Made by a program: the position numbers and the translations under genes
Part shown: piece by piece, positions 1 to 64,000 of the stretch
Layout: each line of letters opens with the position of its first letter
Position numbering within the stretch: position 1 is the first letter of the stretch
Origin: Tsuneonella rigui
GTDB taxonomy: Bacteria > Pseudomonadota > Alphaproteobacteria > Sphingomonadales > Sphingomonadaceae
DNA: 64,000 nucleotides
Assembly: GCF_003958625.1 (NCBI RefSeq)
Contig: NZ_RSEL01000028.1
Location: 1-64,000, forward strand
Reading direction: 5' to 3'
The notes under the pieces: generated by a model
Database searches by the model: none
What the model was told of the DNA's origin: nothing
Seen by the model: only the letters and a program-made list of their open reading frames with translations

Positions 1-2443
1 CGCGCCGCCGTCCGCCGAAGCCGCCGCTGCCGTCAGCCGGCAGCGCGCACATGCGGGTGCGGAACTCGGCGAGGCGTGCCGGATCGATCGTGCCGTCGGG
101 CCCCTTGAGCCGGTCCGCGATCTCCGGCGGCAGCGAAGCTATGTCGACGTCCTTGCCCTCGACTCCGCACGACAGCGCTGTGCGCAGCGCGGCAAAGCGC
201 GCCGGATCGAAGGTGCGCTGGCCACCGCCCATCCCGCCACCATCGGTGCGCGGGGTGCCGTCGGCATTGCACATCCGAGTGCGCGCTTCGGCGATCTTGG
301 CCGGATCGATCTGGCCGTCGGGGCCCTTGAGCCGTTCGGTCATCCGCTCCGGCAGGCCGGAAAGGTCGGGCACCTGTCCTGCCGGCGCAGCGCAGAACTT
401 GGCGCGCATCTCGGCGAAGCGCGTGGGGTCAAATTGACCGCGGCCAGCGGGCGCTTCGGTCGTCGCCGCGGGTGCCGCCGGGGCAGGCTGCGCGGCCGCC
501 ATCAGCGCGCCGAACCCGCCGCGCCCGCCGCCCTGCCCCTCGCTCTGCGGTGACGGCTTGCCGACCTTGCCGAACAGGTTGATCCCGTACCGGATGCGCG
601 ATGAACTGCGCTCGGCAAAAGTCACCGGACGCCGGTCGATGGAAATGAGATTGCCACCCGCGTCGCGGGTTACCCGGCCGGGGAACGCCGCCTCGACCGC
701 GGGGGTCAGCAGCGGAAAGCTCTCGGTCGTGTTCTCCGAGCGGTTGCGGAAGTATTCCACCCGCACGTTCGCGCGGTCGAACCAGTCGAGATCGTAGCTC
801 GCGGACAGCTTGATATCGCGCTGGGTTTCCTCGAGCAGGTTCGGATTGCCGCCGGTGGTGACGTTCGCCAGCACCGTCTGCCCGGTGGCGAAATCGTACA
901 CCGGCACGTTGACGTCGACGATCGTCGGCCCGCCCAGTTGGCTGAGCCCCGGCGCGACCTTGCGCACGGTGTAGCTGCCCTGCAGCGACAGCTTTTCGAC
1001 CGGCTTCCAGTTCGCCCCGACGTTCCAGTCGGTCAGCGTGCCGAAGTCCGACAGGTGATCGATCCCGCCGCCGAAGTTGACCGACAAGTCACCGATCGCG
1101 TCGAGGAAGCCCTCGCGCCGGCTGGCGATGGGGACGCTGACGTTGACCCCGGCGTTGAGATCGCCGCGGGTGAGCTGTGTCGCGCCGGTGGTGCGGGTGT
1201 CCTGGCTCTCGATGCGGGTCCAGTCGTAGCCCGCGTCGAAGGTCACGTTGACCTCGCCGCCCGGCAGCGCCACCGGCGTGCCCGAGAGCGTATTCTTCTG
1301 GCTGGCCGACCACACGCGGCTGAGCGCGCGGTCCGTACCGGCGCCGGCCACCGTCGGCAGCGCGCCGGTGATGTCGAGCGTGCCCGCAGCCGCGGCAGCG
1401 ATCAGCGCGCTGGTATCGCGCCGGCGGTCGACCCGGCTGTCGGTATCGGTGCGGTTGGCGTCGAGCGTGCTCGACAGCTGCCAATCGCCGAGCGCGGCAT
1501 TGAACCCCGCGCCGAGTGAATAGCTGTCGGTCGCGGTGCGGCGGGTGATCGGATCGGCATCGATCGTGCGCAGCGCCTGCGCGCCTGTCGGCGAGGTCAG
1601 CAACACGGTATCGAGCCCCGACAGCGAAGTGCGCACGTCGCGGCTGACTTGGCCGTTCAAGGTCAACGATTTACCCGACGCTTCGCCGCCTACGCCGGTG
1701 GTGAAAGTCACGTCGCCTTCGATCTTCTCGTCGCGCGCGACCAGCGTGCGGAAGGCGGCGGGATCGGCATCCCCTGCCACCGTGGGATCTGTGCTCGGCG
1801 CCTGGATCACCCCGCGCTCGGCCTCGGTCAGCGGAGTCGTGCGGGTGTAGTCGATCCCGACGTTGACCCGCCGCGGTCCGGCGATGGTGAGCAGCGACCC
1901 TTCCGCCTCGCTCACCGCCGTATCGCCGCGGAACGGCATGCGGGTGGCGAGCTCGACCGTGCGCGAAGAGAACGAATCCTTGAGGATAAAGTTGATCACG
2001 CGCGCATCGGGCGGATAGCCGAACTTCAGCGCGACCTCTTCCGGCAACACTTCGACCTTGCGGATCGCCTCGGGCGGGAATCGGCCAATCTCGCGGAAGT
2101 TGCTGATCCGCTGGCCGTTGACGAGGATCAGCGGGCGTCCGCCGCGTCCGCGCCCCGAGCCGGTCTGCGGCGCAAGCTGCGCGACAAGGTCGGCGATCGA
2201 GCCCGAGCCATAGGCGGCGATGTCCGCCTCTTCCAGTTCCAGCACCGGCGGGCTGTCGGTATCGACCTGGCCGCGCAGACGGGTCGCGGTCACCACGATC
2301 TCGCCGCCGGTCGCGGCCTGATCATCGGCTGCGACGGGCGTATCCTCCTGGGCGGTTTCCTGCGCGACCGGCGCGGCGTCCTGCGCCAGCGTGGGACCGG
2401 CCAGCGCGACGGCCAGCAGCGAGACAGGGTACAGCGAACGCAA
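1..2443 (-). CDS. TonB-dependent outer-membrane receptor, partial (3' end outside window)
   Basis: About 814 codons are open and run off the left edge. The N-terminus is a signal peptide (LYPVSLLAVALAGPTLAQD). A TonB-box-like IVVTATR follows, then a plug domain with ILVNGQRISNF and the KVEVLPEE stretch, then long beta-barrel sequence. No ATG lies near the signal peptide. I chose the TTG at 2443, with AAGG about 12 bases upstream; a CTG at 2449 is the alternative. Near the visible 3' end the barrel sequence is interrupted by a Gly/Ala-rich linker and two 55-residue repeats (codons at 433-269 and 211-47), each starting FDPxRFA and ending RTRMC. Receptors of this type import siderophores or large substrates through the outer membrane with TonB energy; the ligand is unknown. 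Divergent from infA. Confidence 0.9.
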   Translation of the reverse strand, partial: MRSLYPVSLLAVALAGPTLAQDAAPVAQETAQEDTPVAADDQAATGGEIVVTATRLRGQVDTDSPPVLELEEADIAAYGSGSIADLVAQLAPQTGSGRGRGGRPLILVNGQRISNFREIGRFPPEAIRKVEVLPEEVALKFGYPPDARVINFILKDSFSSRTVELATRMPFRGDTAVSEAEGSLLTIAGPRRVNVGIDYTRTTPLTEAERGVIQAPSTDPTVAGDADPAAFRTLVARDEKIEGDVTFTTGVGGEASGKSLTLNGQVSRDVRTSLSGLDTVLLTSPTGAQALRTIDADPITRRTATDSYSLGAGFNAALGDWQLSSTLDANRTDTDSRVDRRRDTSALIAAAAAGTLDITGALPTVAGAGTDRALSRVWSASQKNTLSGTPVALPGGEVNVTFDAGYDWTRIESQDTRTTGATQLTRGDLNAGVNVSVPIASRREGFLDAIGDLSVNFGGGIDHLSDFGTLTDWNVGANWKPVEKLSLQGSYTVRKVAPGLSQLGGPTIVDVNVPVYDFATGQTVLANVTTGGNPNLLEETQRDIKLSASYDLDWFDRANVRVEYFRNRSENTTESFPLLTPAVEAAFPGRVTRDAGGNLISIDRRPVTFAERSSSRIRYGINLFGKVGKPSPQSEGQGGGRGGFGALMAAAQPAPAAPAATTEAPAGRGQFDPTRFAEMRAKFCAAPAGQVPDLSGLPERMTERLKGPDGQIDPAKIAEARTRMCNADGTPRTDGGGMGGGQRTFDPARFAALRTALSCGVEGKDVDIASLPPEIADRLKGPDGTIDPARLAEFRTRMCALPADGSGGFGGRRR
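47..433 (-). repeat. 55-residue internal duplication in the TonB receptor
   Basis: Two units of exactly 55 codons (433-269 and 211-47) are separated by 19 codons of Gly-rich linker. Shared blocks are FDPxRFA, RLKGPDG, IDPAxxAE and RTRMC. I count 29 identical residues of 55. Each unit has one internal Cys and a terminal Cys, unusual for a beta-barrel, and suggests a surface or periplasmic insert. Confidence 0.85.
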
Positions 2444-2664
2444 GACCAGGGGTATCCTTCTGCTTTTCCTTCCGGCTCCCCCCGGAGCTTCGGACTTACT
2501 TACGGTAGGTGGAGGCGCAACCCACGGTCGGGTAACTTTTTGTCGCGCAAAGCTTTCCCGCAGATGACCACAGGGAGCCACGCAGGCGGCGCTTCCCTTT
2601 TGAGACGCCTCCGTCTATGGGCGCCGCCAATCTACCAACCCGATACAAGGTACCGACGAACCGC

Positions 2665-2910
2665 ATGGCCAAAGAAGAACTCCTCGAGATGCGCGGCAAG
2701 GTAGTGGAGCTGCTGCCCAACGCGATGTTCCGGGTGGAGCTCGAGAACGGCCACGAGATCCTCGGCCATACCGCCGGCAAGATGCGCAAGAACCGCATCC
2801 GCGTGCTGACCGGCGACGAAGTGCTGGTCGAACTGACTCCCTACGACCTGACCAAGGGGCGCATCACCTACCGCTTCATGCCTGGCCGCGGCGGCCCGGG
2901 GCCGCAGTAA
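2665..2910 (+). CDS. infA: translation initiation factor IF-1
   Basis: An 81-residue S1/OB-fold protein that binds the 30S A site during initiation. It contains the IF-1 landmarks [29 protein letters not shown] and [14 protein letters not shown]. The family norm is about 72 residues; the extra length is a short Gly/Pro-rich tail (GRGGPGPQ). I chose the ATG at MAKEE because all homologues begin there, although an open frame extends upstream to 2617. No strong Shine-Dalgarno is visible. It is followed 13 bases later by maf, an arrangement common in sphingomonads. Confidence 0.97.
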
Positions 2911-2923
2911 AGCGCTCGGGCTC

Positions 2924-3493
2924 ATGCCCGCGCTCATCCTCGCATCCGCCAGTCCGCGCCGCCGCGAGCTGATCGCGCGGCTTGGGATCGAGCCCGCCCG
3001 CATTGTCGTCACCGACATCGACGAAACGCCGTACAAGGCCGAGCTGCCGCGCGACTATGCGCTGCGCATGGCGCGGGAGAAGGCGGATGCGGCTGCCTCG
3101 TCCGATGCCTTCGTGCTGGCCGGCGACACCGTCGTCGCCGCCGGCCGCCGCATCCTCCCCAAGGCCGAGGACGAAGCGACCGCCCGTGCGTGCCTTGAAC
3201 TGCTGTCGGGCCGTCGGCACCGCGTGCTTTCGGCGATCGCCCTATGCTCGCCCGACGGTACGGTGCGCGAGCGGCTGAGCGAGACGCAAGTGCGTTTCAA
3301 GCGGCTCTCGGGCGAAGAGATCGCCGCCTACCTCGATGGCGGAGAGTGGCACGGCAAGGCGGGTGGCTACGCAATCCAGGGCGCGGCCGAGGGCCTGATC
3401 GCGTGGATTGCGGGTAGCCACTCAGGCGTGGTGGGCCTGCCGCTCTACGAAACGCGCGCGCTGCTCAAGGCCGCGGGCTTCGATGTCCCCTAA
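2924..3493 (+). CDS. maf: Maf family nucleotide pyrophosphatase
   Basis: A 189-residue Maf/HAM1-fold enzyme that hydrolyses non-canonical or excess nucleoside triphosphates to the monophosphate and pyrophosphate. Signatures are the N-terminal LILASASPRRREL loop, AGDTVV (catalytic Asp region), the lysine of LPKAEDEATA, and the C-terminal GKAGGYAIQG and GLPLYET motifs. Length and motif order are normal. It lies in the infA-maf-RNase-yacG block. Whether it prefers dTTP/UTP or modified nucleotides cannot be decided from sequence. Confidence 0.95.
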   Translation: MPALILASASPRRRELIARLGIEPARIVVTDIDETPYKAELPRDYALRMAREKADAAASSDAFVLAGDTVVAAGRRILPKAEDEATARACLELLSGRRHRVLSAIALCSPDGTVRERLSETQVRFKRLSGEEIAAYLDGGEWHGKAGGYAIQGAAEGLIAWIAGSHSGVVGLPLYETRALLKAAGFDVP

Positions 3494-3495
3494 GT

Positions 3496-3626
3496 CCTCC
3501 CCGGAACGGGGAGGGGGACCATGCGCAGCATGGTGGAGGGGGCCCGCGGTAACCGCAGCGCGTGCGGACGGCCCCCTCCACCACGCCGGCTGCGCCGCCG
3601 CGGTCCCCCTCCCCGTGCCGGGGAGG
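3496..3626. repeat. long intergenic palindromic repeat (sphingomonad type)
   Basis: The outer arms at 3496-3520 and 3602-3626 are reverse complements with one mismatch in 25 (core CCTCCCC...GGGGAGG). Each arm is itself a small hairpin. Inner arms GGTGGAGGGGGC and GCCCCCTCCACC continue the pairing. Similar C-rich palindromes are scattered between genes in sphingomonads and caulobacters. The 3' arm provides the Shine-Dalgarno of the next gene. Confidence 0.85.
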
Positions 3627-3631
3627 ATTTG

Positions 3632-4591
3632 ATGACCTGGCTAATCGAGCAGGGGATCGGCGAGGAGCGGGCGCTGCTCTACCACAACGACCGGGCGGTA
3701 GCGGCGCGGCTGCGCTGGCCTGGCGGGCTGGAGGCCGGACTGGTGGCCGACGCGGTGCTCGTCGAGCGCGCCAAGGGCTCCTCGCGCGGGCGGGCGCGGT
3801 TTGCTGGTGGCGAGGAGGCGCTAGTTGATCGCCTGCCAAAGGAGGCCAGCGAAGGCGCCACCCTGCGCCTTGAAGTCACCCGCACCGCTCTCCGCGAACG
3901 ATCGCGCGGCAAGCTGGCGCACGCGCGTCCGACCGATGCCGGCCCGCGTCCCGCGCCGTCATTAGCCGAAGCACTGGCGGATGCGTGCGTCTTCCGCCGC
4001 TTTCCCGATTCTGCGTGGGACGAGATCTGGGCCGAGGCATGGGACGGTACTGTCGCGTTCCCCGGAGGTGCACTCGAGTTCGCGCCGACAGCGGCGATGA
4101 CCCTTATCGACGTCGATGGAACTCTTCCCGCGCGGCTCCTCGCGCTTGCAGCCATCCCGCCAATCCGGGAAGCGCTCGCACGGTTCGACCTCGGCGGTTC
4201 GATCGGCATCGACTTCCCATCCCTGCCCGCGCGCGAGGACCGCAAGGCAGTCGACGCGGCGCTGGGCATGGCATTGTCACACTGGGATCACGAGCGCACC
4301 GCGATGAACGGCTTCGGCTTCGTCCAGATGGTCGCGCGTAGTGAGCGGCCCTCACTCCTGCACCGACTGGCATTCGACCGCGCCGGCGCAGCCGCGCGCA
4401 AGCTGCTGCGTTCGGCGGAGGCGCTGGATAGCGCGGGAGCTATCCTGTTGACCGCAAGCCCGGCGGTGATTGCCGCGCTTCGGCCGGAGTGGCTCGGCGA
4501 ACTCGAACGGCGCACCGGCCGCGAGGTGCGCGTACAGGCCGATCCCGCGCTTGCGCTCTTCCCGGGCCATGCCCAGATCGTGCCGCGATGA
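3632..4591 (+). CDS. ribonuclease E/G family protein (short form)
   Basis: A 319-residue protein resembling the catalytic core of RNase E/G: MTLIDVDGT corresponds to the family's metal-binding Asp block, followed by PPIREALARFDLGGSIGIDF and a region ending ERTAMNGFGFVQMVARS. It is much shorter than RNase E or G and has no arginine-rich scaffold tail and no clear zinc-link Cys pair. The likely role is RNA processing or turnover; activity is inferred only. The start is the ATG at 3632, five bases after GGAGG, which belongs to the palindromic repeat. Its stop overlaps yacG by ATGA. Confidence 0.85.
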   Translation: MTWLIEQGIGEERALLYHNDRAVAARLRWPGGLEAGLVADAVLVERAKGSSRGRARFAGGEEALVDRLPKEASEGATLRLEVTRTALRERSRGKLAHARPTDAGPRPAPSLAEALADACVFRRFPDSAWDEIWAEAWDGTVAFPGGALEFAPTAAMTLIDVDGTLPARLLALAAIPPIREALARFDLGGSIGIDFPSLPAREDRKAVDAALGMALSHWDHERTAMNGFGFVQMVARSERPSLLHRLAFDRAGAAARKLLRSAEALDSAGAILLTASPAVIAALRPEWLGELERRTGREVRVQADPALALFPGHAQIVPR

Positions 4592-4761
4592 CCGCCGCGC
4601 CTCGCCCATGCCCGATCTGCAAGAAGCCGCGCAGCGAGGCGCACGCGCCGTTCTGCTCGACGCGGTGTAAGGACCGCGACCTCGCGCGCTGGTTCAACGA
4701 TACCTATGCCGTGCCTGGCCCACCGGCCGATCCGGAGGACATCGACCGCACGCTCGACTGA
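4588..4761 (+). CDS. yacG: DNA gyrase inhibitor YacG, zinc-binding
   Basis: A 57-residue protein with the YacG zinc motif C8-x2-C11-x11-C23-x3-C27 followed by DRDLARWFNDTY. In E. coli the family binds zinc and inhibits gyrase by contacting GyrB. It starts in an ATGA overlap with the upstream RNase gene, implying translational coupling, and ends about 100 bases before tRNA-Phe. Length is normal. Confidence 0.95.
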   Translation: MTAAPRPCPICKKPRSEAHAPFCSTRCKDRDLARWFNDTYAVPGPPADPEDIDRTLD

Positions 4762-4857
4762 AGGCGCGATTGAGGCACTTGCCAAGGCGTTCGCCCTTGG
4801 CCATAGCGCCGCCTCGCCAACCGCCCGGGTCGCCTTGACCCGGTGCGAGCAGTGCCT

Positions 4858-4933
4858 GCCTCGGTAGCTCAGTTGGTAGAGCATGCGACTGAAAATCGCA
4901 GTGTCGGTGGTTCGAATCCGCCCCGAGGCACCA
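4858..4933 (+). tRNA. tRNA-Phe (GAA)
   Basis: A 76-base cloverleaf: acceptor GCCTCGG (4858-4864) pairs with CCGAGGC (4923-4929), with discriminator A and encoded CCA. D-arm GCTCAGTTGGTAGAGC is present, the anticodon loop is CTGAAAA with anticodon GAA, and the T-loop is TTCGAAT. tRNA-Phe is a frequent integration site in proteobacteria; I found no second copy of its 3' end in the window. Confidence 0.97.
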
Positions 4934-5528
4934 CTACCTCTTATCCGCAGAGACTTTCTCCGGCACACGCTCGCTGAAAGCGGCGGACTTGCGCGTACTT
5001 GACCCCAGAGCGCCTAGCCTTAGCCCATCCATCGCGGTCACGACGGCTATCTCCTTCGCGTCGAAATCTCCGCTGATCTCTGCTGAGGCATCGGCCGCTA
5101 ATGGGCCGATAGCAGACCGAGTGCTCTTGGGCGCGGGCGGGCCACAAGTCGTTTGGGTTCAAACATTCGCGTGAAGACCAGGACTAGCCAACATGATCTC
5201 CCGTCAATGCGTGGTAACGCCCGAGGTGACCGAGCGAGACTGGGTGACGCCTCGCTACAGCACCTTCCCTGGATGGATCGACCGGCGGATCGCTTGGGCT
5301 GCGACGAGGCTAATCGAGGCGGTGAGATGGTAGCAATTCGCGCCGAGGTTGAATGGGCGCGCACCTCGACCCGCGCTGCCGATGCGCTGCGAGCGGGCGC
5401 TCGCAGTGTCGCCAAGCGCAGTGAATAGGTGGACCTGCGGCCGGGTGAGGATCGACTGCTGCTCAGCATTGTGGAGATATGCGGGCGGCGCCTTCTTGTG
5501 GCGCCACCATCCCTCTATTTCCTCATGG
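4934..5528. other. no convincing gene downstream of tRNA-Phe
   Basis: About 600 bases with only short overlapping open frames that lack family features or ribosome-binding sites. The sequence looks like decayed intergenic DNA and less GC-biased than the neighbouring genes. It may be the scar of an insertion next to the tRNA, but no integrase remnant is recognisable. Confidence 0.5.
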
Positions 5529-6338
5529 ATGGCCGAGGATGAAGACGACAAGCTCGCTAAGCTTTACCGCTTCCGCTCGCTAAGCGAGCCATTCGGTCGA
5601 TCGACCGCTGAAGATATCATCCTGCACAATAGGATGTTCTGGCAGTCGCCGAACAACTTCAACGATCCCTTCGATTGCAACCCGGTCTTCCGCTTCGGGC
5701 GTGGGCGTCTCGGTAGACACGTTTACATGCGCTCACTGGTTCGCCGCATGATGCCGGACGCCCCCAAGCATCAGCGCAAGAGCGTGACACGCCAGCTAAT
5801 CGCTGAGGGCGAGGTACGCCCACGCGAGCGTGTCGAGCAGGGTTTTCATGAGTGGATGGCCGCGAGCGGGGTTTGCTGTTTCTCCACCGATCTCGCCTGT
5901 CCGCTGCTGTGGGCGCACTATGCCGACGCGCATCGTGGCGTCGCATACGAGTTTCAAGAGTTGCTCGATCCGGTCTTCATCGCTTTCGACGTGATCTACA
6001 CGCCCGATAGGCCCACGTTCGAGATAACCGAGGCCCGCGACGATGCGAACTTTAAGCACGCCATCCTGACCAAAGCCTCGGTCTGGGAGTATGAATGCGA
6101 GCGCAGGATGCTCGATTATAGAGGGGGGCCGGGCATGAAGGCGTTCCCGGCAGCGGCGCTCACCGGGGTCGTACTCGGCGCACGGATAGCCGATGAAGAC
6201 CGCGAGTTCGTGATGGGGCTGGTGGCGGCTCGAGACGGCGAGCTGCAGGTCCGCCAAGCGGTGATGAGCGACCGCCACTTCGCCTTGGACTTCATCAAGC
6301 ATGCTTTTTCAAGCCGCCCTGAGGTGATAGTCAGCTAA
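5529..6338 (+). CDS. DUF2971 family protein
   Basis: A 269-residue protein with the DUF2971 landmarks in order: LYRFRS near the start, NRMFWQSPNNFNDPFDCNP, CCFSTDLACPLLWAHYADAH in the middle, VAYEF, and KASVWEYECERRML. The function of the family is unknown; members are often found in accessory or defence-rich regions. I chose the ATG at 5529 (MAEDED) because the conserved region begins just after it; upstream sequence in frame is low-quality. It lies alone between tRNA-Phe and the Lrp regulator. Confidence 0.8.
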   Translation: MAEDEDDKLAKLYRFRSLSEPFGRSTAEDIILHNRMFWQSPNNFNDPFDCNPVFRFGRGRLGRHVYMRSLVRRMMPDAPKHQRKSVTRQLIAEGEVRPRERVEQGFHEWMAASGVCCFSTDLACPLLWAHYADAHRGVAYEFQELLDPVFIAFDVIYTPDRPTFEITEARDDANFKHAILTKASVWEYECERRMLDYRGGPGMKAFPAAALTGVVLGARIADEDREFVMGLVAARDGELQVRQAVMSDRHFALDFIKHAFSSRPEVIVS

Positions 6339-6677
6339 CTCCAACAGGCACGGTGGGTCCGGCGAGGCCAAGCGTGCGGCTTCTAAATTGGCGCCAGCGC
6401 AGGCTGCCTGCGACGAACGCGGCTGCTCTCGACGTTTGTCTGACGGAGCGGCAGCTTCAGGTTGAAAGAGCAACCACTCCAATGACCGAGATTAGGGCGC
6501 GAAGCCGCCACTGAGCTGCCCTGGACGAACGGCTGGTTTCGAGCGCCCACCGCGATAACCAGAATGACTGAGATTGGGCGCTTAGCCGATGGGCAGCTTC
6601 TCGGCCGCTAGCGGACCTAGACACTCGATGGCGGGCAAGTGCGCCCTTCGAGACGCCTCTTTGACGCAATGTGTTAG
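6339..6677. repeat. intergenic region with two degenerate direct repeats
   Basis: No gene is supported. AATGACCGAGATTAGGGCGC at 6481 and AATGACTGAGATTGGGCGC at 6563 are diverged copies about 82 bases apart, each continuing into a (GA/TT)AGCCG tail. The style resembles the decayed interspersed repeats common between sphingomonad genes. Confidence 0.5.
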
Positions 6678-7145
6678 CTACTCGCCCAAGGGAAGTTCCA
6701 GCGTCGACTTGATTTCCGAAAGCGCGACCGTCGAGGTGATTTCCTGGATTCCGCGGAGTTTGCTAAGCTTTTCGAAGAAGAATTTCTCGTACGCATCGAT
6801 GTCGCTCGCGACGATGCGGAGCATAAAGTCGGTCTGACCCATCAGTACGTAGGCGTCGAGAACTTCCGGAAACGACTGGATGGCCGCGCTGAACTCATCG
6901 AGGTTCGAGCGGCCATGCGCGTTCAGTCGCACTTGCGCGAAAATATGGGCACTCAAGCCAATCTTGCGCCGATCGATGATCGCCACGCGCCCGCGAATGA
7001 CGCCCTCGCGTTCCAGCCGGTCTATCCGGCGCCAGCACGGCGAGGGTGAAAGACCAACCTTGCTGGCGATCTCGGCCGTCGTTTGATTGGCGTCGCGTTG
7101 CAGCTCCCGGATGATCTTGCGTTCGAAGGCGTCCATCTGGAACAT
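6678..7145 (-). CDS. Lrp/AsnC family transcriptional regulator
   Basis: A 155-residue regulator. The N-terminal AsnC-type helix-turn-helix contains TTAEIASKVGLSPSPCWRRI (about residues 20-40), followed by DRLEREGVIRG and a C-terminal RAM/ACT-like effector domain (VLMGQTDFMLRIVASD). The ATG at 7145 follows GAGAAAG; an upstream TTG (7163) or the ATG at 7136 are alternatives. It is divergent from the leucine-dehydrogenase-type gene across about 125 bases, the usual layout for an amino-acid-responsive regulator controlling its neighbour. Confidence 0.92.
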   Translation of the reverse strand: MFQMDAFERKIIRELQRDANQTTAEIASKVGLSPSPCWRRIDRLEREGVIRGRVAIIDRRKIGLSAHIFAQVRLNAHGRSNLDEFSAAIQSFPEVLDAYVLMGQTDFMLRIVASDIDAYEKFFFEKLSKLRGIQEITSTVALSEIKSTLELPLGE

Positions 7146-7270
7146 TTTAACCGGCTTTCTCAAATTATTGGGTCAAAACTAGCCGAGATACGCGCTTCGA
7201 GGCAAGAAAAAGGTCACAATCTCCCTCGCCCCTTCGCCATAAGCCCTTTGACCGATCGCAGGAGACCGAG

Positions 7271-8338
7271 ATGACCCTTGATACAGACCATGCTTTGCCG
7301 CCCGAGGACGTTCGGATCGTCCGCGACGAAGCGAGCGGCCTCGATGCAATCATCGTCGTTCATTCGACCGCGCTCGGGCCGGCGGCGGGGGGCTGCCGCC
7401 TCTGGTCATATGCCGACCGCACCGCGATGGCAGCCGATGCCTGCAGGCTGGCCGAGGGAATGAGCTATAAAAACGCCCTCGCCGGACTGCCGCTCGGAGG
7501 CGGAAAGGCCGTCATGCGCGCGCCCGATCGGGCATTCGATCGCCGCGGCCTGTTCCGCGCGTTCGGGCGGGCGGTGGAAAAGCTCAAAGGCTCGTATCTC
7601 ACCGCCGAGGATGTCGGGACGACCCCTGAGGATATGGCCGCTGTCGCCCTCGAAACGCGCTACGTCGCGGGCCTGCCGGTTCGCGGATCGGGCCTAGTAG
7701 GGGGCGATCCCTCGCCGTGGACCGCGCGCGGCGTCTTTCTCTCGATGCAGGTTACCGCCGAACGGCGGCTCGAGCGTCCCTTGAAAGACTGCACGGTCGC
7801 GATTCAGGGGGTCGGCCACGTCGGGGCCGCTCTGGCCGGCATGCTGCACGGGGCCGGGGCGCGGCTGATCGTGGCCGACGTCAATTCCGCTGCCGTCTCC
7901 CGCGTGGCCGTCGCCACCGGGGCAACGGTCGCAAGTGTGGGCGGCATCCTGTCCGCGGAGGCCGAAATCTTCGCGCCCTGTGCGTTGGGCGCAGTGATCC
8001 GCCACGACACAGTCGGCAAGTTGCGGGCAAGGGTAGTGTGCGGCGCCGCCAACAACCAGCTCGCCGATGCCGAGGACGGCTTGCGCCTGGCGGATCGCGG
8101 CATTCTCTACGCCCCCGATTACGTCGTGAACGCCGGCGGAATCATCAACGTCGCGGCCGAGTACCTGGGTTGGACTCCCTCCGGAGCGGCCGCACTGATC
8201 GAAGGGACGGCGGATCGGCTGGTCCGGGTTCTCGATCTTGCCGAAGCGGCGGGTCTGGCGCCGCACGCGGCCGCCAATCGCCTCGCCCGCCAGAAGATCG
8301 CGGCGGCTCGCAGCAGCCCGCTCGCTGCTGCGGCCTGA
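7271..8338 (+). CDS. leucine/branched-chain amino acid dehydrogenase family
   Basis: A 355-residue Glu/Leu/Phe/Val dehydrogenase that catalyses NAD-dependent oxidative deamination of an amino acid to its 2-oxo acid. The glycine-rich GPAAGG (36-41), substrate-binding Lys67 and catalytic Lys79 in GLPLGGGKAV match leucine dehydrogenase numbering. The dinucleotide fold has GVGHVG followed by an acidic VADVN, and GAANNQL is conserved. A good ribosome-binding site (AGGAGA) precedes the ATG. It is likely regulated by the divergent Lrp protein. Phenylalanine dehydrogenase is the main alternative. Confidence 0.9.
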   Translation: MTLDTDHALPPEDVRIVRDEASGLDAIIVVHSTALGPAAGGCRLWSYADRTAMAADACRLAEGMSYKNALAGLPLGGGKAVMRAPDRAFDRRGLFRAFGRAVEKLKGSYLTAEDVGTTPEDMAAVALETRYVAGLPVRGSGLVGGDPSPWTARGVFLSMQVTAERRLERPLKDCTVAIQGVGHVGAALAGMLHGAGARLIVADVNSAAVSRVAVATGATVASVGGILSAEAEIFAPCALGAVIRHDTVGKLRARVVCGAANNQLADAEDGLRLADRGILYAPDYVVNAGGIINVAAEYLGWTPSGAAALIEGTADRLVRVLDLAEAAGLAPHAAANRLARQKIAAARSSPLAAAA

Positions 8339-8341
8339 GCC

Positions 8342-8560
8342 GTGCGCCTCATCGTTCAAGGGGAGGGTTCGCTCGAACTGCCTGTGCGATTGCTCAACCT
8401 GCTGGCACAGCAGGGTGCGGTGGTCACCGGCGCAGCGATCACTTTGATTGATGGGGATTACCGGGTCGAGGTGGACGCCTGCGCCAAGCGAGCAGAGCTT
8501 ATCGCGGAAAAGGCGCGCGCGATGGTGCTCGTAGACTCGGTCGAGCTTTCGGGGGCCTAG
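8342..8560 (+). CDS. small ACT-domain-like protein
   Basis: A 72-residue protein starting with GTG three bases after the dehydrogenase stop, so probably translationally coupled. Its pattern (LPVRLLNLLAQQGAVV, then TLIDGDYRVEVDA, a helix, then MVLVDSVEL) fits the beta-alpha-beta-beta-alpha-beta ACT fold and resembles IlvM-type small regulatory subunits. This is inference from secondary-structure pattern and layout; no ligand can be assigned. It may modulate the dehydrogenase or a branched-chain enzyme elsewhere. Confidence 0.6.
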   Translation: MRLIVQGEGSLELPVRLLNLLAQQGAVVTGAAITLIDGDYRVEVDACAKRAELIAEKARAMVLVDSVELSGA

Positions 8561-8797
8561 TCAGGCGCCCAAGATTAGCTCCAGCAGCTGCGCTTTGCCG
8601 GCAGCGTGAAGGATCACGAACGCCCACAAGTCAACCCGGCGGTCGAAGCGCCGGGTGCTCAGCCCGGCGTCGCGCTCGAGATCGGGACGTTGCGGCGCGA
8701 AATGGTTTTCGAGGATCGCCACCCTTTCGGGCAGACCGATCCTGTCGAAGTTGACGCACGGAATCGAGGGGCCGCTTTCAGACAGTCGCCGTTTCAT
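8561..8797 (-). CDS. hypothetical 78-residue ORF at island edge
   Basis: Not recognised. The frame begins MKRRLSESGPSIPCVNFDRI and ends LLELILGA. It lies between the ACT-like gene and the serine recombinase, right where an island boundary would be expected, so it may be the truncated end of a gene interrupted by integration. It may equally be a chance frame. Confidence 0.3.
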   Translation of the reverse strand: MKRRLSESGPSIPCVNFDRIGLPERVAILENHFAPQRPDLERDAGLSTRRFDRRVDLWAFVILHAAGKAQLLELILGA

Positions 8798-8836
8798 CCG
8801 GAATGACGGAGAATGGCGCGCATACCGGCTCCCAGA

Positions 8837-10555
8837 CTAAAGTCCCGCAAACCCCGCAACCAGCGTACGCTGCTCGGCCCACTCCATCGGCCACTGCCGG
8901 ATGCGAGCCAGCTGCTGCCGGTTCAGCCGAGCCGGCTGCCGACCCTCAAGGATGGCCTCGGTGATGTCCGGCGCCAGATACGACAGCTTCACCAGGACTG
9001 CGAAGTAATGCGGTTCGTGTCCCTCGGCCTCGCTGACCTCGGCCAGGCTGCGCCCGCCTGAGGCGAGTAAAGCCTGCCGGGCAGCATGCGCCTTGACGAG
9101 GAGCTTGACCAGGGCGGGGTCCGCCTGCGGCTGTGAGGCGGGTAGCCTGGGCGCGACCGTCAGCCGCACTTCCTTCGAACGACGAACGAGCTGGAACTCG
9201 CACCTAAGTGATACCCGGGCCACCGGATTGTTGATCGTAAAGCCAGCACGGTCGAAAAGGGCTGCTGGATTGGCCTCGATCGCTATCCGCCCATCGCCGA
9301 CCGTTATCCTGGTCACCAATGCGAGCAGAAGCTCACGTACATGGGCCGGAGAGCTCCGACCAAGTTCGGCTGCGCAGGCCGACGCAGTCGTAAGCACAGC
9401 TTCAATAGCGAGCGCGTCCGGCGCGGCGTCTGTGAACGCAGTCACCGCTGAGTGTCGATCTAGCAGCCACTGAGACAGCCTGGCGAGCACAATGCGTTCG
9501 ATCTCCCCGGCAGGTACTCGTAGCTGGCGCTTCGCTCCGTCCACGGGCCGTGGCCCCGCGTAGTAGCGGAAGCGCCGCGCTCCCCGGCTGGTGTGCGACG
9601 GCGTCAAGCGGCCGCCGCATTCGTCAAACAACAGTCCGGTCAGGAGGCTTGGCTCGCGAACCCCCTGCCCCCGACGCCGTTCGCTCCGGTTCTGCGCCAG
9701 GATCGTCTGGGCTTCCTCGAACACCGCGAGCTCCACAATCGCCTCATGCTGGCCGGGGTAGCGCTGCCCCCGATGCGCAATCTCGCCAAGGTAAATGACA
9801 TTACCGAGCAGGTTGTAGAGGGCGCCCCGGGTGAACGGCCCGTCCCCTCTCACAAGACCGCTTTTGCCGACCGTGCGCTTGGATAGAATGCCTCGGTCGG
9901 CAAGTTCGCTCTGGAGCGCAGTCACAGAGCGCAGCGCGATGTAGCGCTCGAAGAGGAGCCGGACGGTCTCGGCCTCCCGCTCGTTGATCACCAGCTTGCG
10001 GTTGGCGACGTCGTAGCCGAGCGGAACCACCCCGCCCATCCACATGCCTTTCTTCTTCGAGCTGTCGATCTTGTCGCGCACCCTCTCGGCGCCGACCTCG
10101 CGCTCGAACTGGGCAAAGCTCAGCAGCACGTTGAGCGTGAGCCGGCCCATCGAGGTGGTGGTCGAAAATGCCTGTGTGATCGAGATGAAGCTCGCATTGT
10201 GTGCATCAAGCACATCGACGATGCGCGAGAAGTCGGCGAGGCTGCGGGTGAGGCGGTCGATCTTGTAGACCACGACCACGTCGATCAGCCCCGCCTTGAC
10301 GTCGCTGAGCAGGCGCTCGAGCGCCGGTCGCTTCATGCTGCCACCAGAGTAGCCTCCGTCATCGTACCGGGTCTGAACCCGCTGCCAGCCCTCGTGACGC
10401 TGGCTGGTGATGTACGCGGCGCAGGCCTCGAGCTGAGCGTCGAGGGAGTTGAACTCCATGCCAAGGCTCTCGTCGGTCGAGACCCGGGTATAGATAGCCG
10501 CGCGGACGGTCTTGGTGGTCGGTAGCCCACGGCTGCAATCATCCGGACGGTACAT
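8837..10555 (-). CDS. large serine recombinase
   Basis: A 572-residue site-specific recombinase. The N-terminal resolvase domain has AAIYTRVSTDE with catalytic Ser26, FNSLDAQLEAC, DDGGYSGGSMKRPAL, VYKIDRLTRS and FAQFEREVGAERVRDK. A recombinase domain follows (PLGYDVANRKL, FTRGALYNLLGNVIYLGEI). The usual zinc-ribbon position reads LTGLLFDECGGRL, lacking the first CxxC cysteine, so this domain may be degenerate. Proteins of this size integrate and excise mobile elements. The start overlaps the DUF2924 stop by one base (TGATG), so the two are one transcription unit. Confidence 0.95.
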   Translation of the reverse strand: MYRPDDCSRGLPTTKTVRAAIYTRVSTDESLGMEFNSLDAQLEACAAYITSQRHEGWQRVQTRYDDGGYSGGSMKRPALERLLSDVKAGLIDVVVVYKIDRLTRSLADFSRIVDVLDAHNASFISITQAFSTTTSMGRLTLNVLLSFAQFEREVGAERVRDKIDSSKKKGMWMGGVVPLGYDVANRKLVINEREAETVRLLFERYIALRSVTALQSELADRGILSKRTVGKSGLVRGDGPFTRGALYNLLGNVIYLGEIAHRGQRYPGQHEAIVELAVFEEAQTILAQNRSERRRGQGVREPSLLTGLLFDECGGRLTPSHTSRGARRFRYYAGPRPVDGAKRQLRVPAGEIERIVLARLSQWLLDRHSAVTAFTDAAPDALAIEAVLTTASACAAELGRSSPAHVRELLLALVTRITVGDGRIAIEANPAALFDRAGFTINNPVARVSLRCEFQLVRRSKEVRLTVAPRLPASQPQADPALVKLLVKAHAARQALLASGGRSLAEVSEAEGHEPHYFAVLVKLSYLAPDITEAILEGRQPARLNRQQLARIRQWPMEWAEQRTLVAGFAGL

Positions 10556-11058
10556 CAGCCCTCGCCCTCGCCGCTCGCTTGGTCGCGGGGCTTCAGGCCG
10601 AAGAAGCGGGGTCCCGACCAGCGAGTGCCGGTGATGGCGCGAGCGACGTGCGAGAGCGAAGCATACCTGGCGCCGTCATGGAGGAAGCCGTCATCGGCCA
10701 CCTCGACGACGTAGGTCTTGCCGCGCCACTCGCGGATAATGCGGGTGCCCGTCTTGGGGCGGACGGAGCGCTCAACATCGAGAGTGCCCGACGTCGCTAG
10801 CTGGCGCGCCATCTTGTCGAGGACACGCTCGGTGTCGGCCGGAAGCCCGCCATAGCGGGAGCATTGATCGTTCCATACGATCCCGCGGATCATGAGGTCT
10901 CGCGAAAGACCTTTGGGAATAACCACGCCAGGGTGGGCCGAGCGCCACCTCTGGCGCAGATCCTCCAGCGAGGATTCAGTCAGGAGTGCAACGAACTCGC
11001 TGAGTGGCGCCGCTTGGGGCGGCGCGGGCGCCTGCGCGGGACCTTGAGTAAAGGCCAT
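10555..11058 (-). CDS. DUF2924 domain protein, recombinase partner
   Basis: A 167-residue protein with DUF2924 hallmarks: ELLTES-type helix and DLRQRWRSAHPG, LSRDLMIRGIVWNDQ, and a C-terminal block GTRIIREWRGKTYVVEV, GARYASLSHVARAITGTRW and GPRFFGL. In alphaproteobacteria this family is regularly encoded directly upstream of a serine recombinase and is thought to be part of the same mobile module; its molecular role is not established. The ATG at 11058 has GGAG eight bases upstream; an open frame extends further to 11094. Confidence 0.85.
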   Translation of the reverse strand: MAFTQGPAQAPAPPQAAPLSEFVALLTESSLEDLRQRWRSAHPGVVIPKGLSRDLMIRGIVWNDQCSRYGGLPADTERVLDKMARQLATSGTLDVERSVRPKTGTRIIREWRGKTYVVEVADDGFLHDGARYASLSHVARAITGTRWSGPRFFGLKPRDQASGEGEG

Positions 11059-11483
11059 TGGGATCTCCGATCGATGACCGCCGACCGCGGCCACTGGATC
11101 GAACCCGGCAATTGCCAGGTTTCTCAGTCTTGCGGAGACTCGCTGGAGAGACTGTTCGCTCGGTATCGGAGCGGTAGCCAGTCCTTTCTTTAGGCGGCTG
11201 CTTTGTGCCCCGATCCCAGTCGTTCGAGCTGATGCCTCGCTCGCCCAGAACGTAACAGTCGAGTGTCAGACCGATCAGCAAGAAATGCCTAAGTTTGATC
11301 AAAGGACACGGGAGATTTATTGTGCTCATTCTTATAGCTTAGGGAGAATTCGCCTGCTACATCTGAGTAGTAGGACTTTGGGCGTTTGCTGCCGCGAAGG
11401 GAAAAAAGGGCGCCCGGCAGCTTTGATGTCAGGCGCCAGTTTGTTGATCGCAGAATTATCAATGGGGCAATTAACTGAAATCT
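11059..11483. other. intergenic region, upstream of DUF2924 and downstream of mmsA
   Basis: No supported gene. It contains the putative mmsA terminator and an AT-richer stretch (11281-11400) that probably includes the left boundary between recombinase module and catabolic cargo. No clear terminal inverted repeat was found. Confidence 0.45.
11402..11437 (-). terminator. putative rho-independent terminator of mmsA
   Basis: On the minus strand GGCGCC, an 18-base loop region and GGGCGCC are followed directly by a run of six T. It lies about 50 bases downstream of the mmsA stop codon. The large loop makes this a moderate call. Confidence 0.5.
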
Positions 11484-12983
11484 TCACCCCATTGTGGGGA
11501 TAACGAAAGCGTTCGATCCGTCTCCGCCGCCGTCGGGCCAGCGCTGGGTCACGGTCTTGACCTTGGTCCAGAACTTCAGGCCCTCGGTCCCGTACTGGTT
11601 GGTGTCGCCGAATGCGCTGCGCTTCCAACCGCCGAACGAGTGGTAGGCAACCGGAACCGGAATGGGCACGTTGATGCCGACCATGCCGACGTTGACCCTG
11701 CTGGCGAACTCGCGCGCGGCATGGCCGTTGCGGGTGAAGATCGCGACCCCGTTGCCGTACTGGTGTTCGCTCGGCAGGTGCACCGCTTCCTCGAAGTCTT
11801 TCGCGCGCACGATCTGGAGGACGGGTCCGAAGATCTCTTCCTTGTAGCTTTCCATTTCGGGCGTGACCCGGTCGAGCAGCGTGGGGCCGATGAAGAAGCC
11901 CTTCTCGTGGCCCTGCAGGCTGTATCCGCGCCCGTCGATGACGACTTCGGCACCTTCCTTTTCGGCGGTGTCGATCCACGCCTCTACCCGCGCCTTGTGC
12001 TCGGGCGTGACGACGGGGCCGTAGTGCGCGTCCTTGTCGGTCGATACCCCGATGCGCAGCGCGTTGATGGCCGGGATCAGCTTCTCGCGCAGGCGATCGG
12101 CGGTATCCTGGCCCACCGGGACAACGACCGGAAGCGCCATGCAGCGCTCGCCCGCCGAGCCGAATGCGGCTCCCGCGAGGTCGTTCACCACTTGGTCGAG
12201 ATCGGCGTCGGGCATGACGATGCCGTGGTTCTTTGCCCCGCCCATCGCCTGCACGCGTTTGCCCGCCGCGACACCGCGCTTGTACACGTAGTGCGCGATA
12301 TCGGACGAGCCGACGAAGCTGACCGCGGCAATGTCGGGGTGGTCGAGGATCGCGTCGACCATTTCCTTGTCGCCGTGGACCACCTGCAGCAGGCCCTCGG
12401 GCGCTCCGGCTTCCAAAAACAGCTCGGCGAGGCGGACCGGCACGCTGGGATCGCGCTCCGACGGCTTGAGGATGAAGGCGTTGCCCGCCGCGATCGCCAT
12501 GCCGAACATCCACATCGGGATCATCGCCGGGAAATTGAACGGGGTGATGCCTGCACCGATGCCCAATGGCTGGCGCGCCGAGTAGACGTCGATCCCCGGG
12601 CCGGCGCCGAGGGTGTACTCGCCCTTCAAGACTTGCGGGATGCCGCAGGCGTATTCGATCACCTCGAGCCCGCGCTGGATGTCGCCCTGCGCGTCGTCGA
12701 TCACCTTGCCGTGTTCGCTCGACAGCAGGTGCGCGAGTTCATCCCGATTCGCTTCCACCAGCTGCTTGAAGGCGAACATGATCCGCGCGCGGCGCTGGGG
12801 ATTGGTGACGGCCCATTCGGGCTGGACTTTCTTCGCCGCTTCGACCGCGCGGTCGAGCAATGCGGCATCGCCCAGCGGGACGCGCGCCTGGACCTCGCCG
12901 GTCGACGGGTTAAGCACGTCCTTGTACCGGGCCGCAGCGCCTGCCAAGCCGCCGACCATGAAGTGGTCTATATCGCGCATCAT
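11484..12983 (-). CDS. mmsA: methylmalonate-semialdehyde dehydrogenase (CoA-acylating)
   Basis: A 499-residue ALDH-superfamily enzyme converting methylmalonate or malonate semialdehyde plus CoA and NAD to propionyl- or acetyl-CoA. MMSDH traits: N-terminal HFMVGG, PLGIGAGITPFNFPAMIPMWM, QAMGGAKNH in place of the usual ELGGK, and catalytic Cys281 in GERCMALP. The C-terminus has PIPVPVAYHSFGGWK and KTVTQRW. The double ATG start follows GAAGAGG. It is the leftmost catabolic gene before the recombinase module and could finish degradation of branched C3-C4 fragments from the pathway; a role in valine or inositol breakdown is equally possible. Confidence 0.93.
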   Translation of the reverse strand: MMRDIDHFMVGGLAGAAARYKDVLNPSTGEVQARVPLGDAALLDRAVEAAKKVQPEWAVTNPQRRARIMFAFKQLVEANRDELAHLLSSEHGKVIDDAQGDIQRGLEVIEYACGIPQVLKGEYTLGAGPGIDVYSARQPLGIGAGITPFNFPAMIPMWMFGMAIAAGNAFILKPSERDPSVPVRLAELFLEAGAPEGLLQVVHGDKEMVDAILDHPDIAAVSFVGSSDIAHYVYKRGVAAGKRVQAMGGAKNHGIVMPDADLDQVVNDLAGAAFGSAGERCMALPVVVPVGQDTADRLREKLIPAINALRIGVSTDKDAHYGPVVTPEHKARVEAWIDTAEKEGAEVVIDGRGYSLQGHEKGFFIGPTLLDRVTPEMESYKEEIFGPVLQIVRAKDFEEAVHLPSEHQYGNGVAIFTRNGHAAREFASRVNVGMVGINVPIPVPVAYHSFGGWKRSAFGDTNQYGTEGLKFWTKVKTVTQRWPDGGGDGSNAFVIPTMG

Positions 12984-13048
12984 AACCTCTTCCAGAAACG
13001 GTACACATTGGCTTCGGATAGAGAGCCATCTTAAATTCTGCTCTGGAG

Positions 13049-14269
13049 CTAGCTCCGCAGGTCCCTTAATGGCGTTTCGCTGTCCGCCAACCGGCCCGGA
13101 TCGACGGCAGCACGATCGACCACTAGTTTCCGGCCCTGCACATAATCCTTCGTCGCATTGACGCAGTCGAGCGCAATGACGCGGCCTTCCTTGAGATAGA
13201 TGGCCGAGAAGCTGCGGCTCGCGAGATCCCCGCGCAGCACCGTCGCATCGTGTCCAGTCGATAGGCCGATCGTTTGCAGCTTAAGGTCATACTGGTTCGA
13301 CCAGAACCACGGCACTGCATCATAGGCGAGGTCCTGTCCCATGATCGTCTTGGCAACCAGCGTTGCCTGGTCGTTGGCATTCTGCACCGACTCGAGTCGG
13401 ATGGGCAGGCCATCGGCAAATTTACTGGCGTGTAGAGCACAGTCGCCGATTGCGAAGATATCGGGCAGAGAGGTCCGGCACTGTTGATCGACCGCGATGC
13501 CATTGCCGCCTTCCCCCCCCGCGGCGATCAGTGGCTCAACTGCCGGCACAATGCCAATGCCAACGATCACGATCTGCGCCGGAATTACCTCTCCATCATT
13601 CATTCGTACGCCGGTGACGTAGGTCTCGCCCTCGATGCATTCGACCGCCGCGCACAGCCGAACATCCACGCCATGCGCCCGATGCTCGGCCTCGTAAAAG
13701 CGCGAGAGATCCTCGCCTGCTACGCGCGCCAGCACGCGATTGAGAGCTTCGAGCAAAACCACCTTCTTGCCGAGCTTCGAGAGTACTGCGGCTGCTTCGA
13801 GCCCGATATAGCCCCCACCGATCACCACCGCCTGTTCGACGTCGTCCAGCGCGGCCACCAGCTGGTCGGCATCTGCCCGCGTGCGGATGTAATGAACGCC
13901 GATAAGGTCATTACCTGAGCAAGCGATCCGGCGCGGGTTGCCGCCCGTTGCCCAGATCAACTGGTTATAGCCGAAGGTTCCGCCGTCTTCGGTCGTGACG
14001 CTACGCGCACCCGCATCGACCAATACCACGCGTCGATTAAGCAGCATCTCAACTTGGCGCTCTTTCCAGAAAGCGGCGGGGCGGATCAGAATGCGTTCGA
14101 ACACTTTCTCGCCAGAAAGATACTCCTTCGACAGCGGGGGGCGCTCGTAGGGTAGCTCAGGTTCTTCGCCGATCACCGCGATGCTGCCTTGGAACTTGTT
14201 CTGGCGCAGCGCTATTGCCGCCTGCGCGCCGCCATGCCCTGCCCCCACGATAACGATGTCATAGCGCAT
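13049..14269 (-). CDS. FAD-dependent ferredoxin/rubredoxin reductase
   Basis: A 406-residue pyridine-nucleotide:ferredoxin oxidoreductase of the putidaredoxin-reductase type. An FAD-binding GAGHGG lies at 9-14, then PPLSKEYL, an NAD-binding [11 protein letters not shown], and the FAD motif DIFAIGDCA, ending in a reductase C-terminal domain. Such enzymes pass electrons from NADH to a [2Fe-2S] ferredoxin. The ATG at 14269 has an excellent GAGGAAG. It lies downstream of ALDH and the TonB receptor in the same orientation. It is the only reductase in the cargo, so it probably serves the P450 ferredoxin (26065) and possibly the Rieske system. Confidence 0.92.
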
Positions 14270-14277
14270 CGACTTCC

Positions 14278-14370
14278 TCACAGCGTTTCGATCAGTTCTA
14301 GCAAGATCCAGAAGAGGTCGCCGACAACGCCGACATTGTTGACTTGGAAGGCGGGGGCATCGTCGACCAT
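14278..14370 (-). pseudogene. 30-codon remnant of electron-transfer flavoprotein alpha subunit
   Basis: A small frame begins [20 protein letters not shown] and ends LLELIETL then TGA. This matches the C-terminal end of EtfA proteins (pattern DxxAPIFQVADxGIVGDLF). The rest of EtfA, including the FAD domain, is absent: the upstream in-frame codons reach a stop after three triplets, then the ALDH gene. It is therefore a leftover 3' fragment between ALDH and the reductase, presumably from a past rearrangement. It might still be translated, as it starts with ATG. Confidence 0.6.
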
Positions 14371-14384
14371 CGGTCCTAATCAAG

Positions 14385-15833
14385 TTAAAGGGCAGCGAAT
14401 ACTGATTTGGTCTGTAGAAACGCCTCGAGACCCTCCCAGCCGTTCTCGCGGCCCCAGCCCGAGCTCTTGTAGCCCCCGAACGGCATCGAAAGGTCCAGCA
14501 CGCGTTGGCAGTTCAGCCACACCGTGCCCGCGCGCATTCTTCTGGCGAGACTGTGCGCGCGACCGATGTCGCGGGTCCACAGCGCAGCTGCCAGCCCATA
14601 TTCGGTGTCGTTCGCCCAGCCGACCACCTCTTCGACTTCGTCGAAAGGGATCACGGTCATGACCGGGCCAAAAACCTCTTCCCGCAGAATGCGCGCGTTC
14701 CCCGGCAGCATGCCTAGGATCGTTGGCTGCACGAAATAGCCAATCGTGCCGTGCACGCCGCCGCCGGTGAGCAGCGTCGCCCCTTCCTCGACCGCGCCAT
14801 CGACCAGACCCAATACGCGTTGCCGCTGGCGTTCGGAAATCAACGGCCCCATCTGCGTCGTGCGGTCGGCGCCTGAGCCCAGCTTCAGCTGCGATGCTTG
14901 AGCGACGGTCCGGTCGAGAAAAGCCTGATGAATGTGTCGGTGAACGTAGACGCGTGATCCGGCGATGCACGCCTGGCCCGCATTAGAGAAGACTCCACCC
15001 GCCGCGCCGGCGGCTGCCTCATCAAGGTTTGCATCGTCGAAAACTATGACCGGCGACTTGCCGCCAAGCTCCAGCGTAACGCGCTTCAGGTTGCCGGCCG
15101 CCGCGCGCACGATCGCGCGGCCGACCTCCGTCGATCCGGTGAATGCAACCTTGTCGATATCGCCATGCGCAGCCAAGGCGGCTCCGGCGACCTCTCCAAT
15201 CCCGGGAACAACGTTCACCACGCCCGGGGGTAAGCCTGCCGCCAGGAGAATGCGGCCCAGCGATAAGGCGCTGATCGGTGTTTCCTCGGCCGGCTTCAGT
15301 ACGATACTGCAGCCCGCCGCCAGCGCTGCGGCGACCTTTTGCGCGGCGAACAGGAACGGTGCATTCCACGGCACGATCAGGGCGGTCACGCCGATCGGCT
15401 CCTTCAGTGTATAAGCGTGAAACGACTGATTCCCCAGAGCGACTGCCGACGTATGCCCGTGAACCTTGGTCACCCAGCCGGCGAAATAGCGGAAAGAGTC
15501 CGCCGCCAGTGCCACGGTGCGTTCGGCCATCGCCAGCAACATGCCGTTGTTACGGCAGTCTTCCATCGCCAGCGTCTCACTGTTGGCGTCGATCTCGTCC
15601 GCAACGCGCAGCAAAATTCGCGTCCGATCGACCGGCGGCATGGCACTCCACCGCCCGTCCTCAAAGCTCGCACGCGCCGCGGCAACAGCGCGATCGATCT
15701 CACGCGGGCCTGCGCTCGCGACCTGTGCGAAGATCGTTCCGTCGGCTGGATTGGCAACGTCGATCGGAGCCGCATCAGTCGAGTCGATCCACAAATCGTC
15801 GATCAACATTGGCAGCGCGGTTCCAGCCACCAT
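14385..15833 (-). CDS. NAD(P)-dependent aldehyde dehydrogenase
   Basis: A 482-residue ALDH oxidising an aldehyde to a carboxylate. Motifs: [28 protein letters not shown], the NAD-loop FTGSTEVGR, catalytic Glu in LELGGKSP, catalytic Cys in [19 protein letters not shown] and [13 protein letters not shown]. The best start is the ATG at 15833, one base overlapping the TonB receptor stop (TGATG); an in-frame TTG lies upstream. Substrate unknown; in this cluster it plausibly oxidises the aldehyde made by the Zn alcohol dehydrogenase. Confidence 0.93.
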
Positions 15834-18046
15834 CACATCGTCCAATCGAGTGAGATCCCGTAAGTGCGGGGCGCGGCGGGAAGATACACGTCGCCGACTG
15901 AACTGATGAGATTGAGGTAATACTTGGTCTTGGTGAGGTTGCGGCCCCAGACCCGGATCCGATAGTTTTCAGTAGGCGCCCAGCTGACCTGGGCGTTCAG
16001 CGTATCATAGGCCGGCTGGCGCAAACGGCCATCCGGCTCGAATGGATAGCTGGAGCTGTGATAGTAGTTCCCCGCGACTGCGAACTTACCGGCGCTAGTA
16101 TCCAGTTCATAAGTCGCGCCTAGCGACAGAGTTGCCTTGGGCGATCGGATCATTTGATTGCCCGACGCATCGATCGCGCATGTTGTGTTTCCGCCCGTAC
16201 GCGGTCCTGGCAGCTGCGAGGGCGGACTCGTGGTGCAGGTCGCCGGGCTCGGGAAGGTCGCCGGTGCGTTCGGAAAGCTGGTATACTTGCCGTCGAGCAA
16301 GCTAAAACTGGCGTTCAACGTGATGCCGGTGGTGGGCGCGACGGTTAACTCATTGTCCCACCCGCGCACGCGTGCCCGCGCCGCATTGAGGATGCGCGCG
16401 CCGCCCGGTATCGCCTGTAGCAGCTGGATGTTGTCGTAGTCATAGTGAAAGACCGAGGTGTTGAAGCGGACTCGACGGTCCAGCAGCTCCGTTTTGAGAC
16501 CGACTTCGTAGGCGTCGAGCACCTCAGGGTTCACCGCCGGCCCGGTGGGAGCGAACAAGTTGAACACCCCGCTCTTGAAACCCCGGCTGTAGCTGGCGAA
16601 CAGCATTACATCGTCGGTGAAATGATGGTCTGCAGCGAGGCGCCAGGTCAGCTTTCGAAACGTCTTATCCTTATTGACGACATTCACCCGGTTAGGTGCG
16701 GACACGCCGGTTATGTCATAGGCGTCGAGATCGCGGTGATCGATGGTATAGCGGACGCCGGCGGTCACATTCGTGCGCGCACCGAGCGGCACCGTAGCTT
16801 GGCTGAAAACTGCGACGGAGCTGGTGTCTTGCACTGCGTAACGTTGCACATAACCGCCGATCGCAGCCTGCGCGCCGCCGGCCAGCTCCAAGGGATGGAG
16901 ATCGGCCTTGGACTTCAGATAAAAGGCACCGACGATCCATTGCACAGGGCTCGACGGCAATGCCTGTAACTGGAGTTCCTGGCTCACTTGCTCGGTCTTG
17001 CTTCGGATCAGGGCATCGACCAGCCGAAGCGCGACGCGATCTTGGTCGGTATCGACCCGCACACGGACGTCGCGATAAGCGCTCAGACTGACAAGCTGTG
17101 CGAAGTCGAACTCATGTTCCACGCGCAGGCTGACGCCGGAATTCTTGATTCTAGAATAGGGCTGGAGATTGCTCGTAATATCATAGAAGCCGCCCCCATG
17201 CGGCTGCCCGCCCAGCCCGAGCGCCCCCGGCAGGATCGCCGCAGCCGCGGTGAACGAATCGCTGCTGCGCGATGTATCGCCGGACAGGATGACCCGCGTG
17301 GCGTCGCCCGGCGTCCACAGCATCTTCGAGCGGACGCCATACTGGCCGCCGGTATAGACATCCTTGCCGTTGGTCAGATTGGTGCCCCAGGCGTCGAATT
17401 GCTCCTTATAATAGACCGACAGGTCCGCGGCGAGCGTTTCACTCAGTGGACCGGTGACATAGCTCTGCGCCTCGACCGTCTCGTAATTGCCGTAGCCGAT
17501 ACTTGCATTCGCCTCTGTCGTGCGGGAGGGTTCCTTGGTGATGATGTGAAGCAGGCCGCCGGTCGCGTTGCGACCGAACAACGTGCCTTGCGGTCCCTTT
17601 AGCACTTCAATCCGCTCAATGTTGTTGAGCGAGAGCAGCGAAGCCGGCAGCGCACTGTAATAAACGCCGTCGACATAAACCGAATTGCTCGATTCTTCGC
17701 CCGCCGTCGTGTTTTGTGTTCCTACGCCGCGCAGGAAGATGGCCGGAGACTGGCCCGAATGCGCGATAGTCAGGTTCGGCACGACCTGCTGCAGGTCAAG
17801 TGTGCTCGACACACCGCGCTCCTGTGCGCCGCTCGCGGTGATTGCCGACACAGCTACAGGGACCGACTGCAGGTTTTCACCACGCTTTTGCGCGGTCACA
17901 ACGATCTCTTCCAGTCCGCCGCTATTCTGTTGCTGCTCTTCAGGCGCTCCAACCTGAGCAGAGGCGCCAGCTGGATACAGAACACCTGTCAGACCCGCCG
18001 AAATCAGAAACGCGGCTCGCCGCGAAAGCCTGCTTTCGAAAACCAT
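15833..18046 (-). CDS. TonB-dependent outer-membrane receptor
   Basis: A 737-residue receptor of the sphingomonad catabolic type. Signal peptide ending PAGASAQ, TonB box EEIVVTAQKR, plug with SVYVDGVYYSALP, NIERIEVLKGPQGTLFGRNA, and GLLHIITKEP. The barrel ends YGISLDWTM with an aromatic near the terminus. The ATG at 18046 follows GGAGGGG. Head of an apparent operon with ALDH and ferredoxin reductase. It is a paralogue of the divergent receptor at 18378 and shares a Cys-bearing loop (PATFPSPATC ... GGNTTCAID). Likely role is uptake of the cluster's substrate. Confidence 0.95.
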   Translation of the reverse strand: MVFESRLSRRAAFLISAGLTGVLYPAGASAQVGAPEEQQQNSGGLEEIVVTAQKRGENLQSVPVAVSAITASGAQERGVSSTLDLQQVVPNLTIAHSGQSPAIFLRGVGTQNTTAGEESSNSVYVDGVYYSALPASLLSLNNIERIEVLKGPQGTLFGRNATGGLLHIITKEPSRTTEANASIGYGNYETVEAQSYVTGPLSETLAADLSVYYKEQFDAWGTNLTNGKDVYTGGQYGVRSKMLWTPGDATRVILSGDTSRSSDSFTAAAAILPGALGLGGQPHGGGFYDITSNLQPYSRIKNSGVSLRVEHEFDFAQLVSLSAYRDVRVRVDTDQDRVALRLVDALIRSKTEQVSQELQLQALPSSPVQWIVGAFYLKSKADLHPLELAGGAQAAIGGYVQRYAVQDTSSVAVFSQATVPLGARTNVTAGVRYTIDHRDLDAYDITGVSAPNRVNVVNKDKTFRKLTWRLAADHHFTDDVMLFASYSRGFKSGVFNLFAPTGPAVNPEVLDAYEVGLKTELLDRRVRFNTSVFHYDYDNIQLLQAIPGGARILNAARARVRGWDNELTVAPTTGITLNASFSLLDGKYTSFPNAPATFPSPATCTTSPPSQLPGPRTGGNTTCAIDASGNQMIRSPKATLSLGATYELDTSAGKFAVAGNYYHSSSYPFEPDGRLRQPAYDTLNAQVSWAPTENYRIRVWGRNLTKTKYYLNLISSVGDVYLPAAPRTYGISLDWTM

Positions 18047-18377
18047 ATTCCCCTCCATGCTGTGCATCAGGTTTCGACCTCTCGATACGCGACTGGCGAT
18101 GATATCGAGCGAAGTCAGGCATCTGGAAATATTGGATTAACATCGATCCATAAGCTGTCGCGATGATCTGCGGGCACCTGTGGTGCATCCGCGTACCCTG
18201 CTGATCCGGCTGATCGGAGGCACCGGTCAGTCGCGGGTTTGACGCGCGCATCATCGCATAATCGGAGCTTATATTGGCATCCGGCGTCGGTATTTCCGTC
18301 GCGAGGGGCCTCCTGTTAGCCAAACCGGCGAATAAGCAGGCGCGTTCGAGAAAACGCGCGCACGGGCAGAGGTGAGA
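18047..18377. other. divergent promoter region between two TonB receptors
   Basis: No gene. It must hold promoters for both receptor operons and contains the LysR-type palindrome at 18258-18272. GGAGGGG and GAGGTGAG ribosome-binding sites lie at its two ends. Confidence 0.7.
18258..18272. promoter_or_regulatory. putative LysR-type operator, site 1
   Basis: ATAATCGGAGCTTAT: ATAA/TTAT inverted repeat with T-N11-A geometry. Reverse complement ATAAGCTCCGATTAT fits the shared pattern of the cluster. It is 106 bases before the rightward receptor and 212 before the leftward one. Confidence 0.5.
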
Positions 18378-20621
18378 ATGCGCGCAAGCAAGCTTCGGCA
18401 AGGTCTTTTGGCAGCAGCAGCGATGTCCAGTGTGGCTCTGGCCGACCGCGCATCCGCGCACACGCAGGACGCGCCACTCCCAACGTCGGCTGAGGGCTCG
18501 GCGGAAACGTCTGCTCCGCCCGACCAAACTCAGGCCAACGGATCGGAGCTAGAAGCGATTGTAGTAACAGCCCAGCGCCGCGAAGAGAATCTGCAGCGTG
18601 TGCCTATCACGGTCAACGCCGTAACCGCGCAGTCCTTACAGGCACAGGGCATCAAGAATACCGCCGATCTGAGCGTCGTAGTGCCTGGCGTGACGATCAC
18701 GCGCACGCTGGGTACGCCGCAATTGTATATCCGGGGCGTCGGCACACAGAACAGCGCGACTGGCGATGAATCAAGCAATGCGGTTTATGTCGACGGCGTG
18801 TACATCGCGGCCATGCCGGCAGGGTTCCTGTCCTTCAATAATATCGAACGCATAGAAGTGTTGAAGGGACCGCAGGGCACTTTGTTTGGCCGCAACGCGA
18901 CAGGCGGTTTGGTACAGATCGTTACGCGGGAGCCCACCTTCACCCCGGTTGCCGAGGCGGAGATCGGGTACGGTAACTACGGCACGCTCACCGCCGACCT
19001 GTATGGTACCACCGGCCTTTCCGACAATGTCGCGATCGATCTGGCTTTTCATGTCGACAACCAGGATCAAGGCTTTGGCATCAATCGGTTTACAGGAAAC
19101 GAGGCTAACCAGTCGCGGAGCCTGGCGGTGCGGTCGAGCCTGCTTTGGCAGATCGATGAAACCCTCAAGGTCCGGGTCGCGGGGGATTATGCCAATTACC
19201 TCGAAACGCAGAGCACCGCGCGACAGATCGTGCCTGGAGCAGTAGGCGCCGGCGGAACGCGAAACGTGGGTGGGTTCTACGATATCAACAGCGAAATCGA
19301 TCCTTACAACAAGGGCAAGTCGCACGGAGGCAGTTTCAACATCCGTAAAGACTTCAATTCCGTCAGTGTGACGAGCATCACTGCCCTGCGTAAATATGAT
19401 AGCTTCTTCCTCGCGGATCAGGACTCTACACCGCTTTTCAGTTCAATTGGAGCGCCCGATGGCTCATTGCGCCAATTTAGTCAGGAACTCCAGGTACAGT
19501 CTCCTGCGTCCTCCAAAATTAAATGGATGATGGGCGCATTTTACTTTACCGCGCAAGCGGAACAGCTGCTGACCTTCACTGGCTCGTCTCAGGCGGCACT
19601 CGGAGGTTATCTCAATCGCTTCGGCGAGATGGATACGCAATCCATCGCAGGCTACGCGCAGGCGACCATCCCGCTCGGCGAAACGACCGACGTAACGACC
19701 GGCTTCCGCTACACCAGCGACACGCGTTCGCTGGTCGCGCGAGACGAGACAGGCGTTGGCGTCCGCAACGTCATCGATACCGAAAAGACATGGTCGCAGC
19801 CCACATGGCGCCTTGCAGTCAACCAACGGCTCGGCGACGATTCGATCCTTTATGCGAGCTACAGTCGAGGTTTTAAGAGCGGAGTTTATAACCTCAACAA
19901 TACGACAAATCCTGCAGTAGCGCCTGAAAAGATTGACGCATATGAGGTTGGTACCAAAAATGACTTTCTCGATAGAAAGCTGCGGGTAAACCTCTCAAGC
20001 TTCTATTACGACTATCAAAACATCCAATTGGTGGTGCGAACAGCGGGCACGTCGCAGATTTTCAACGCAGCGTCTGCAGAAGTGTATGGATTGGATGCGC
20101 AGGTGGTCGCCCTGCCAGTCCAAGGACTAACGCTGCGCGCCGACGCCAATCTGCTGCATGCGGAATACCGGCGCTTCCCAAATGCGCCGGCGACATTCCC
20201 CAGCCCAGCAACCTGTGCAACTAACCCGCCATCGCCGTTGCCGGGACCGCGCACGGGCGGCAACACGACCTGCGCGATCGACGCTGCCGGCAACACAATG
20301 ATCCGCTCGCCAAAGCTCACGTTGACCATCGGCAGTTCATACCAATTCTACACACCGGTGGGACTCTTTCAGATGGACGCATCTCTTTACCACAATTCAG
20401 GCTTCTTTTTCGAACCAGACAACCGCATCCGGCAGCAGGCCTATGACCTTGTGAGTGCTCAACTCAGCTGGACCTCTAGGGACGATCGCTATCGCGCTCG
20501 CTTATGGATCCGAAACGCGTTCGGCGAACAATATTATTCTGCAGTCAGCACCTCGCTGGGCGATGCCGGAACTGCGGGCGCACCGCGCACCTATGGTGCC
20601 AGCATCGGTGTGAAATTTTAA
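18378..20621 (+). CDS. TonB-dependent outer-membrane receptor
   Basis: A 747-residue receptor. Signal peptide ends ADRASAH, TonB box AIVVTAQRRE, plug with LYIRGVGTQNS, NAVYVDGVYIAAMP and IERIEVLKGPQGTLFGRNA. It is clearly paralogous to the leftward receptor, including the loop with PSPATC and GGNTTCAIDAAGN. ATG at 18378 with AGGTGAG just upstream; a GTG lies two codons earlier. Followed after 75 bases by the MFS gene in the same direction, suggesting an uptake operon crossing outer then inner membrane. Confidence 0.95.
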   Translation: MRASKLRQGLLAAAAMSSVALADRASAHTQDAPLPTSAEGSAETSAPPDQTQANGSELEAIVVTAQRREENLQRVPITVNAVTAQSLQAQGIKNTADLSVVVPGVTITRTLGTPQLYIRGVGTQNSATGDESSNAVYVDGVYIAAMPAGFLSFNNIERIEVLKGPQGTLFGRNATGGLVQIVTREPTFTPVAEAEIGYGNYGTLTADLYGTTGLSDNVAIDLAFHVDNQDQGFGINRFTGNEANQSRSLAVRSSLLWQIDETLKVRVAGDYANYLETQSTARQIVPGAVGAGGTRNVGGFYDINSEIDPYNKGKSHGGSFNIRKDFNSVSVTSITALRKYDSFFLADQDSTPLFSSIGAPDGSLRQFSQELQVQSPASSKIKWMMGAFYFTAQAEQLLTFTGSSQAALGGYLNRFGEMDTQSIAGYAQATIPLGETTDVTTGFRYTSDTRSLVARDETGVGVRNVIDTEKTWSQPTWRLAVNQRLGDDSILYASYSRGFKSGVYNLNNTTNPAVAPEKIDAYEVGTKNDFLDRKLRVNLSSFYYDYQNIQLVVRTAGTSQIFNAASAEVYGLDAQVVALPVQGLTLRADANLLHAEYRRFPNAPATFPSPATCATNPPSPLPGPRTGGNTTCAIDAAGNTMIRSPKLTLTIGSSYQFYTPVGLFQMDASLYHNSGFFFEPDNRIRQQAYDLVSAQLSWTSRDDRYRARLWIRNAFGEQYYSAVSTSLGDAGTAGAPRTYGASIGVKF

Positions 20622-20696
20622 AGCGGCCCCAAGAGAACTGCGCATTTGCGCCGGTCTGGTCATCAAGGCCCCAGGGAAGCTGAAGGAGAGCAGAAC

Positions 20697-21980
20697 GTGC
20701 AGGCGCAGGAATCGCGCGAATACCGCTACTACCTGCTATTCGTCATGTTAATCGGTTATTCGCTTAACTTCCTCGACCGGCAGATCATCAGTATCTTACT
20801 TCAGCCCATCAAGGAAGACCTCCTACTCAGCGATACGATGCTCGGATTCCTGTCCGGACTCTCATTCGCGTTATTCTATGCCACGCTCGGAATTCCAATT
20901 GCCGCCTTGGCTGACCGCAAATCGCGAAGGGCAATCGTGTCAATCTCAATGGCGGTCTGGAGCGTGATGACTGCTGCCTGCGGCTTGGCGCAGAACTTTT
21001 TCCAACTTCTGCTGGGGCGTTTCGGCGTGGGAATTGGGGAAGCGGGTTTCACGCCGGCGACCTTGTCGATGATCGCCGACACTTTCCCAAAAGAACAGCG
21101 CGCGACCGCGGTAGCCGTCACCAGCGCCGGGGCCATGTTAGGGGTTATGCTGGGGCTGGTCATCGGAGGATACGTTGCGCAGCACTGGGGGTGGCGGACC
21201 GCGATGCTGGTTGCGGGTGTGCCGGGGATCCTTTTTTCCGCTGTCTTCTGGTTCACTGTCCGCGAGCCGGTACGCGGCGCGAGCGATGGCATATCGGCGA
21301 AATCAGAAACGTCCTCTCTTTGGACCAGCGCCGCAATCTTGTGGCGGATTCGCTCCTTTCGGTTCATCGCGCTGGGCGCGGGCGTTTCGAGCGCGTGTGT
21401 TTACGGCTATTCCATCTGGCTCCCTTCGCTGCTCGCAAGGTCCTATGGGATGAAGCCGGCCGAGATCGGCCTGCTGCTCGGCCCCGTGCTGGGCGGCGTT
21501 GGCGTAGTTGGCGCCTTGGTGAGCGGCTATCTCTGCGATCGCCTGATGAGGCGCGATCTTCGTTGGACGATCTGGATACCGGCGATCGCATCGGCAGTCG
21601 CGATGTGCTTCGCAATCGCGAGCTTGCTGACGTCGAGCGCCCCGCTTCTTATCGGGCTGTACGCGTTTGCCTATTTGTTGAGCATGTTTTTCAGCGCATC
21701 GACCAGCTCGATTATCCAGTCGCTAGTGCCGATCGAGATGCGCGCCACGTCCGTTGCATGGAAGATGTTGATGGTAAACCTCGTCGGCTTGGGCCTTGGT
21801 CCGCAGGCGATTGGGGCGTTGAGCCATTTCTTAAGTGCAAGAGGCGATGATGAATCGCTACGCACCGCTATGCTGATGGCCACTCCGATCTTCTTGATCC
21901 CGACGGTTCTGTACCTGATCGCAGCACGTACCATGCGTGAAGACGCCGACCGTATCACCGGGCCCGCGCCAACGCACTGA
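20697..21980 (+). CDS. MFS transporter (spinster/aromatic-acid type)
   Basis: A 427-residue inner-membrane carrier with about 12 hydrophobic segments. The N-terminus YSLNFLDRQIISILLQPIKEDL and GRFGVGIGEAGFTPA are typical of sphingomonad spinster-like MFS proteins. ADRKSRR is the loop 2-3 motif. The start is GTG at 20697, preceded by AAGGAGA; no good ATG exists. Downstream of the receptor, it probably moves the substrate or an intermediate across the cytoplasmic membrane. Confidence 0.92.
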   Translation: MQAQESREYRYYLLFVMLIGYSLNFLDRQIISILLQPIKEDLLLSDTMLGFLSGLSFALFYATLGIPIAALADRKSRRAIVSISMAVWSVMTAACGLAQNFFQLLLGRFGVGIGEAGFTPATLSMIADTFPKEQRATAVAVTSAGAMLGVMLGLVIGGYVAQHWGWRTAMLVAGVPGILFSAVFWFTVREPVRGASDGISAKSETSSLWTSAAILWRIRSFRFIALGAGVSSACVYGYSIWLPSLLARSYGMKPAEIGLLLGPVLGGVGVVGALVSGYLCDRLMRRDLRWTIWIPAIASAVAMCFAIASLLTSSAPLLIGLYAFAYLLSMFFSASTSSIIQSLVPIEMRATSVAWKMLMVNLVGLGLGPQAIGALSHFLSARGDDESLRTAMLMATPIFLIPTVLYLIAARTMREDADRITGPAPTH

Positions 21981-22196
21981 CCCGCAACGGCGATCGCGCT
22001 CGAACAGCCAGACCGTTGTTCTTGTATCGTATCTGCTTGGTCCAAACTGGTGCAATTTGTATTCCCGAAGGAGCAGCGGCACAGGGATGACATACCCTCG
22101 AACGATATTTCACCCAGTCGCGGTGAGGCTGCCACCACGCCGTCGTACCGACCGCATTTCGGGCCGGACTGATCGCACTTCACAGGGATCCTGCGA

Positions 22197-23495
22197 ATGA
22201 CCGCCTTCATGGATAGCCTATGTGAGTTTGTGCAGACCGGCACGATAGATAGGTGCGCGCTACGCGAGGCGCGGACAGCTGTGGCCGACACGGTCGCAGT
22301 TTCGCTGGCAGGATGGTACGAGCCCTCAAGCCAGGCGGTTCGGCGCGCTTATGGCGCCAGCGAAGACCCCCGCTACGGACGGTCTGGACTCGATATCGAG
22401 CATGAGGCGCTTGTGCATGGGACAACCGCCCACTCTCTCGACTATGACGACGTTCAGCTGACGAGCGTCACGCACCCGTCTGCCGTTGCGGTACCGCCGC
22501 TGCTGGCCATTGCGGCCCGCGAGCCGCAGGTGCGTCCGCGCGTCCTCCCTGCGCTGGCGATCGGCAATGCCGTAAATGCCGCTCTGGGCGATGCGTTTGG
22601 GTTCAATCATTACGACCGGGGTTGGCATGCGACCTCAACGATCGGACCAATCGCGGCAGTCGCTTCAATCTGCCATCTATTCGAAAGGGACGAAGCGACC
22701 TTGCGGAATGCGCTGGCGCTTGCAGCTGCTCAGTGCGGAGGATTGCAGCGGAACTTTGGGACGCTGTCTAAGCCCGTTCATGCCGGATTCGCTGCGGCAG
22801 CCGCGGTGCGGGCGGCGCGGCTGGCACAATCAGGAGTTACCGGCGCGCACGATGTCTTCGGCCCGCGCGGATATTTCGACCTGTACGGTGATCCTGAAAC
22901 GGCGCTGCGCGCGGCGAAGGTTCGGTTCCCTATCGACAAACGGCTCATTTCGCGCAAGCTTTACCCGTGTTGCTATGCAACCCATCGCATGATCGGCGCC
23001 GCGATCGCGGCCCATCGGCAGGTCGGCGACACACTCCCCTACAATGCGAGGATCACGCTCGACGTGCCCTACGGCACCATGCGGCCCTTGCAGATTATCG
23101 ATCCGAAGAACGGCAACGAGGCGAAATTCTGCGCCACTTATGTGACCGCGGTTGCGCTGCAGCAAGGCCGCGTCGTGCTGTCCGACTTTACCGCCGACGC
23201 GATCGATCGGGTCACGATCAGAGACATGATGGCGCGGATCACGGTCATCGAAGAACCACTCGAAACCACCACGCCGGCCGGCCTGAACAATGGCGCCGTG
23301 ACCCTTTCGATCCTGGCGGGCAACAAGCTGATCGATCAGCAGGTCTGCGACGCCTATCCCGGCTCACCCGAGGCACCTGCGACCGACCAACAAATGATCG
23401 ACAAGTTCCGCGACTGCCTTGAAGTTTACGGCCGCGCCGCGCCCTCGATCACCTACGCGGAATTTGAAGCCGGGGTGGATGAACTAACGCGCTGA
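22197..23495 (+). CDS. MmgE/PrpD family protein
   Basis: A 432-residue protein of the 2-methylcitrate dehydratase/cis-aconitate decarboxylase/iminodisuccinate epimerase superfamily. Landmarks: ARTAVADTVAVSLAG, HGTTAHSLDYDDVQ, HPSAVAVPPLLA, GWHATSTIGPIAAV, KPVHAGFAA, and KLYPCCYATHR. The family dehydrates, decarboxylates or isomerises tricarboxylate-like compounds. Here it could act on a carboxylated ring-fission intermediate; this is inference from context only. It may be co-transcribed with the MFS gene, 216 bases upstream. Confidence 0.88.
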   Translation: MTAFMDSLCEFVQTGTIDRCALREARTAVADTVAVSLAGWYEPSSQAVRRAYGASEDPRYGRSGLDIEHEALVHGTTAHSLDYDDVQLTSVTHPSAVAVPPLLAIAAREPQVRPRVLPALAIGNAVNAALGDAFGFNHYDRGWHATSTIGPIAAVASICHLFERDEATLRNALALAAAQCGGLQRNFGTLSKPVHAGFAAAAAVRAARLAQSGVTGAHDVFGPRGYFDLYGDPETALRAAKVRFPIDKRLISRKLYPCCYATHRMIGAAIAAHRQVGDTLPYNARITLDVPYGTMRPLQIIDPKNGNEAKFCATYVTAVALQQGRVVLSDFTADAIDRVTIRDMMARITVIEEPLETTTPAGLNNGAVTLSILAGNKLIDQQVCDAYPGSPEAPATDQQMIDKFRDCLEVYGRAAPSITYAEFEAGVDELTR

Positions 23496-23535
23496 AAGCC
23501 GGCGCGTGGAGCGCCGACGTCAAATCATCAGTACG

Positions 23536-24534
23536 TCAGTCCATGAACGCGCGGGGGTACACCTTGCGGGCGTTCCCTTCAAAGATCGCGTGGCGGTCAT
23601 CATCGCTCAGCCAGTCGATCTGTTCGATGAGAGGCTTCAGGTCATCAAAGTCGAAGCCGGTCTCCGGGTTGTGAACACTGCCTGTCCCCGGGCTCTCAGT
23701 GCCGAACAAGCAACGGTCCACGCCCACGGTGCGGAACAGCAGCTCCAGCGAATCCTTGGAATAGTTGCAGGTGTCGAAATATAGCTTGCGCAGCTTTTGG
23801 TCGAACGTCTCGGGCTCCTTCCTGCGCAGCGTCCATGCACGGAACCGGCCCATTTGGTATGGAATGGCCCCGCCGCCGTGCGCGACCACGATCCTGAGCT
23901 TTGGGAAATCTTCGAAGACTCGCGATTCCAGTAGCGAGATGATCGCGATGCTTTCCTCATTTATGAATTTGAGCGTGTAGGACTCGCGCGGGCAACAACT
24001 GCTGGCGGAGTGGATCAGTGCAGGTACGTCGAGCGCGACCATCCGTTTGTAAAGGGGATACCAAAACGGATCGCCAAGTCCCGGCGGCGGCGTTGCATCG
24101 CCCTCAGTCGGATCGGGATTGAGCAGACAACCAACAAAGCCCAGTTCGTTGACGGTGCGTTCCAGCTCTTCCAGACAGTTCTCGGGGCTCGCGTCGCGAT
24201 ATTGCGGCAACCCCGCTACACCACGCAGTCGGTCCGGGAACATCTGGACTTGTCGGTGGATCACGTTGTTCACCGATCGGTTCCACTCCAGCCCGACTTT
24301 CGACGGTTTGGTAGAATGCGCCATCATGTACGGGCGAGGCGAGATGAACTGAACATCGGTACCGTTCTTGTCCATCAACCGGATGAGGCCTTCGGTCGCC
24401 TTGCGCAGAATCTCGTCGCTAGGACCGGCGTAATTCTGACGGAGCACTGGGTTGGCGCGAGCCGAAACAAGTTCGACAAAGTGACGGTACAATTCGTCAG
24501 GCATCACTATGTGGGCATGACTGTCGATGATCAT
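23536..24534 (-). CDS. amidohydrolase, 4-oxalomesaconate hydratase (LigJ)-like
   Basis: A 332-residue TIM-barrel amidohydrolase. It resembles LigJ of the protocatechuate 4,5-cleavage pathway in metal-site His6/His8 (IIDSHAH), GFVGCLLNPDP, DPFWYPLYKRMVALDVPALI, VAHGGGAIPY, YFDTCNYS and the ending RHAIFEGNARKVYPR. LigJ hydrates 4-oxalomesaconate to 4-carboxy-4-hydroxy-2-oxoadipate, the substrate of RraA/LigK-type aldolases, three of which lie nearby. The ATG at 24534 follows GGAG by seven bases; a TTG one codon earlier is possible. ACMSD-like decarboxylases are a more distant alternative. Confidence 0.82.
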   Translation of the reverse strand: MIIDSHAHIVMPDELYRHFVELVSARANPVLRQNYAGPSDEILRKATEGLIRLMDKNGTDVQFISPRPYMMAHSTKPSKVGLEWNRSVNNVIHRQVQMFPDRLRGVAGLPQYRDASPENCLEELERTVNELGFVGCLLNPDPTEGDATPPPGLGDPFWYPLYKRMVALDVPALIHSASSCCPRESYTLKFINEESIAIISLLESRVFEDFPKLRIVVAHGGGAIPYQMGRFRAWTLRRKEPETFDQKLRKLYFDTCNYSKDSLELLFRTVGVDRCLFGTESPGTGSVHNPETGFDFDDLKPLIEQIDWLSDDDRHAIFEGNARKVYPRAFMD

Positions 24535-24921
24535 CAATCAACTCCATCTAGTATATATCGGAGCGTCGGTGCGTTCTCGGCCACAAAAGGATCCGGGCGC
24601 ATAGACAGCTGTACGACCGTTACGCGTCTGCGCGTGGCTCAAAGTTGCGCTCGTGGTTGTCTCATTCTCCGAAGTGGAAGCGTAGCGGTGGCTTGAAGCC
24701 TATCCTCCTGCCCTAACCGCCTCCCCGCACGTCAAAAAAATACTGTGTGTCGATATGCACATAAGATCCGCTTATATCCTGCGTTTCGATCACAGCAGGA
24801 GATCCGCCATTTGGTTCCTCGCAGATAAGCGCCGCCGATGTGACCAGTGTAAGATGCTATTGGTCGCGAGCGACTGAAATCCGCAGGCTTACCTCCGAGA
24901 GAGACTACGCGGGAGATCGAG
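24535..24921. other. divergent promoter region, LigJ-like and alcohol dehydrogenase
   Basis: About 390 bases without a gene. It holds the LysR-type palindrome at 24762-24776 and the ribosome-binding sites of both flanking genes (GGAG; GGGAG). Confidence 0.65.
24762..24776. promoter_or_regulatory. putative LysR-type operator, site 2
   Basis: ATAAGATCCGCTTAT: a perfect ATAAG-N5-CTTAT inverted repeat with T-N11-A spacing. It is the most symmetric of the five related sites; 146 bases upstream of the alcohol dehydrogenase and 228 upstream of the LigJ-like gene. Confidence 0.55.
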
Positions 24922-26004
24922 ATGCTAGAAATTCAGGCTCAGATCGTCGAAAAGCCACACGGTCCTTTCGTGAAAAGAACGCTGCGCCTGGGGGCGCCAC
25001 GCGAGAATGAAGTTCTTGTTCGCCTGGTTGCGACGGGCATCTGCCACACCGATCTCGCCATCGCCGCGCAATATGCGCCGTTTCCCCTGCCCGCCGTTCT
25101 CGGCCATGAGGGCGCCGGGATTGTGGAACAAGTCGGTCCCGGCGTCGCACACGTCGCCAAGGGGGACCATGTGGTGCTGACCTTCGCGGCTTGCGGAGAT
25201 TGTCTCAACTGCGAGTCGGACCATGACGCCTACTGCCACGAATTTGGTAAGCTGAATCTCGCCGGCCATCGGGCTGATGGAACTACGCCATTTGAAGAGG
25301 ATATCGCGGGCTTCTTCTTTGGGCAGTCATCGTTCGCCGATTATGCCGTCGTCAATGCAGCGAGCTTGGTGAAGGTTCGCGATGATGTCGATCTACGGCT
25401 ACTCGGACCCCTTGGCTGCGGCGTTCAAACCGGCGCGGGTGCAATCCTCAACGTGCTCAAACCGCATCCTCAATCGGTAGTGGTCGTCTGCGGCGTAGGT
25501 GCGGTAGGGGCAGCTGGAATCATGGCTGCGAAGCTCCGCAGTTGCCATACGATAGTCGCCGTTGATCGCGTAGGGAGCCGGCTCGATATCGCGCGCCAGC
25601 TAGGCGCCAGCATGGTCGTCGATACTTCGACCGAAGACTTGTCTGCAGTGATCGACTCTCTGGGTGGGGTCGATGTCGCGTTTGACACGACGGGCAACCC
25701 CGATCTCATTCACATGCTTATCGAAAAGCTGCGCTCTAACGGGACGTTTGCTTTTGTGGGCGGTAGCCCGCGGGACGCGAAAGTGTCAGTCCCCCTGCCC
25801 TTCCTGGTCCCAGGACGGAAGATCATGGGGATTACTGAAGGAGATTCCCATCCTGCGACCTTTATCCCGCATCTGGTCGATCTATACGCCGAGGGCCGAT
25901 TGCCGCTTGAGCTGATCTCAAAATGCTACCCGTTCGACGAAATGGAGAACGCCGTGAACGATGCTCGCAGCGGCGTAACAATCAAGCCTATTCTAATTTT
26001 CTAG
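24922..26004 (+). CDS. zinc-dependent alcohol dehydrogenase (aryl/terpene type)
   Basis: A 360-residue medium-chain dehydrogenase. Catalytic zinc ligands: Cys41-His42 in GICHTD, His62-Glu63 in GHEGAG and Cys in GPLGCGVQTGAGA. Structural zinc: C91, C94, C97, C105. The Rossmann motif is VCGVGAVGAAGIMAA with VAVDRV. Closest in style to benzyl-alcohol and geraniol dehydrogenases. ATG preceded by GGGAG. Plausibly oxidises the alcohol made by the P450 to an aldehyde for the ALDH at 14385. It is the only rightward gene in the middle of the cluster. Confidence 0.93.
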   Translation: MLEIQAQIVEKPHGPFVKRTLRLGAPRENEVLVRLVATGICHTDLAIAAQYAPFPLPAVLGHEGAGIVEQVGPGVAHVAKGDHVVLTFAACGDCLNCESDHDAYCHEFGKLNLAGHRADGTTPFEEDIAGFFFGQSSFADYAVVNAASLVKVRDDVDLRLLGPLGCGVQTGAGAILNVLKPHPQSVVVVCGVGAVGAAGIMAAKLRSCHTIVAVDRVGSRLDIARQLGASMVVDTSTEDLSAVIDSLGGVDVAFDTTGNPDLIHMLIEKLRSNGTFAFVGGSPRDAKVSVPLPFLVPGRKIMGITEGDSHPATFIPHLVDLYAEGRLPLELISKCYPFDEMENAVNDARSGVTIKPILIF

Positions 26005-26064
26005 AACAGTTCGCTCGACCTCGTTGGCGACTGCGGGTGCCGCCTGACCTCTGTCGCTGGGTCG

Positions 26065-26379
26065 TCAGTCCTCCGGAGCAATGACGACCGCCATGCCGTC
26101 CATCGCTTCGGTGATCACCACTTGGCAGGACAGTCGCGACCGTTCGTTGCGGTGAGAGGAACCGTCGAGGAGGCCAAACTCGTCCTCGCTTACCGGTGCG
26201 AGCACAGCCGCAGCGTCGACTTCGACGAACACATGACACGTCGCGCAGGAACAACAACCGCCGCATAGCGCGAGTACCTCGTCGATGCCGGCATTGCGGA
26301 TATTCTCCATCAGCGACAGTCCCGGCGTGCCGTCGATGATCAGCTGATCACCCTCGCGTGTCGTAAGATTTATCTTCAC
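26065..26379 (-). CDS. [2Fe-2S] ferredoxin, adrenodoxin/putidaredoxin type
   Basis: A 104-residue ferredoxin. Cluster ligands C39-x5-C45-x2-C48 and C84 (RLSCQ) follow the vertebrate-type/putidaredoxin pattern; the region also has extra Cys42 and Cys43. Such ferredoxins carry electrons from an FAD reductase to a bacterial P450. It is the last gene of the Rieske/dioxygenase operon, 21 bases after the aldolase, and would pair with the reductase at 13049 and P450 at 38521. Confidence 0.93.
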   Translation of the reverse strand: MKINLTTREGDQLIIDGTPGLSLMENIRNAGIDEVLALCGGCCSCATCHVFVEVDAAAVLAPVSEDEFGLLDGSSHRNERSRLSCQVVITEAMDGMAVVIAPED

Positions 26380-26400
26380 GTTTGATACGTTCCCTGAGAC

Positions 26401-27060
26401 TCAGCGGTCGTCGCGACGCGTCTGCAGATTGTGGTAGCCGTAAGCAGTTCTAGCTTCACGGAGCGAACGCCCTCCTTGGACGGCCTCGCGAATATGTGCT
26501 TCGGCGGCCGCGATCTCCTGCGCGGCGGCAACGACCTCGCCGATCCGCATCGCCGGCACACTCACCAGACCGTCACCATCGCCGAGCAGATAGTCGCCCG
26601 GCTCAACCCGTACTCCGCCGATCGTGACGGGCTCCTGAGTTGCCTCGACGCGTACACGGTCTTTCCCGGTCCGCATCCAGTTCCCTCGCGCAAAGATCGG
26701 GTAGCATTCCTCCAAGGCGCGATCTAGGTCGCGGCAGACCCCGTCGATGACAGTTCCCGCTACACGGCGGCGCGAGGCCGTCGATGTCAGGAGGTCACCC
26801 CACACAGTGGCGTCCAACCGGCCCTGATTGTCCAGCACCACCACCTCGTCGGGCTGGATGTCGTCGATATAATCGCCGACCGTCCCTCTGTCCTGGCCGA
26901 CCGGGCCATAGCGCAACGTCCAGGCCCGACCCACGAGGCGGAAGCTACGGGCCAACGGCATGATTCCAAGGCACTGACCGGGAATGCCAAGGCGATCCAT
27001 CGCATCACTCATGTCGGTACAGCTCAGCGCTCGTAGCGCGTCGAGATGAGCGTCGTTCAT
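26401..27060 (-). CDS. RraA/LigK-like aldolase 1
   Basis: A 219-residue RraA-fold protein. The active-site stretch WGDLLTSTASRRRVAGTVID then GVCRDLD contains the Gly...Arg-Asp arrangement of 4-hydroxy-4-methyl-2-oxoglutarate / 4-carboxy-4-hydroxy-2-oxoadipate aldolases, which release pyruvate and oxaloacetate. GDYLLGDGDGLVSVP is the C-terminal family motif. Its ATG overlaps the stop of aldolase 2 (ATGA), so the two are coupled and may form hetero-oligomers or act in sequence. Confidence 0.85.
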   Translation of the reverse strand: MNDAHLDALRALSCTDMSDAMDRLGIPGQCLGIMPLARSFRLVGRAWTLRYGPVGQDRGTVGDYIDDIQPDEVVVLDNQGRLDATVWGDLLTSTASRRRVAGTVIDGVCRDLDRALEECYPIFARGNWMRTGKDRVRVEATQEPVTIGGVRVEPGDYLLGDGDGLVSVPAMRIGEVVAAAQEIAAAEAHIREAVQGGRSLREARTAYGYHNLQTRRDDR

Positions 27061-27716
27061 GCTATACCCTTGTCGAGCATCGTTTCATAATCGGCGCCCA
27101 TCACTTGCGATATGGGTCGGCCATTTCGCACGGCGTGCGCCATCAGGCGCTCGCGCCCGGCGATTCGCTCCGCTTTCGTGATGACATCGGCGACGACGGA
27201 TTGGTCAATGAAGACGACGCCGCTCCCATCGGCGATGACATAGTCGCCTGGCCTTACCGACAGGCCGCAAACCGTTACGGGGATGTTCCAGTCCTGCTCG
27301 ACGACGCGACGGCGCGCGGTGCTAGGCGTACCACCGCGCGCGAAGAGCGGCAGGTCAAGTTCGCGGCTCTCATCGATATCGCGCGCCGCGCCGTCAATCA
27401 CAACGCCGGCGATGCCGCGTGCCGACGCCGCCAGCGAGAGGATGCCGCCCCAGCCTGCTGCATCAGTCCGGCCGCCGTGTTCAATGACGATCACATCGTC
27501 CGGACCTGCGGCTTCCACTGCCGCCGTGCAGAGGTGACGTGGTGAGCGAACGCCATTGTCGGGCGCAAGCTGTACCGTGACACAGCGGCCAGCGATCCGG
27601 CGATCGGAGGACAATCGCTGTAGGCCCTGCGCCACCCCGGAAAGGCCGCTGGCGTCGATGGCGTCCGACACCGCGCAGCTGTCGAGCGCACGCAGCCGCG
27701 CAACGAAATCGTTCAT
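27057..27716 (-). CDS. RraA/LigK-like aldolase 2
   Basis: A 219-residue RraA-family protein: SCAVSDAID at the start, WGGILSLAASARGIAGVVID, GAARDID (Arg-Asp pair) and GDYVIADGSGVVFID. The start at 27716 has AGGAG eight bases upstream; the frame is open further but unlike the family. Thirteen bases after the LigB-type dioxygenase stop. It shares fold and length with aldolase 1 but is clearly divergent. Confidence 0.85.
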   Translation of the reverse strand: MNDFVARLRALDSCAVSDAIDASGLSGVAQGLQRLSSDRRIAGRCVTVQLAPDNGVRSPRHLCTAAVEAAGPDDVIVIEHGGRTDAAGWGGILSLAASARGIAGVVIDGAARDIDESRELDLPLFARGGTPSTARRRVVEQDWNIPVTVCGLSVRPGDYVIADGSGVVFIDQSVVADVITKAERIAGRERLMAHAVRNGRPISQVMGADYETMLDKGIA

Positions 27717-27729
27717 CTTCTGCTCCTGA

Positions 27730-28719
27730 TCAGCGCCAGATGGCAAACGCCATGCCGACCCCGCTTCCGGCCGGCGTACGATAGATGGGGATGTATTCCA
27801 TCCATGACATCGGCAGGTCGCGTAGGGCACCCGCTGCCATGATCCAGTTCAAAATCTCCGACGAGCCGGAGAGCAAAGCCTCACGCGGGACACTGCGCAG
27901 GTGGGCCTCGTTCTTGTCGCGCATTGCGTGCAGCACGCCCAGGTCAAGGTCGGCGTCAGTCACGAAATGGCTGAGGCCACCCGATGCGATGATGCCTAAT
28001 CGCAAATCGTCCGAATCCAGCAGCGTTTCCGCGAGCTTGACCCCGATGTCATAGGCGCGCGCGGCACTGGGCACGTTGGGGCGAAAATAGGTGTTGAGCA
28101 AAACTGGCAGGATCGGGATCTCGCGCCCTCGAAACAAACGCGTGGCGATGAAGCCATAGGCGTGGCCGAAGCCGGCGACATTCGGATCAACCACTTCGTT
28201 CGACGCGCCGATGTCGACCTCGCGTGCGATCAATCCCTCGATTGCAGCCACCGCTAAATCCGGGGCGCCGGCGAAGCGACGCGCTCGGTCCATGCCATAG
28301 CCCGCTGCAGCGCTCGCCTTCCAGTTCGGCATGGATTCGGCATGCTCGCTCCACGGGTGCATGATGATCTCATCCCCGTAGAAGATCGAAACGGCCGGCA
28401 TGTTGGCTAGGCTGAATAATTCGGCCTGATCGTCACCGATCACGATCAGCGCGTCCGGCGCGGCGTCCTCCAAAGCGTCGGCCATCTTGTCGAGCGCCGC
28501 CTGGCAGCGTTGCTCCTGCACGAGAAGATTGTCCCGGGTTGCAGCCTCAGCGTAGACCGGTCCGACCTTCTCGAGCAAGTCAGCATAGGTTACATAGCGG
28601 CCGTCCGACAGATTGAGCGGGCGACGCATGTCATCTTCGGCCTTCTCGATCCAGAGATCGACGCCGAACGTGAGCAGAGGTGAGTGGGAAGCCCCGAGAC
28701 CCAGCACGATCTCGCTCAT
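27730..28719 (-). CDS. class III extradiol ring-cleavage dioxygenase (LigB superfamily)
   Basis: A 329-residue LigB-domain protein, single-subunit type similar to 3-O-methylgallate/gallate-type dioxygenases. It begins EIVLGLGASHSPLL, in which His12 is a likely Fe(II) ligand. IVIGDDQAELF, HAYGFIATRL and the C-terminal ASGGLSHFVTDADL are LigB-superfamily features. It would open a catecholic ring between hydroxylated and neighbouring carbons. It sits between the Rieske/dehydrogenase/ferredoxin genes and two aldolases, the order expected of a dihydroxylation-then-cleavage pathway. Exact substrate unknown. Confidence 0.88.
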   Translation of the reverse strand: MSEIVLGLGASHSPLLTFGVDLWIEKAEDDMRRPLNLSDGRYVTYADLLEKVGPVYAEAATRDNLLVQEQRCQAALDKMADALEDAAPDALIVIGDDQAELFSLANMPAVSIFYGDEIIMHPWSEHAESMPNWKASAAAGYGMDRARRFAGAPDLAVAAIEGLIAREVDIGASNEVVDPNVAGFGHAYGFIATRLFRGREIPILPVLLNTYFRPNVPSAARAYDIGVKLAETLLDSDDLRLGIIASGGLSHFVTDADLDLGVLHAMRDKNEAHLRSVPREALLSGSSEILNWIMAAGALRDLPMSWMEYIPIYRTPAGSGVGMAFAIWR

Positions 28720-28735
28720 GGTTGAAACTCCCGCA

Positions 28736-29017
28736 TCAAAGGTCCAGCGTCAGTTCAGACGACCGCGCGCGCGAGCAGCACGGCATGATCCGCAGCATCG
28801 CATCGTCTGATCGCCGGTCGATGATCTGGTCACGGTGAAGCGGTTCGCCTGCCAGCACGCGCGTCTCGCAAATCCCGCATGTGCCGGCCGTACAGGAATG
28901 CGGAACGACAACGCCAATCCGCTCGAGCGCCCGCAGGATAGTATCATGACGGCCGACCTTCACCACGGCGCCGCTGCTGGCAACGCGGACAAGAAATTCG
29001 GCCGGGGGGGCAGTCAT
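28736..29017 (-). CDS. stand-alone [2Fe-2S] ferredoxin, phthalate-dioxygenase-reductase type
   Basis: A 93-residue plant-type ferredoxin domain: C42-x4-C47-x2-C50 (SCTAGTCGIC) and C80 in MPCCSRARS, with the EPLHRDQII stretch and terminal LDL typical of the C-terminal ferredoxin domain of VanB/phthalate dioxygenase reductases. In those proteins it is fused behind an FMN/NAD reductase module; here that module is absent. It overlaps the upstream Gfo/Idh/MocA gene by ATGA and probably feeds electrons to the Rieske oxygenase. Confidence 0.9.
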   Translation of the reverse strand: MTAPPAEFLVRVASSGAVVKVGRHDTILRALERIGVVVPHSCTAGTCGICETRVLAGEPLHRDQIIDRRSDDAMLRIMPCCSRARSSELTLDL

Positions 29018-30207
29018 GCCCGGACTTCCCGCCCTGTCGCCCTCAATACCACCTCGGCTCCTACTCGCGCCGACTCGGCGATCGCCAAGCCTGCTTCCAC
29101 TGTGGCGCGCGAGAAGCGTCCGTCATGAACGGACCGAACGCCGCGTCGCACGGCGTTCCATAGCTCATCAAACACGGCGACATGGCTTGGCCGGGCATCG
29201 TCGTTGTGAATCGTGACCTCCCGCACGCCGTTGCGATCATAGACCGTCAGCCCGTGCGCGGTGAGCCGAACATCGGCGCGTGCGCAGGTGACTATCATCT
29301 GCCCGAAATGTGGCAGGCCCTTGCGCGGGAACGGCATCATTTTTTCACCACCATAACTCCATGCAGACCGGCGCGTGTTCAGTTCGTCAGCAGGGTGCCT
29401 GGGTAAGGCGCGCAAGGCGGCCCCATGCGCCGCTTCCTTCTGCTGCCCCGACGATCCGATCCAATCGGACCATTCGTCGCTGTCGAACCGGTCATAACCG
29501 CTATAGATTAGGGCCGCCGTCGCCCCACCCTCGAACTCGACAAAGGCGTTGACTAGCCCGTCCACCGGGCGGCTTGGGTCTAGAGCGGCCGTCGCCGCAC
29601 GAACGGACCGGATCGGGCGATCCACGACGATTCTTGCAACGTCGAGTTGGTGAGGCAGTTGGTTCCAAATCACGCCTCCGCCTCGTGCGGGGTCAAGTTC
29701 TTCCGGGCGGCGGGGGCGATAGAGGAAGTTGGTGTAGTTAAACATGTTAAGCAGCACGGGCTCACCCACTTCGCCAGACGCGATAAGTGCTCGCATGGCG
29801 GAGACGCCGGGGTCGAAGGCGTGAGTGTGACCGACGATCAACGTCGCGCCCGTCTGTTCCGCGGCCGCAATCATCGCATCGCATTCGGCGAGCGTGCTCG
29901 CCATGGGCTTCTCGACCACCACATGTTTACCATGCTGCAACGCCAGCAGCGCGTGAAGCGCGTGGAATTGCTGCGGCGTCGCAATGTAGACCGCCTCGAC
30001 AGCGTCAAGTGCCAACAGCGCTTCCACACTATCGAATGTCGGCAGCGCGCGTTCCTGCTCAAATCGCGAACGCACGAGCGGTTGAAGGTCGCAAGCCCCG
30101 ACTAGGCGCATGTGCGGATGATCGGCGATGACGGGCGCCATGACGGCCCCCGCCATGCCAAGACCGATCATGCCGATCCCGATACGATCATCAGCAGCAG
30201 CATTCAC
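29014..30207 (-). CDS. Gfo/Idh/MocA family dehydrogenase (dihydrodiol dehydrogenase-like)
   Basis: A 397-residue NAD(P)-dependent oxidoreductase. Rossmann motif GMIGLGMAGAVMAP, VYIATPQQFHALHA, and the catalytic Lys in VVVEKPMASTLAECD; GGGVIWNQLPHQLDVAR supplies the His region. The family includes phthalate 4,5-dihydrodiol dehydrogenase (Pht4) and LigC. Located directly after a phthalate-type Rieske oxygenase (ATGA overlap), the former role is favoured: re-aromatising a cis-dihydrodiol. Confidence 0.88.
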   Translation of the reverse strand: MNAAADDRIGIGMIGLGMAGAVMAPVIADHPHMRLVGACDLQPLVRSRFEQERALPTFDSVEALLALDAVEAVYIATPQQFHALHALLALQHGKHVVVEKPMASTLAECDAMIAAAEQTGATLIVGHTHAFDPGVSAMRALIASGEVGEPVLLNMFNYTNFLYRPRRPEELDPARGGGVIWNQLPHQLDVARIVVDRPIRSVRAATAALDPSRPVDGLVNAFVEFEGGATAALIYSGYDRFDSDEWSDWIGSSGQQKEAAHGAALRALPRHPADELNTRRSAWSYGGEKMMPFPRKGLPHFGQMIVTCARADVRLTAHGLTVYDRNGVREVTIHNDDARPSHVAVFDELWNAVRRGVRSVHDGRFSRATVEAGLAIAESARVGAEVVLRATGREVRA

Positions 30208-31541
30208 TGCGCTGGCTCTTCGGACCTCTGGGGCACCGTGAATTCCTCGATATGCTGGCTGCGAAGTTCATCGAAGTTAGCAATGTCGGAAAGCTTACCT
30301 ATCGCGCGGACTCCAAAATCGGCGCGAAAGGGCTCCGCAGGCTCATTTCCCTCGGCAAGCGCGCGCGCCATGCCGATCAGTCGCCGCCGCATCCGGCCAA
30401 TCGCCTCGTCCGAACCCACCAGATGCTCGCGGGTGCGGTCGACCACCCTTGAGCCTGGGACCATACCCATCGACTCCTGCAGCGCGCGATCCTGCTCGTT
30501 CGCCCCCCAGATGCCAGTGAAGTTATAGCCGCTCTGCAACGCGCGATCGAGCAGATAGTCGTTGTCGACATTGGCTTGCGGTAGATAGGTATCGATCGGC
30601 GCGGCCTCGCCCAGCCGGACGATGCCACGCTCCAGCCGAGGCGGAAAAGCAACTCCGCTCGCCATGTAGCTCTTTTCGTCTTCGTTAATTGGACGATCTA
30701 CACGGTAATAGAAGTTGAACGTCGTTACATTGTCGTCGTCGATGGGCACCCAGGCCCTTCCGCCACCTTCGGCGAACTCACCCACACCGCGGGGGATGAG
30801 ACTGAACATGGGCACCATCCACTGTGTGACGCGCCAGTAGTTCGCCCCGCTGGCATGGGCGCGACGGGCGCCATACAGAAAGCCGTAATCCGTTTCGCGA
30901 AGAGTGATGTCCGGCGCCGCGTCGTCAAACGTCTCGGTACCGCCGCCCTTAATTGGGTTTGCTTCGGGCGCGTAAAAGCGATGCAGCCAGCTGATGTGGG
31001 CGCTGTCGAGCTCCCCCTCGAGCCCGGCAAGCCAATTGCTGCGCTGGATCCACCGGGACGCATGGGAATGACCGGGGGGCACCATCGCAATTTCCAACCG
31101 CGGGAACGGCGGTTGTCGATCCTTGGGACCCATATAGACCCAGACCACCCCACCCGCTTCGCGCGTTTTATAGGATTTGAGGCCTACCCGGCTGCGCGCG
31201 GTCTCGTTGTTGCCCCGCGGGATGCTGGGGATGTCCACGCAGTTGCCGTCAACGTCGAACTTCCACCCGTGATAGGGGCAACGGATACCGCATTCCTCAT
31301 TCCTGCCAAAATACAGCGGCGCTAGCCGATGTGAGCAGAACGCGTCTATAATCCCGGTGTCACCGTTTGAATCGCGGAAGGCGAGTAAATCCTCATGCAG
31401 AATTCGCAGGCGAACCGGCGCGCCGTCGCGTTCGAGTTCCGCACTCGTCACCGCAGGCAGCCAAAAGCGCCGGAACAGTTCCCCCATTGGCGTTCCCGCT
31501 CTGGTGCTGGCGAGCAGATGGTTATCTTCTTTGGTCAACAT
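30204..31541 (-). CDS. Rieske non-heme iron oxygenase, phthalate 4,5-dioxygenase type
   Basis: A 445-residue single-type oxygenase subunit. Rieske ligands C69, H71 (CSHR) and C88, H91 (CPYH). Non-heme iron site: D179-x2-H182-x4-H187 in ELDSAHISWLHR. The N-terminal LTKEDNHLLASTRAGTPMGE is typical of the phthalate dioxygenase branch, which acts on aromatic acids. First gene of an operon with Gfo dehydrogenase, ferredoxin, LigB, two aldolases and ferredoxin. A LysR-type palindrome lies 274 bases upstream. Confidence 0.93.
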   Translation of the reverse strand: MLTKEDNHLLASTRAGTPMGELFRRFWLPAVTSAELERDGAPVRLRILHEDLLAFRDSNGDTGIIDAFCSHRLAPLYFGRNEECGIRCPYHGWKFDVDGNCVDIPSIPRGNNETARSRVGLKSYKTREAGGVVWVYMGPKDRQPPFPRLEIAMVPPGHSHASRWIQRSNWLAGLEGELDSAHISWLHRFYAPEANPIKGGGTETFDDAAPDITLRETDYGFLYGARRAHASGANYWRVTQWMVPMFSLIPRGVGEFAEGGGRAWVPIDDDNVTTFNFYYRVDRPINEDEKSYMASGVAFPPRLERGIVRLGEAAPIDTYLPQANVDNDYLLDRALQSGYNFTGIWGANEQDRALQESMGMVPGSRVVDRTREHLVGSDEAIGRMRRRLIGMARALAEGNEPAEPFRADFGVRAIGKLSDIANFDELRSQHIEEFTVPQRSEEPAQ

Positions 31542-31818
31542 AACAGCCTCTTCCGTAGTTTGCCGACCGGCAACTTGCGCGACTGATCAGACGCAATCGT
31601 CACGCCGAACGAAGCGGGTCTGGTTAGGCGCATTTCCGCAAGCGGTCGAAGAACGGCAGCTTTACGAGACGGCGCCAGTCCGGATGGTGCGCCAGGGAAG
31701 GTATAAACCGCTGCCTACCGTGACCTGACCCCTCCGCCTTCTCAACCTCGCATGGATCCAATTCTGTCTATCCCCCGACCTTGACGCTCGGAAATACTGA
31801 CTCCCAATAGAAACATAA
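31542..31818. other. promoter region of the Rieske operon
   Basis: About 280 bases without a supported gene, between RidA and the Rieske oxygenase. A putative LysR-type operator lies at its far end. Nothing else was recognised. Confidence 0.6.
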
Positions 31819-31829
31819 TCAGGGCTTAT
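31815..31829. promoter_or_regulatory. putative LysR-type operator, site 3
   Basis: ATAATCAGGGCTTAT; reverse complement ATAAGCCCTGATTAT. ATAA/TTAT inverted repeat with T-N11-A spacing, overlapping the RidA stop codon and 274 bases upstream of the Rieske start. Confidence 0.45.
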
Positions 31830-32217
31830 TTGCATCGCTCAGGACCGCCAGTGCCTCGCACTGGATCGCCATACTCGGCGGCAAGTCATAGATCAGGACA
31901 TGCCGGGCGGGCCGGGATTGTGGGTCGGGAAAGCTACGCAGCCAGCCCGCATTGATGATGGGGCGAAGCTCGTCGCTTCGCAGCCATACCGTGACCTTGA
32001 GGACATCGGCGAGTCGACCTCCCACCGCCTCTAGGACCGCGGCGAGATTGTCGAACATCAGGTCGGCTTGCGCCTGCGGATCGTCAGGAATATCACCTTT
32101 CACACGATCAACGCCCCGGATGCCTCCGGTTGCGACGAATGGACCAATACGCGACACAGTCGGAATCGGCAGGCTGCCATGTGCCAGTCCGGCAACGTCG
32201 ACGCTTCGCCGGCTCAC
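31819..32217 (-). CDS. RidA/YjgF family protein
   Basis: A 132-residue Rid-family protein: VATGGIRG near the start, FDNLAAVLEAVGGRLADVLKV in the middle and SRPARHVLIYDLPPSMAIQCEALAVL at the end. The family hydrolyses enamines/imines or, in aromatic pathways, deaminates 2-aminomuconate; many members have other roles. The usual C-terminal Arg of deaminases (PxRSxR) corresponds here to SRPARHV. It overlaps aldolase 3 by ATGA. Confidence 0.85.
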   Translation of the reverse strand: MSRRSVDVAGLAHGSLPIPTVSRIGPFVATGGIRGVDRVKGDIPDDPQAQADLMFDNLAAVLEAVGGRLADVLKVTVWLRSDELRPIINAGWLRSFPDPQSRPARHVLIYDLPPSMAIQCEALAVLSDANKP

Positions 32218-32858
32218 GCGAGGTTCTTCAAGCGAGCAGGGGTCTTCAAACCGTAGATAGAAAGTGTCGTTTCACCCCGTTTCAACCGACTGAAAATCTC
32301 TCGCTCGTTCTTGTCACGTGACTCGCCTAGTTCAATCGCCGCCTCCGCCGCCTGCGCAGGCAGCACCACAACGCCGTCGTCATCGCCAAACAACAGGTCA
32401 CCCCGGTTGATGTGCACGTCACCGATCGTGACGGGTTCGCCAAGCGACCCATGACCAGCGAGATTCTTACCTGTCCCCCTGATGCACGCTCCCATCGAAA
32501 AAACTGGGAATCCCAGCGCAAGTATCTGCTGCGTGTCGCGCACACCTCCAGTGATCACAAGCCCGGCCAGCCCGCGCGCCTGTGCGGCCACGGCCATTAC
32601 TTCGCCCCAATAGCCAAACTCCGCGTCGTCGGTTGAGACAACAAGAACGTCGCCCGGCGCCGCGGCATAGATCGCGTGGTGCAACCAAAGGTTATCGCCC
32701 GCCGGCGAAAGCACTGGGTAGGCTCGGCCGCACACGGTTACCCCGGGCGCATGCGGTTTGATGGAGGAAGGGAGCGAACCAATGCGCCCTGCCGCCTCGT
32801 GCAAGGTTGCCGTAGAACTCCGGGCTGCCCGGGTGATCAGTGCATCGGATATGCTCAT
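32214..32858 (-). CDS. RraA/LigK-like aldolase 3
   Basis: A 214-residue RraA-family protein with WGEVMAVAAQARGLAGLVIT, GGVRDTQQI (Arg-Asp pair) and GDLLFGDDDGVVVLP. It forms a two-gene unit with RidA (ATGA overlap). It is the third member of the family in 7 kb and differs from the other two, suggesting a distinct substrate. A proton-independent regulatory (RraA) role is less likely in this context. Confidence 0.85.
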   Translation of the reverse strand: MSISDALITRAARSSTATLHEAAGRIGSLPSSIKPHAPGVTVCGRAYPVLSPAGDNLWLHHAIYAAAPGDVLVVSTDDAEFGYWGEVMAVAAQARGLAGLVITGGVRDTQQILALGFPVFSMGACIRGTGKNLAGHGSLGEPVTIGDVHINRGDLLFGDDDGVVVLPAQAAEAAIELGESRDKNEREIFSRLKRGETTLSIYGLKTPARLKNLA

Positions 32859-33034
32859 CCAACAGCCCCTGTGACCTCTTCGACCAAGGTCGGTTTTTCG
32901 TTTACCTCAGGCGTCGCCTCCATCGAGCGCCAAGACCGCCATTGCAGTTTGCTGCCCCCGCGGCCCCGTACCCTAGCCAGCATCATGTTGGGTCCCTGTA
33001 AAATCACGACGTCACCTTCAAAGCCGATATGCTC

Positions 33035-34192
33035 TCAACGCCGTGCCAATTGCTCGACCTTACCATTGTCCGCGCCCAATTCTGGCGCGGCTGTGCGAAC
33101 CTGCGGGCGCATCCCATCGAAGCGTAGCGGCAGCGCTACCAGCGACATTTTACCGTCGGGAGTGGGCTGAAGCATGCCCAGCGCGTGCGTCTGCGGGTGC
33201 TCGATCACTTCAGTCGGAGACTGCAGAGGCGCGCAAGGAACGCCCACGGCAGTCAATGCGTCCACCCACTCGGTTGCGTCTCGGCTCCCGATCTCAGCTG
33301 CGATCAGGCGGTTGAGCTCGGTGCGGTTGCCCACCCGGTCAGCGTTGGCCATGAATCGCGGATCTTTGGCCCATTCCGGCTTGCCGAGCACATTGCACAT
33401 GCGACGGAACAGATTGTCGTTGCCCGCCGCAATCACCAGATAGCGATCACGCGCGCGAAACGCACGGTACGGGGCGAGCATCGGCGTTTCCGAACCGCTC
33501 CGCCCCGCATCGCGACCGGACGCCATGCTGTTGGCTAGCGGGATATTCATCCATGCCAGGCCGGTTTCATAGAGCGAGGTACTAACGGCGCACCCCTCGC
33601 CAGTCTGCGCACGTCGGGCAAGCGCCGCGAGGATGCCGATGACGCACCACAGGCCAGAGCCCATGTCGATGATCGAAGGGCCGACGCGGACTGGTGGCCG
33701 CTCCGCTTCGCCCGTCACCGCCATGATGCCGGAAAAGGCCTGCACCAGCGGATCATAGCCCGTATGGTGCTGCAGCGGGCCCACATCGCCGAACGCGCCC
33801 AGACTGCAATAAATCAGCTGGTCATTCGCGCGACGCAGTACATCGGGGCCGATACCTAGCTTTTCGACTAGGCCAGGCCGCAGGTTCTGGACGAGCACGT
33901 CCGCAGTGGCGGCGAGTTTGACAAGCCGGGCCACGTCGGAAGGATTCTTCAGGTCGAGGCTGACCGAGAGCTTGTTCCGGTTCAACGTTTGAAAAACCGC
34001 GGACTGTCCCTCCCAGAATGGCGGCCCCCAGCTTCGCGCATCGTCGCCGCCATTCGGATTCTCGATCTTGATGACAGTGGCACCCAGGTCGGCGAAAATC
34101 TGGCCGACATAGGGGCCGGACACGCTGTGACCGATTTCGATCACCACCAGTCCAAGCAAAGGCTGTGCAGACGTATTCGCGGACTCGACCAT
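33035..34192 (-). CDS. CaiB/BaiF family CoA transferase
   Basis: A 385-residue class III CoA transferase. Landmarks: VIEIGHSVSGPYVGQIFADLGA, VIKIENPNGGDD, NRNKLSVSLDL, and catalytic Asp147 in TGYDPLVQAFSG. It moves CoA from an acyl-CoA donor to a carboxylate, activating it for beta-oxidation. The ATG at 34192 has GGAG about ten bases upstream. It is followed in the same strand order by acyl-CoA dehydrogenase, lyase and hydratase genes upstream, forming the CoA branch of the cluster. Confidence 0.92.
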   Translation of the reverse strand: MVESANTSAQPLLGLVVIEIGHSVSGPYVGQIFADLGATVIKIENPNGGDDARSWGPPFWEGQSAVFQTLNRNKLSVSLDLKNPSDVARLVKLAATADVLVQNLRPGLVEKLGIGPDVLRRANDQLIYCSLGAFGDVGPLQHHTGYDPLVQAFSGIMAVTGEAERPPVRVGPSIIDMGSGLWCVIGILAALARRAQTGEGCAVSTSLYETGLAWMNIPLANSMASGRDAGRSGSETPMLAPYRAFRARDRYLVIAAGNDNLFRRMCNVLGKPEWAKDPRFMANADRVGNRTELNRLIAAEIGSRDATEWVDALTAVGVPCAPLQSPTEVIEHPQTHALGMLQPTPDGKMSLVALPLRFDGMRPQVRTAAPELGADNGKVEQLARR

Positions 34193-34318
34193 GAAAACAC
34201 TGCTCCTATTCGCGTTCGCGAGCACATCACGGCAGGAACCCCCGCCGTAGAACTGCAATTAATTTGAGAGGCTAGCGAACCGAGGTCTCGCCAAAAAATA
34301 CAGAGTGATGCTAGCGCT

Positions 34319-34333
34319 ATCAGGGGAGCTTAT
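34319..34333. promoter_or_regulatory. putative LysR-type operator, site 4
   Basis: ATCAGGGGAGCTTAT; reverse complement ATAAGCTCCCCTGAT. It matches site 1 at 12 of 15 positions but the distal half is weak. It lies 127 bases upstream of the CaiB gene. Confidence 0.35.
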
Positions 34334-34344
34334 GGGCCTCAGCC

Positions 34345-35517
34345 TCAATAGGATCGTGGCATTCCCAGCATATGCTCGCCGACATACGCGAGGATGAGGT
34401 TGGTCGAGATCGGAGCGATCTGATAAAGACGCGATTCACGCCATTTGCGCTCGACGTCATACTCGACAGCGTAGCCAAATCCGCCATGAGTCTGGAGACA
34501 CGCTTCGCCCGCGGCCCACGCGGCCTCGGAGTTGAGCAGTTTGGCCATGTTTGCTTCGGCGCCGCAATCCTGCTTAGCGTCATACAGCGCGCAGGCCTTT
34601 TTCAGCATCAGTTCGGCAGCTTGAAGTTGGACATGGCCGCGTGCAATGGGGAATTGCACGCCCTGGTTCTTTCCGATCGGCCGATCGAACACGACGCGCT
34701 CGTTCGAATAGTTTACTCCCCGCTCCGTGAACCAGCGGCCGTCGCCTTGGCTTTCCGCCGCCACCAAGATGCGCTCCGCGTTCATACCAGTTAGGATGTA
34801 ACGGAAACCCTTCCCCTCTTCACCAATCAGGCTCGAAGCGGGGATGCGCATGTCGTTAAAGAAGACTTCGGTTGTGTTGTGGTTGACCATTGCTCGCAAT
34901 GGCCGGATCTCTAGACCGTTGCCCAGAACTTTGCGCATGTCGACTAGGAATACCGATAACCCCTCGGTCTTGCGCTCGACCTGGTCGAGCGGCGTCGTGC
35001 GGGCGAGCAGCAACAGCAAGTCGGAGTAAAATGCGCGCGACGTCCACACCTTCTGCCCGTTGACGACATATTCGTCCCCGTCCCGCACAGCCGCCGTGCG
35101 CAACTTAGTCGTGTCCGACCCGGTCGTGGGCTCGGTCACTCCAAAGGCTTGGAGGCGCAGCTTTCCCGCTGCAATCTGCGGCAGATATTCCTGCCGTTGC
35201 GCTTCGGTCCCGTGCCGCAGCAACGTGCCCATCGTGTACATCTGGGCATGGCACGCGCCAGCGTTGCAGCCCATGGCGTGAATTTCTTCGAGGATTACTG
35301 CTGCAGCGCGGAGTGGCAGACCCGACCCGCCATACTGCTCGGGGATCAGCACCGCAAGATAGCCCTGCTCGGTCAAGGCGTTGACGAACGCCTCGGGATA
35401 AGCGCCATCTTCTTCGAGGGACTGCCAATAGCTTCCCGGGAAATCGGCGCAGATGCGCCGCACCGCGTCGCGAAGTTCGGGATAGTCCGGCGCTGCGGAC
35501 ATTGTCACGTCGTCCAT
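34345..35517 (-). CDS. acyl-CoA dehydrogenase
   Basis: A 390-residue flavoprotein desaturating an acyl-CoA. Landmarks: YGGSGLPLRAAAVILEEI, FGVTEPTTGSDTTKLRT, VVNGQKVWTSRA, RILVAAESQGDGRW, QTHGGFGYAVEYDVERKWRE. Full-length for the family. Electrons would go to ETF; only a 30-codon EtfA remnant is present in the window. Lies between the CaiB and HMG-CoA-lyase-type genes. Confidence 0.95.
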   Translation of the reverse strand: MDDVTMSAAPDYPELRDAVRRICADFPGSYWQSLEEDGAYPEAFVNALTEQGYLAVLIPEQYGGSGLPLRAAAVILEEIHAMGCNAGACHAQMYTMGTLLRHGTEAQRQEYLPQIAAGKLRLQAFGVTEPTTGSDTTKLRTAAVRDGDEYVVNGQKVWTSRAFYSDLLLLLARTTPLDQVERKTEGLSVFLVDMRKVLGNGLEIRPLRAMVNHNTTEVFFNDMRIPASSLIGEEGKGFRYILTGMNAERILVAAESQGDGRWFTERGVNYSNERVVFDRPIGKNQGVQFPIARGHVQLQAAELMLKKACALYDAKQDCGAEANMAKLLNSEAAWAAGEACLQTHGGFGYAVEYDVERKWRESRLYQIAPISTNLILAYVGEHMLGMPRSY

Positions 35518-35537
35518 CTGGGTCCTACCATGCAGAG

Positions 35538-36452
35538 TTAAGCGGAGGCTCGCTCAAGGCGCGGCCCCGCCTTCATGACCTGGCCAGGCAAGGTCCGGCC
35601 GAAGGCAGCCTCGACCTCCTTTGCCGTCTCGATTAATGCTGGCAGGTCGATTCCGGTCCGAACGCCTAATTCGTTAAGCAAGTAGACTAGGTCCTCCGTC
35701 GCGATGTTCCCGGTCGCGCCAGCTGCGAAAGGGCAGCCGCCCAGTCCGCCGATGGAAGATTCGAACCGGTCGATACCTAGTGCAAGGCCAGTCGTGACGT
35801 TCACTAATCCGATCCCGCGGGTGTTGTGAAAATGGAGCGCGATCGGCAGATCGGGGAAGTGCGCTCGAATAGCGCCGACTACCGCCTCGACGATCGGGGG
35901 GGTGGCCATACCGGTCGTATCACCGAGTGATACCGCATCGGCGCCCATTGCGGCGTAGCCTTCGATGACGCGTAGCACGGCCGCGGGCGCGACGTCGCCT
36001 TCGAACGGGCAACCAAAGGCAGTCGCTACCGCGCCGCTGAGTGGGACTCCGCCGTCGCGCGCGATCTCGCCGATCTCTTTCAGCCTCGAAAGGCTTTCAG
36101 TGACGCTGCGGCGGACATTCTTCTGGTTGTGAGTGTCGCTTGCGGAAGCAAAAACCGTGATGCGGTCGATGCCCGCTGACACTGCGCGCCGCGCGCCGTT
36201 CACATTAGGGACCAAGGCGCTAAGCTCCGCACCCAAGCCGCGTAGGCGTCGGACCAACTGGGGAGCATCGGCTAGCTGGGGTACTGCAGCGGGCGACACA
36301 AACGATGTCACCTCGATGTGCCGTAGGCCAGCCGCGATCAACCCCCGACCGATGTGCTCCTTCGCTTCGACCGATAGGATGCGGCTTTCCATCTGGAAAC
36401 CGTCTCGCATGCCGACTTCGGTTAGACGCACAGTCGAGGGCACCGGCGTCAC
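35538..36452 (-). CDS. HMG-CoA lyase family enzyme
   Basis: A 304-residue DRE-TIM metallolyase: TEVGMRDGFQ (the divalent-metal/Arg motif), SLGDTTGMATP, LHFHNTRGIGLVN and the lyase signature SIGGLGGCPFAAGATGNIAT with catalytic Cys. The family performs retro-aldol cleavage of 3-hydroxy-3-methylglutaryl-CoA or analogues to acetyl-CoA plus a ketoacid. In the cluster it could cleave a tertiary 3-hydroxyacyl-CoA made by the hydratase, whose gene overlaps it by ATGA. Confidence 0.93.
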   Translation of the reverse strand: MTPVPSTVRLTEVGMRDGFQMESRILSVEAKEHIGRGLIAAGLRHIEVTSFVSPAAVPQLADAPQLVRRLRGLGAELSALVPNVNGARRAVSAGIDRITVFASASDTHNQKNVRRSVTESLSRLKEIGEIARDGGVPLSGAVATAFGCPFEGDVAPAAVLRVIEGYAAMGADAVSLGDTTGMATPPIVEAVVGAIRAHFPDLPIALHFHNTRGIGLVNVTTGLALGIDRFESSIGGLGGCPFAAGATGNIATEDLVYLLNELGVRTGIDLPALIETAKEVEAAFGRTLPGQVMKAGPRLERASA

Positions 36453-37252
36453 AGCCCCTTGAACGCTGGCGCGCGCCGCTCGATCGCCGCACGGATGCCC
36501 TCGCGCCGATCCCAGGTTGGCACGGTCTGGTTATAGGCAGCGATCTCGATGATCAGCCCGCTGCGTCGATCCACTTCGCCGCCGCGCATGATCGCCAGCT
36601 TCGCCTGCCGGACGGCGATCGGGCCACCGGCGGCGATCGTTCGCGCCGTTGCGATCGCGGCGTCGAGCAACTTGTGCCGCGGGACCACGCGGTTGACCAT
36701 GCCCCATTCCAGCGCCTGCTCTGCGGCAAAAGGCTGCGCCGCGAGGATAAGCTCCTTGGCCCGCGCCGGACCCACTGCGCGCGTGAGCGTCTGCGTACCG
36801 CCACCGCCGGGGATGATACCCAGCGTCGTTTCGGGCAGGCGGAAGCGCACGCCGTGGGCGGCATAGATGAAGTCGCATGCCAGCGCGAGCTCGCACCCAC
36901 CGCCATAGGCCGCGCCGTTCACTGCAGCGATGACCGGTATTGGGCAGTCGAGAATTGCATGGAACGCGTGTTCAAACAGCACGTGTTGCGACAGCCATGC
37001 CGCATCATCCATGCCGTCGCGCTCCTTCAAATCGCCACCGGCACAAAAATGACGCTCGCCCGCTCCCGTGATGACAATGCAGCGGACCGCCCCAGGGTCG
37101 AGATTGATCGCACTGAAGAGGGCAAGGATATCGCGCGCCATTTGGGTATTGAGGGCGTTAGCCGCATCCACGCGGTCGAACCGTACCAATAGGGTGTGCG
37201 GCTCAGGAACTTCGCACTGAAGCGTAGCAAAAGATGGCGCATCCGTGCTCAT
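36449..37252 (-). CDS. enoyl-CoA hydratase/isomerase family protein
   Basis: A 267-residue crotonase. Oxyanion-hole segments HFCAGGDLKERD and AAVNGAAYGGGCELALACDF, and PETTLGIIPGGGGTQTLTRA with the conserved catalytic-Glu region. It hydrates an enoyl-CoA. The ATG at 37252 was chosen with GGAGGAG upstream; the frame extends to 37315 without family similarity. First gene of an ECH-lyase unit; a LysR-type site lies 98 bases upstream. Confidence 0.93.
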   Translation of the reverse strand: MSTDAPSFATLQCEVPEPHTLLVRFDRVDAANALNTQMARDILALFSAINLDPGAVRCIVITGAGERHFCAGGDLKERDGMDDAAWLSQHVLFEHAFHAILDCPIPVIAAVNGAAYGGGCELALACDFIYAAHGVRFRLPETTLGIIPGGGGTQTLTRAVGPARAKELILAAQPFAAEQALEWGMVNRVVPRHKLLDAAIATARTIAAGGPIAVRQAKLAIMRGGEVDRRSGLIIEIAAYNQTVPTWDRREGIRAAIERRAPAFKGL

Positions 37253-37349
37253 CGCTTGCGATAACTCCTCCGATGCGCCGCGCGAACTCCTTCCCTTTTG
37301 ATACGCCGGTTTCACCCCCTAACGCCAAATAGCGTTTGAGCCTGTTTCG

Positions 37350-37364
37350 ATAAGCCCTCGCTAT
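37350..37364. promoter_or_regulatory. putative LysR-type operator, site 5
   Basis: ATAAGCCCTCGCTAT, with T-N11-A spacing. Its reverse complement shares AGGGCTTAT with site 3 (12 of 15 positions). It lies 98 bases upstream of the hydratase start and touches the LysR stop codon. Confidence 0.45.
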
Positions 37365-38299
37365 GACGAACCCTCGTTGCCAAGTCGGGCTGCGGACCAT
37401 TGCCCGGTGGCAACCAACCGCTCCGTCACCTCGATGATCAGGTCAAATATCGCCTTGACCGTCGGCATCAGCGGCGCGGCGTTCGAATAAGCGATATGAA
37501 GCGGGCGCTCGATCTCGGGTTCAATCAGCAGGCGCGTCACGATGCGCGGATCACTGACAACCGCCGCTGCCGGGACGATTGCAGCGCCGAGTTTGGCAAC
37601 TGCGGCAGCGACGAGGCTGTAGACCGAGTTCATCTCCGCCACTACCGTGGGCACAACTCCAATCGACCCGAAGGCGGCGTCCACCGCCTGTCGCACGCGG
37701 TTGGTGGACTCCGGCAGGACCAGTGCCCGCCCCTCCAGACGCTTCATGCCGATCGGGTCGGTCGACTGGCCGAGTTCGGAATCTACGGCGACAACCAGCG
37801 CCAATCGCTCGCGCAGCAGCGGCCGCACCGTGACGCCCGTGGCCGAAACGTTGCCGGGGAGCACCCCGATATCGACGCGCCCGTTCATGGTGAACTCGTT
37901 CAACAAATTGCCCGGCAGTCCGTCGGCAAGAAATAAAACGATGTTGGGATAGCGCTCCGCTGCCGCTTCAAGCAAAGGCACGGATAACATCGCCGCGGCC
38001 GTGAGTGGCAGTCCGATATGGACCGTGCCCGAAAGTTCATCGACGGCGCGAGATACCTCACTGTGCGCCTGTTCCAGCTGACGCAAGATGATCTGCGCGT
38101 GACGGTACAACACCCGCCCAGCAGGGGTGGGCGACACGCCCTGCCGGCTTCGGATGAGCAACTGCGTGCCAAAATCGGCCTCCATCATCATAACTTGTTG
38201 GCTGAGCGCTGGCTGCGCGATCCCAAGAACCTCGGCAGCCCTGGTGAGGCTTCCCGTGTCTACCATCTTGATGAATGCTCGCAGCCGGCGGGTTTCCAT
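37361..38299 (-). CDS. LysR family transcriptional regulator
   Basis: A 312-residue regulator. The N-terminal winged helix reads METRRLRAFIKMVDTGSLTR, AAEVLGIAQPALSQQV and LEADFGTQLLIRSRQGV-like sequence; the rest is a periplasmic-binding-type effector domain (VHIGLPLTAAAMLSV, VDIGVLP). ATG at 38299 with GGAGGAG upstream. It is the only regulator gene in the catabolic cargo and is the obvious candidate to bind the repeated ATAAGC palindromes; the inducer is unknown. Confidence 0.93.
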   Translation of the reverse strand: METRRLRAFIKMVDTGSLTRAAEVLGIAQPALSQQVMMMEADFGTQLLIRSRQGVSPTPAGRVLYRHAQIILRQLEQAHSEVSRAVDELSGTVHIGLPLTAAAMLSVPLLEAAAERYPNIVLFLADGLPGNLLNEFTMNGRVDIGVLPGNVSATGVTVRPLLRERLALVVAVDSELGQSTDPIGMKRLEGRALVLPESTNRVRQAVDAAFGSIGVVPTVVAEMNSVYSLVAAAVAKLGAAIVPAAAVVSDPRIVTRLLIEPEIERPLHIAYSNAAPLMPTVKAIFDLIIEVTERLVATGQWSAARLGNEGSS

Positions 38300-38520
38300 G
38301 AGCTTAGAATCTCCTCCAGCCGATCTGCGTGCAACGTCCGTCCGTGTCAAAGTCCCACGATCCGCGACCACGACTTTAGAGACGCAGTATCTATCAGACC
38401 GTGCGGCCTATCCCACGCTCGTCCAAGCGCTCGCCGCCAGCCTTCCCCCGCTGGTAAAACCGATCGTGAGTTGGCGGTGCCTGTTCGCAGTATCGGCGAC
38501 AAACCGGCGTGGTTGCTGCA

Positions 38521-39765
38521 TCAGGCGCGGACTGAATAGCGGATAGGGAGATGGCGAAGTCCGCCCATAAACAATGTCTGACTCTGAACCGGCTCGCCAT
38601 CCAATTCGAGGTCATCGATGCGCGCTAGAAAGGTGCGATAGAAAGCGGTCATCTCCACCTTGGCCAGAAACTGGCCAAGGCACACGTGTGGACCGATGCC
38701 GAAGGCGAGGTGCGGGTTCGGCGCGCGATCGACGCGGAATTCAAACGGATCCTCAAAAACTTCCTCGTCACGGCACGCCGAGGGATAGCACATCAACAGC
38801 GAGTCACCTGCCTTTATTTGCTGCCCGCGCAGTTCATAGTCGGCGGCCGCTGTGCGAAAGAAATGCTTCACCGGGTGGGTCCAACGCACCATCTCGTCCA
38901 CCGCAGTGCGCAGCAACTTAGGATCGGCGCGCAACTTGGCCATCTGTTCAGGGCGGCGCAGCAGCGCTTCTAACCCGCCGGCGATCGAGGCACTGGTGGT
39001 GTCATGGCCCGCGACCGTGACCGTCAAATAATAGGAGTAAACCGAAAGATCGTCGATCGGGGCGCCATTTAGCTGGGCGTTTGCGATGACCGAGGCTAGG
39101 TCGTCCCGTGGCGCGCGGCGGCGATCTTCCACGATAGGCGCGAAGAAATCGAACATCTCGCGCACGACCATCAGCATGTGCTCGCCCTGCGACAGGCTTC
39201 GCCGCGTCTCCGGATCGAGCGAGCCATTCATCTCCGCTGACAGCCGAAGTAGCTTCGCTTCCGCCTGGGCGTCGCCCTCAAGCCCGAAGATCGAGAGTAT
39301 GACGCGAAGCGGGTACCAGACCGCGACTTCGTTCACGAAGTCACATCGGTTGCCGGCATCGAGGAGTATGTCAACATGGCGCTCAGCGATCGCGGCGATC
39401 TTTTCCTCGAGCTTCTTGACGTTCGCCGGCAGGAACCATTCACGCGTGATTTCCCGCAGCGCGCGGTGTTCCTCGCCATCGGTCGACACGACGGTGCGCT
39501 GCGCCTGATGGCGCCCCGTTGCCGCACGGATGGCCTCCTCGGCCTCGATCGTATTAAGTGTTGTCCTGGGCGCACTCAAAAACAGGTCCGGCTTGCGCTG
39601 AACCTCGGCTATGTCCGCGTGCCGGGTGACCGCCCAAAATGGGCGATAGCCGTCAGGCTCCGTCCAGCGCACCGGCTCCTCGCGTCGCAGATCGGCGAAT
39701 AGAGCATGATATCGCTCCGGGTCAGAATAAATGCCTACATCGACGATGGCATTATCGCGGGACAA
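38521..39765 (-). CDS. cytochrome P450
   Basis: A 414-residue soluble bacterial P450. I-helix oxygen-activation motif AGHDTT (252-257), ExxR at 291-294 (EMVR), and heme ligand Cys362 in FGIGPHVCLGQ. It needs a ferredoxin and a reductase; candidates in the cargo are at 26065 and 13049. The style (RTTLNTIEAEE, GLRHLPIRY) resembles P450s hydroxylating terpenoid or alkyl-aromatic acids and alcohols, but the substrate is unknown. It is the first leftward gene of the cargo. Confidence 0.95.
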   Translation of the reverse strand: MSRDNAIVDVGIYSDPERYHALFADLRREEPVRWTEPDGYRPFWAVTRHADIAEVQRKPDLFLSAPRTTLNTIEAEEAIRAATGRHQAQRTVVSTDGEEHRALREITREWFLPANVKKLEEKIAAIAERHVDILLDAGNRCDFVNEVAVWYPLRVILSIFGLEGDAQAEAKLLRLSAEMNGSLDPETRRSLSQGEHMLMVVREMFDFFAPIVEDRRRAPRDDLASVIANAQLNGAPIDDLSVYSYYLTVTVAGHDTTSASIAGGLEALLRRPEQMAKLRADPKLLRTAVDEMVRWTHPVKHFFRTAAADYELRGQQIKAGDSLLMCYPSACRDEEVFEDPFEFRVDRAPNPHLAFGIGPHVCLGQFLAKVEMTAFYRTFLARIDDLELDGEPVQSQTLFMGGLRHLPIRYSVRA

Positions 39766-40263
39766 TTATCTACTCTCCTCGTCGAGACGCTCGATCGGTT
39801 GCAGACAATTTATATTCCGCAACGGGCGCTCTTTTCGTTGAGATAAGCGCAGCCCAATACGGGGGGGTAACATTCTTTAGCTATAGGGCCATCGATTTCG
39901 CATATGGAATAGAACGGGAAGATCTCATCGGTGGCGGCGCCTCCCTGGGAGGCGCCCCTACTATGGTACATGCAAATTGGCCGGAGACAGTCCACTTCTG
40001 AGTCACGGATGCGCTAAGCAGACTTTCGCGAACGGGTCCGAAGGAATCCTACTACCGGACTCGCTCAGAGTGAGATTCCAATATTTGCTCTGAGGTGATT
40101 CTCCCCCGCGGCGGCCGCCACGAGGTTGGCTCTCTGACAAAGACGATTAGCGCCGATCAGAAGCAGCTTGGGTCGTGAAACAGCCGCTTTCGATAGGCCC
40201 GTCCCGAATGCTGTCAGTCCCTAGACGGCCCAATTCCAGACATACGAACGTCAGCTCAGTCAC
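39766..40263. other. intergenic region at the right cargo/module boundary
   Basis: About 500 bases with no supported gene. It includes an ATAAGC half-site (39843-39848) 78 bases before the P450, the hairpin at 39936-39956, and decayed repeat-like sequence near 40180-40250. This is the probable junction between catabolic cargo and the methylase/DUF5681 module. Confidence 0.5.
39936..39956. repeat. perfect 9-bp stem hairpin
   Basis: GGCGCCTCC, loop CTG, GGAGGCGCC. No T-run follows on either strand, so a plain rho-independent terminator is unlikely. It sits about 170 bases upstream of the P450 start. Confidence 0.6.
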
Positions 40264-41094
40264 TCACTCGATATACTCGTCCCGAAGCTTCTTGCTCTCC
40301 CGCAATTCCTCGAGCGCCTTGCCCGACCGCGACGCCCCTTCCCGATACGACCGGTTCTCCAGCTTGACCTTGTAGCGTTCGGTCACGGCATCGTTGATGA
40401 GGTCGAACATCCGCTGCTCCCAGTGCCAATCATCGAGGTAATGTGGCTTTAAGGGGTCGTCATCGGGCAGCTGCTTGTACTGGTCCGCGTAGGAATTGAC
40501 ATTGTCCTGCGCCTCGGCTCGGCGGGCGAGCGCATGATCGAGACGATCACGCGCCTCTTTCGTCATCGGTCCAGTGAACTTCACATCGCCCGTGTACGGA
40601 TCGAGGATCACATCATCGGGATGCGGGATCGGCAGCGGCAGCTCCGCACCGGTCTTTTTCGCGCGCTCGATCGCCTCGGTCCACTCGTGCTTATAGTTCA
40701 CCCATGCCCCGAACGCCTCTAGCTTCGAACTGAAGTCATCACGCTCGAGCTTGGTGACCATCTCGCTCAAGGTCTTCTGGGCGAACCGGTTGCCCTTGAG
40801 GGCTGACACTCCCATCGCCCGGAACACTGCCTGGATCGCCGGCAGCTCGATGACCCGGTCGCCCTCGCGCAAGGTCACCGTGCGATAGGCCTCCTCGCGC
40901 AGGTATGCCTCGGCACCGCGCATGCCGACGCCGGTGTCGACCTTGGGCTTGTTGTGCGCACCGCGGGGCCGTCCCCGTGGGTTTCCCGAGCTGCCCTTGC
41001 GGAACCGGTGCTCTGCCGGCGGGCGGCCGTAGCCGACCTTGTAGGGGACCGGCAGATCATTGCCGTCGTCCTTCTCGTCGACCGCGCTCATCAT
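40264..41094 (-). CDS. DUF5681 domain protein
   Basis: A 276-residue protein with the DUF5681 N-terminal signature VGYGRPPAEHRFRKGSSGNP followed by RGRPRGAHNK. The rest is charged and helical, with no known catalytic motif. The family is found on phages and mobile elements, frequently beside DNA methylases, sometimes annotated as terminase-small-subunit-like; function unproven. ATGA overlap with the upstream methylase gene. Confidence 0.85.
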   Translation of the reverse strand: MMSAVDEKDDGNDLPVPYKVGYGRPPAEHRFRKGSSGNPRGRPRGAHNKPKVDTGVGMRGAEAYLREEAYRTVTLREGDRVIELPAIQAVFRAMGVSALKGNRFAQKTLSEMVTKLERDDFSSKLEAFGAWVNYKHEWTEAIERAKKTGAELPLPIPHPDDVILDPYTGDVKFTGPMTKEARDRLDHALARRAEAQDNVNSYADQYKQLPDDDPLKPHYLDDWHWEQRMFDLINDAVTERYKVKLENRSYREGASRSGKALEELRESKKLRDEYIE

Positions 41095-42419
41095 GCGGCC
41101 TCCAGACCAAAGCCACGTCGAGCGTCAGCAACATCCTCGAAGCAGTCGTTGGTGGTGACAAGCTTTGCGCGCTTGCCGGTGTAATCCTGCCAGCGGCGGA
41201 TGATGGTGTCGCAGTAGAGCGGGTCGTACTCGATGAGCCGCGCGCAGCGCCCGGTCTTCTCGGCGGCGATAAGCGTGCTGCCCGATCCGCCGAACCCGTC
41301 GAGGACGATCTCGCCCCGCTTGGAGCAATCGCGGATAGCATCGGCAATGAGCGCGACCGGTTTGACCGTGGGATGCATGGCCAACTCGTCGGAGCGGTTG
41401 GCGCCGATCGAGCTGATGCCGGCGTAGTCCCAGACGTTGGTGCGGTACCTCCCGGTCTCGCCAAGGCCGAACGTGTTGGTGTGGCTTGCCGTGCCCTGCT
41501 TGAACACGAACACCAACTCGTGCTTAGAGCGATAGAACGCCCCCATCCCGCCGTTGGTCTTGTTCCAGACCACCAGGTTCTTGAGTTCAGTGAAGCACTG
41601 GCTGCCGGCGGCAAGCAGCTCGCCCATGTGCCGCCAGTCCATGCACACGAACGCGATCGCGCCGTCGCGCATGACCCGTGCTGTGTTGCCCAGCGTCTCG
41701 GTCAGGAACCCGGTAAACTGGCTTTGGCTCATCTCGCCCGAGGCGAAGGCAAACTCGCGGTGCTTGACCGAGCCCAGCCCGCAAACGTTGCCGTCGATGG
41801 CGACGTTGTACGGCGGGTCAGTGAACACGAGGTCGGCGCGCTCGCCGGCCATCAGTCGGTCCATTCCGGCTCCGTCACGCGTGTCGCCGCACAGCAGGCG
41901 GTGGCGACCGAGTTGCCAAAGATCATCCATCCGGGTGACGGGTTCGCCGCACGCCGCTGGCACCGCATCTTCTGGTTCCATTGGTCCGTCGAGGCTTGCC
42001 TCGCGCGCATCGTCGATCGCGAGGTCGACCTCGGCCAGGCTGAACCCGGTAAGCTCGACGTCGAAGTCGAGATCGACCAGTGCCTGGAGCTCGATCGCCA
42101 GGATCTCCTTGTCCCACCCGGCATTGAGCGCCAGCTTGTTGTCGGCCAGCACATAGGCGCGCCGCTCGGTCTCAGAGAGATGCGACATGGCAAGCGTAGG
42201 AACAGTCTTGCGGCCAAGCAGGCGTGCTGCCTCGACCCGGCCATGGCCGGCGATGATCTCGCCGGCGTCCGAGACGAGCACCGGGTTGGTGAACCCAAAG
42301 CGCTGGATCGACGAGGCGATCTGCTTGATCTGTTTTTTGGAGTGGGTCCGCGCGTTGCGCGGGTAAGGCTTCAATAGGTCGATCGATAGTTCGATCACCT
42401 GCTGGGCAGGGTAGTTCAT
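41091..42419 (-). CDS. ParB-N-domain DNA methyltransferase (N6/N4 type)
   Basis: A 442-residue protein. Residues about 5-130 form a ParB/Sulfiredoxin-like domain (LKPYPRNARTHSKKQIKQIA, GEIIAGHGRVEAARLLG). The C-terminal methylase has catalytic DPPY in LVFTDPPYNVAID and the SAM-binding FxGxG-type VLDGFGGSGSTLIAAE late in the sequence, a permuted beta-class order. Such fused methylases occur on phages and integrative elements, usually without a restriction partner; none is visible here. Confidence 0.92.
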   Translation of the reverse strand: MNYPAQQVIELSIDLLKPYPRNARTHSKKQIKQIASSIQRFGFTNPVLVSDAGEIIAGHGRVEAARLLGRKTVPTLAMSHLSETERRAYVLADNKLALNAGWDKEILAIELQALVDLDFDVELTGFSLAEVDLAIDDAREASLDGPMEPEDAVPAACGEPVTRMDDLWQLGRHRLLCGDTRDGAGMDRLMAGERADLVFTDPPYNVAIDGNVCGLGSVKHREFAFASGEMSQSQFTGFLTETLGNTARVMRDGAIAFVCMDWRHMGELLAAGSQCFTELKNLVVWNKTNGGMGAFYRSKHELVFVFKQGTASHTNTFGLGETGRYRTNVWDYAGISSIGANRSDELAMHPTVKPVALIADAIRDCSKRGEIVLDGFGGSGSTLIAAEKTGRCARLIEYDPLYCDTIIRRWQDYTGKRAKLVTTNDCFEDVADARRGFGLEAA

Positions 42420-42909
42420 GCTCGTTCCTCCGTCTGCCTCACGGCGATGGTTGAAGCGCGCCCTTTATCACGTTCACCGCCAAATGTCAAGAACGAAGAG
42501 GGAACGCGCACTTGGTTCGGTACCGGGTTAGGATCGATGATCCGCAGTCTCCACTATCTTGCAGCCATCACCCAGCAACCGATGCCCGTTCGCTGTTTGA
42601 CGCGGAAGCTTCGCTGTTTGCGCGAAATCGGTCGCTGTTCGGGGCGGGTGAATTCCCTGTTCCGTGCGCAGGGAATTGGCATCAGGAAATGGCGGAATTC
42701 TGCGGGTTGCAGACGGTTCGTGAACGCCAAACCGGCCCGGAAAATGTCAATTTCCCTGTAGATTCCCTGTAAATCAGGGAAAACAGGGTCGGAGACTGAT
42801 CCGCTCCAGACTGCTTGGCGCACCACACTCTTCTGCACGACGTTGACGCGGCCCGCTCGGGTCGCCGGAATCGGTTGACCCGGCACGCAATAGGCGTGAC
42901 GTTTCGACT
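42420..42909. other. intergenic region at the right end of the island
   Basis: About 490 bases between the methylase start and the ester hydrolase. It carries the phased repeat array at 42589-42790. A weak leftward frame (42554-42886) covers the repeats but has no ribosome-binding site or family feature that I trust. The island/chromosome junction probably lies here. Confidence 0.55.
42589..42790. repeat. phased TTCSCTGT decamer array with inverted copies
   Basis: Decamers TTCGCTGTTT (42589, 42610), GTCGCTGTTC (42631), TTCCCTGTTC (42653), TTCCCTGTAG (42752) and TTCCCTGTAA (42763) are spaced 21, 21, 22, 99 and 11 bases apart, close to whole helical turns. Inverted CAGGGAA copies occur at 42669 and 42775; the last forms a 7-bp stem with TTCCCTG across TAAAT. 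Confidence 0.7.
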
Positions 42910-44817
42910 ATGACGAAACGCCCTCCGATCGCCCGCAGTCTCATGCTGGCGCCGCTCGCTCTTGCTCTACTCGCTCCGGGCGTTGCCGCTCAGACGGCCC
43001 CATCGTCCGACACGATGCTGAACGAGCAGGTGAAGGACTACGACTGGGTTCGTCCCCAGGCCGACTTCGTGCGCAAGGTGGTGATGATCCCGACGCGCGA
43101 CGGCACCAAGCTCTACACCGTCATCGTCCATCGCAAGGGCGTTACGGATGCGCCGATCCTGTTGAGCCGCACGCCGTATGACGCGGCCAAAGCGACGAGC
43201 CGCAGCCGCAGTCAAAAGATCGAAGAGATACTGCCCATCGCCGACGCCGAGTTCGTCAACGACGGATATATCCGCGTCTATCAAGACGTGCGCGGCCTCC
43301 ATGGATCGGAGGGCGACTACGTGATGACCCGGCCACTGCGCGGGCCCCTCAATGCAACCGAGGTCGATCACGCCACCGACGCCTACGACACGATCGACTG
43401 GCTCGTGAAGAACGTGAAGGAGAGCAACGGCAAAGTCGGCATCACCGGTTCGTCGTACCTCGGCTTCACCTCGCTGATGGCCCTGGTCGATCCTCATCCC
43501 GCACTGAAGGCCGCCGTGCCGCAGAGCCCGATGGTCGACGGGTGGATGGGCGACGACTGGTTCCACAACGGCGCGTTCCGCACCTTCGGGTTCGATTACG
43601 ACCTCGGCCAGACGGTGAAGAACGGCGGCGGCAGCGTGCCCAAGGGCAACGGCGACGAATACACCGCGTATCTCGAGGCGGGATCGGCGATGGACTACGC
43701 GGCGGCTTATGGACTGCTGGACCTTCCGGTCGTGCGCAAGGTGCTCGAGCACCCCAGTTACGACGCCTGGTGGCAGAGCCAGGCGCTCGACAAGCTTCTG
43801 GCAGAACGCAAGCTCACCGTGCCGACCATGCTGGTGGTCGGCCAATGGGACCAGGAAGACAGCTACGGCGCGCCGGCGGTCTATCGAGCGCTGGAAAAGC
43901 AGGATGCCGCCAACGACATGCTTAGCCTGGTCATCGGCCCCTGGCGCCATTCCCAGGTGAACTACGAAGCGCGAGAGCTCGGACCGCTCAAGTGGGAAGG
44001 CGACACCGGTCTTCAATTCCGCACGCGCTGGATGAAGCCGTTCCTCGATTGTCACCTCAAGACCAACGCGCCCGCGTGCGACACCCCGCCTGTGCTGACC
44101 TACGCCACCGGCGACCAGCGGTGGGAAGTGTCGCGCGAATGGCCGGCGGGCACCCTCACCCCGCTGTACCTCGACAAGGGGTTCGGCCTGTCGTGGGCCA
44201 AGCCGGCCGCGGGCAGCGACAGCTACGTGTCCGACCCGGCCAAGCCGGTGCCTTTCCTGCCGCGCCCGATCCACATGCAGGGCGACGAATGGCGCACGTG
44301 GCTGGTGCAGGACCAGCGCTTCGTCGACGGCCGTACCGACGTGCTGAGCTATTCAACCGGTGTGCTCGACAAGCCGGTGCACATCATGGGCGCGCCAAAG
44401 GTGGACCTCCGAGCCGCCACCAGCGGCCGCGACAGCGACTTCGTGGTCAAGCTGATCGACGTCTATCCCGAAGAGAACACGGCCGATCCGAAGATGGCCG
44501 GTTACCAGCTCGGCATCGGCATCGAGATCTTCCGCGGGCGCTACGTCAACGGCTTCTCGACCCCGGCCCCGCTCGAACCGGGCAAGACCTATGCCTTCCA
44601 ATGGTCGTTGCCCAACGTCGATCACGTGTTCCTTCCGGGTCACAAGATCATGATCCAGGTGCAGTCGAGCCTGTTCCCGCTCTACGACCGCAACCCGCAG
44701 ACCTGGGTGCCGTCGATCATGTCGGCCAAGCCGGCCGATTATGCGAATGCGACCGAAACCATCCGCCGGGGCGGAGACGCGCCGAGCGCCGTGTGGCTGC
44801 CGATCGCCCAGGATTGA
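42910..44817 (+). CDS. CocE/NonD family hydrolase, alpha-amino acid ester hydrolase type
   Basis: A 635-residue secreted serine hydrolase. Signal peptide ends GVAAQ. The X-Pro-peptidase-like alpha/beta domain has nucleophile Ser182 in GSSYLG, an Asp in GQWDQEDSYGA and a His in GPWRHSQ, followed by a jelly-roll C-terminal domain. The PSPMVDGWMGDDWFHNGAFR-type region and WDxED are typical of alpha-amino acid ester hydrolases, which act on beta-lactam-like amino-acid esters; dipeptide or other ester substrates are possible. It lies 112 bases upstream of the BlaI/BlaR1-type operon, same strand. Confidence 0.9.
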   Translation: MTKRPPIARSLMLAPLALALLAPGVAAQTAPSSDTMLNEQVKDYDWVRPQADFVRKVVMIPTRDGTKLYTVIVHRKGVTDAPILLSRTPYDAAKATSRSRSQKIEEILPIADAEFVNDGYIRVYQDVRGLHGSEGDYVMTRPLRGPLNATEVDHATDAYDTIDWLVKNVKESNGKVGITGSSYLGFTSLMALVDPHPALKAAVPQSPMVDGWMGDDWFHNGAFRTFGFDYDLGQTVKNGGGSVPKGNGDEYTAYLEAGSAMDYAAAYGLLDLPVVRKVLEHPSYDAWWQSQALDKLLAERKLTVPTMLVVGQWDQEDSYGAPAVYRALEKQDAANDMLSLVIGPWRHSQVNYEARELGPLKWEGDTGLQFRTRWMKPFLDCHLKTNAPACDTPPVLTYATGDQRWEVSREWPAGTLTPLYLDKGFGLSWAKPAAGSDSYVSDPAKPVPFLPRPIHMQGDEWRTWLVQDQRFVDGRTDVLSYSTGVLDKPVHIMGAPKVDLRAATSGRDSDFVVKLIDVYPEENTADPKMAGYQLGIGIEIFRGRYVNGFSTPAPLEPGKTYAFQWSLPNVDHVFLPGHKIMIQVQSSLFPLYDRNPQTWVPSIMSAKPADYANATETIRRGGDAPSAVWLPIAQD

Positions 44818-44881
44818 TTAGCCGGGCGCCGCCTCGACCGAGGACTCGGCGCGCCCGCAGATTAGCGCTTGCATCGCTCAC

Positions 44882-44912
44882 GCTACAAATGTAGCACCGC
44901 TACAAATGTAGC
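44882..44912. promoter_or_regulatory. double BlaI-type operator
   Basis: Two identical 14-base palindromes GCTACAAATGTAGC at 44882-44895 and 44899-44912, 17 bases apart. Each contains TACA-N2-TGTA, the core bound by BlaI/MecI/CopY repressors. They lie 17 to 48 bases before the blaI-type start codon, so autorepression is expected. Confidence 0.9.
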
Positions 44913-44929
44913 ACTTGAGGTGATTCGCG

Positions 44930-45304
44930 ATGCTGTCCAACCTGCCCCCGCGCGAGCGTCAGATCGTCGACATCCTCTATGAACGCGGTGGCTCGACGGT
45001 CGGCGAGATCGGCGATGCCTTGGAAGACGAGGTGTCCGGCTCGGCGATCCGCGCGATGCTGCAGCGGCTCGAGAAGAAGGGCTTCGTCGAGCGCTCGCAG
45101 GGCGCGCACGGGTTCGTCTATGCGCCCAGCGTTTCGGAGAAAGCTGCCCGCAAGTCGGCGCTCGGCCAGGTGGTGCGGGTGTTCTTCAACGGCTCGCCCA
45201 CCAGTGCCGCCGCGGCCCTGCTCGGTATGCAGGACAATCTCGACAATGCCGAGCTCGACGAGCTCGAACAACTGATCGCCCGCGCGCGGCAGGGGAGGAA
45301 GTAA
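44930..45304 (+). CDS. BlaI/MecI/CopY family repressor
   Basis: A 124-residue winged-helix repressor: LPPRERQIVDILYERGGSTV, GEIGDALED, SAIRAMLQRLEKKGFVER and a C-terminal dimerisation helix. BlaI proteins are cleaved or released after activation of a BlaR1-type M56 protease, encoded immediately downstream (stop and start overlap in TAATG). The double operator just upstream supports self-regulation of this four-gene unit. Confidence 0.95.
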   Translation: MLSNLPPRERQIVDILYERGGSTVGEIGDALEDEVSGSAIRAMLQRLEKKGFVERSQGAHGFVYAPSVSEKAARKSALGQVVRVFFNGSPTSAAAALLGMQDNLDNAELDELEQLIARARQGRK

Positions 45305-47076
45305 TGGTGCTGACCGCTTCGCTGCTGACGAGCCTTGCGCTCAAGTCGCTCGTCCTCGCCGGGATCACGCTCGGCCTGCTGCGCCTCGCCAAGGGCCGCA
45401 GCCCCGCCGAACGCTCGCTGATCGCGCACTTCGGGCTGCTCGCGGTACTGCTGCTGCCCGCCGCCTCCATCCTCCTGCCCGAATGGGCGCCGCTGCCGCA
45501 GCAGATGTTCGCGGCGGAGGCGACCACGCTGGTCATGCCCCAAACCACGCTTGAGCCGGCCGCCGGTGTCCCTTCGGTGGCCGTGCCTGCGAGCGACGCC
45601 GTCGCCCCCGTGGCGGCGGCGCCGTTCGTCGCACCTTCGCCCGAGACGCTGGCGGTGTGGGTCTATGCCCTGCCGCTCGCGGTGATGTTCGGGATGATGC
45701 TGCTTGCGGTCATGCGCCTGTTCGCGATGCGCCGCCGGGCCGAGGTGCTGGTCGACGGCGCCTGGCTGTCTGCGCTGGCCGGTGCGCAGCGACGGATGGG
45801 GTTCAAGCACGGCACCGCGCTGCTGGTGAGCGAGGAACTGCGCTCACCGATCAGCTGGGGCGTGCTCCGCCCGACTATCCTGCTCGATCCGCGCGCGGTG
45901 TCTGCGGTCGGCGACGCGGAAGCGATCATCGCCCACGAGCTGGCGCACGTCGCCCGACTCGACTGGGCCAAGCTGCTGATCGCCCGCCTCGCCTGCGCGC
46001 TGTTCTGGTTCAATCCGCTGGTGTGGATGCTGGCGCGCGAGAGCCACCAGCTGCGCGAAGAAGCCGCCGACGACACCGTGCTGCTGGCCGACATCGCCGG
46101 GTCCGATTACGCGACGCTGCTGGTCAACGCCGCTCGGCACGACAACAGCGGCACCTTGATCGCCGCGCACGGGGTGGCACCGGCGAAGAACTCGCTCCGC
46201 CGCCGGGTGGTCCGCGTGCTCGACGCCAACGTCCGGCGCGGGCCGGTCCGCACCGGCTGGGGCGCGCTGAGCTTGGTTGCGGTGCTGGCGATCGCCGCGC
46301 CGCTCGCCGCCTTCACCACCATTGCCACCCGCGCGGTCGACGACGCCAAGACGCCTTCGATCGGCGAGCGGCATGTTGGCGTCGGGGGCAAGGGCGCGGC
46401 GCCCCAGCACCTCGCGGGTAAGCCGCTGACCACCGATGACCTGATCGCGATGAAGGCGGTCGGCGTGACCCCGGCCGAGCTCGCCCAGTCGCGCGACAGC
46501 CATGGCTACATCGATCCCGATAGCGCGGTCGCGATCAAGGCTACCGGCGTGACCCCCGAATACGTCGCCGAGATGCGCGGCGTGTTCGGCAACAGCGTGA
46601 CCGCCGACGACCTGATCGGAGTGCGCGCGGTGGGGGTCGATGCGAGCTACGCAAGGGCGATGCGCGGCCTCGACCGGCGCGCCGACCTCGATGAGGTGAT
46701 CGGCGCCCGAGCCGTCGGCGTCACGCCCGCCTATGCACAAGAGATGCGGGCCTACTTCCCGCATGTCACGCTCGATGATCTCACCAGCATGCGCGCAACC
46801 GGGGTGACCGGCAGCGACATACGCACGATGCGTTCGTCGGGCATGAACGTGAGCGAGCCCGATGATGTGGTCGCGGTGCAGGCTGTGCTGGGCCGGCGCG
46901 GTCCGCCGCCGAGCGTTACCCGCGGGCCCGGCACCATCCGCGCGGTGCGGGACGGCGCCACGGCGATCATCGGACCGGACGGCGTCTACGCCAGCCGCCG
47001 CAACCCCGATGGGACAGTGAGCACCGCGATCACCAGGAATCCGCCGCCACCCGACGACGATCCCGACGACGAATAG
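45304..47076 (+). CDS. BlaR1-like M56 metallopeptidase with GVTPEY repeats
   Basis: A 590-residue membrane protein. Hydrophobic segments lie around 5-27, 38-60 and 113-140; the M56 zinc site is H211-E-x2-H215 (IIAHELAHVARLD), with FWFNPLVWM and REEAADD following, then a further segment near 320-340. In true BlaR1 a penicillin-binding sensor domain would follow. Here residues about 375-540 instead hold five or so repeats of roughly 35 residues (DDLIAMKAVGVTPEY-like), then a Pro/Asp-rich tail. It probably senses an extracytoplasmic signal and inactivates the BlaI-type repressor. Confidence 0.92.
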   Translation: MVLTASLLTSLALKSLVLAGITLGLLRLAKGRSPAERSLIAHFGLLAVLLLPAASILLPEWAPLPQQMFAAEATTLVMPQTTLEPAAGVPSVAVPASDAVAPVAAAPFVAPSPETLAVWVYALPLAVMFGMMLLAVMRLFAMRRRAEVLVDGAWLSALAGAQRRMGFKHGTALLVSEELRSPISWGVLRPTILLDPRAVSAVGDAEAIIAHELAHVARLDWAKLLIARLACALFWFNPLVWMLARESHQLREEAADDTVLLADIAGSDYATLLVNAARHDNSGTLIAAHGVAPAKNSLRRRVVRVLDANVRRGPVRTGWGALSLVAVLAIAAPLAAFTTIATRAVDDAKTPSIGERHVGVGGKGAAPQHLAGKPLTTDDLIAMKAVGVTPAELAQSRDSHGYIDPDSAVAIKATGVTPEYVAEMRGVFGNSVTADDLIGVRAVGVDASYARAMRGLDRRADLDEVIGARAVGVTPAYAQEMRAYFPHVTLDDLTSMRATGVTGSDIRTMRSSGMNVSEPDDVVAVQAVLGRRGPPPSVTRGPGTIRAVRDGATAIIGPDGVYASRRNPDGTVSTAITRNPPPPDDDPDDE

Positions 47077-47179
47077 CCGCCGCCTGATCTGACATCCCGC
47101 TGAGTAACCGAGAAAACGCCGCCCGCCGGCGAGCCCTGACGCTCGCCCTGCGCCGGCCCGAAGAGGAGAGGAGCTTCCC

Positions 47180-47914
47180 ATGAAGACCGTGACCCAGATC
47201 GCCGCGCTGACCACCGCGCTGCTGCTCGGCTCAGCCACCTTGGCGGGCCCCGCCACGACCGCCCGCGCCGGCGACATGCCCGAGATCACTTGGTCTGTTT
47301 CACCCGCCAACGACGATCGTGGCGCGCCGACGATCGAGTTTCGCCACGACACCAGCAACACCTCATTCTCGCTCGACAATGAGGCGGATCTCAATGCAAT
47401 CCGCGCCGCGTTGGGTTCGCAGGGGTCGGTCGCCTTCACGCTCGACCGCGAACCGGGCATACTGACCTGTCTCGGTTCGAACGAAGACGCGTATGAAGGC
47501 CGCGGGTCCTGCACCTTCGCCGCCGACAAGGCATTCGAGGCGGAGCTGCGCGCCCGCAACCTCGCGCCCGACGGGGACGGTGAGTTGCTGGCGATGACAT
47601 TGCTGGGCGCCAACCGCGCCCTGATCGACGGCCTGACCCGCGAAGGCGTGGCGCCGGAATCCTCCGACGATGTGATCGCCGCAGCGGCGCTCGAAGTGAC
47701 CCCGGAATACGTCGCCAGCCTCAAGGTCGCGGGTCTTACGCTCGATAAGCTCGACGACGCGATCGCCTGCCGCGCGCTGGAGGTCGATGCCGACTATCTG
47801 CGCGCGCTGGCGGACGCCGGCTACCACCCCAAGGCGGACGACGTCGTCGCGATGAAGGCTGTCGGCGTGACCCCCGAATACGCCCGGCGCATGAACGCCG
47901 CGGCGCAGAACTGA
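47180..47914 (+). CDS. secreted protein with GVTPEY-type repeats
   Basis: A 244-residue protein with a signal peptide ending TTARAGD. The first part (ITWSVSPANDDR ... SFSLDN) is not recognised; it has two Cys (LTCLGS, GSCTFAA). The C-terminal half carries three repeat units (DDVIAAAALEVTPEYVASLK, LDDAIACRALEVDADYLRAL, DDVVAMKAVGVTPEYARRM) matching those in the preceding M56 sensor. A physical interaction between the two proteins through these repeats is a reasonable inference. A strong AGGAG site precedes the ATG. Confidence 0.8.
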   Translation: MKTVTQIAALTTALLLGSATLAGPATTARAGDMPEITWSVSPANDDRGAPTIEFRHDTSNTSFSLDNEADLNAIRAALGSQGSVAFTLDREPGILTCLGSNEDAYEGRGSCTFAADKAFEAELRARNLAPDGDGELLAMTLLGANRALIDGLTREGVAPESSDDVIAAAALEVTPEYVASLKVAGLTLDKLDDAIACRALEVDADYLRALADAGYHPKADDVVAMKAVGVTPEYARRMNAAAQN

Positions 47915-47924
47915 GGCAGGACGC

Positions 47925-50003
47925 ATGAAACTGCTTTCAGGGGTCGCAACCCTCGCGCTGGTGGCGGGCACGCCCGCGCTGGCGCAAACCGCTCCCGAGA
48001 CTGGCGACGCACCCGCGCCGACCGCGCAGCCGGCGCCGCGCTCGGGCCAGGTCTACACCAAGGCCGATTTCGTCCGCTACGCGCCGAAGAACGCGTACGA
48101 TATGCTGAGCCAGGTGCCGGGCTTCACCATTCGCGACAGCGAGCAGCTGCGCGGACTGGGGCAGGCGACCGGCAACGTACTGTTCAACGGCCAGCGCCCG
48201 TCATCGAAGTCCGACGACCTCGGCACCCTGCTCAGCCGCATTCCGGCAGACAATGTCGAGCGGATCGAGATCCTCGACGGCGCCACGCTCGATATCCCGG
48301 GATTGTCGGGCCAGGTCGCGAACATCGTGTTCCGGGCGGACAACTTCTCCGGCCAGTTCTCGTGGAAGCCGCAGTTCCGCGCGCACTACACCGATCCGCT
48401 GCTGACTCGCGGCGACGTGTCGGTCAGCGGCCGCACCGGTGCGATCGAGTACGAGATCGGCCTCAACAACGACAACTCCGCGCGCAGCGGCGCGGGCGGC
48501 GAGACACTCATTACCAACGGTGCCGGGGCATTGGTCGAGCGCCGCTACGACGTGTGGGACACCCACTACGACACCCCAAAGCTGTCGGGTAAGGTGACCT
48601 GGGACGGCCCCGGGTCGAGCGTCGGCCACGCCAACGCGCACTACCAGCTGATCCACGATCATTACCTCGAGAAAGGCGAGCGCACCTCGCCCGGCCTGCC
48701 CGAGCGCTTCCGCGTGTTCCGGCAGCAGAGCGACAGCTGGAACTACGAACTGGGCGGCGACTACGAGTTTGCCCTCGGCCCTGGACGCCTGAAGGCGATC
48801 GGCCTGAGGCGCCTGAGCCACGAACCGTACTTCGAGCAGTCGCGCGTTTCCTTCGCCGACGGCTCAACCGACATCGGCGACCGCTTCACCCAGACCGGCG
48901 ACTTGGGCGAAACCATCGCGCGCGGCGAGTACACTTGGAAGATGCTGGGCGGCGACTGGCAGCTCTCGGGCGAGGCGGCATTCAACACGCTCGACAACGT
49001 CGCGGGGCTGTTCACGCTCGACCCGTCTGGCGAGTTTGTTGAAATCCCCTTCCCCGAGGGGACCGGCGGAGTTTCCGAAGATCGCTACGAGGGACTGCTC
49101 AGCTTCGGTCACAAGATCACCGACACGCTGTCGTTCCAGATCGTCGGTGGGGCCGAGCATTCGACCATCTCGCAGACCGGCGCGAATGGCCTGACGCGCA
49201 GCTTCTTCCGCCCCAAGGGCACGCTCTCGTTCGCGTGGACCCCCAGCCCCGATTTCGACGCCTCGCTCAAGATTCGCCGTCGGGTGCTGCAACTGTCGTT
49301 CTACGACTTCCTGGCGCGCGCCTTTCTTAACGACGGCAATGCCAACGCCGGCAACAACGACCTGCGCCCGCAGCAGGACTGGAGCTACGAGGCGGAGATC
49401 AACAAGAAGTGGGGCCCGTGGGGGTCCAGCAAACTGCGGTTGATCTATCGCGACGTGGAGGACTTCGTCGACGTCATCCCGGTCGCGGGCGGGGAGTCGG
49501 TCGGCAATATTCCCAAATCGTGGGCCGCCGCGGTGGTGCTCACCAACACCATCAACCTTGATCCTGCGGGCATCAAGGGCATGAAGATCGACACCGATTT
49601 CGTGTACCAGAAGTCCTCCCTGCGCGACCCGTTCACTGGCGAGACCCGCCAGTGGAGCGGCTTCACCGACACCCAGGCGAGCATCGCGCTGCGGCACGAT
49701 ATCCCGGAGAGCAACTGGGCCTGGGGCGCGGAGGCGAACTATTCGCACAACCAGCCCAACTACCGCAGCAACTCGGTCGATCACGTATGGGAGGGGCCCG
49801 TGTTCGCGTCGGCCTTCGTCGAGAACAAGGACGTGTTCGGGCTGACCGTGCGTGCCCAGATCGGCAACGTCCTCAACGCCCGCTCGCGGCGTGAACGGGT
49901 GACCTATGCCGGACTGCGCGGCGCAACCCCGATCCAAACGATCGAGAGCCGCGATCGCCTGATCGGGCCGGTGTTCTCGTTCTCCGTGCGCGGCACCTTC
50001 TAG
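47925..50003 (+). CDS. TonB-dependent receptor family outer-membrane protein
   Basis: A 692-residue protein with signal peptide ending TPALAQ, a plug-like domain (YDMLSQVPGFTIRD, NVLFNGQRPSSKSDDL, NVERIEILDGATLDIPGLSG) and a long beta-barrel ending FSFSVRGTF. No clear TonB box is seen. It begins ten bases after the repeat protein, making it the last gene of the BlaI-regulated unit. Ligand unknown. Confidence 0.9.
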   Translation: MKLLSGVATLALVAGTPALAQTAPETGDAPAPTAQPAPRSGQVYTKADFVRYAPKNAYDMLSQVPGFTIRDSEQLRGLGQATGNVLFNGQRPSSKSDDLGTLLSRIPADNVERIEILDGATLDIPGLSGQVANIVFRADNFSGQFSWKPQFRAHYTDPLLTRGDVSVSGRTGAIEYEIGLNNDNSARSGAGGETLITNGAGALVERRYDVWDTHYDTPKLSGKVTWDGPGSSVGHANAHYQLIHDHYLEKGERTSPGLPERFRVFRQQSDSWNYELGGDYEFALGPGRLKAIGLRRLSHEPYFEQSRVSFADGSTDIGDRFTQTGDLGETIARGEYTWKMLGGDWQLSGEAAFNTLDNVAGLFTLDPSGEFVEIPFPEGTGGVSEDRYEGLLSFGHKITDTLSFQIVGGAEHSTISQTGANGLTRSFFRPKGTLSFAWTPSPDFDASLKIRRRVLQLSFYDFLARAFLNDGNANAGNNDLRPQQDWSYEAEINKKWGPWGSSKLRLIYRDVEDFVDVIPVAGGESVGNIPKSWAAAVVLTNTINLDPAGIKGMKIDTDFVYQKSSLRDPFTGETRQWSGFTDTQASIALRHDIPESNWAWGAEANYSHNQPNYRSNSVDHVWEGPVFASAFVENKDVFGLTVRAQIGNVLNARSRRERVTYAGLRGATPIQTIESRDRLIGPVFSFSVRGTF

Positions 50004-50220
50004 CCGGAGTGGAACCCTCATCCTTGGCTACCGTTCACCCCGCCTGTTGAACGGATCGCCGAGATTTGCCTGCAATATTCGTTAGCTAACCTCGCCAAGG
50101 TATTGCGCTTGAGCGCCCGAGCGGATGATGCGCTGTTGCCCCTCGCCCCCGAGGACAGCGTATCATTTGTTATACCGCTCTTAACCAAACCAACACCCTC
50201 GCGAGGCTAGAGCCAGGCGC

Positions 50221-50604
50221 ATGACAGCTTCACCCGTCGTTTTGATCGCCGATGACGAGCCCCTCCTCACCGAACTGCTCGAGTTTCGCCTTGGCGCGCG
50301 CGGCTACCAGACCGTGGTCGCGCACGACGGGCGCGAGGCGCTGGCCAAGCTCGACGAGGCCGAGCCGCAGGCGGTGGTGCTCGACATGATGATGCCGGTG
50401 CACGATGGCTTCGAGGTGCTCCGCCGCATGCGCGCGAGCGCCAAGTACGCCGAAACGCCGGTTATCATGCTCACCGCGCGGCGGGGCGAGGCCGATGTCG
50501 TCGGCGCGCTCGAGCTCGGGGCGGACGATTACCTCGTGAAGCCGTTCCTCCCGGAGGAACTGATGATCCGCCTCGGACGACTGCTGGCGGGCAAGAAGGT
50601 ATGA
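50221..50604 (+). CDS. single-domain response regulator
   Basis: A 127-residue CheY-like receiver with no output domain: acidic pair DDE (11-13), phospho-acceptor Asp55 in VLDMMMP, Thr85 in MLTA and Lys107 in LVKPF. First gene of an operon in which every downstream gene overlaps its neighbour (ATGA with the YaiO-type gene). It may be the phosphorylation target of the facing HPt/kinase operon and control the secretion apparatus by protein contact. Confidence 0.95.
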   Translation: MTASPVVLIADDEPLLTELLEFRLGARGYQTVVAHDGREALAKLDEAEPQAVVLDMMMPVHDGFEVLRRMRASAKYAETPVIMLTARRGEADVVGALELGADDYLVKPFLPEELMIRLGRLLAGKKV

Positions 50605-51617
50605 GGTTCATCGCGCTTGGCTGCGGGCTTGCCGTGGCGCTGGCAGCAGTGCCGGTCGCAGCGCAGGCGCCCGGAGGCTACGACGCCGCGGTCGCCGCGA
50701 GGCAGGCCGGACGGCCAGCCGAGGCCAAGCGGTTGCTCGAAAGCTGGCTGGCCGCGCGTCCCGGCGACGCCGACGCTCAATTGCAGCTCGCCTATGCCGA
50801 GCTCGCGCTTGGCCATCTCGACGCCGCGCAGGCGGGGTTCGAGGCGGTCCTGCGGCAAGCGCCTGATTATGCCGACGCACGCGAAGGATTGGCGGCGGTA
50901 GCCGCGCGCCGGGGGGCGCCGCACGACTCCCATCGTGGAATCTTCTCGCTGGAGGGTGCGCTCAGCGACCTGACCGGCGGCGCGCGCGACTGGACCGAAG
51001 TCGCGGCGGATCTGCAGGTTCCGGCAGGCCAACGAACGACCCTCGGCGCTCGCGCGGCGTATTACCATCGCTTCGGCCTCGACGATGTCGAGCTGGTCGG
51101 CCGCGTGAGCCTTCACCCGTCCGACAACATCTGGCTGCGCGCGCATCTAGGCGGCACGCCCAACGCCGATTTCCGCCCCGAGATCGAGGTCGGCGGTGGA
51201 ATCGACGTGCGGCTGTCGCAGGGCAACGCGACCGTGCTGACGCTCGACGGCGCCTATCAGCGCTTCCCGTTGCAGGATGTCGTCACGATCAACCCGGGCG
51301 TCGTGCAGTACCTCGCTGGCGGGAAAGGCTGGATCACGCTGCGCGGGATCGGCACCGTGGCGGACGACGGGCCGCTGGAAGTGGGCGGCCTGCTGCGTGG
51401 CGATTATGTGCCGGCCGCCGGCTGGCGCGTGTTCGGCGGCGTCTCGAACGGTCCCGACACCGATCTGGGGGTGGTCACCCGCGTCACCGGGCTGTTCGGC
51501 GGGGTCGAAGCCCCGCTCGGCAATCGCTTCGGCGTGACCGGCTCGCTCTCCCGCGAGTGGCGCGATGGCGGGTTCGACCGCACCGAATTCCGGCTGGGTG
51601 TGAAGGCGCACTTTTGA
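50601..51617 (+). CDS. YaiO-type outer-membrane beta-barrel with N-terminal TPR
   Basis: A 338-residue protein. Signal peptide ends PVAAQAP. Residues about 30-105 form two or so TPR-like helices (AEAKRLLESWLAARPGDADA, AQAGFEAVLRQAPDYADA), then a YaiO-like barrel ending RLGVKAHF. TPR-plus-barrel proteins form periplasmic/outer-membrane export channels in systems such as Pga. Overlaps both neighbours. Confidence 0.85.
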   Translation: MRFIALGCGLAVALAAVPVAAQAPGGYDAAVAARQAGRPAEAKRLLESWLAARPGDADAQLQLAYAELALGHLDAAQAGFEAVLRQAPDYADAREGLAAVAARRGAPHDSHRGIFSLEGALSDLTGGARDWTEVAADLQVPAGQRTTLGARAAYYHRFGLDDVELVGRVSLHPSDNIWLRAHLGGTPNADFRPEIEVGGGIDVRLSQGNATVLTLDGAYQRFPLQDVVTINPGVVQYLAGGKGWITLRGIGTVADDGPLEVGGLLRGDYVPAAGWRVFGGVSNGPDTDLGVVTRVTGLFGGVEAPLGNRFGVTGSLSREWRDGGFDRTEFRLGVKAHF

Positions 51618-52645
51618 CCACGCTCGTTTCGCTGTGGGATTTTTCGCTGCTGCTCTGCTCCGTCGCGCTGATCGGAGTGGCGGGGCTGCTGCTCGCGCGC
51701 GTCATCACCGAAGGCAGTGCGCGCCGGCGGGAGGAGATGCGCCGCAAGCTGCTGCCCGCGATGATCCGCGGCGAGACGCCCGATGTCGGCAATTCGAAGC
51801 TCGCCCGCAGCGTCGCGGCGACCCTTACCCTTGAGCTTGCCGAACTCGTACGCGGCACCGATCGCGAGGCGCTGGTCACCGCGGCGACCGCGACCGGCGC
51901 GGCGGAGGAATTGGCCCGGCGGCTGCGCTCGCGTACCGCGCAAGACCGGCTGGTCGCGGCCGAAGCGCTGGCGATGTTCCCCGACTATGCGCCTGCCGTC
52001 ACCAAGGTCGCGCTGGCCGATCCCAGCCCCGACGTGCGGCTCGGCGCCGCGCTCGCGCTGGCGCAGGAAGGCCGCGCGCCGCCTGCCGGCGAACTGGTGC
52101 GCAAGCTGGGCATCGGCACGAGCGAGAACTCGCTGCTGATGGTTTCGCTGATGCGCGACCTGGTGAAGACCGATCCGCAGGCGGTCGAGGCGCTGCTCTA
52201 CGATCTCGACCTGCCCGACGCCGCCAAGCTCGCGGCGACCGATGCGCTCGCCGAGAGCGGCGCAGTCGATCACGCCCCGCTGGTCGCGTGGATGGCGGAG
52301 GCTGCGGGGGAGGACAGCGATCTCCAGCCGCGCATCTTCCGCGCGCTCGGCCGGTTGGGCCATCCCGCCGGGCACGATGCGATCCTGACCGGGCTCGACA
52401 GCGCTTCCTGGCAAGTGCGCGCCTCGGCTTCTGAAGCTGCCGGCCGCTCGGCGCTGAAGGCGGCTGTCCCGCGGCTGGCGGAGTTGCTCGACGACGATGA
52501 GTGGTGGGTCCGTTTCCGTGCTGGCGAGGCGCTCGCCCGCCTCGGCTCCGCCGGACGGCTCGCGCTGCACCGCGCGGCGATCGACCCTGCCCCGACAGCG
52601 CGCGCAGCCGCCAAGGCCACGCTCGCCGAACGGGGCCTCGCGTGA
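51614..52645 (+). CDS. membrane-anchored HEAT-repeat protein
   Basis: A 343-residue protein. The start is a TTG inside TTGA, overlapping the upstream stop. One N-terminal membrane segment (about 8-28, LLLCSVALIGVAGLLLARVI) is followed by alpha-helical HEAT-type repeats (RLVAAEALAMFPDYAPAV, PDVRLGAALALAQEG, WQVRASASEAAG, WWVRFRAGEALARLG). A scaffold linking glycosyltransferase and barrel is a reasonable guess; no enzymatic motif is visible. Confidence 0.82.
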   Translation: MTTLVSLWDFSLLLCSVALIGVAGLLLARVITEGSARRREEMRRKLLPAMIRGETPDVGNSKLARSVAATLTLELAELVRGTDREALVTAATATGAAEELARRLRSRTAQDRLVAAEALAMFPDYAPAVTKVALADPSPDVRLGAALALAQEGRAPPAGELVRKLGIGTSENSLLMVSLMRDLVKTDPQAVEALLYDLDLPDAAKLAATDALAESGAVDHAPLVAWMAEAAGEDSDLQPRIFRALGRLGHPAGHDAILTGLDSASWQVRASASEAAGRSALKAAVPRLAELLDDDEWWVRFRAGEALARLGSAGRLALHRAAIDPAPTARAAAKATLAERGLA

Positions 52646-54084
52646 ATCTCTCGGGCCTCACCTGGGCCGAGGGGTGGATGACCACCTCTGCCGAAGCGAT
52701 TGCGCTGGTGGTGATCGTGACCGGGCTGTTGCAGGTGGCGTTCTACATCGTCCAACTGGTGTTCGCCGCCTTCGCGCTGTCCAACCGCCCGCCGGTGCCG
52801 CGCGGCGCGACGCTGTGGCGCCGCTATTCGGACCAGGCGCCGCCGATCTCGTTGCTCGCCCCGGCGTTCAATGAAGAGCTGACCGTGGTCGAAAGCGTCC
52901 GCTCGCTGCTCGCGCTGCAGTATCCCGATTTCGAGGTGCTGCTGATCAATGACGGCTCGAAGGACGGCACCCTCGTCCGGGTGATCAAGGAGTTCGGGCT
53001 GGAAAGGGTCGAGCGCTACGTCGACGACAAGGTCGGCCACGCGCGCATCCGCGGCTTCTACGCCAGCCCTGCACTGCCCCGCCTGCTGGTGATCGACAAG
53101 GAGAACGGCGGCAAGGCCGACGCGCTCAACGCCGGGATCAACGCCTGCCGCACCTCGCTGTTTTGCGCGATGGACGCCGACTCCATCCTCGAGCCCGACG
53201 CGCTGCTGCGCGTGGTGCGCCCGTTCATCGATGAGCCGAACCTCACGGTAGCGGCGGGCGGCACGATCCGCATCGCTAACGGCTGCACGATCGATTCCGG
53301 CCGCGTGACCGAGGTGCGCCTGCCGCGTAACTTCCTCGCGCTGGTGCAGATCATGGAATACCTGCGCGCGTTCCTGATGGCCCGCCTCGCGCTGGGCAAG
53401 ATGCAGGTGCTGACGGTGATCTCCGGCGCGTTTGGGCTGTTCAAGCGCCAACGCGTGGTCGAGGTCGGCGGTTACAGCCACGGCACTGTGGGCGAGGACA
53501 TGGAGCTGGTGCTCAAGCTCCACCGGCACATGCGCGATCTGAAGCAGCCCTACCGCATCGATTTCATCGCCGAGCCGGTCTGCTGGACCGAGTGCCCCGA
53601 GGACGCAAGAGTGCTCGGCCGCCAGCGCAGCCGGTGGCAGCGCGGCGCGCTCGAATGCTTCGCCAAGCACAAGGCGATGTGCTTCAATCCCAGATACGGG
53701 CGGATCGGGTTTATCGGATTCGGGCAGATCCTGTTGGTGGACGTAATCGGCCCGCTGGTGGAGATCCTCGGCTACATCCTGGTGCCGCTGCTCTATGGCC
53801 TGGGCCTGCTCGCGCTGCCGTGGCTGCTGGCGTTCCTGTCGGTCACGTTCACCTTCGGGGTGTTCGTCAGCGTGGCGACGCTGATCCTCGAGGAAGTGCA
53901 GCTACGCCGCTTCCCGCGGGCGCGCGAGATCGCAATCCTGGCGCTGATCGCGGTGATCGAGAACTTCGGCTACCGCCAACTCTCAAACCTGTGGCGGTTG
54001 CAGGGCTGGTGGCAGTTCCTGCGCAAGCAGCAGAGCTGGGGCACGATGACCCGCAAGGGGTTCGGCGGGGCGACGGCGGCCTAA
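52642..54084 (+). CDS. family 2 glycosyltransferase, membrane (synthase type)
   Basis: A 480-residue processive-type GT2. A membrane segment near the N-terminus, then PPISLLAPAFNEE, LLINDGSKDGT, GGKADALNAGINA, CAMDADSIL (DxD), GEDMELVLKLHR and QRSRWQRGALE (QxxRW), then several C-terminal membrane segments. This is the motif set of polysaccharide synthases such as PgaC and hyaluronan synthase. No PilZ domain. The start is GTG in GTGA, overlapping the HEAT gene. Its stop overlaps the facing HPt gene by four bases. Confidence 0.93.
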   Translation: MNLSGLTWAEGWMTTSAEAIALVVIVTGLLQVAFYIVQLVFAAFALSNRPPVPRGATLWRRYSDQAPPISLLAPAFNEELTVVESVRSLLALQYPDFEVLLINDGSKDGTLVRVIKEFGLERVERYVDDKVGHARIRGFYASPALPRLLVIDKENGGKADALNAGINACRTSLFCAMDADSILEPDALLRVVRPFIDEPNLTVAAGGTIRIANGCTIDSGRVTEVRLPRNFLALVQIMEYLRAFLMARLALGKMQVLTVISGAFGLFKRQRVVEVGGYSHGTVGEDMELVLKLHRHMRDLKQPYRIDFIAEPVCWTECPEDARVLGRQRSRWQRGALECFAKHKAMCFNPRYGRIGFIGFGQILLVDVIGPLVEILGYILVPLLYGLGLLALPWLLAFLSVTFTFGVFVSVATLILEEVQLRRFPRAREIAILALIAVIENFGYRQLSNLWRLQGWWQFLRKQQSWGTMTRKGFGGATAA

Positions 54085-54347
54085 AGACGGTCGAGAAGCG
54101 CCAGCAGGGCCGCTCCCGGCTGGGCGCAATCCTCACTCGCCATCGCCGCTTCCTCGAGTGCGAGCGCCGCTTGCCCGACCTCGTGATGTCCGAACATGCC
54201 CGCGATCCCGGCGAGCTTGTGCGCGCGATCGATCACCTCTTGGGTGTCACCCGCCGCGAGCGCCTCAGCGATAGCGGCGCGTTCCGCCGGGGCGCGCGCG
54301 GCAAAGCGCGCGGCAAGCTCGGCGAGCTTGCTCTCGATCCCGCTCAC
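54081..54347 (-). CDS. HPt phosphotransfer protein
   Basis: An 88-residue four-helix HPt domain with phospho-accepting His43 in DRAHKLAGIAGMFG. It would relay phosphate between the receiver of the hybrid kinase and a free response regulator. Last gene of the kinase operon; overlaps the response-regulator gene by ATGA and ends tail-to-tail with the glycosyltransferase. Confidence 0.9.
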   Translation of the reverse strand: MSGIESKLAELAARFAARAPAERAAIAEALAAGDTQEVIDRAHKLAGIAGMFGHHEVGQAALALEEAAMASEDCAQPGAALLALLDRL

Positions 54348-54700
54348 AGGAACGCGCGCACCTGCGCGGCGAGCGAGACCGGGTCGAACGGCTTGGCGAT
54401 CACGCCCTTGGCGTCGAGCGTGGCGAAGCCTTGGATCTCGGACCGTTGCGCGCGCGCGGTGACGAACAGCACCGGGGTGGCGATGCCTTCCTCACGTAGC
54501 CGCGAAAGCACGGTGGGTCCGTCCATTCCGGGCATCATCACGTCGAGTAGGATGATGTCGGGCGACCACTCGGTCGCGGCGCCGAGCGCTTCCGCGCCCG
54601 AAGCCACTGTGCGAACTTCGAACTCAGGATCGAGCAAGAGCGACATCTCGGCAATCTCGCGGATGTCGGGCTCGTCGTCGACGTAGAGCACCCGGGTCAT
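54344..54700 (-). CDS. single-domain response regulator
   Basis: A 118-residue receiver: DDE at 8-10, phospho-acceptor Asp53 in LLDVMMPGMDG, Thr in FVTA and Lys in IAKPF. No output domain. Overlaps both the kinase (ATGA) and the HPt gene, so the three are made together as a phosphorelay. Confidence 0.95.
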   Translation of the reverse strand: MTRVLYVDDEPDIREIAEMSLLLDPEFEVRTVASGAEALGAATEWSPDIILLDVMMPGMDGPTVLSRLREEGIATPVLFVTARAQRSEIQGFATLDAKGVIAKPFDPVSLAAQVRAFL

Positions 54701-56814
54701 GCGGCATTCCTTTCGGCGTCCCCGACCATACGCATGGTCGTCCGGACCAGATCCTCGATAGAGCTGCGGCTCTTGACCAGCACCGCATCGACCCGTCCCT
54801 CGGCGTGGGGATCATCGATCGCGGTGAACAGCAGCACCTTCAGCCCGGCTTGCGACGCGCGCAGTTCAGGCACTAGTTCCAGCCCATTCTCGGGTGCCAT
54901 GCTGACATCGACGATCGCGGCGGCAAATCGGCGAGCGGCAATCGCGCGGCGCGCTTCCTCCAGCGTGGCGACCGAAACCACCGCCGCCTTGCCCTCGAAC
55001 GCGCTGGCAACGACGTCGAGGCAATCGTGATCATCGTCGACATGCAGCACCGCGGGCAGGCCCGGCTTGGCAGCGGCGCGCTCGGCGGCGGTTTCGCAGA
55101 TGATCGGCAGGTCGACCGAGAAGGTGGTTCCGCCACCGGCGCGATCGGCGAAGGTTAGCGTCCCGCCGTGCCGCTGTGCGATCTCGCGCGCGATCGACAG
55201 GCCGAGACCCGTCCCTCCGCGCGCGCGATTGTCCGAGCCGTCTGCCATCGCGAACTTGCCGAAGATCCGGCTGCGGAATTCCTGCGGGATGCCCCCGCCC
55301 CGGTCGCACACGTCGATCCGCACGCTCTGCCCATGCTGGTGGGCAATCAGCTCGACGGTTCCGTCGCGCGGCGAATGCTTGATCGCGTTCGAGACGAGAT
55401 TGGTGACGAGCTGCTCGAGCCGGTCGGCATCGCCCTCTACCACCATCGGCCAAGCGGGCGGCTGCGCCTTCAGCGTGACCCCGTGATTGGCCGCGAACTG
55501 GGCGTTGGCGGCGACGACGCGGTCGATCAGCGGTGTTACCCGCATGCGGCGCATGTCGAAATGCATCTTGCCCGACTCGATCTTCTCAATGTCGAGGATG
55601 TCGTTGATCAGGCGGATCAGCCGCTCGCAGTTGCTGTGCGCGATCTGCACCAGCCGCGCGGCCTTCTCGCCCAGGGGGCCGACCGCGCCCGACGCCAGCA
55701 GACCCAGCGATCCGCCGATCGAGGTCAGCGGCGTGCGCAATTCGTGGCTGACGGTCGAGACGAACTCGGTTTTCATTCCCTCGATCCGCTTGCGGTCGGT
55801 CACGTCGCGGATGATCGCGACGTAGCTGTTCTCGCCTGACTCTATTCGGCTGATGGCGACGTCGGTTTCGAAGATCGTCCCGTCCCGGCGGCGCCCGGTG
55901 AACTCCATCTGCCGCCCGGCCCCGCTGACCCCGGCGCTGCCGACCGAGTGCAGCCAGGCAACGCTGTCTTCGAGCTTCGGCGGAGTCGCCATCAGGTAGG
56001 TGTTATGCTTGCCGACGAGGTGCGCCTCGTCGAAGCCGAACAGGCGCTCGATGCTGGGATTGACGCCCTGGATGAAGCCGTCGTGGTCCAGCAGCAGCAG
56101 CCCGTCGACCGTGCCGTTAAGGATCACCCGGTTGCGCTCGGCGAGCATGTTGGCGCGCGCGAACTCGCGCTGCCGCTCGCGGATCGCGCGTCCGGTGACG
56201 ATCGCCACCAGCGCCAGCAGCAGAGAGAACGCTCCGAGTAGAAGGTAAGTCGTCTGCTCGATCCGCTCGCGTGAACGGTCGCGTGAGTTGATGATCTGCG
56301 GCAAGCGCGCGCGCTCGATATCGTCGAGCCGGCCGACTTCGGCCCGGATCGCGTCCATCAGACGCTTGCCCTCGCCCTCGGCCACAGCCTGGCGCGCTCC
56401 CGCGGTGTCGCCCGCCTGCATTCGTGCGATATTGCCGTCGACGAACGCGAGCTTGCGCTGCGACAGTTGCTTGAGCCGCGCGATGCCTTGCGCAATCGCC
56501 GGCTCGCGGCGGCCCTCGTCCTCGAGCGAGGCAAAGGTAGCGGCGATGCCCGCCTTACCTTCCTGGTAGGGCGTCAGGAATTCGCGCTTGCCGGTCAGCA
56601 CGTAGCCGCGCTGGCCGGTTTCGACATTAAGGTGCTCGACCAGCAGCTCGGCAAGCTCCGCCCGCGCTTCGACCGACTGGTCGACCAGCGCGCGCAGTTC
56701 GCGAACGTCGCGGAACTCGCCGCGCATGAGCATCAGGAAACCGAGCAATCCCAACGGGATAGCCAGAAGCATCAGGCCTGCCAGGCCGCGGCGAATGTCA
56801 GTGCCTTTGAGCAT
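54697..56814 (-). CDS. hybrid sensor histidine kinase (CHASE3-PAS-HisKA-HATPase-REC)
   Basis: A 705-residue membrane kinase. Two membrane segments flank a periplasmic CHASE3-type domain (LNVETGQRGYVLTGKREFL). A PAS domain follows (GTVDGLLLLDHDGFIQGVNP, SIERLFGFDEA), then HisKA with His in VSTVSHELRTPLTS, HATPase (N-box LVSNAIKHSPRDG, RARGGTGLGLSIAREI) and a C-terminal receiver (LHVDDDHDCLD, IVDVSM). ATG at 56814 has GAGG five bases upstream; earlier starts lack one. It probably controls the facing polysaccharide operon through the HPt and free receivers. Confidence 0.93.
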   Translation of the reverse strand: MLKGTDIRRGLAGLMLLAIPLGLLGFLMLMRGEFRDVRELRALVDQSVEARAELAELLVEHLNVETGQRGYVLTGKREFLTPYQEGKAGIAATFASLEDEGRREPAIAQGIARLKQLSQRKLAFVDGNIARMQAGDTAGARQAVAEGEGKRLMDAIRAEVGRLDDIERARLPQIINSRDRSRERIEQTTYLLLGAFSLLLALVAIVTGRAIRERQREFARANMLAERNRVILNGTVDGLLLLDHDGFIQGVNPSIERLFGFDEAHLVGKHNTYLMATPPKLEDSVAWLHSVGSAGVSGAGRQMEFTGRRRDGTIFETDVAISRIESGENSYVAIIRDVTDRKRIEGMKTEFVSTVSHELRTPLTSIGGSLGLLASGAVGPLGEKAARLVQIAHSNCERLIRLINDILDIEKIESGKMHFDMRRMRVTPLIDRVVAANAQFAANHGVTLKAQPPAWPMVVEGDADRLEQLVTNLVSNAIKHSPRDGTVELIAHQHGQSVRIDVCDRGGGIPQEFRSRIFGKFAMADGSDNRARGGTGLGLSIAREIAQRHGGTLTFADRAGGGTTFSVDLPIICETAAERAAAKPGLPAVLHVDDDHDCLDVVASAFEGKAAVVSVATLEEARRAIAARRFAAAIVDVSMAPENGLELVPELRASQAGLKVLLFTAIDDPHAEGRVDAVLVKSRSSIEDLVRTTMRMVGDAERNAA

Positions 56815-56916
56815 CGGTGCCTCGGACCGTCGGTTACCCATCCGCGATGGGGCAAACATGGTTACGAATTCGGTAATTTTCGGCTGCGGGATGTCACCAG
56901 ATCGCGGTTCGACCAG

Positions 56917-58059
56917 TTACCGCGCGCGGCCGCGGGCGCCGACCGGCCAGATGTCGACCAGCGTACCGTCCTGCACCACGTGATAGTTGTCGTAGAGGTT
57001 CACCGTCGGATCGCAGTGCGGTACTACCAAGGTCACCGCGTCGCCCGGGCGCAGGCGTTGGCCTATTTCGGGTGCGATCAAGGCGCCGTGCTCGTCGCCC
57101 ATGAAGGCAAAGGCGGTGTCGGCCGGTGCTCCATCCGCGACCCGCGGAGAACCGCCGTCGGTCGAGAGCGACTTGAAGCCCGCGTCGATGGTCACCAGCG
57201 CCTCGTGGTTCGCGCTCGCCACCCGCGTGTCGACCGCCAGCGCCGTTTCGAACGGCACGGCACCGCTGCCGTCGAGATCGCAATCGAGGTACTGCGTGTC
57301 CATGAACACGTAAGAGCCGGCCTGCAACTCGGTGAACACGGCCAGCGCGAGGTCGATGGCGTGAGTGCCGGTGCCCGAGCCGGTGACGATCTCGGGCCCG
57401 AAGCCGACTTCGTCGAGCGCCGCGATCACGCTGCGTAAGTATTCCGTGCGTTCCTCGATCGACGCCTTGCGTGCGGCGAACTCCTCGATGTGCTGCTGCA
57501 TGCCGCAGTAGAACTGGACTCCTCGCAAGTTCAGGCGCGGGCATTCGGCGATCGTGCGCGCGAGTTCGACCGCCGCATCGGGCGAAGCAACGCCGGTCCG
57601 GCGGATGCCAGGATCGATGTCGATGATCACGTCGAGCGTGGCGTCCGCCCCGGCCAGAGCCGCGTCGATCCGGCGCGCCACGTCGGGATGATCGACCGTC
57701 GCCATCAGCCCGTCCGCTCGGCCGGCCAGGACCGCCAGCCGGACCACCGCTGCTGGCGCGGCGACCGGTGAGGTGATCAGCACGCCGCGAATGCCGCCGT
57801 CGACCATCACCTCAGCCTCGCCGATCTTCGCGCAGCATACGCCGACCGCGCCGGCGACAAGCTGGCGCCGGGCGATGTCCACGCTCTTGTGCGTCTTGGC
57901 GTGCGGGCGCAGCGCGATGCCGCGCGCGGTCACCTTGCCCTGCATCGCCGCGATGTTGCGATCGAGCCGGTCGAGCTCGAGCACCAGAACCGGCGTGTTA
58001 AGTGCCGTGCGCGAGCCTTGCTGGCCGATCAGGTGAGCGTGAAGTTCGCGGTCGTCCAT
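56917..58059 (-). CDS. DSD1-type PLP enzyme (D-serine deaminase/D-threonine aldolase-like)
   Basis: A 380-residue alanine-racemase-fold enzyme. The PLP lysine is in LRPHAKTHK; GVCCAKIGEAEVMVDGG, VIIDIDPGIRRTG, GTGTHAID and the metal-binding His/Cys in VVPHCDPTVN are family features. Members act on D-threonine, D-serine or 3-hydroxy-D-aspartate; specificity cannot be told. One-base overlap (TGATG) with the upstream lactone oxidase gene. Confidence 0.88.
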   Translation of the reverse strand: MDDRELHAHLIGQQGSRTALNTPVLVLELDRLDRNIAAMQGKVTARGIALRPHAKTHKSVDIARRQLVAGAVGVCCAKIGEAEVMVDGGIRGVLITSPVAAPAAVVRLAVLAGRADGLMATVDHPDVARRIDAALAGADATLDVIIDIDPGIRRTGVASPDAAVELARTIAECPRLNLRGVQFYCGMQQHIEEFAARKASIEERTEYLRSVIAALDEVGFGPEIVTGSGTGTHAIDLALAVFTELQAGSYVFMDTQYLDCDLDGSGAVPFETALAVDTRVASANHEALVTIDAGFKSLSTDGGSPRVADGAPADTAFAFMGDEHGALIAPEIGQRLRPGDAVTLVVPHCDPTVNLYDNYHVVQDGTLVDIWPVGARGRAR

Positions 58060-59312
58060 CAGCTGAACAGCTCCGAAAGATGGGGGTTGAGGAACTTGCC
58101 CGCCGGGTCCGCCGCGCGGCGCACTTCGCGATAGCGCTCGGCCATCGGGTAGAGCGCATCTACATCATCGCGGGTCAGCGTGTGCCGCTTCGCCCAGTGC
58201 GGCCGCCCGCCATGCGCGCGGAAGATCGCCTCGGCATCGGCAAATAGCGCGCGCCACGGCATCTTCGCGTATTGGTGCATGGAGATCGCCGCGACCGGGC
58301 CGGCGTTCATCGGGCTCATCCAGATATCGTCGGGCGCGACGACCCGAAATTCGAACGGAAACGAGACGGGAAGGCGCTTCTTGCGGATCCGACCGACCAC
58401 CTCGTCGAGTGTCTCGAGGCCCGCAGCCTGCGGCATCTCGTATTCCATCTCTTCGAACGGAATGGTCCGGTCGGAGGGGAAAATCGCGTGAGCCGGGCCG
58501 CGTCGGCGCCCGTTCATGTCGGTCCGCATCATCAAGCGCTGCAAAGTCGGCACCAGCTGCGGGATGAAGGCGCCGACGTTGAGCAGGCGCCGGAAGGCGG
58601 TTTCCTCCATGTCCGTGGTCGACGGCGGCGGATCGCACGGATCGCACAGCTCGAGCGTCTTGAGGATCACGCTGTCTGCGTGCGGAAAGAACCAGAACTC
58701 GACATGGCGCGTGTCTCGCACCAGATCGAAGTAGCGTTCGCGGACCTCGCCCCACGGCCGCTTCTCGATCCGTTCGGCGAGGTGGAAGGCCGGGACCACC
58801 TCGCACTCGATCTCGGTCGCGATGCCGAACATGCCGAGTGACAGGCGTTGCGCCTGGAACAGGTCGGGTTCGGTCGTGGCATCGCACCACTTCGCGCCGC
58901 CATCGGCGCCGATCAGGCGAAAGCCGCGTGCGAAGGTCGCCAAATTGCCCAGCCCCGCGCCCGTCCCGTGTGTGCCCGTCGCCATCGCGCCCGCGAGCGA
59001 CTGCGGGTTCACGTCGCCCTGGTTGGCGAGCGCGAGCCCATGCTCCCACAGCGCTGCGGTCAGCCGCTTGATGCTCCATCCAGCGGGAATCCGCGCGGTG
59101 GTGCGGTCGGCGCTGACCGTGAGCTCGCCTTCGAGCTCTTCCAAGCTGACAATCGCGTCGTCGCTGGCGCAGAGCGGCATGAACGAGTGCCCCGCGCCGG
59201 TCGGGCGGACGGTGCGGGCGCGTTGGACGATCGCCGCCAGTTCGTCTTCGGTCCTGGGCCGCTGCACGGCTGCTGGAGCGCGAACGCTTCCCGACCAGTT
59301 CGACCAGCTCAT
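58059..59312 (-). CDS. FAD-dependent sugar-1,4-lactone oxidase (ALO family)
   Basis: A 417-residue vanillyl-alcohol-oxidase-fold flavoenzyme: FAD-binding VRPTGAGHSFMPLC, QGDVNPQSLAGAMATGTHGTG, and a C-terminal ALO domain (RPHWAKRHTLTRDDV, LNPHLSEL). It would oxidise an aldono-lactone or alditol. The ATG at 59312 has GGAGG seven bases upstream. Divergent from the AraC-type regulator across about 140 bases, its likely controller. Confidence 0.88.
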   Translation of the reverse strand: MSWSNWSGSVRAPAAVQRPRTEDELAAIVQRARTVRPTGAGHSFMPLCASDDAIVSLEELEGELTVSADRTTARIPAGWSIKRLTAALWEHGLALANQGDVNPQSLAGAMATGTHGTGAGLGNLATFARGFRLIGADGGAKWCDATTEPDLFQAQRLSLGMFGIATEIECEVVPAFHLAERIEKRPWGEVRERYFDLVRDTRHVEFWFFPHADSVILKTLELCDPCDPPPSTTDMEETAFRRLLNVGAFIPQLVPTLQRLMMRTDMNGRRRGPAHAIFPSDRTIPFEEMEYEMPQAAGLETLDEVVGRIRKKRLPVSFPFEFRVVAPDDIWMSPMNAGPVAAISMHQYAKMPWRALFADAEAIFRAHGGRPHWAKRHTLTRDDVDALYPMAERYREVRRAADPAGKFLNPHLSELFS

Positions 59313-59449
59313 CGACGCCCTCCGCCCTGGCGACCCATCAGATTCGGAGTGATAGCCGACATGAACGGAATTGCACTCGTCCACAGGTGCCAATTGACGG
59401 GCGCGGGCAATGCGCGTGATATTCGCGGTGTCACAGGTGACGAGCACCG

Positions 59450-60229
59450 ATGAAGCATTCCGCTGACTATCCGCTGGCACAGCGCCCGATCATGGGCTTC
59501 GCGGACCAGTACCCGGCGGGCCTGATCGACCCGGCGCACAGCCATCCGCGCTCACAGCTGACTTACTGCACCTCGGGCGTGATGGTGATCGAGGCGTCCG
59601 ACTGCGTGTTCATGCTGCCGCCGCGCCGGGCGATCTGGATCCCGGCGGGGACCGACCACGAGGTGCGCTGCCGCGGCCCGGTCGATTCCTACACGCTGTA
59701 CATCGATCCCGCGCTCGACCCCGATCCGCAGACCGCGCGGGTGATCGAAGTATCGGAACTGGTCCGCGCGCTGGTGTTCGAGGTCGGGCGCTTCAGCCCC
59801 GACTACGATCTCGCCGGCCGCGAGGGGGAGATCGCGCGCCTGCTGCTCGCGGAGGTGCGGCGCATGCCGGTCACCCCGACCGACCTGCCGATGCCGCAGG
59901 ACCCGCGCCTGCTGCGCGTGTGCCACATGCTGATCGATAACCCGGCCGATCCGCGCGATCTCGACGCGTGGGCCTCGGTCGCCGCGATGGGCCGGCGGAC
60001 CTTCACCCGCGCATTCCGCCGGGAGACCGGCGCGGGCCTCGCGACCTGGCGGCAGCAGGTGCGATTGATGGCGGCGATCCCCAAGCTGGAAGCCGGACAA
60101 CCGGTGACCACGGTGGCGTTCGACGTCGGCTACGACAGCCCGAGCGCTTTCGCGGCCACGTTCCACAGCGTGTTCGGCCTCGCGCCGAGCGCGTTTATCG
60201 CCCGGCCGAGGGAGAGTTCGGCGTCGTGA
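59450..60229 (+). CDS. AraC family transcriptional regulator
   Basis: A 259-residue regulator. A cupin-like sensing domain (DPAHSHPRSQLTYCTSGVM, PPRRAIWIPAGTDHEV) is followed by a two-HTH AraC domain (LDAWASVAAMGRRTFTRAFR, TTVAFDVGYDSPSAFAATF). Divergent from the lactone oxidase/DSD1 unit. Its 3' end overlaps the convergent amidohydrolase gene by 35 bases. Confidence 0.93.
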   Translation: MKHSADYPLAQRPIMGFADQYPAGLIDPAHSHPRSQLTYCTSGVMVIEASDCVFMLPPRRAIWIPAGTDHEVRCRGPVDSYTLYIDPALDPDPQTARVIEVSELVRALVFEVGRFSPDYDLAGREGEIARLLLAEVRRMPVTPTDLPMPQDPRLLRVCHMLIDNPADPRDLDAWASVAAMGRRTFTRAFRRETGAGLATWRQQVRLMAAIPKLEAGQPVTTVAFDVGYDSPSAFAATFHSVFGLAPSAFIARPRESSAS

Positions 60230-63200
60230 ACCAGAATTGCGGCGGCGGGCCGGCCTTGGGCCACAGCGGCGCCAGCGTGTCGCCCGCATAGAGCTTACCG
60301 CCCTGCATAACCGCGTCGATCGCGCGAGCATTGCGGATATCCTCGCGCGGATCGGCGGACAGGATAACGAGGTCGGCAAGCTTGCCCGGCTCGATCGAGC
60401 CTAGGTCTGCTTCGCGCCCAATAGTTTGCGCCCCGTTGATCGTCGCGGCTTCGAGGATTTCCGACGGGGTCCAGCCGCCCATCGCGTAGGCTTCCATCTC
60501 CCAATGCGTGCCCATCCCCGGCACCTCGCCGTGCGCGCCGACCGAGACCAGCCCCCCGGCGCGCTTCACCTTAAGCGCGCTCGCGGCGACCTGCGGGAAG
60601 ACATAGCCCGAAGGATCGCGCCACTCGCGCTGCCAGAACTTCTGGTCGCGGAACCAGGGCGGCACGAAACGGGCGTATTTCGCATCGTCGTGCGGCGTGT
60701 CGCGAGCGATGAAGTAATCCTGCGCCGGGTAACCGCCGTGCGTGATCTGGAGCGTGACGTCGTAGCTCGTCCCGCTCCGCGCGAGCAGCTGCACCACGTC
60801 GTCGTAGAGTACCGGCGGCGGGATCGCGTGCTCGTTGCCCGAGAAGCCGTCGAGGATGTGGGTCAGGTCGAGCTTGGCCGACAGCGCGCCCTCGGTGGTC
60901 GGCTGCAGGCCGATCGCGAGCGCCTGCTGCGCAATCCATTCACGCACCCGCCGGTTGCCGCTGCGGTACATCTTGATGTTCGAGAGGCCGTAATATTCGC
61001 GGTAGCGCCGCAGCACCGCCTCGACCTCGGCGGGTGAGCGGAAATCGTTGAACGCAAACAGAGCGGTGGCGGTCGAAAAGATGCGCGATCCGGTGGTGAG
61101 GCCTGCGTCGATCGCGTCCTGGTAGGCGAGCATGTCGATCGTCAGCGTCGACGGGTCGAACACGGTGGTGACCCCGTAGGCGAGGTTGGCCGCGGGTCCC
61201 CACGCCGCAAAATCGAGCACGTCGCGGCGGATATCGGCGACATGATCATGCACGTCGATCAGGCCGGGGATGATGAACTTGCCGCTTACATCGCGCCGCT
61301 CGGTGCCGGTAGGAACGGTGAGCGTGCCGCGCTGGCCCACGACGACGATCCGATTGCCGTCGATGAGCACGTCGGCATCGGCCAGCGTGCCCTGCGGCCC
61401 CATCGTCAGTACGGTGGCACCGCTCAGCAGGACGCGCCCTTGTGACTGTGCACGCGGCATGGTGACAACGGCTTCGGACCGCGCGACGCCTCCGCCATCG
61501 ACCGCACGGCGGAAGATGGTCGAGCCTAGCGACCAGAAGACAGTCTTGCCGTCAGTGCTCCAGCCAAAGAAGTCCGCGCCGGAATCGCTCAGCTTCTCGG
61601 AGGCGCCCGGACTTGAGAGATAAATCTCGCCCCCGCCCGCCGGAACCGTGACGAAATACAGTTGCTGCGCGATCTGCGCGAGCGCGTGGCGCCCGTCCGG
61701 GCTGACCCGCAGGTCGTCCGCCTGTGCGGGTCCTTCGGCGAAGTACCAGTTGGGACCGGAGACGCCGATCCGCTTGGTTTCTCCCGGCAGTGCGTAGACG
61801 CCGTCGGGACGATTGAGCAGCACCGTGCCGTCGGCGAGGAAGTGCGGCGTTCCGCCCATCCGCCCGCTCGCCAGCACCTTGCCATCGGCCAAGCGCACGA
61901 GCTGCGCATCGCGGAACTGACCGAATTCGACATAGCTCGCGCGGCGGTCCGCGCTGGGTGAGCGGACCACCAGTACACTGCCGTCGGGCGCATAGACAGG
62001 ATGGGTGTAGAAAGCGTCCGCTTGGCTCAACTGCGTCGCGCGGCCCCTTTTCAGATCGGATTCCCACACCTGACCTCCCGCGGGGCCCGTCCAGGTGACG
62101 AACAGCAGCCGTTTGCCGTCCGCCGACCAGCTCGGGTGGAACTGCGGCGCTTCGGTGCGCGCGATCGGCTTCGGCGTGCCACCCGCGACCGGCATCGTGT
62201 ATATTCGGCCGACGGCGGAGAAGGCCACGGTCTGCCCATCGGGCGACAGCGCGGGCGCCTGAATGATACGCGCTTGCACCGGCCCCGTCTCGACCCGCAC
62301 CGGCGCGCGCGTGAGCGGACCGAGTTCGGCCTCGACCGCGGCGGTGAACGCGATGGGCGCAACGGCTCCATCGGCCAGCGTCAGGCGGTGCAGATGTCCG
62401 CCTCTCGAGAACACCAGCGCCTTGTCGTCCGGCGTGAACGCGAAATCCGGGGAGATATCGCTCCAGTACGAGGCCTGCAGCGAGTCCGGATCGAGTTCGG
62501 TCAGATCGCGGTCGCTGCCGGTCGCGAGATCGCGCAGCCGCAGCCAGGTCTCGCCGGTGCGCCGCTCGGCATAGGCGAGCAGCTTGCCGTCGTGCGAGAT
62601 CGACGGTCGGAAGGCGCTCGCCTGAACCTTGCCGAGGCGGATGTCGCCGATCGCCTTGACCAGCGTTTCCGCCTCTGACCCATCGGGGCGGGCGCGAACC
62701 ACGTTCCACACGACCGGCTCTTCGAGATCGAGATCGCCGGTGCGCGCGGCGTAGTAGAGCCAATGCCCGTCACGCGACGCCACCGCGCCGAGTGCCTGAT
62801 GGAGCGCATCATCGGGCCCGCCGGGCCGGTTCGGCAGCACCACGGTCCCCCGCGCATCGCCGGCCGCGTCGAACCGCCACAGCTCATATGCGTTGCGGTC
62901 GGGCCAGTAGCGCGAGACAGTGATCGACTTGCCGTCCGCACTCCACGCCGGGGAAGCGAAGATCGGATCGTCGTCGTAGAGCGACAGCTGCCGCGGGTCC
63001 GAGCCATCGGCGCGCATGACCCACAAGTTCTCCGCACCCGACCGGTCGGACAGGAAGGCGATCCGGCTACCGTCGGGCGAGAAGGTCGGCTGGCTGTCCA
63101 GTGGCAGGCCGTGCGTGATCCGGCGCGCCTCGCCGCCGCTCGTCGGTAGCAGGTAAATATCGCCGAGGATCGCGAACACGAGGGTCTTGCCGTCAGACGA

Positions 63201-63449
63201 GAGATCGGGTTGCAGCCCGGTCGCCTCGTCGACCGTGAAGGCAATCCTTCGTGTTGGCTGGAGCGGCAATACCTGTCCCGGCTTCGCGAGCGGAGTCGGC
63301 GGCAGCCCGGACACGCCCGGCACCGCCTCGGGTTGATCGGACACTTGCGCCGGCGGCGGCGTCTCCAGCGACAGCTCCTGCGCCGCTGCAACGGGTGCAA
63401 AAGCCAGCGCAAGGCCGGCAATTGCCATCGCAATCCGCCGGCCTCGCAT
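60195..63449 (-). CDS. secreted PD40-repeat amidohydrolase
   Basis: A 1084-residue protein with a signal peptide ending PVAAAQ. Residues about 70-660 are TolB/PD40 beta-propeller repeats (LQPDLSSDGKTLVFA, DSQPTFSPDGSRIAFLSDRS, FHPSWSADGKRLLFV). The C-terminal part is an amidohydrolase with metal-binding IPGLIDVHDHV, VSVGAHGEVPGMG and GSIEPGKLADLVIL. The fusion is found in other proteobacteria as a probable secreted peptidase/hydrolase. Substrate unknown. Precedes the siderophore-type receptor in the opposite reading order (downstream of it). Confidence 0.92.
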   Translation of the reverse strand: MRGRRIAMAIAGLALAFAPVAAAQELSLETPPPAQVSDQPEAVPGVSGLPPTPLAKPGQVLPLQPTRRIAFTVDEATGLQPDLSSDGKTLVFAILGDIYLLPTSGGEARRITHGLPLDSQPTFSPDGSRIAFLSDRSGAENLWVMRADGSDPRQLSLYDDDPIFASPAWSADGKSITVSRYWPDRNAYELWRFDAAGDARGTVVLPNRPGGPDDALHQALGAVASRDGHWLYYAARTGDLDLEEPVVWNVVRARPDGSEAETLVKAIGDIRLGKVQASAFRPSISHDGKLLAYAERRTGETWLRLRDLATGSDRDLTELDPDSLQASYWSDISPDFAFTPDDKALVFSRGGHLHRLTLADGAVAPIAFTAAVEAELGPLTRAPVRVETGPVQARIIQAPALSPDGQTVAFSAVGRIYTMPVAGGTPKPIARTEAPQFHPSWSADGKRLLFVTWTGPAGGQVWESDLKRGRATQLSQADAFYTHPVYAPDGSVLVVRSPSADRRASYVEFGQFRDAQLVRLADGKVLASGRMGGTPHFLADGTVLLNRPDGVYALPGETKRIGVSGPNWYFAEGPAQADDLRVSPDGRHALAQIAQQLYFVTVPAGGGEIYLSSPGASEKLSDSGADFFGWSTDGKTVFWSLGSTIFRRAVDGGGVARSEAVVTMPRAQSQGRVLLSGATVLTMGPQGTLADADVLIDGNRIVVVGQRGTLTVPTGTERRDVSGKFIIPGLIDVHDHVADIRRDVLDFAAWGPAANLAYGVTTVFDPSTLTIDMLAYQDAIDAGLTTGSRIFSTATALFAFNDFRSPAEVEAVLRRYREYYGLSNIKMYRSGNRRVREWIAQQALAIGLQPTTEGALSAKLDLTHILDGFSGNEHAIPPPVLYDDVVQLLARSGTSYDVTLQITHGGYPAQDYFIARDTPHDDAKYARFVPPWFRDQKFWQREWRDPSGYVFPQVAASALKVKRAGGLVSVGAHGEVPGMGTHWEMEAYAMGGWTPSEILEAATINGAQTIGREADLGSIEPGKLADLVILSADPREDIRNARAIDAVMQGGKLYAGDTLAPLWPKAGPPPQFWFTTPNSPSAGR

Positions 63450-63479
63450 TGGTATCCTTTCCGTCAGACGTATCCGCGA

Positions 63480-64000
63480 TCAGAACTTATAGGTCGCCGT
63501 CCCGATCACCTGGCGACCCGCCCCGAAGGTGCAGTTGTTGGGCCCGGCGCAGCGCGCGACGTAGCGCTTGTCGAACACATTGGAGCCGTTGATCGCGAAA
63601 CGCCAGTCCGGCAGGTCGTAGTGGACGATCGCGTCGAACAGGGTCGAGCTGTCGCTGGTATAGACCACCGCGTTGAACGGTCCGGGCAAGCTGCCCGCGC
63701 TCTTGCTAACGTAGCGTACGCCGGCGCCGAAGCCGAAGCCGCCGAGACCGCCGCGCTGGAAGGTGTAGTCGGCGAACAGCGACGCCTTGTGCTTGGGCGT
63801 TACCGGCAGCGGCTCACCGATTTCGACCGCGACTTCGCTCTTGGTCACTTCGCTGTCGGTGTAGGCGTAGGACCCGTTGATCGCGAGCTGGTTGCGGATG
63901 CGGGCGACGAACTCGAGCTCGGCCCCCTTTACCTCGACCTCGCCGCTCTGGGTCGCGCCAAGCGGCGGCGCCGTAACCGGTCCGTAGGACGCGCTGGCGA
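63480..64000 (-). CDS. TonB-dependent siderophore receptor, C-terminal part (5' end outside window)
   Basis: About 173 codons of beta-barrel enter from the right edge. The end, DLPDWRFAINGSNVFDKRYV then CAGPNNCTFGAGRQVIGTA and TYKF, is the typical C-terminus of FhuA/FoxA-type siderophore receptors, including the Cys pair and terminal Phe. It lies 30 bases upstream of the amidohydrolase gene on the same strand, so the two may be co-transcribed. Confidence 0.92.
   Translation of the reverse strand, partial: ASASYGPVTAPPLGATQSGEVEVKGAELEFVARIRNQLAINGSYAYTDSEVTKSEVAVEIGEPLPVTPKHKASLFADYTFQRGGLGGFGFGAGVRYVSKSAGSLPGPFNAVVYTSDSSTLFDAIVHYDLPDWRFAINGSNVFDKRYVARCAGPNNCTFGAGRQVIGTATYKF

Follow-up and report, generated by a model that had tools for sequence, protein, structure and literature searches.

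Seven promoters within a catabolic gene block of the window (the whole stretch of 64,000 nucleotides analysed here) carry the same two-part operator, one site apiece, and we consider it highly probable that the only LysR-type regulator in the block is a pathway-specific activator that would bind these sites in response to an inducer. The operator consists of a 15-bp palindrome, exactly 17 bp, and then a [ACG]TATT[TG] box. Because this site precedes seven units and also adjoins related LysR genes elsewhere, the block appears to be wired to a single LysR switch. The box gives each palindrome an orientation, and thereby revealed two sites, 18150 and 24825, beyond the five recognized before. The regulator, the sites and the predicted transcription units are as follows:

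37361..38299, minus strand: LysR-type regulator, NAC/CynR-like; ORF extends to 38371, likely start at Met 25, from homologues
18150..18164, minus strand: recognition palindrome ATCGCGACAGCTTAT for the TonB receptor 1 operon; 21.2 bits, box at +17
18127..18132, minus strand: downstream box ATATTT (right half of putative activation site / -35)
11484..18067, minus strand: predicted unit of site 18150, TonB receptor 1, aldehyde dehydrogenase, ferredoxin reductase, aldehyde dehydrogenase (from same-strand adjacency, Pfam and NCBIfam)
18258..18272, plus strand: recognition palindrome ATAATCGGAGCTTAT for TonB receptor 2 / MFS / MmgE-PrpD
18290..18295, plus strand: downstream box GTATTT
18372..23495, plus strand: predicted unit of site 18258, TonB receptor 2, MFS transporter, MmgE/PrpD
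24761..24775, minus strand: recognition palindrome ATAAGCGGATCTTAT facing the amidohydrolase (LigJ-like), with TATT on the amidohydrolase side
24738..24743, minus strand: downstream box GTATTT
23536..24537, minus strand: predicted unit of site 24761, amidohydrolase (LigJ-like)
24825..24839, plus strand: recognition palindrome ATAAGCGCCGCCGAT facing the zinc alcohol dehydrogenase; 20.0 bits
24857..24862, plus strand: downstream box CTATTG
24922..26004, plus strand: predicted unit of site 24825, zinc alcohol dehydrogenase
31815..31829, minus strand: recognition palindrome ATAAGCCCTGATTAT for the Rieske operon
31792..31797, minus strand: downstream box GTATTT
26401..31541, minus strand: predicted unit of site 31815, Rieske oxygenase (LigXa_C), GFO/IDH/MocA, LigB-type dioxygenase, two RraA-like aldolases
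34319..34333, minus strand: recognition palindrome ATAAGCTCCCCTGAT for CaiB / RraA / L-PSP
34296..34301, minus strand: downstream box GTATTT
31819..34192, minus strand: predicted unit of site 34319, CaiB (start Met 34192), RraA-like aldolase, L-PSP
37350..37364, minus strand: recognition palindrome ATAGCGAGGGCTTAT for ECH / HMG-CoA lyase-like / acyl-CoA dehydrogenase; overlaps the LysR stop codon
37327..37332, minus strand: downstream box CTATTT
34345..37252, minus strand: predicted unit of site 37350, enoyl-CoA hydratase (start Met 37252), HMG-CoA lyase-like, acyl-CoA dehydrogenase

An earlier note on this DNA had listed five palindromes as LysR-type boxes joining the catabolic operons into one regulon. 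The sequence contains each of these 15-mers letter for letter, though the second starts at 24761 rather than 24762, and all five have the T-N11-A geometry that had been claimed; the regulon itself is supported, and strengthened by the second element and by the two overlooked sites that complete the set of seven. Counting palindromes was discarded as evidence in its own right, since the loose palindrome is not enriched over shuffled sequences or a reversed pattern. Exact matches to ATAAGN6TTAT number three in the 2,863,004-base genome, all inside the window; with one mismatch there are 16, six of them in the window and five of these the sites noted earlier. The one-mismatch form is not over-represented genome-wide (11 + 11 strand matches, where the reversed pattern used as control gives 17 + 19), nor is the two-mismatch form enriched in the window, where 32 matches compare with 26.4 expected and 15 of 100 shuffles yield as many. 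The half-site ATAAGC is enriched there, with 23 matches versus 13.2 expected, a count that none of 100 shuffles attained. With neither window nor genome enriched, the loose palindrome by itself is weak evidence, and these same counts (15 of 100 shuffles for two mismatches; 22 against 36 for one) are what would favor dismissing the palindromes as random AT-rich sequence between the genes of a genome with 64% G+C.

That reading is largely refuted, and we regard it as very unlikely, given the constant 17-bp element, the prediction of two more sites, the background scores across the sampled genome and the homologous loci described below. The offset of 17 bp between palindrome and TATT is common to all five sites noted earlier, and in none of 3000 random-position and none of 3000 shuffled-flank controls did any 4-mer recur at a common offset; the box was defined post hoc, after the sites had been inspected, and both controls were designed to allow for that choice. 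Since the second element lies at a constant distance from the palindrome, the site set is non-random. Among the 11 other near-palindromes of the genome, none has NTATT at +17 in either orientation. A model built from the original five sites scores 18150 and 24825 at 21.2 and 20.0 bits, sixth and seventh in the window, with the next best position at 14.9, and in leave-one-out scans each of the seven sites came first among the window's non-training positions. Equal motif density in unrelated regions, the outcome named earlier as counting against the regulon, was not what the search returned: across 40 stretches sampled elsewhere in the genome, covering 710,506 of its 2,863,004 bases, the five-site model reached at most 16.5 bits.

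The seven sites share further features. T-N11-A lies within the dyad of every 15-mer, and one half of the palindrome is always near ATAAGC, with the other sometimes degenerate (ATAAGC-N5-TTAT type). Spacer position 7, a base unscored by the model, is A in all seven sites and in 13 of the 14 matches found beside homologous LysR genes; the probability of an all-A spacer column by chance is ~1e-4. As a regularity of sequence, A at +7 is accompanied in every window site by TAT at +19 to +21, and ATn-N9-TAT is present in four of the seven. Possible -10 elements are weak, with TA at positions 45-46 in three sites. It might be argued that the block was built by copying a single promoter segment, in which case the shared sites would stem from duplication rather than regulation, and the presence of seven similar sites in a single block would fit such an origin. 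We judge this extremely improbable: spacers and flanks share no sequence outside the palindrome, A7 and the box, and three sites (31815, 34319 and 37350) overlap the end of the gene before them or lie directly next to it. A search for long terminal repeats of the block yielded only a 16-base exact repeat, within coding DNA.

Orientation by the box revises which genes each site is likely to serve. Site 24761 had been assigned to a LigJ-like/alcohol dehydrogenase pair, and site 18258 to both TonB receptors; the box directs the former to the amidohydrolase only, with the dehydrogenase having its own site at 24825, and the latter to the second receptor only, with the first served by 18150. The seven sites lie 83-274 bases from their genes when the likely ECH and CaiB starts at 37252 and 34192 are used, compared with the 98-274 given before. 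The ATAAGC half-site ahead of the P450 gene does exist, at 39843-39848, but lacks the second element, leaving membership of the regulon unsupported; we rejected the P450 gene as a member, as the half-site scores at most 13.4 bits at any spacing of 14-20 bp and 7.9 at 17 bp. Autoregulation of LysR through the same operator was likewise rejected, its own promoter scoring no higher than 2.3 bits. A divergent regulator gene with a site overlapping its own promoter is common, but not obligatory, in the LysR family; here the gene is not divergent from its nearest target, being co-directional with the ECH unit, and its upstream region has no site.

The regulator has both LysR domains in Pfam (PF00126 HTH_1, 75.1 bits; PF03466 LysR_substrate, 123.8 bits), and the start proposed earlier, at 38299 and corresponding to Met 25 of ORF 37361-38371, agrees with aligned homologues. 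Its best NCBIfam model is NAC (NF008410) at 258.7 bits, below the cut-off of 309, followed by CynR (NF008416) at 143.2, below the cut-off of 277; the best relative of solved structure is BenM (3k1p, E 1.2e-21). NAC sites follow ATA-N6-TnGTAT, to which the window 15-mers, ending in TTAT, TCTTAT, CTAT-like sequences or GAT, do not conform. Close orthologues were not found among 397 genomes of the window's family, where the best other match is 32% identical, or in the contig collection, which yielded one relative at 28%; searches of the class (385 genomes), the phylum (398 genomes) and plasmids gave relatives of up to about 45%.

A window-derived model with a threshold of 15 bits was applied within 300 bp of the LysR homologue at 81 loci. 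The operator was found at 10 of the 16 loci whose LysR is at least 39.5% identical, at three of 18 between 35 and 39.5%, and at one of 47 below, compared with 0/16, 1/18 and 0/47 for the reversed matrix. The ten operator-bearing loci are not independent, because six rhizobial ones (L061, L097, L128-L131) belong to a single lineage. Six of the 16 closest loci fall below 15 bits; a degraded copy is visible at L098 and L127, and is unconvincing at L082 and L104. The fourteenth match (L100), the one without A7, is probably false. In Variovorax three operators surround the locus, and one of them, like its counterpart in the window, lies just beyond the LysR stop. Operator-bearing homologues are annotated nac, and the loci carry different target genes, including a 5-oxoprolinase, an SDR and an amino-acid ABC transporter; at L061, a second site before the 5-oxoprolinase operon was not found. 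The recognition-helix region, compared at 29 of the 81 loci, does not separate site-bearing homologues from enteric NAC-like ones lacking the site.

Conservation of the operator with the catabolic genes was considered and rejected, since G187 and the Rieske-homologue loci L056, L057, L058 and L060 score nowhere near the window sites (best 15.3). Among the Rieske-homologue loci, only genome G187 (L047, L048) has the wider gene set; there the same aromatic genes adjoin an IclR gene, with no operator and with no LysR found beside them by tblastn at E 1e-20, a cut-off at which a remote LysR could be missed. With aromatic genes but neither LysR found nor operator, G187 indicates that the site follows the regulator and not the genes, and across the loci compared the operator is linked to the LysR regulator rather than to the catabolic genes. 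This bears on a further alternative, in which the regulon is real and bound by a regulator encoded elsewhere, the block's LysR controlling only its neighbor or nothing. Binding by this LysR is deduced from sequence, the genome itself has five LysR-like matches (five scored of 17 first-look candidates), and the operator is not exclusive to close homologues, as it scores 24.9 bits beside a homologue just 29% identical (L022/L165). We nevertheless think this improbable, because the operator adjoins LysR homologues in Variovorax, rhizobia and others despite their differing target genes, its frequency drops as LysR identity drops, and no other transcription-factor family was matched among the scanned ORFs between 8.8 and 42.4 kb, small ORFs excluded.

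The characterized systems that come closest are CynR, LigR, ThnR, NAC and BenM/CatM. In the E. coli cynR-cynTSX system, CynR recognizes 15-bp ATAA-n7-TTAT repeats, with ATAAG half-sites R1 and R2 centered at -66 and -44 (PMC5002191). The window sites are of this type, the three exact genomic matches all belonging to the set, with centers 21 bp apart versus 22 bp for CynR (PMC5002191), a likeness in the way the systems would work; in contrast, CynR governs one divergent operon with a third repeat at -34, whereas here there are seven promoters and a LysR gene that is not divergent. LigR of Novosphingobium aromaticivorans and Sphingobium SYK-6 is a LysR-type protein that activates genes for protocatechuate 4,5-cleavage, among them ligK and, in SYK-6, also ligJ, with a footprint from about -51 to -85 and a conserved TT-N-GC-N6-TTAT over T-N11-A (PMC12710314). 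The right half, TTAT, lies in an identical 15-bp frame. As compared with this published site description, GC occupies positions 5-6 in the window's ATAAGC sites and 4-5 in LigR (two of the seven window sites have GC at 4-5), no window site begins with TT, so the LigR core is absent, and LigR flanks two units, against the seven here, which include TonB receptors. The tetralin regulator ThnR of Sphingopyxis granuli acts on four or more catabolic promoters, two of which form a close divergent pair, through a primary site at -64 and a conserved secondary region, and needs the co-activator ThnY (PMC4834489). Multiple catabolic promoters, a close divergent pair and a primary site with a secondary element are shared with the block. 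We rejected the ThnR ATTTC as the same element: it spans -49 to -45, some 15-19 bp from the center of the primary site, and the ATTT here lies 27-30 bp away. BenM and CatM of Acinetobacter use T-N11-A dyads at sites 1-3, with inducer-driven switching between sites (PMC6628147); the dyad is shared, but their consensus ATAC-N7-GTAT appears in none of the seven recognition palindromes.

The best reading is a NAC/CynR-like activator with a recognition site near -63, as placed by the predicted transcription start, and an activation site over the -35 element. The predicted starts fall near 18094, 18328, 24705, 24895, 31759, 34263 and 37294. A LysR tetramer would bind the high-affinity recognition palindrome at each of the seven promoters and, centered 21 bp further downstream, a weaker activation site, A-N11-TAT, which would end in [ACG]TATT[TG] and overlap the -35 element. 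The inducer, probably a pathway substrate or ring-cleavage intermediate, may shift the downstream dimer so that the units are switched on together; judging by the enzyme families, protocatechuate-, gallate- and methoxy-aromatic acids are conceivable candidates. These would include uptake functions (two TonB receptors and MFS), ring oxidation and cleavage (Rieske, LigB, amidohydrolase and RraA aldolases), aldehyde and alcohol dehydrogenases, and a CoA branch comprising CaiB, acyl-CoA dehydrogenase, enoyl-CoA hydratase and an HMG-CoA lyase-like protein. LysR binding, the tetramer, activation rather than repression, -10 and start positions, operon extents and the inducer are what we infer from these patterns. 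The scheme predicts binding at the seven fragments but none at the P450 and LysR promoters, and that the 24761/24825 pair acts as two separate promoters.

That the regulation is of a familiar LysR kind, with this block as a new example, is well supported. We propose more tentatively, at somewhat less than even chances, that a single rigid operator is common to NAC/CynR-like LysRs of alpha-, beta- and gammaproteobacteria, made up of an ATAAG-type palindrome with A at +7, a box spanning +18 to +23 and a -10 element at ~+44, and that this lineage was recruited from amino-acid/5-oxoproline metabolism as the sole switch of a complete aromatic and acyl-CoA pathway on a recombinase-bearing block, with an operator at each of seven promoters, including those of both outer-membrane receptors. 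A constant second element, together with homologues that have unrelated targets, provides a practical route for assigning an operator to a rare regulator. For the organism, the regulon would delimit one pathway, from uptake through ring cleavage to the CoA branch, and may thereby help in the search for its substrate.

The LysR-type regulator encoded at 37361-38299 (-) has a putative two-part operator in the window. The five 15-bp palindromes described in the earlier note are present at 18258, 31815, 34319 and 37350 and, one base away from the 24762 originally reported, at 24761. ATAAGN6TTAT has three exact matches in the 2.86-Mb genome, and every one of them falls inside the window. With two mismatches allowed the window holds 32 palindromes, a number reached by 15 of 100 shuffles, and with one mismatch the whole genome gives 22 strand matches as compared with 36 for the reversed pattern; taken alone, the palindrome is a poor argument. 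When their flanks were written out, all five palindromes proved to have TATT at an equal distance and always on one side. When either orientation was allowed for each site and every offset was compared across 60 bases, the only 4-mers common to all five were TATT (offset 18) and the overlapping ATTT (offset 19), and any shared 4-mer was found in 0/3000 sets of random window positions and 0/3000 sets of shuffled real flanks. Because the offset of TATT is fixed in all five sites and both controls gave none, we define the putative operator as the 15-bp palindrome, N17, and a box, [ACG]TATT[TG]. At the 11 other genome places within one mismatch of ATAAGN6TTAT, NTATT at +17 was absent in either orientation.

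A matrix of 15 + 6 columns built from the five sites, with the spacer left out, ranked its training sites 1-5 in the window (27.0-35.3 bits), followed by 18150 (-) at 21.2 bits and 24825 (+) at 20.0 bits; the next-best position scored 14.9. In leave-one-out tests each of the seven came first among the window's non-training positions (18.6 to 29.7 bits), and the seven-site matrix gives the sites on which it was trained 25.5-34.3 bits. The genome background consisted of 40 stretches (710,506 bases) picked by contig and position regardless of content, and its maximum was 16.4 bits with the seven-site matrix and 16.5 with the five-site matrix. Overall, the original observation is confirmed, and its reading as one LysR regulon is supported with corrections. 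The box sets the direction of each site:

Putative operators in the window and the unit that each faces, judged from its box
18150 (-), faces TonB receptor 1
18258 (+), faces TonB receptor 2
24761 (-), faces the LigJ-like amidohydrolase
24825 (+), faces the alcohol dehydrogenase
31815, faces the Rieske unit
34319, faces CaiB
37350, faces the enoyl-CoA hydratase (ECH)

Two intergenic regions therefore carry two sites each, one per direction. Downstream units were predicted from strand and adjacency, with gene names from Pfam and NCBIfam; internal methionines at 37252 and 34192 are the likely starts of ECH and CaiB, respectively. The P450 gene, before which an ATAAGC half-site had been noted, is not supported as a regulon member, as its upstream region lacks a two-part site (at most 13.4 bits at gaps 14 to 20). 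No site was found upstream of LysR either (at most 2.3 bits). Translation of the Rieske unit also revealed short minus-strand frames with ferredoxin-like cysteine spacing at 26067-26400 and 28742-29018.

Although the spacer was unscored, its base 7 is A in 7/7 window sites; an all-A spacer column has a chance probability of ~1e-4. Together with TAT at positions 19-21, this A forms a second box centred 21 bp from the palindrome centre, which reads ATn-N9-TAT in 4/7 sites. The arrangement appears to be the conventional LysR recognition site plus activation site, as described for ThnR (PMC4834489). TA at positions 45-46, the expected place of a -10 element, is present in only 3/7 sites. If the start is placed, by our choice, 56 bases beyond the palindrome, the palindrome centre would lie near -63 and the leaders would span 27-218 bases.

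The regulator has HTH_1 and LysR_substrate domains. Its best NCBIfam scores, NAC (258.7, cut-off 309) and CynR (143.2, cut-off 277), fall under the curated cut-offs, and by these it is therefore neither. Close orthologues are scarce: among 397 genomes of the family, no other match exceeds 32% identity. We scanned 300 bp on each side of the LysR gene at 81 homologue loci, drawn from wider searches, with the window-derived matrix. At a cut of 15 bits, matches were found at 10/16 loci with at least 39.5% identity (reversed matrix, 0/16), 3/18 with 35-39.5% (1/18) and 1/47 below 35% (0/47); at 12 bits the classes gave 11, 4 and 5 loci (reversed matrix 2, 1 and 1). These matches are not all independent, as six belong to one rhizobial lineage and two to Variovorax plasmids. 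The A at spacer base 7 recurs in 13/14 matches. Six loci of the top class fell under 15 bits, and in two of these (L098 and L127) a related, degraded site is still visible.

The Variovorax locus L059 has three putative operators around LysR: upstream of the gene, 10 bases beyond its ORF, and ahead of an SDR gene. A fourth operator-like match there, at 3567 (-), scores 20.1 bits, with a GCATTT box and A at spacer position 7. Rhizobial homologues have one putative operator within the LysR/SDR-ABC transporter divergent region. Instead of aromatic enzymes, the products of these neighbourhoods are proteins of the biotin carboxylase/5-oxoprolinase type, LamB/YcsF, SDR and transporters for amino acids. 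The order of LysR, an operator just past its end and a co-directional gene is seen again in L165 (operator 26 bases beyond the LysR ORF, next ORF at 11775). Locus L167 shows two operators, close to each other, just beyond its LysR homologue, at 7731 and 8278 (-), with 16.1 and 20.9 bits; its genome, G971, is of the same phylum and another class, gammaproteobacterial at a guess.

In G187, from another genus of the same family, relatives of the Rieske, GFO/IDH, amidohydrolase, LigB and L-PSP genes and of three RraA genes stand consecutively and, like a TonB receptor gene beside them, point one way (L047 17423-20000 and L048 1-8454); an MFS gene accompanies the set, and an IclR gene adjoins it. 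At these loci no operator rose above background, and a search for LysR with a threshold of E 1e-20 gave no match. To judge from these comparisons, the operator accompanies the LysR lineage.

Flanking the catabolic block are a serine recombinase plus a DUF2924 gene on the left (8837-11094) and DUF5681 together with a ParB/N6-N4 methylase-like gene on the right (40264-42419), an arrangement suggestive of an integrated element some 33 kb long. A search for a long end repeat gave only a 16-base exact match within coding DNA. Right of the block, at 44930-47076, a BlaI/MecI-like repressor is paired with an M56 peptidase resembling BlaR1. Judged by its gene content, the host is probably a sphingomonad.

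Precedents are known. CynR uses ATAAG half-sites, with 15-bp ATAA-n7-TTAT repeats at -66, -44 and -34 (PMC5002191); LigR, the known sphingomonad LysR activator for 4,5-cleavage genes, has a footprint of -51 to -85 and the motif TT-N-GC-N6-TTAT (PMC12710314); at least four promoters are under ThnR control (PMC4834489); and the BenM/CatM motif is ATAC-N7-GTAT (PMC6628147). The mode of action is therefore well known, and the regulon is of an ordinary kind with strong evidence behind it. Against the literature searched by topic, and with no claim that they are unpublished, what appears new is the regulator, its putative operator and the link to its homologues, together with the predicted extent of the regulon, seven promoters that include those of two TonB receptors.
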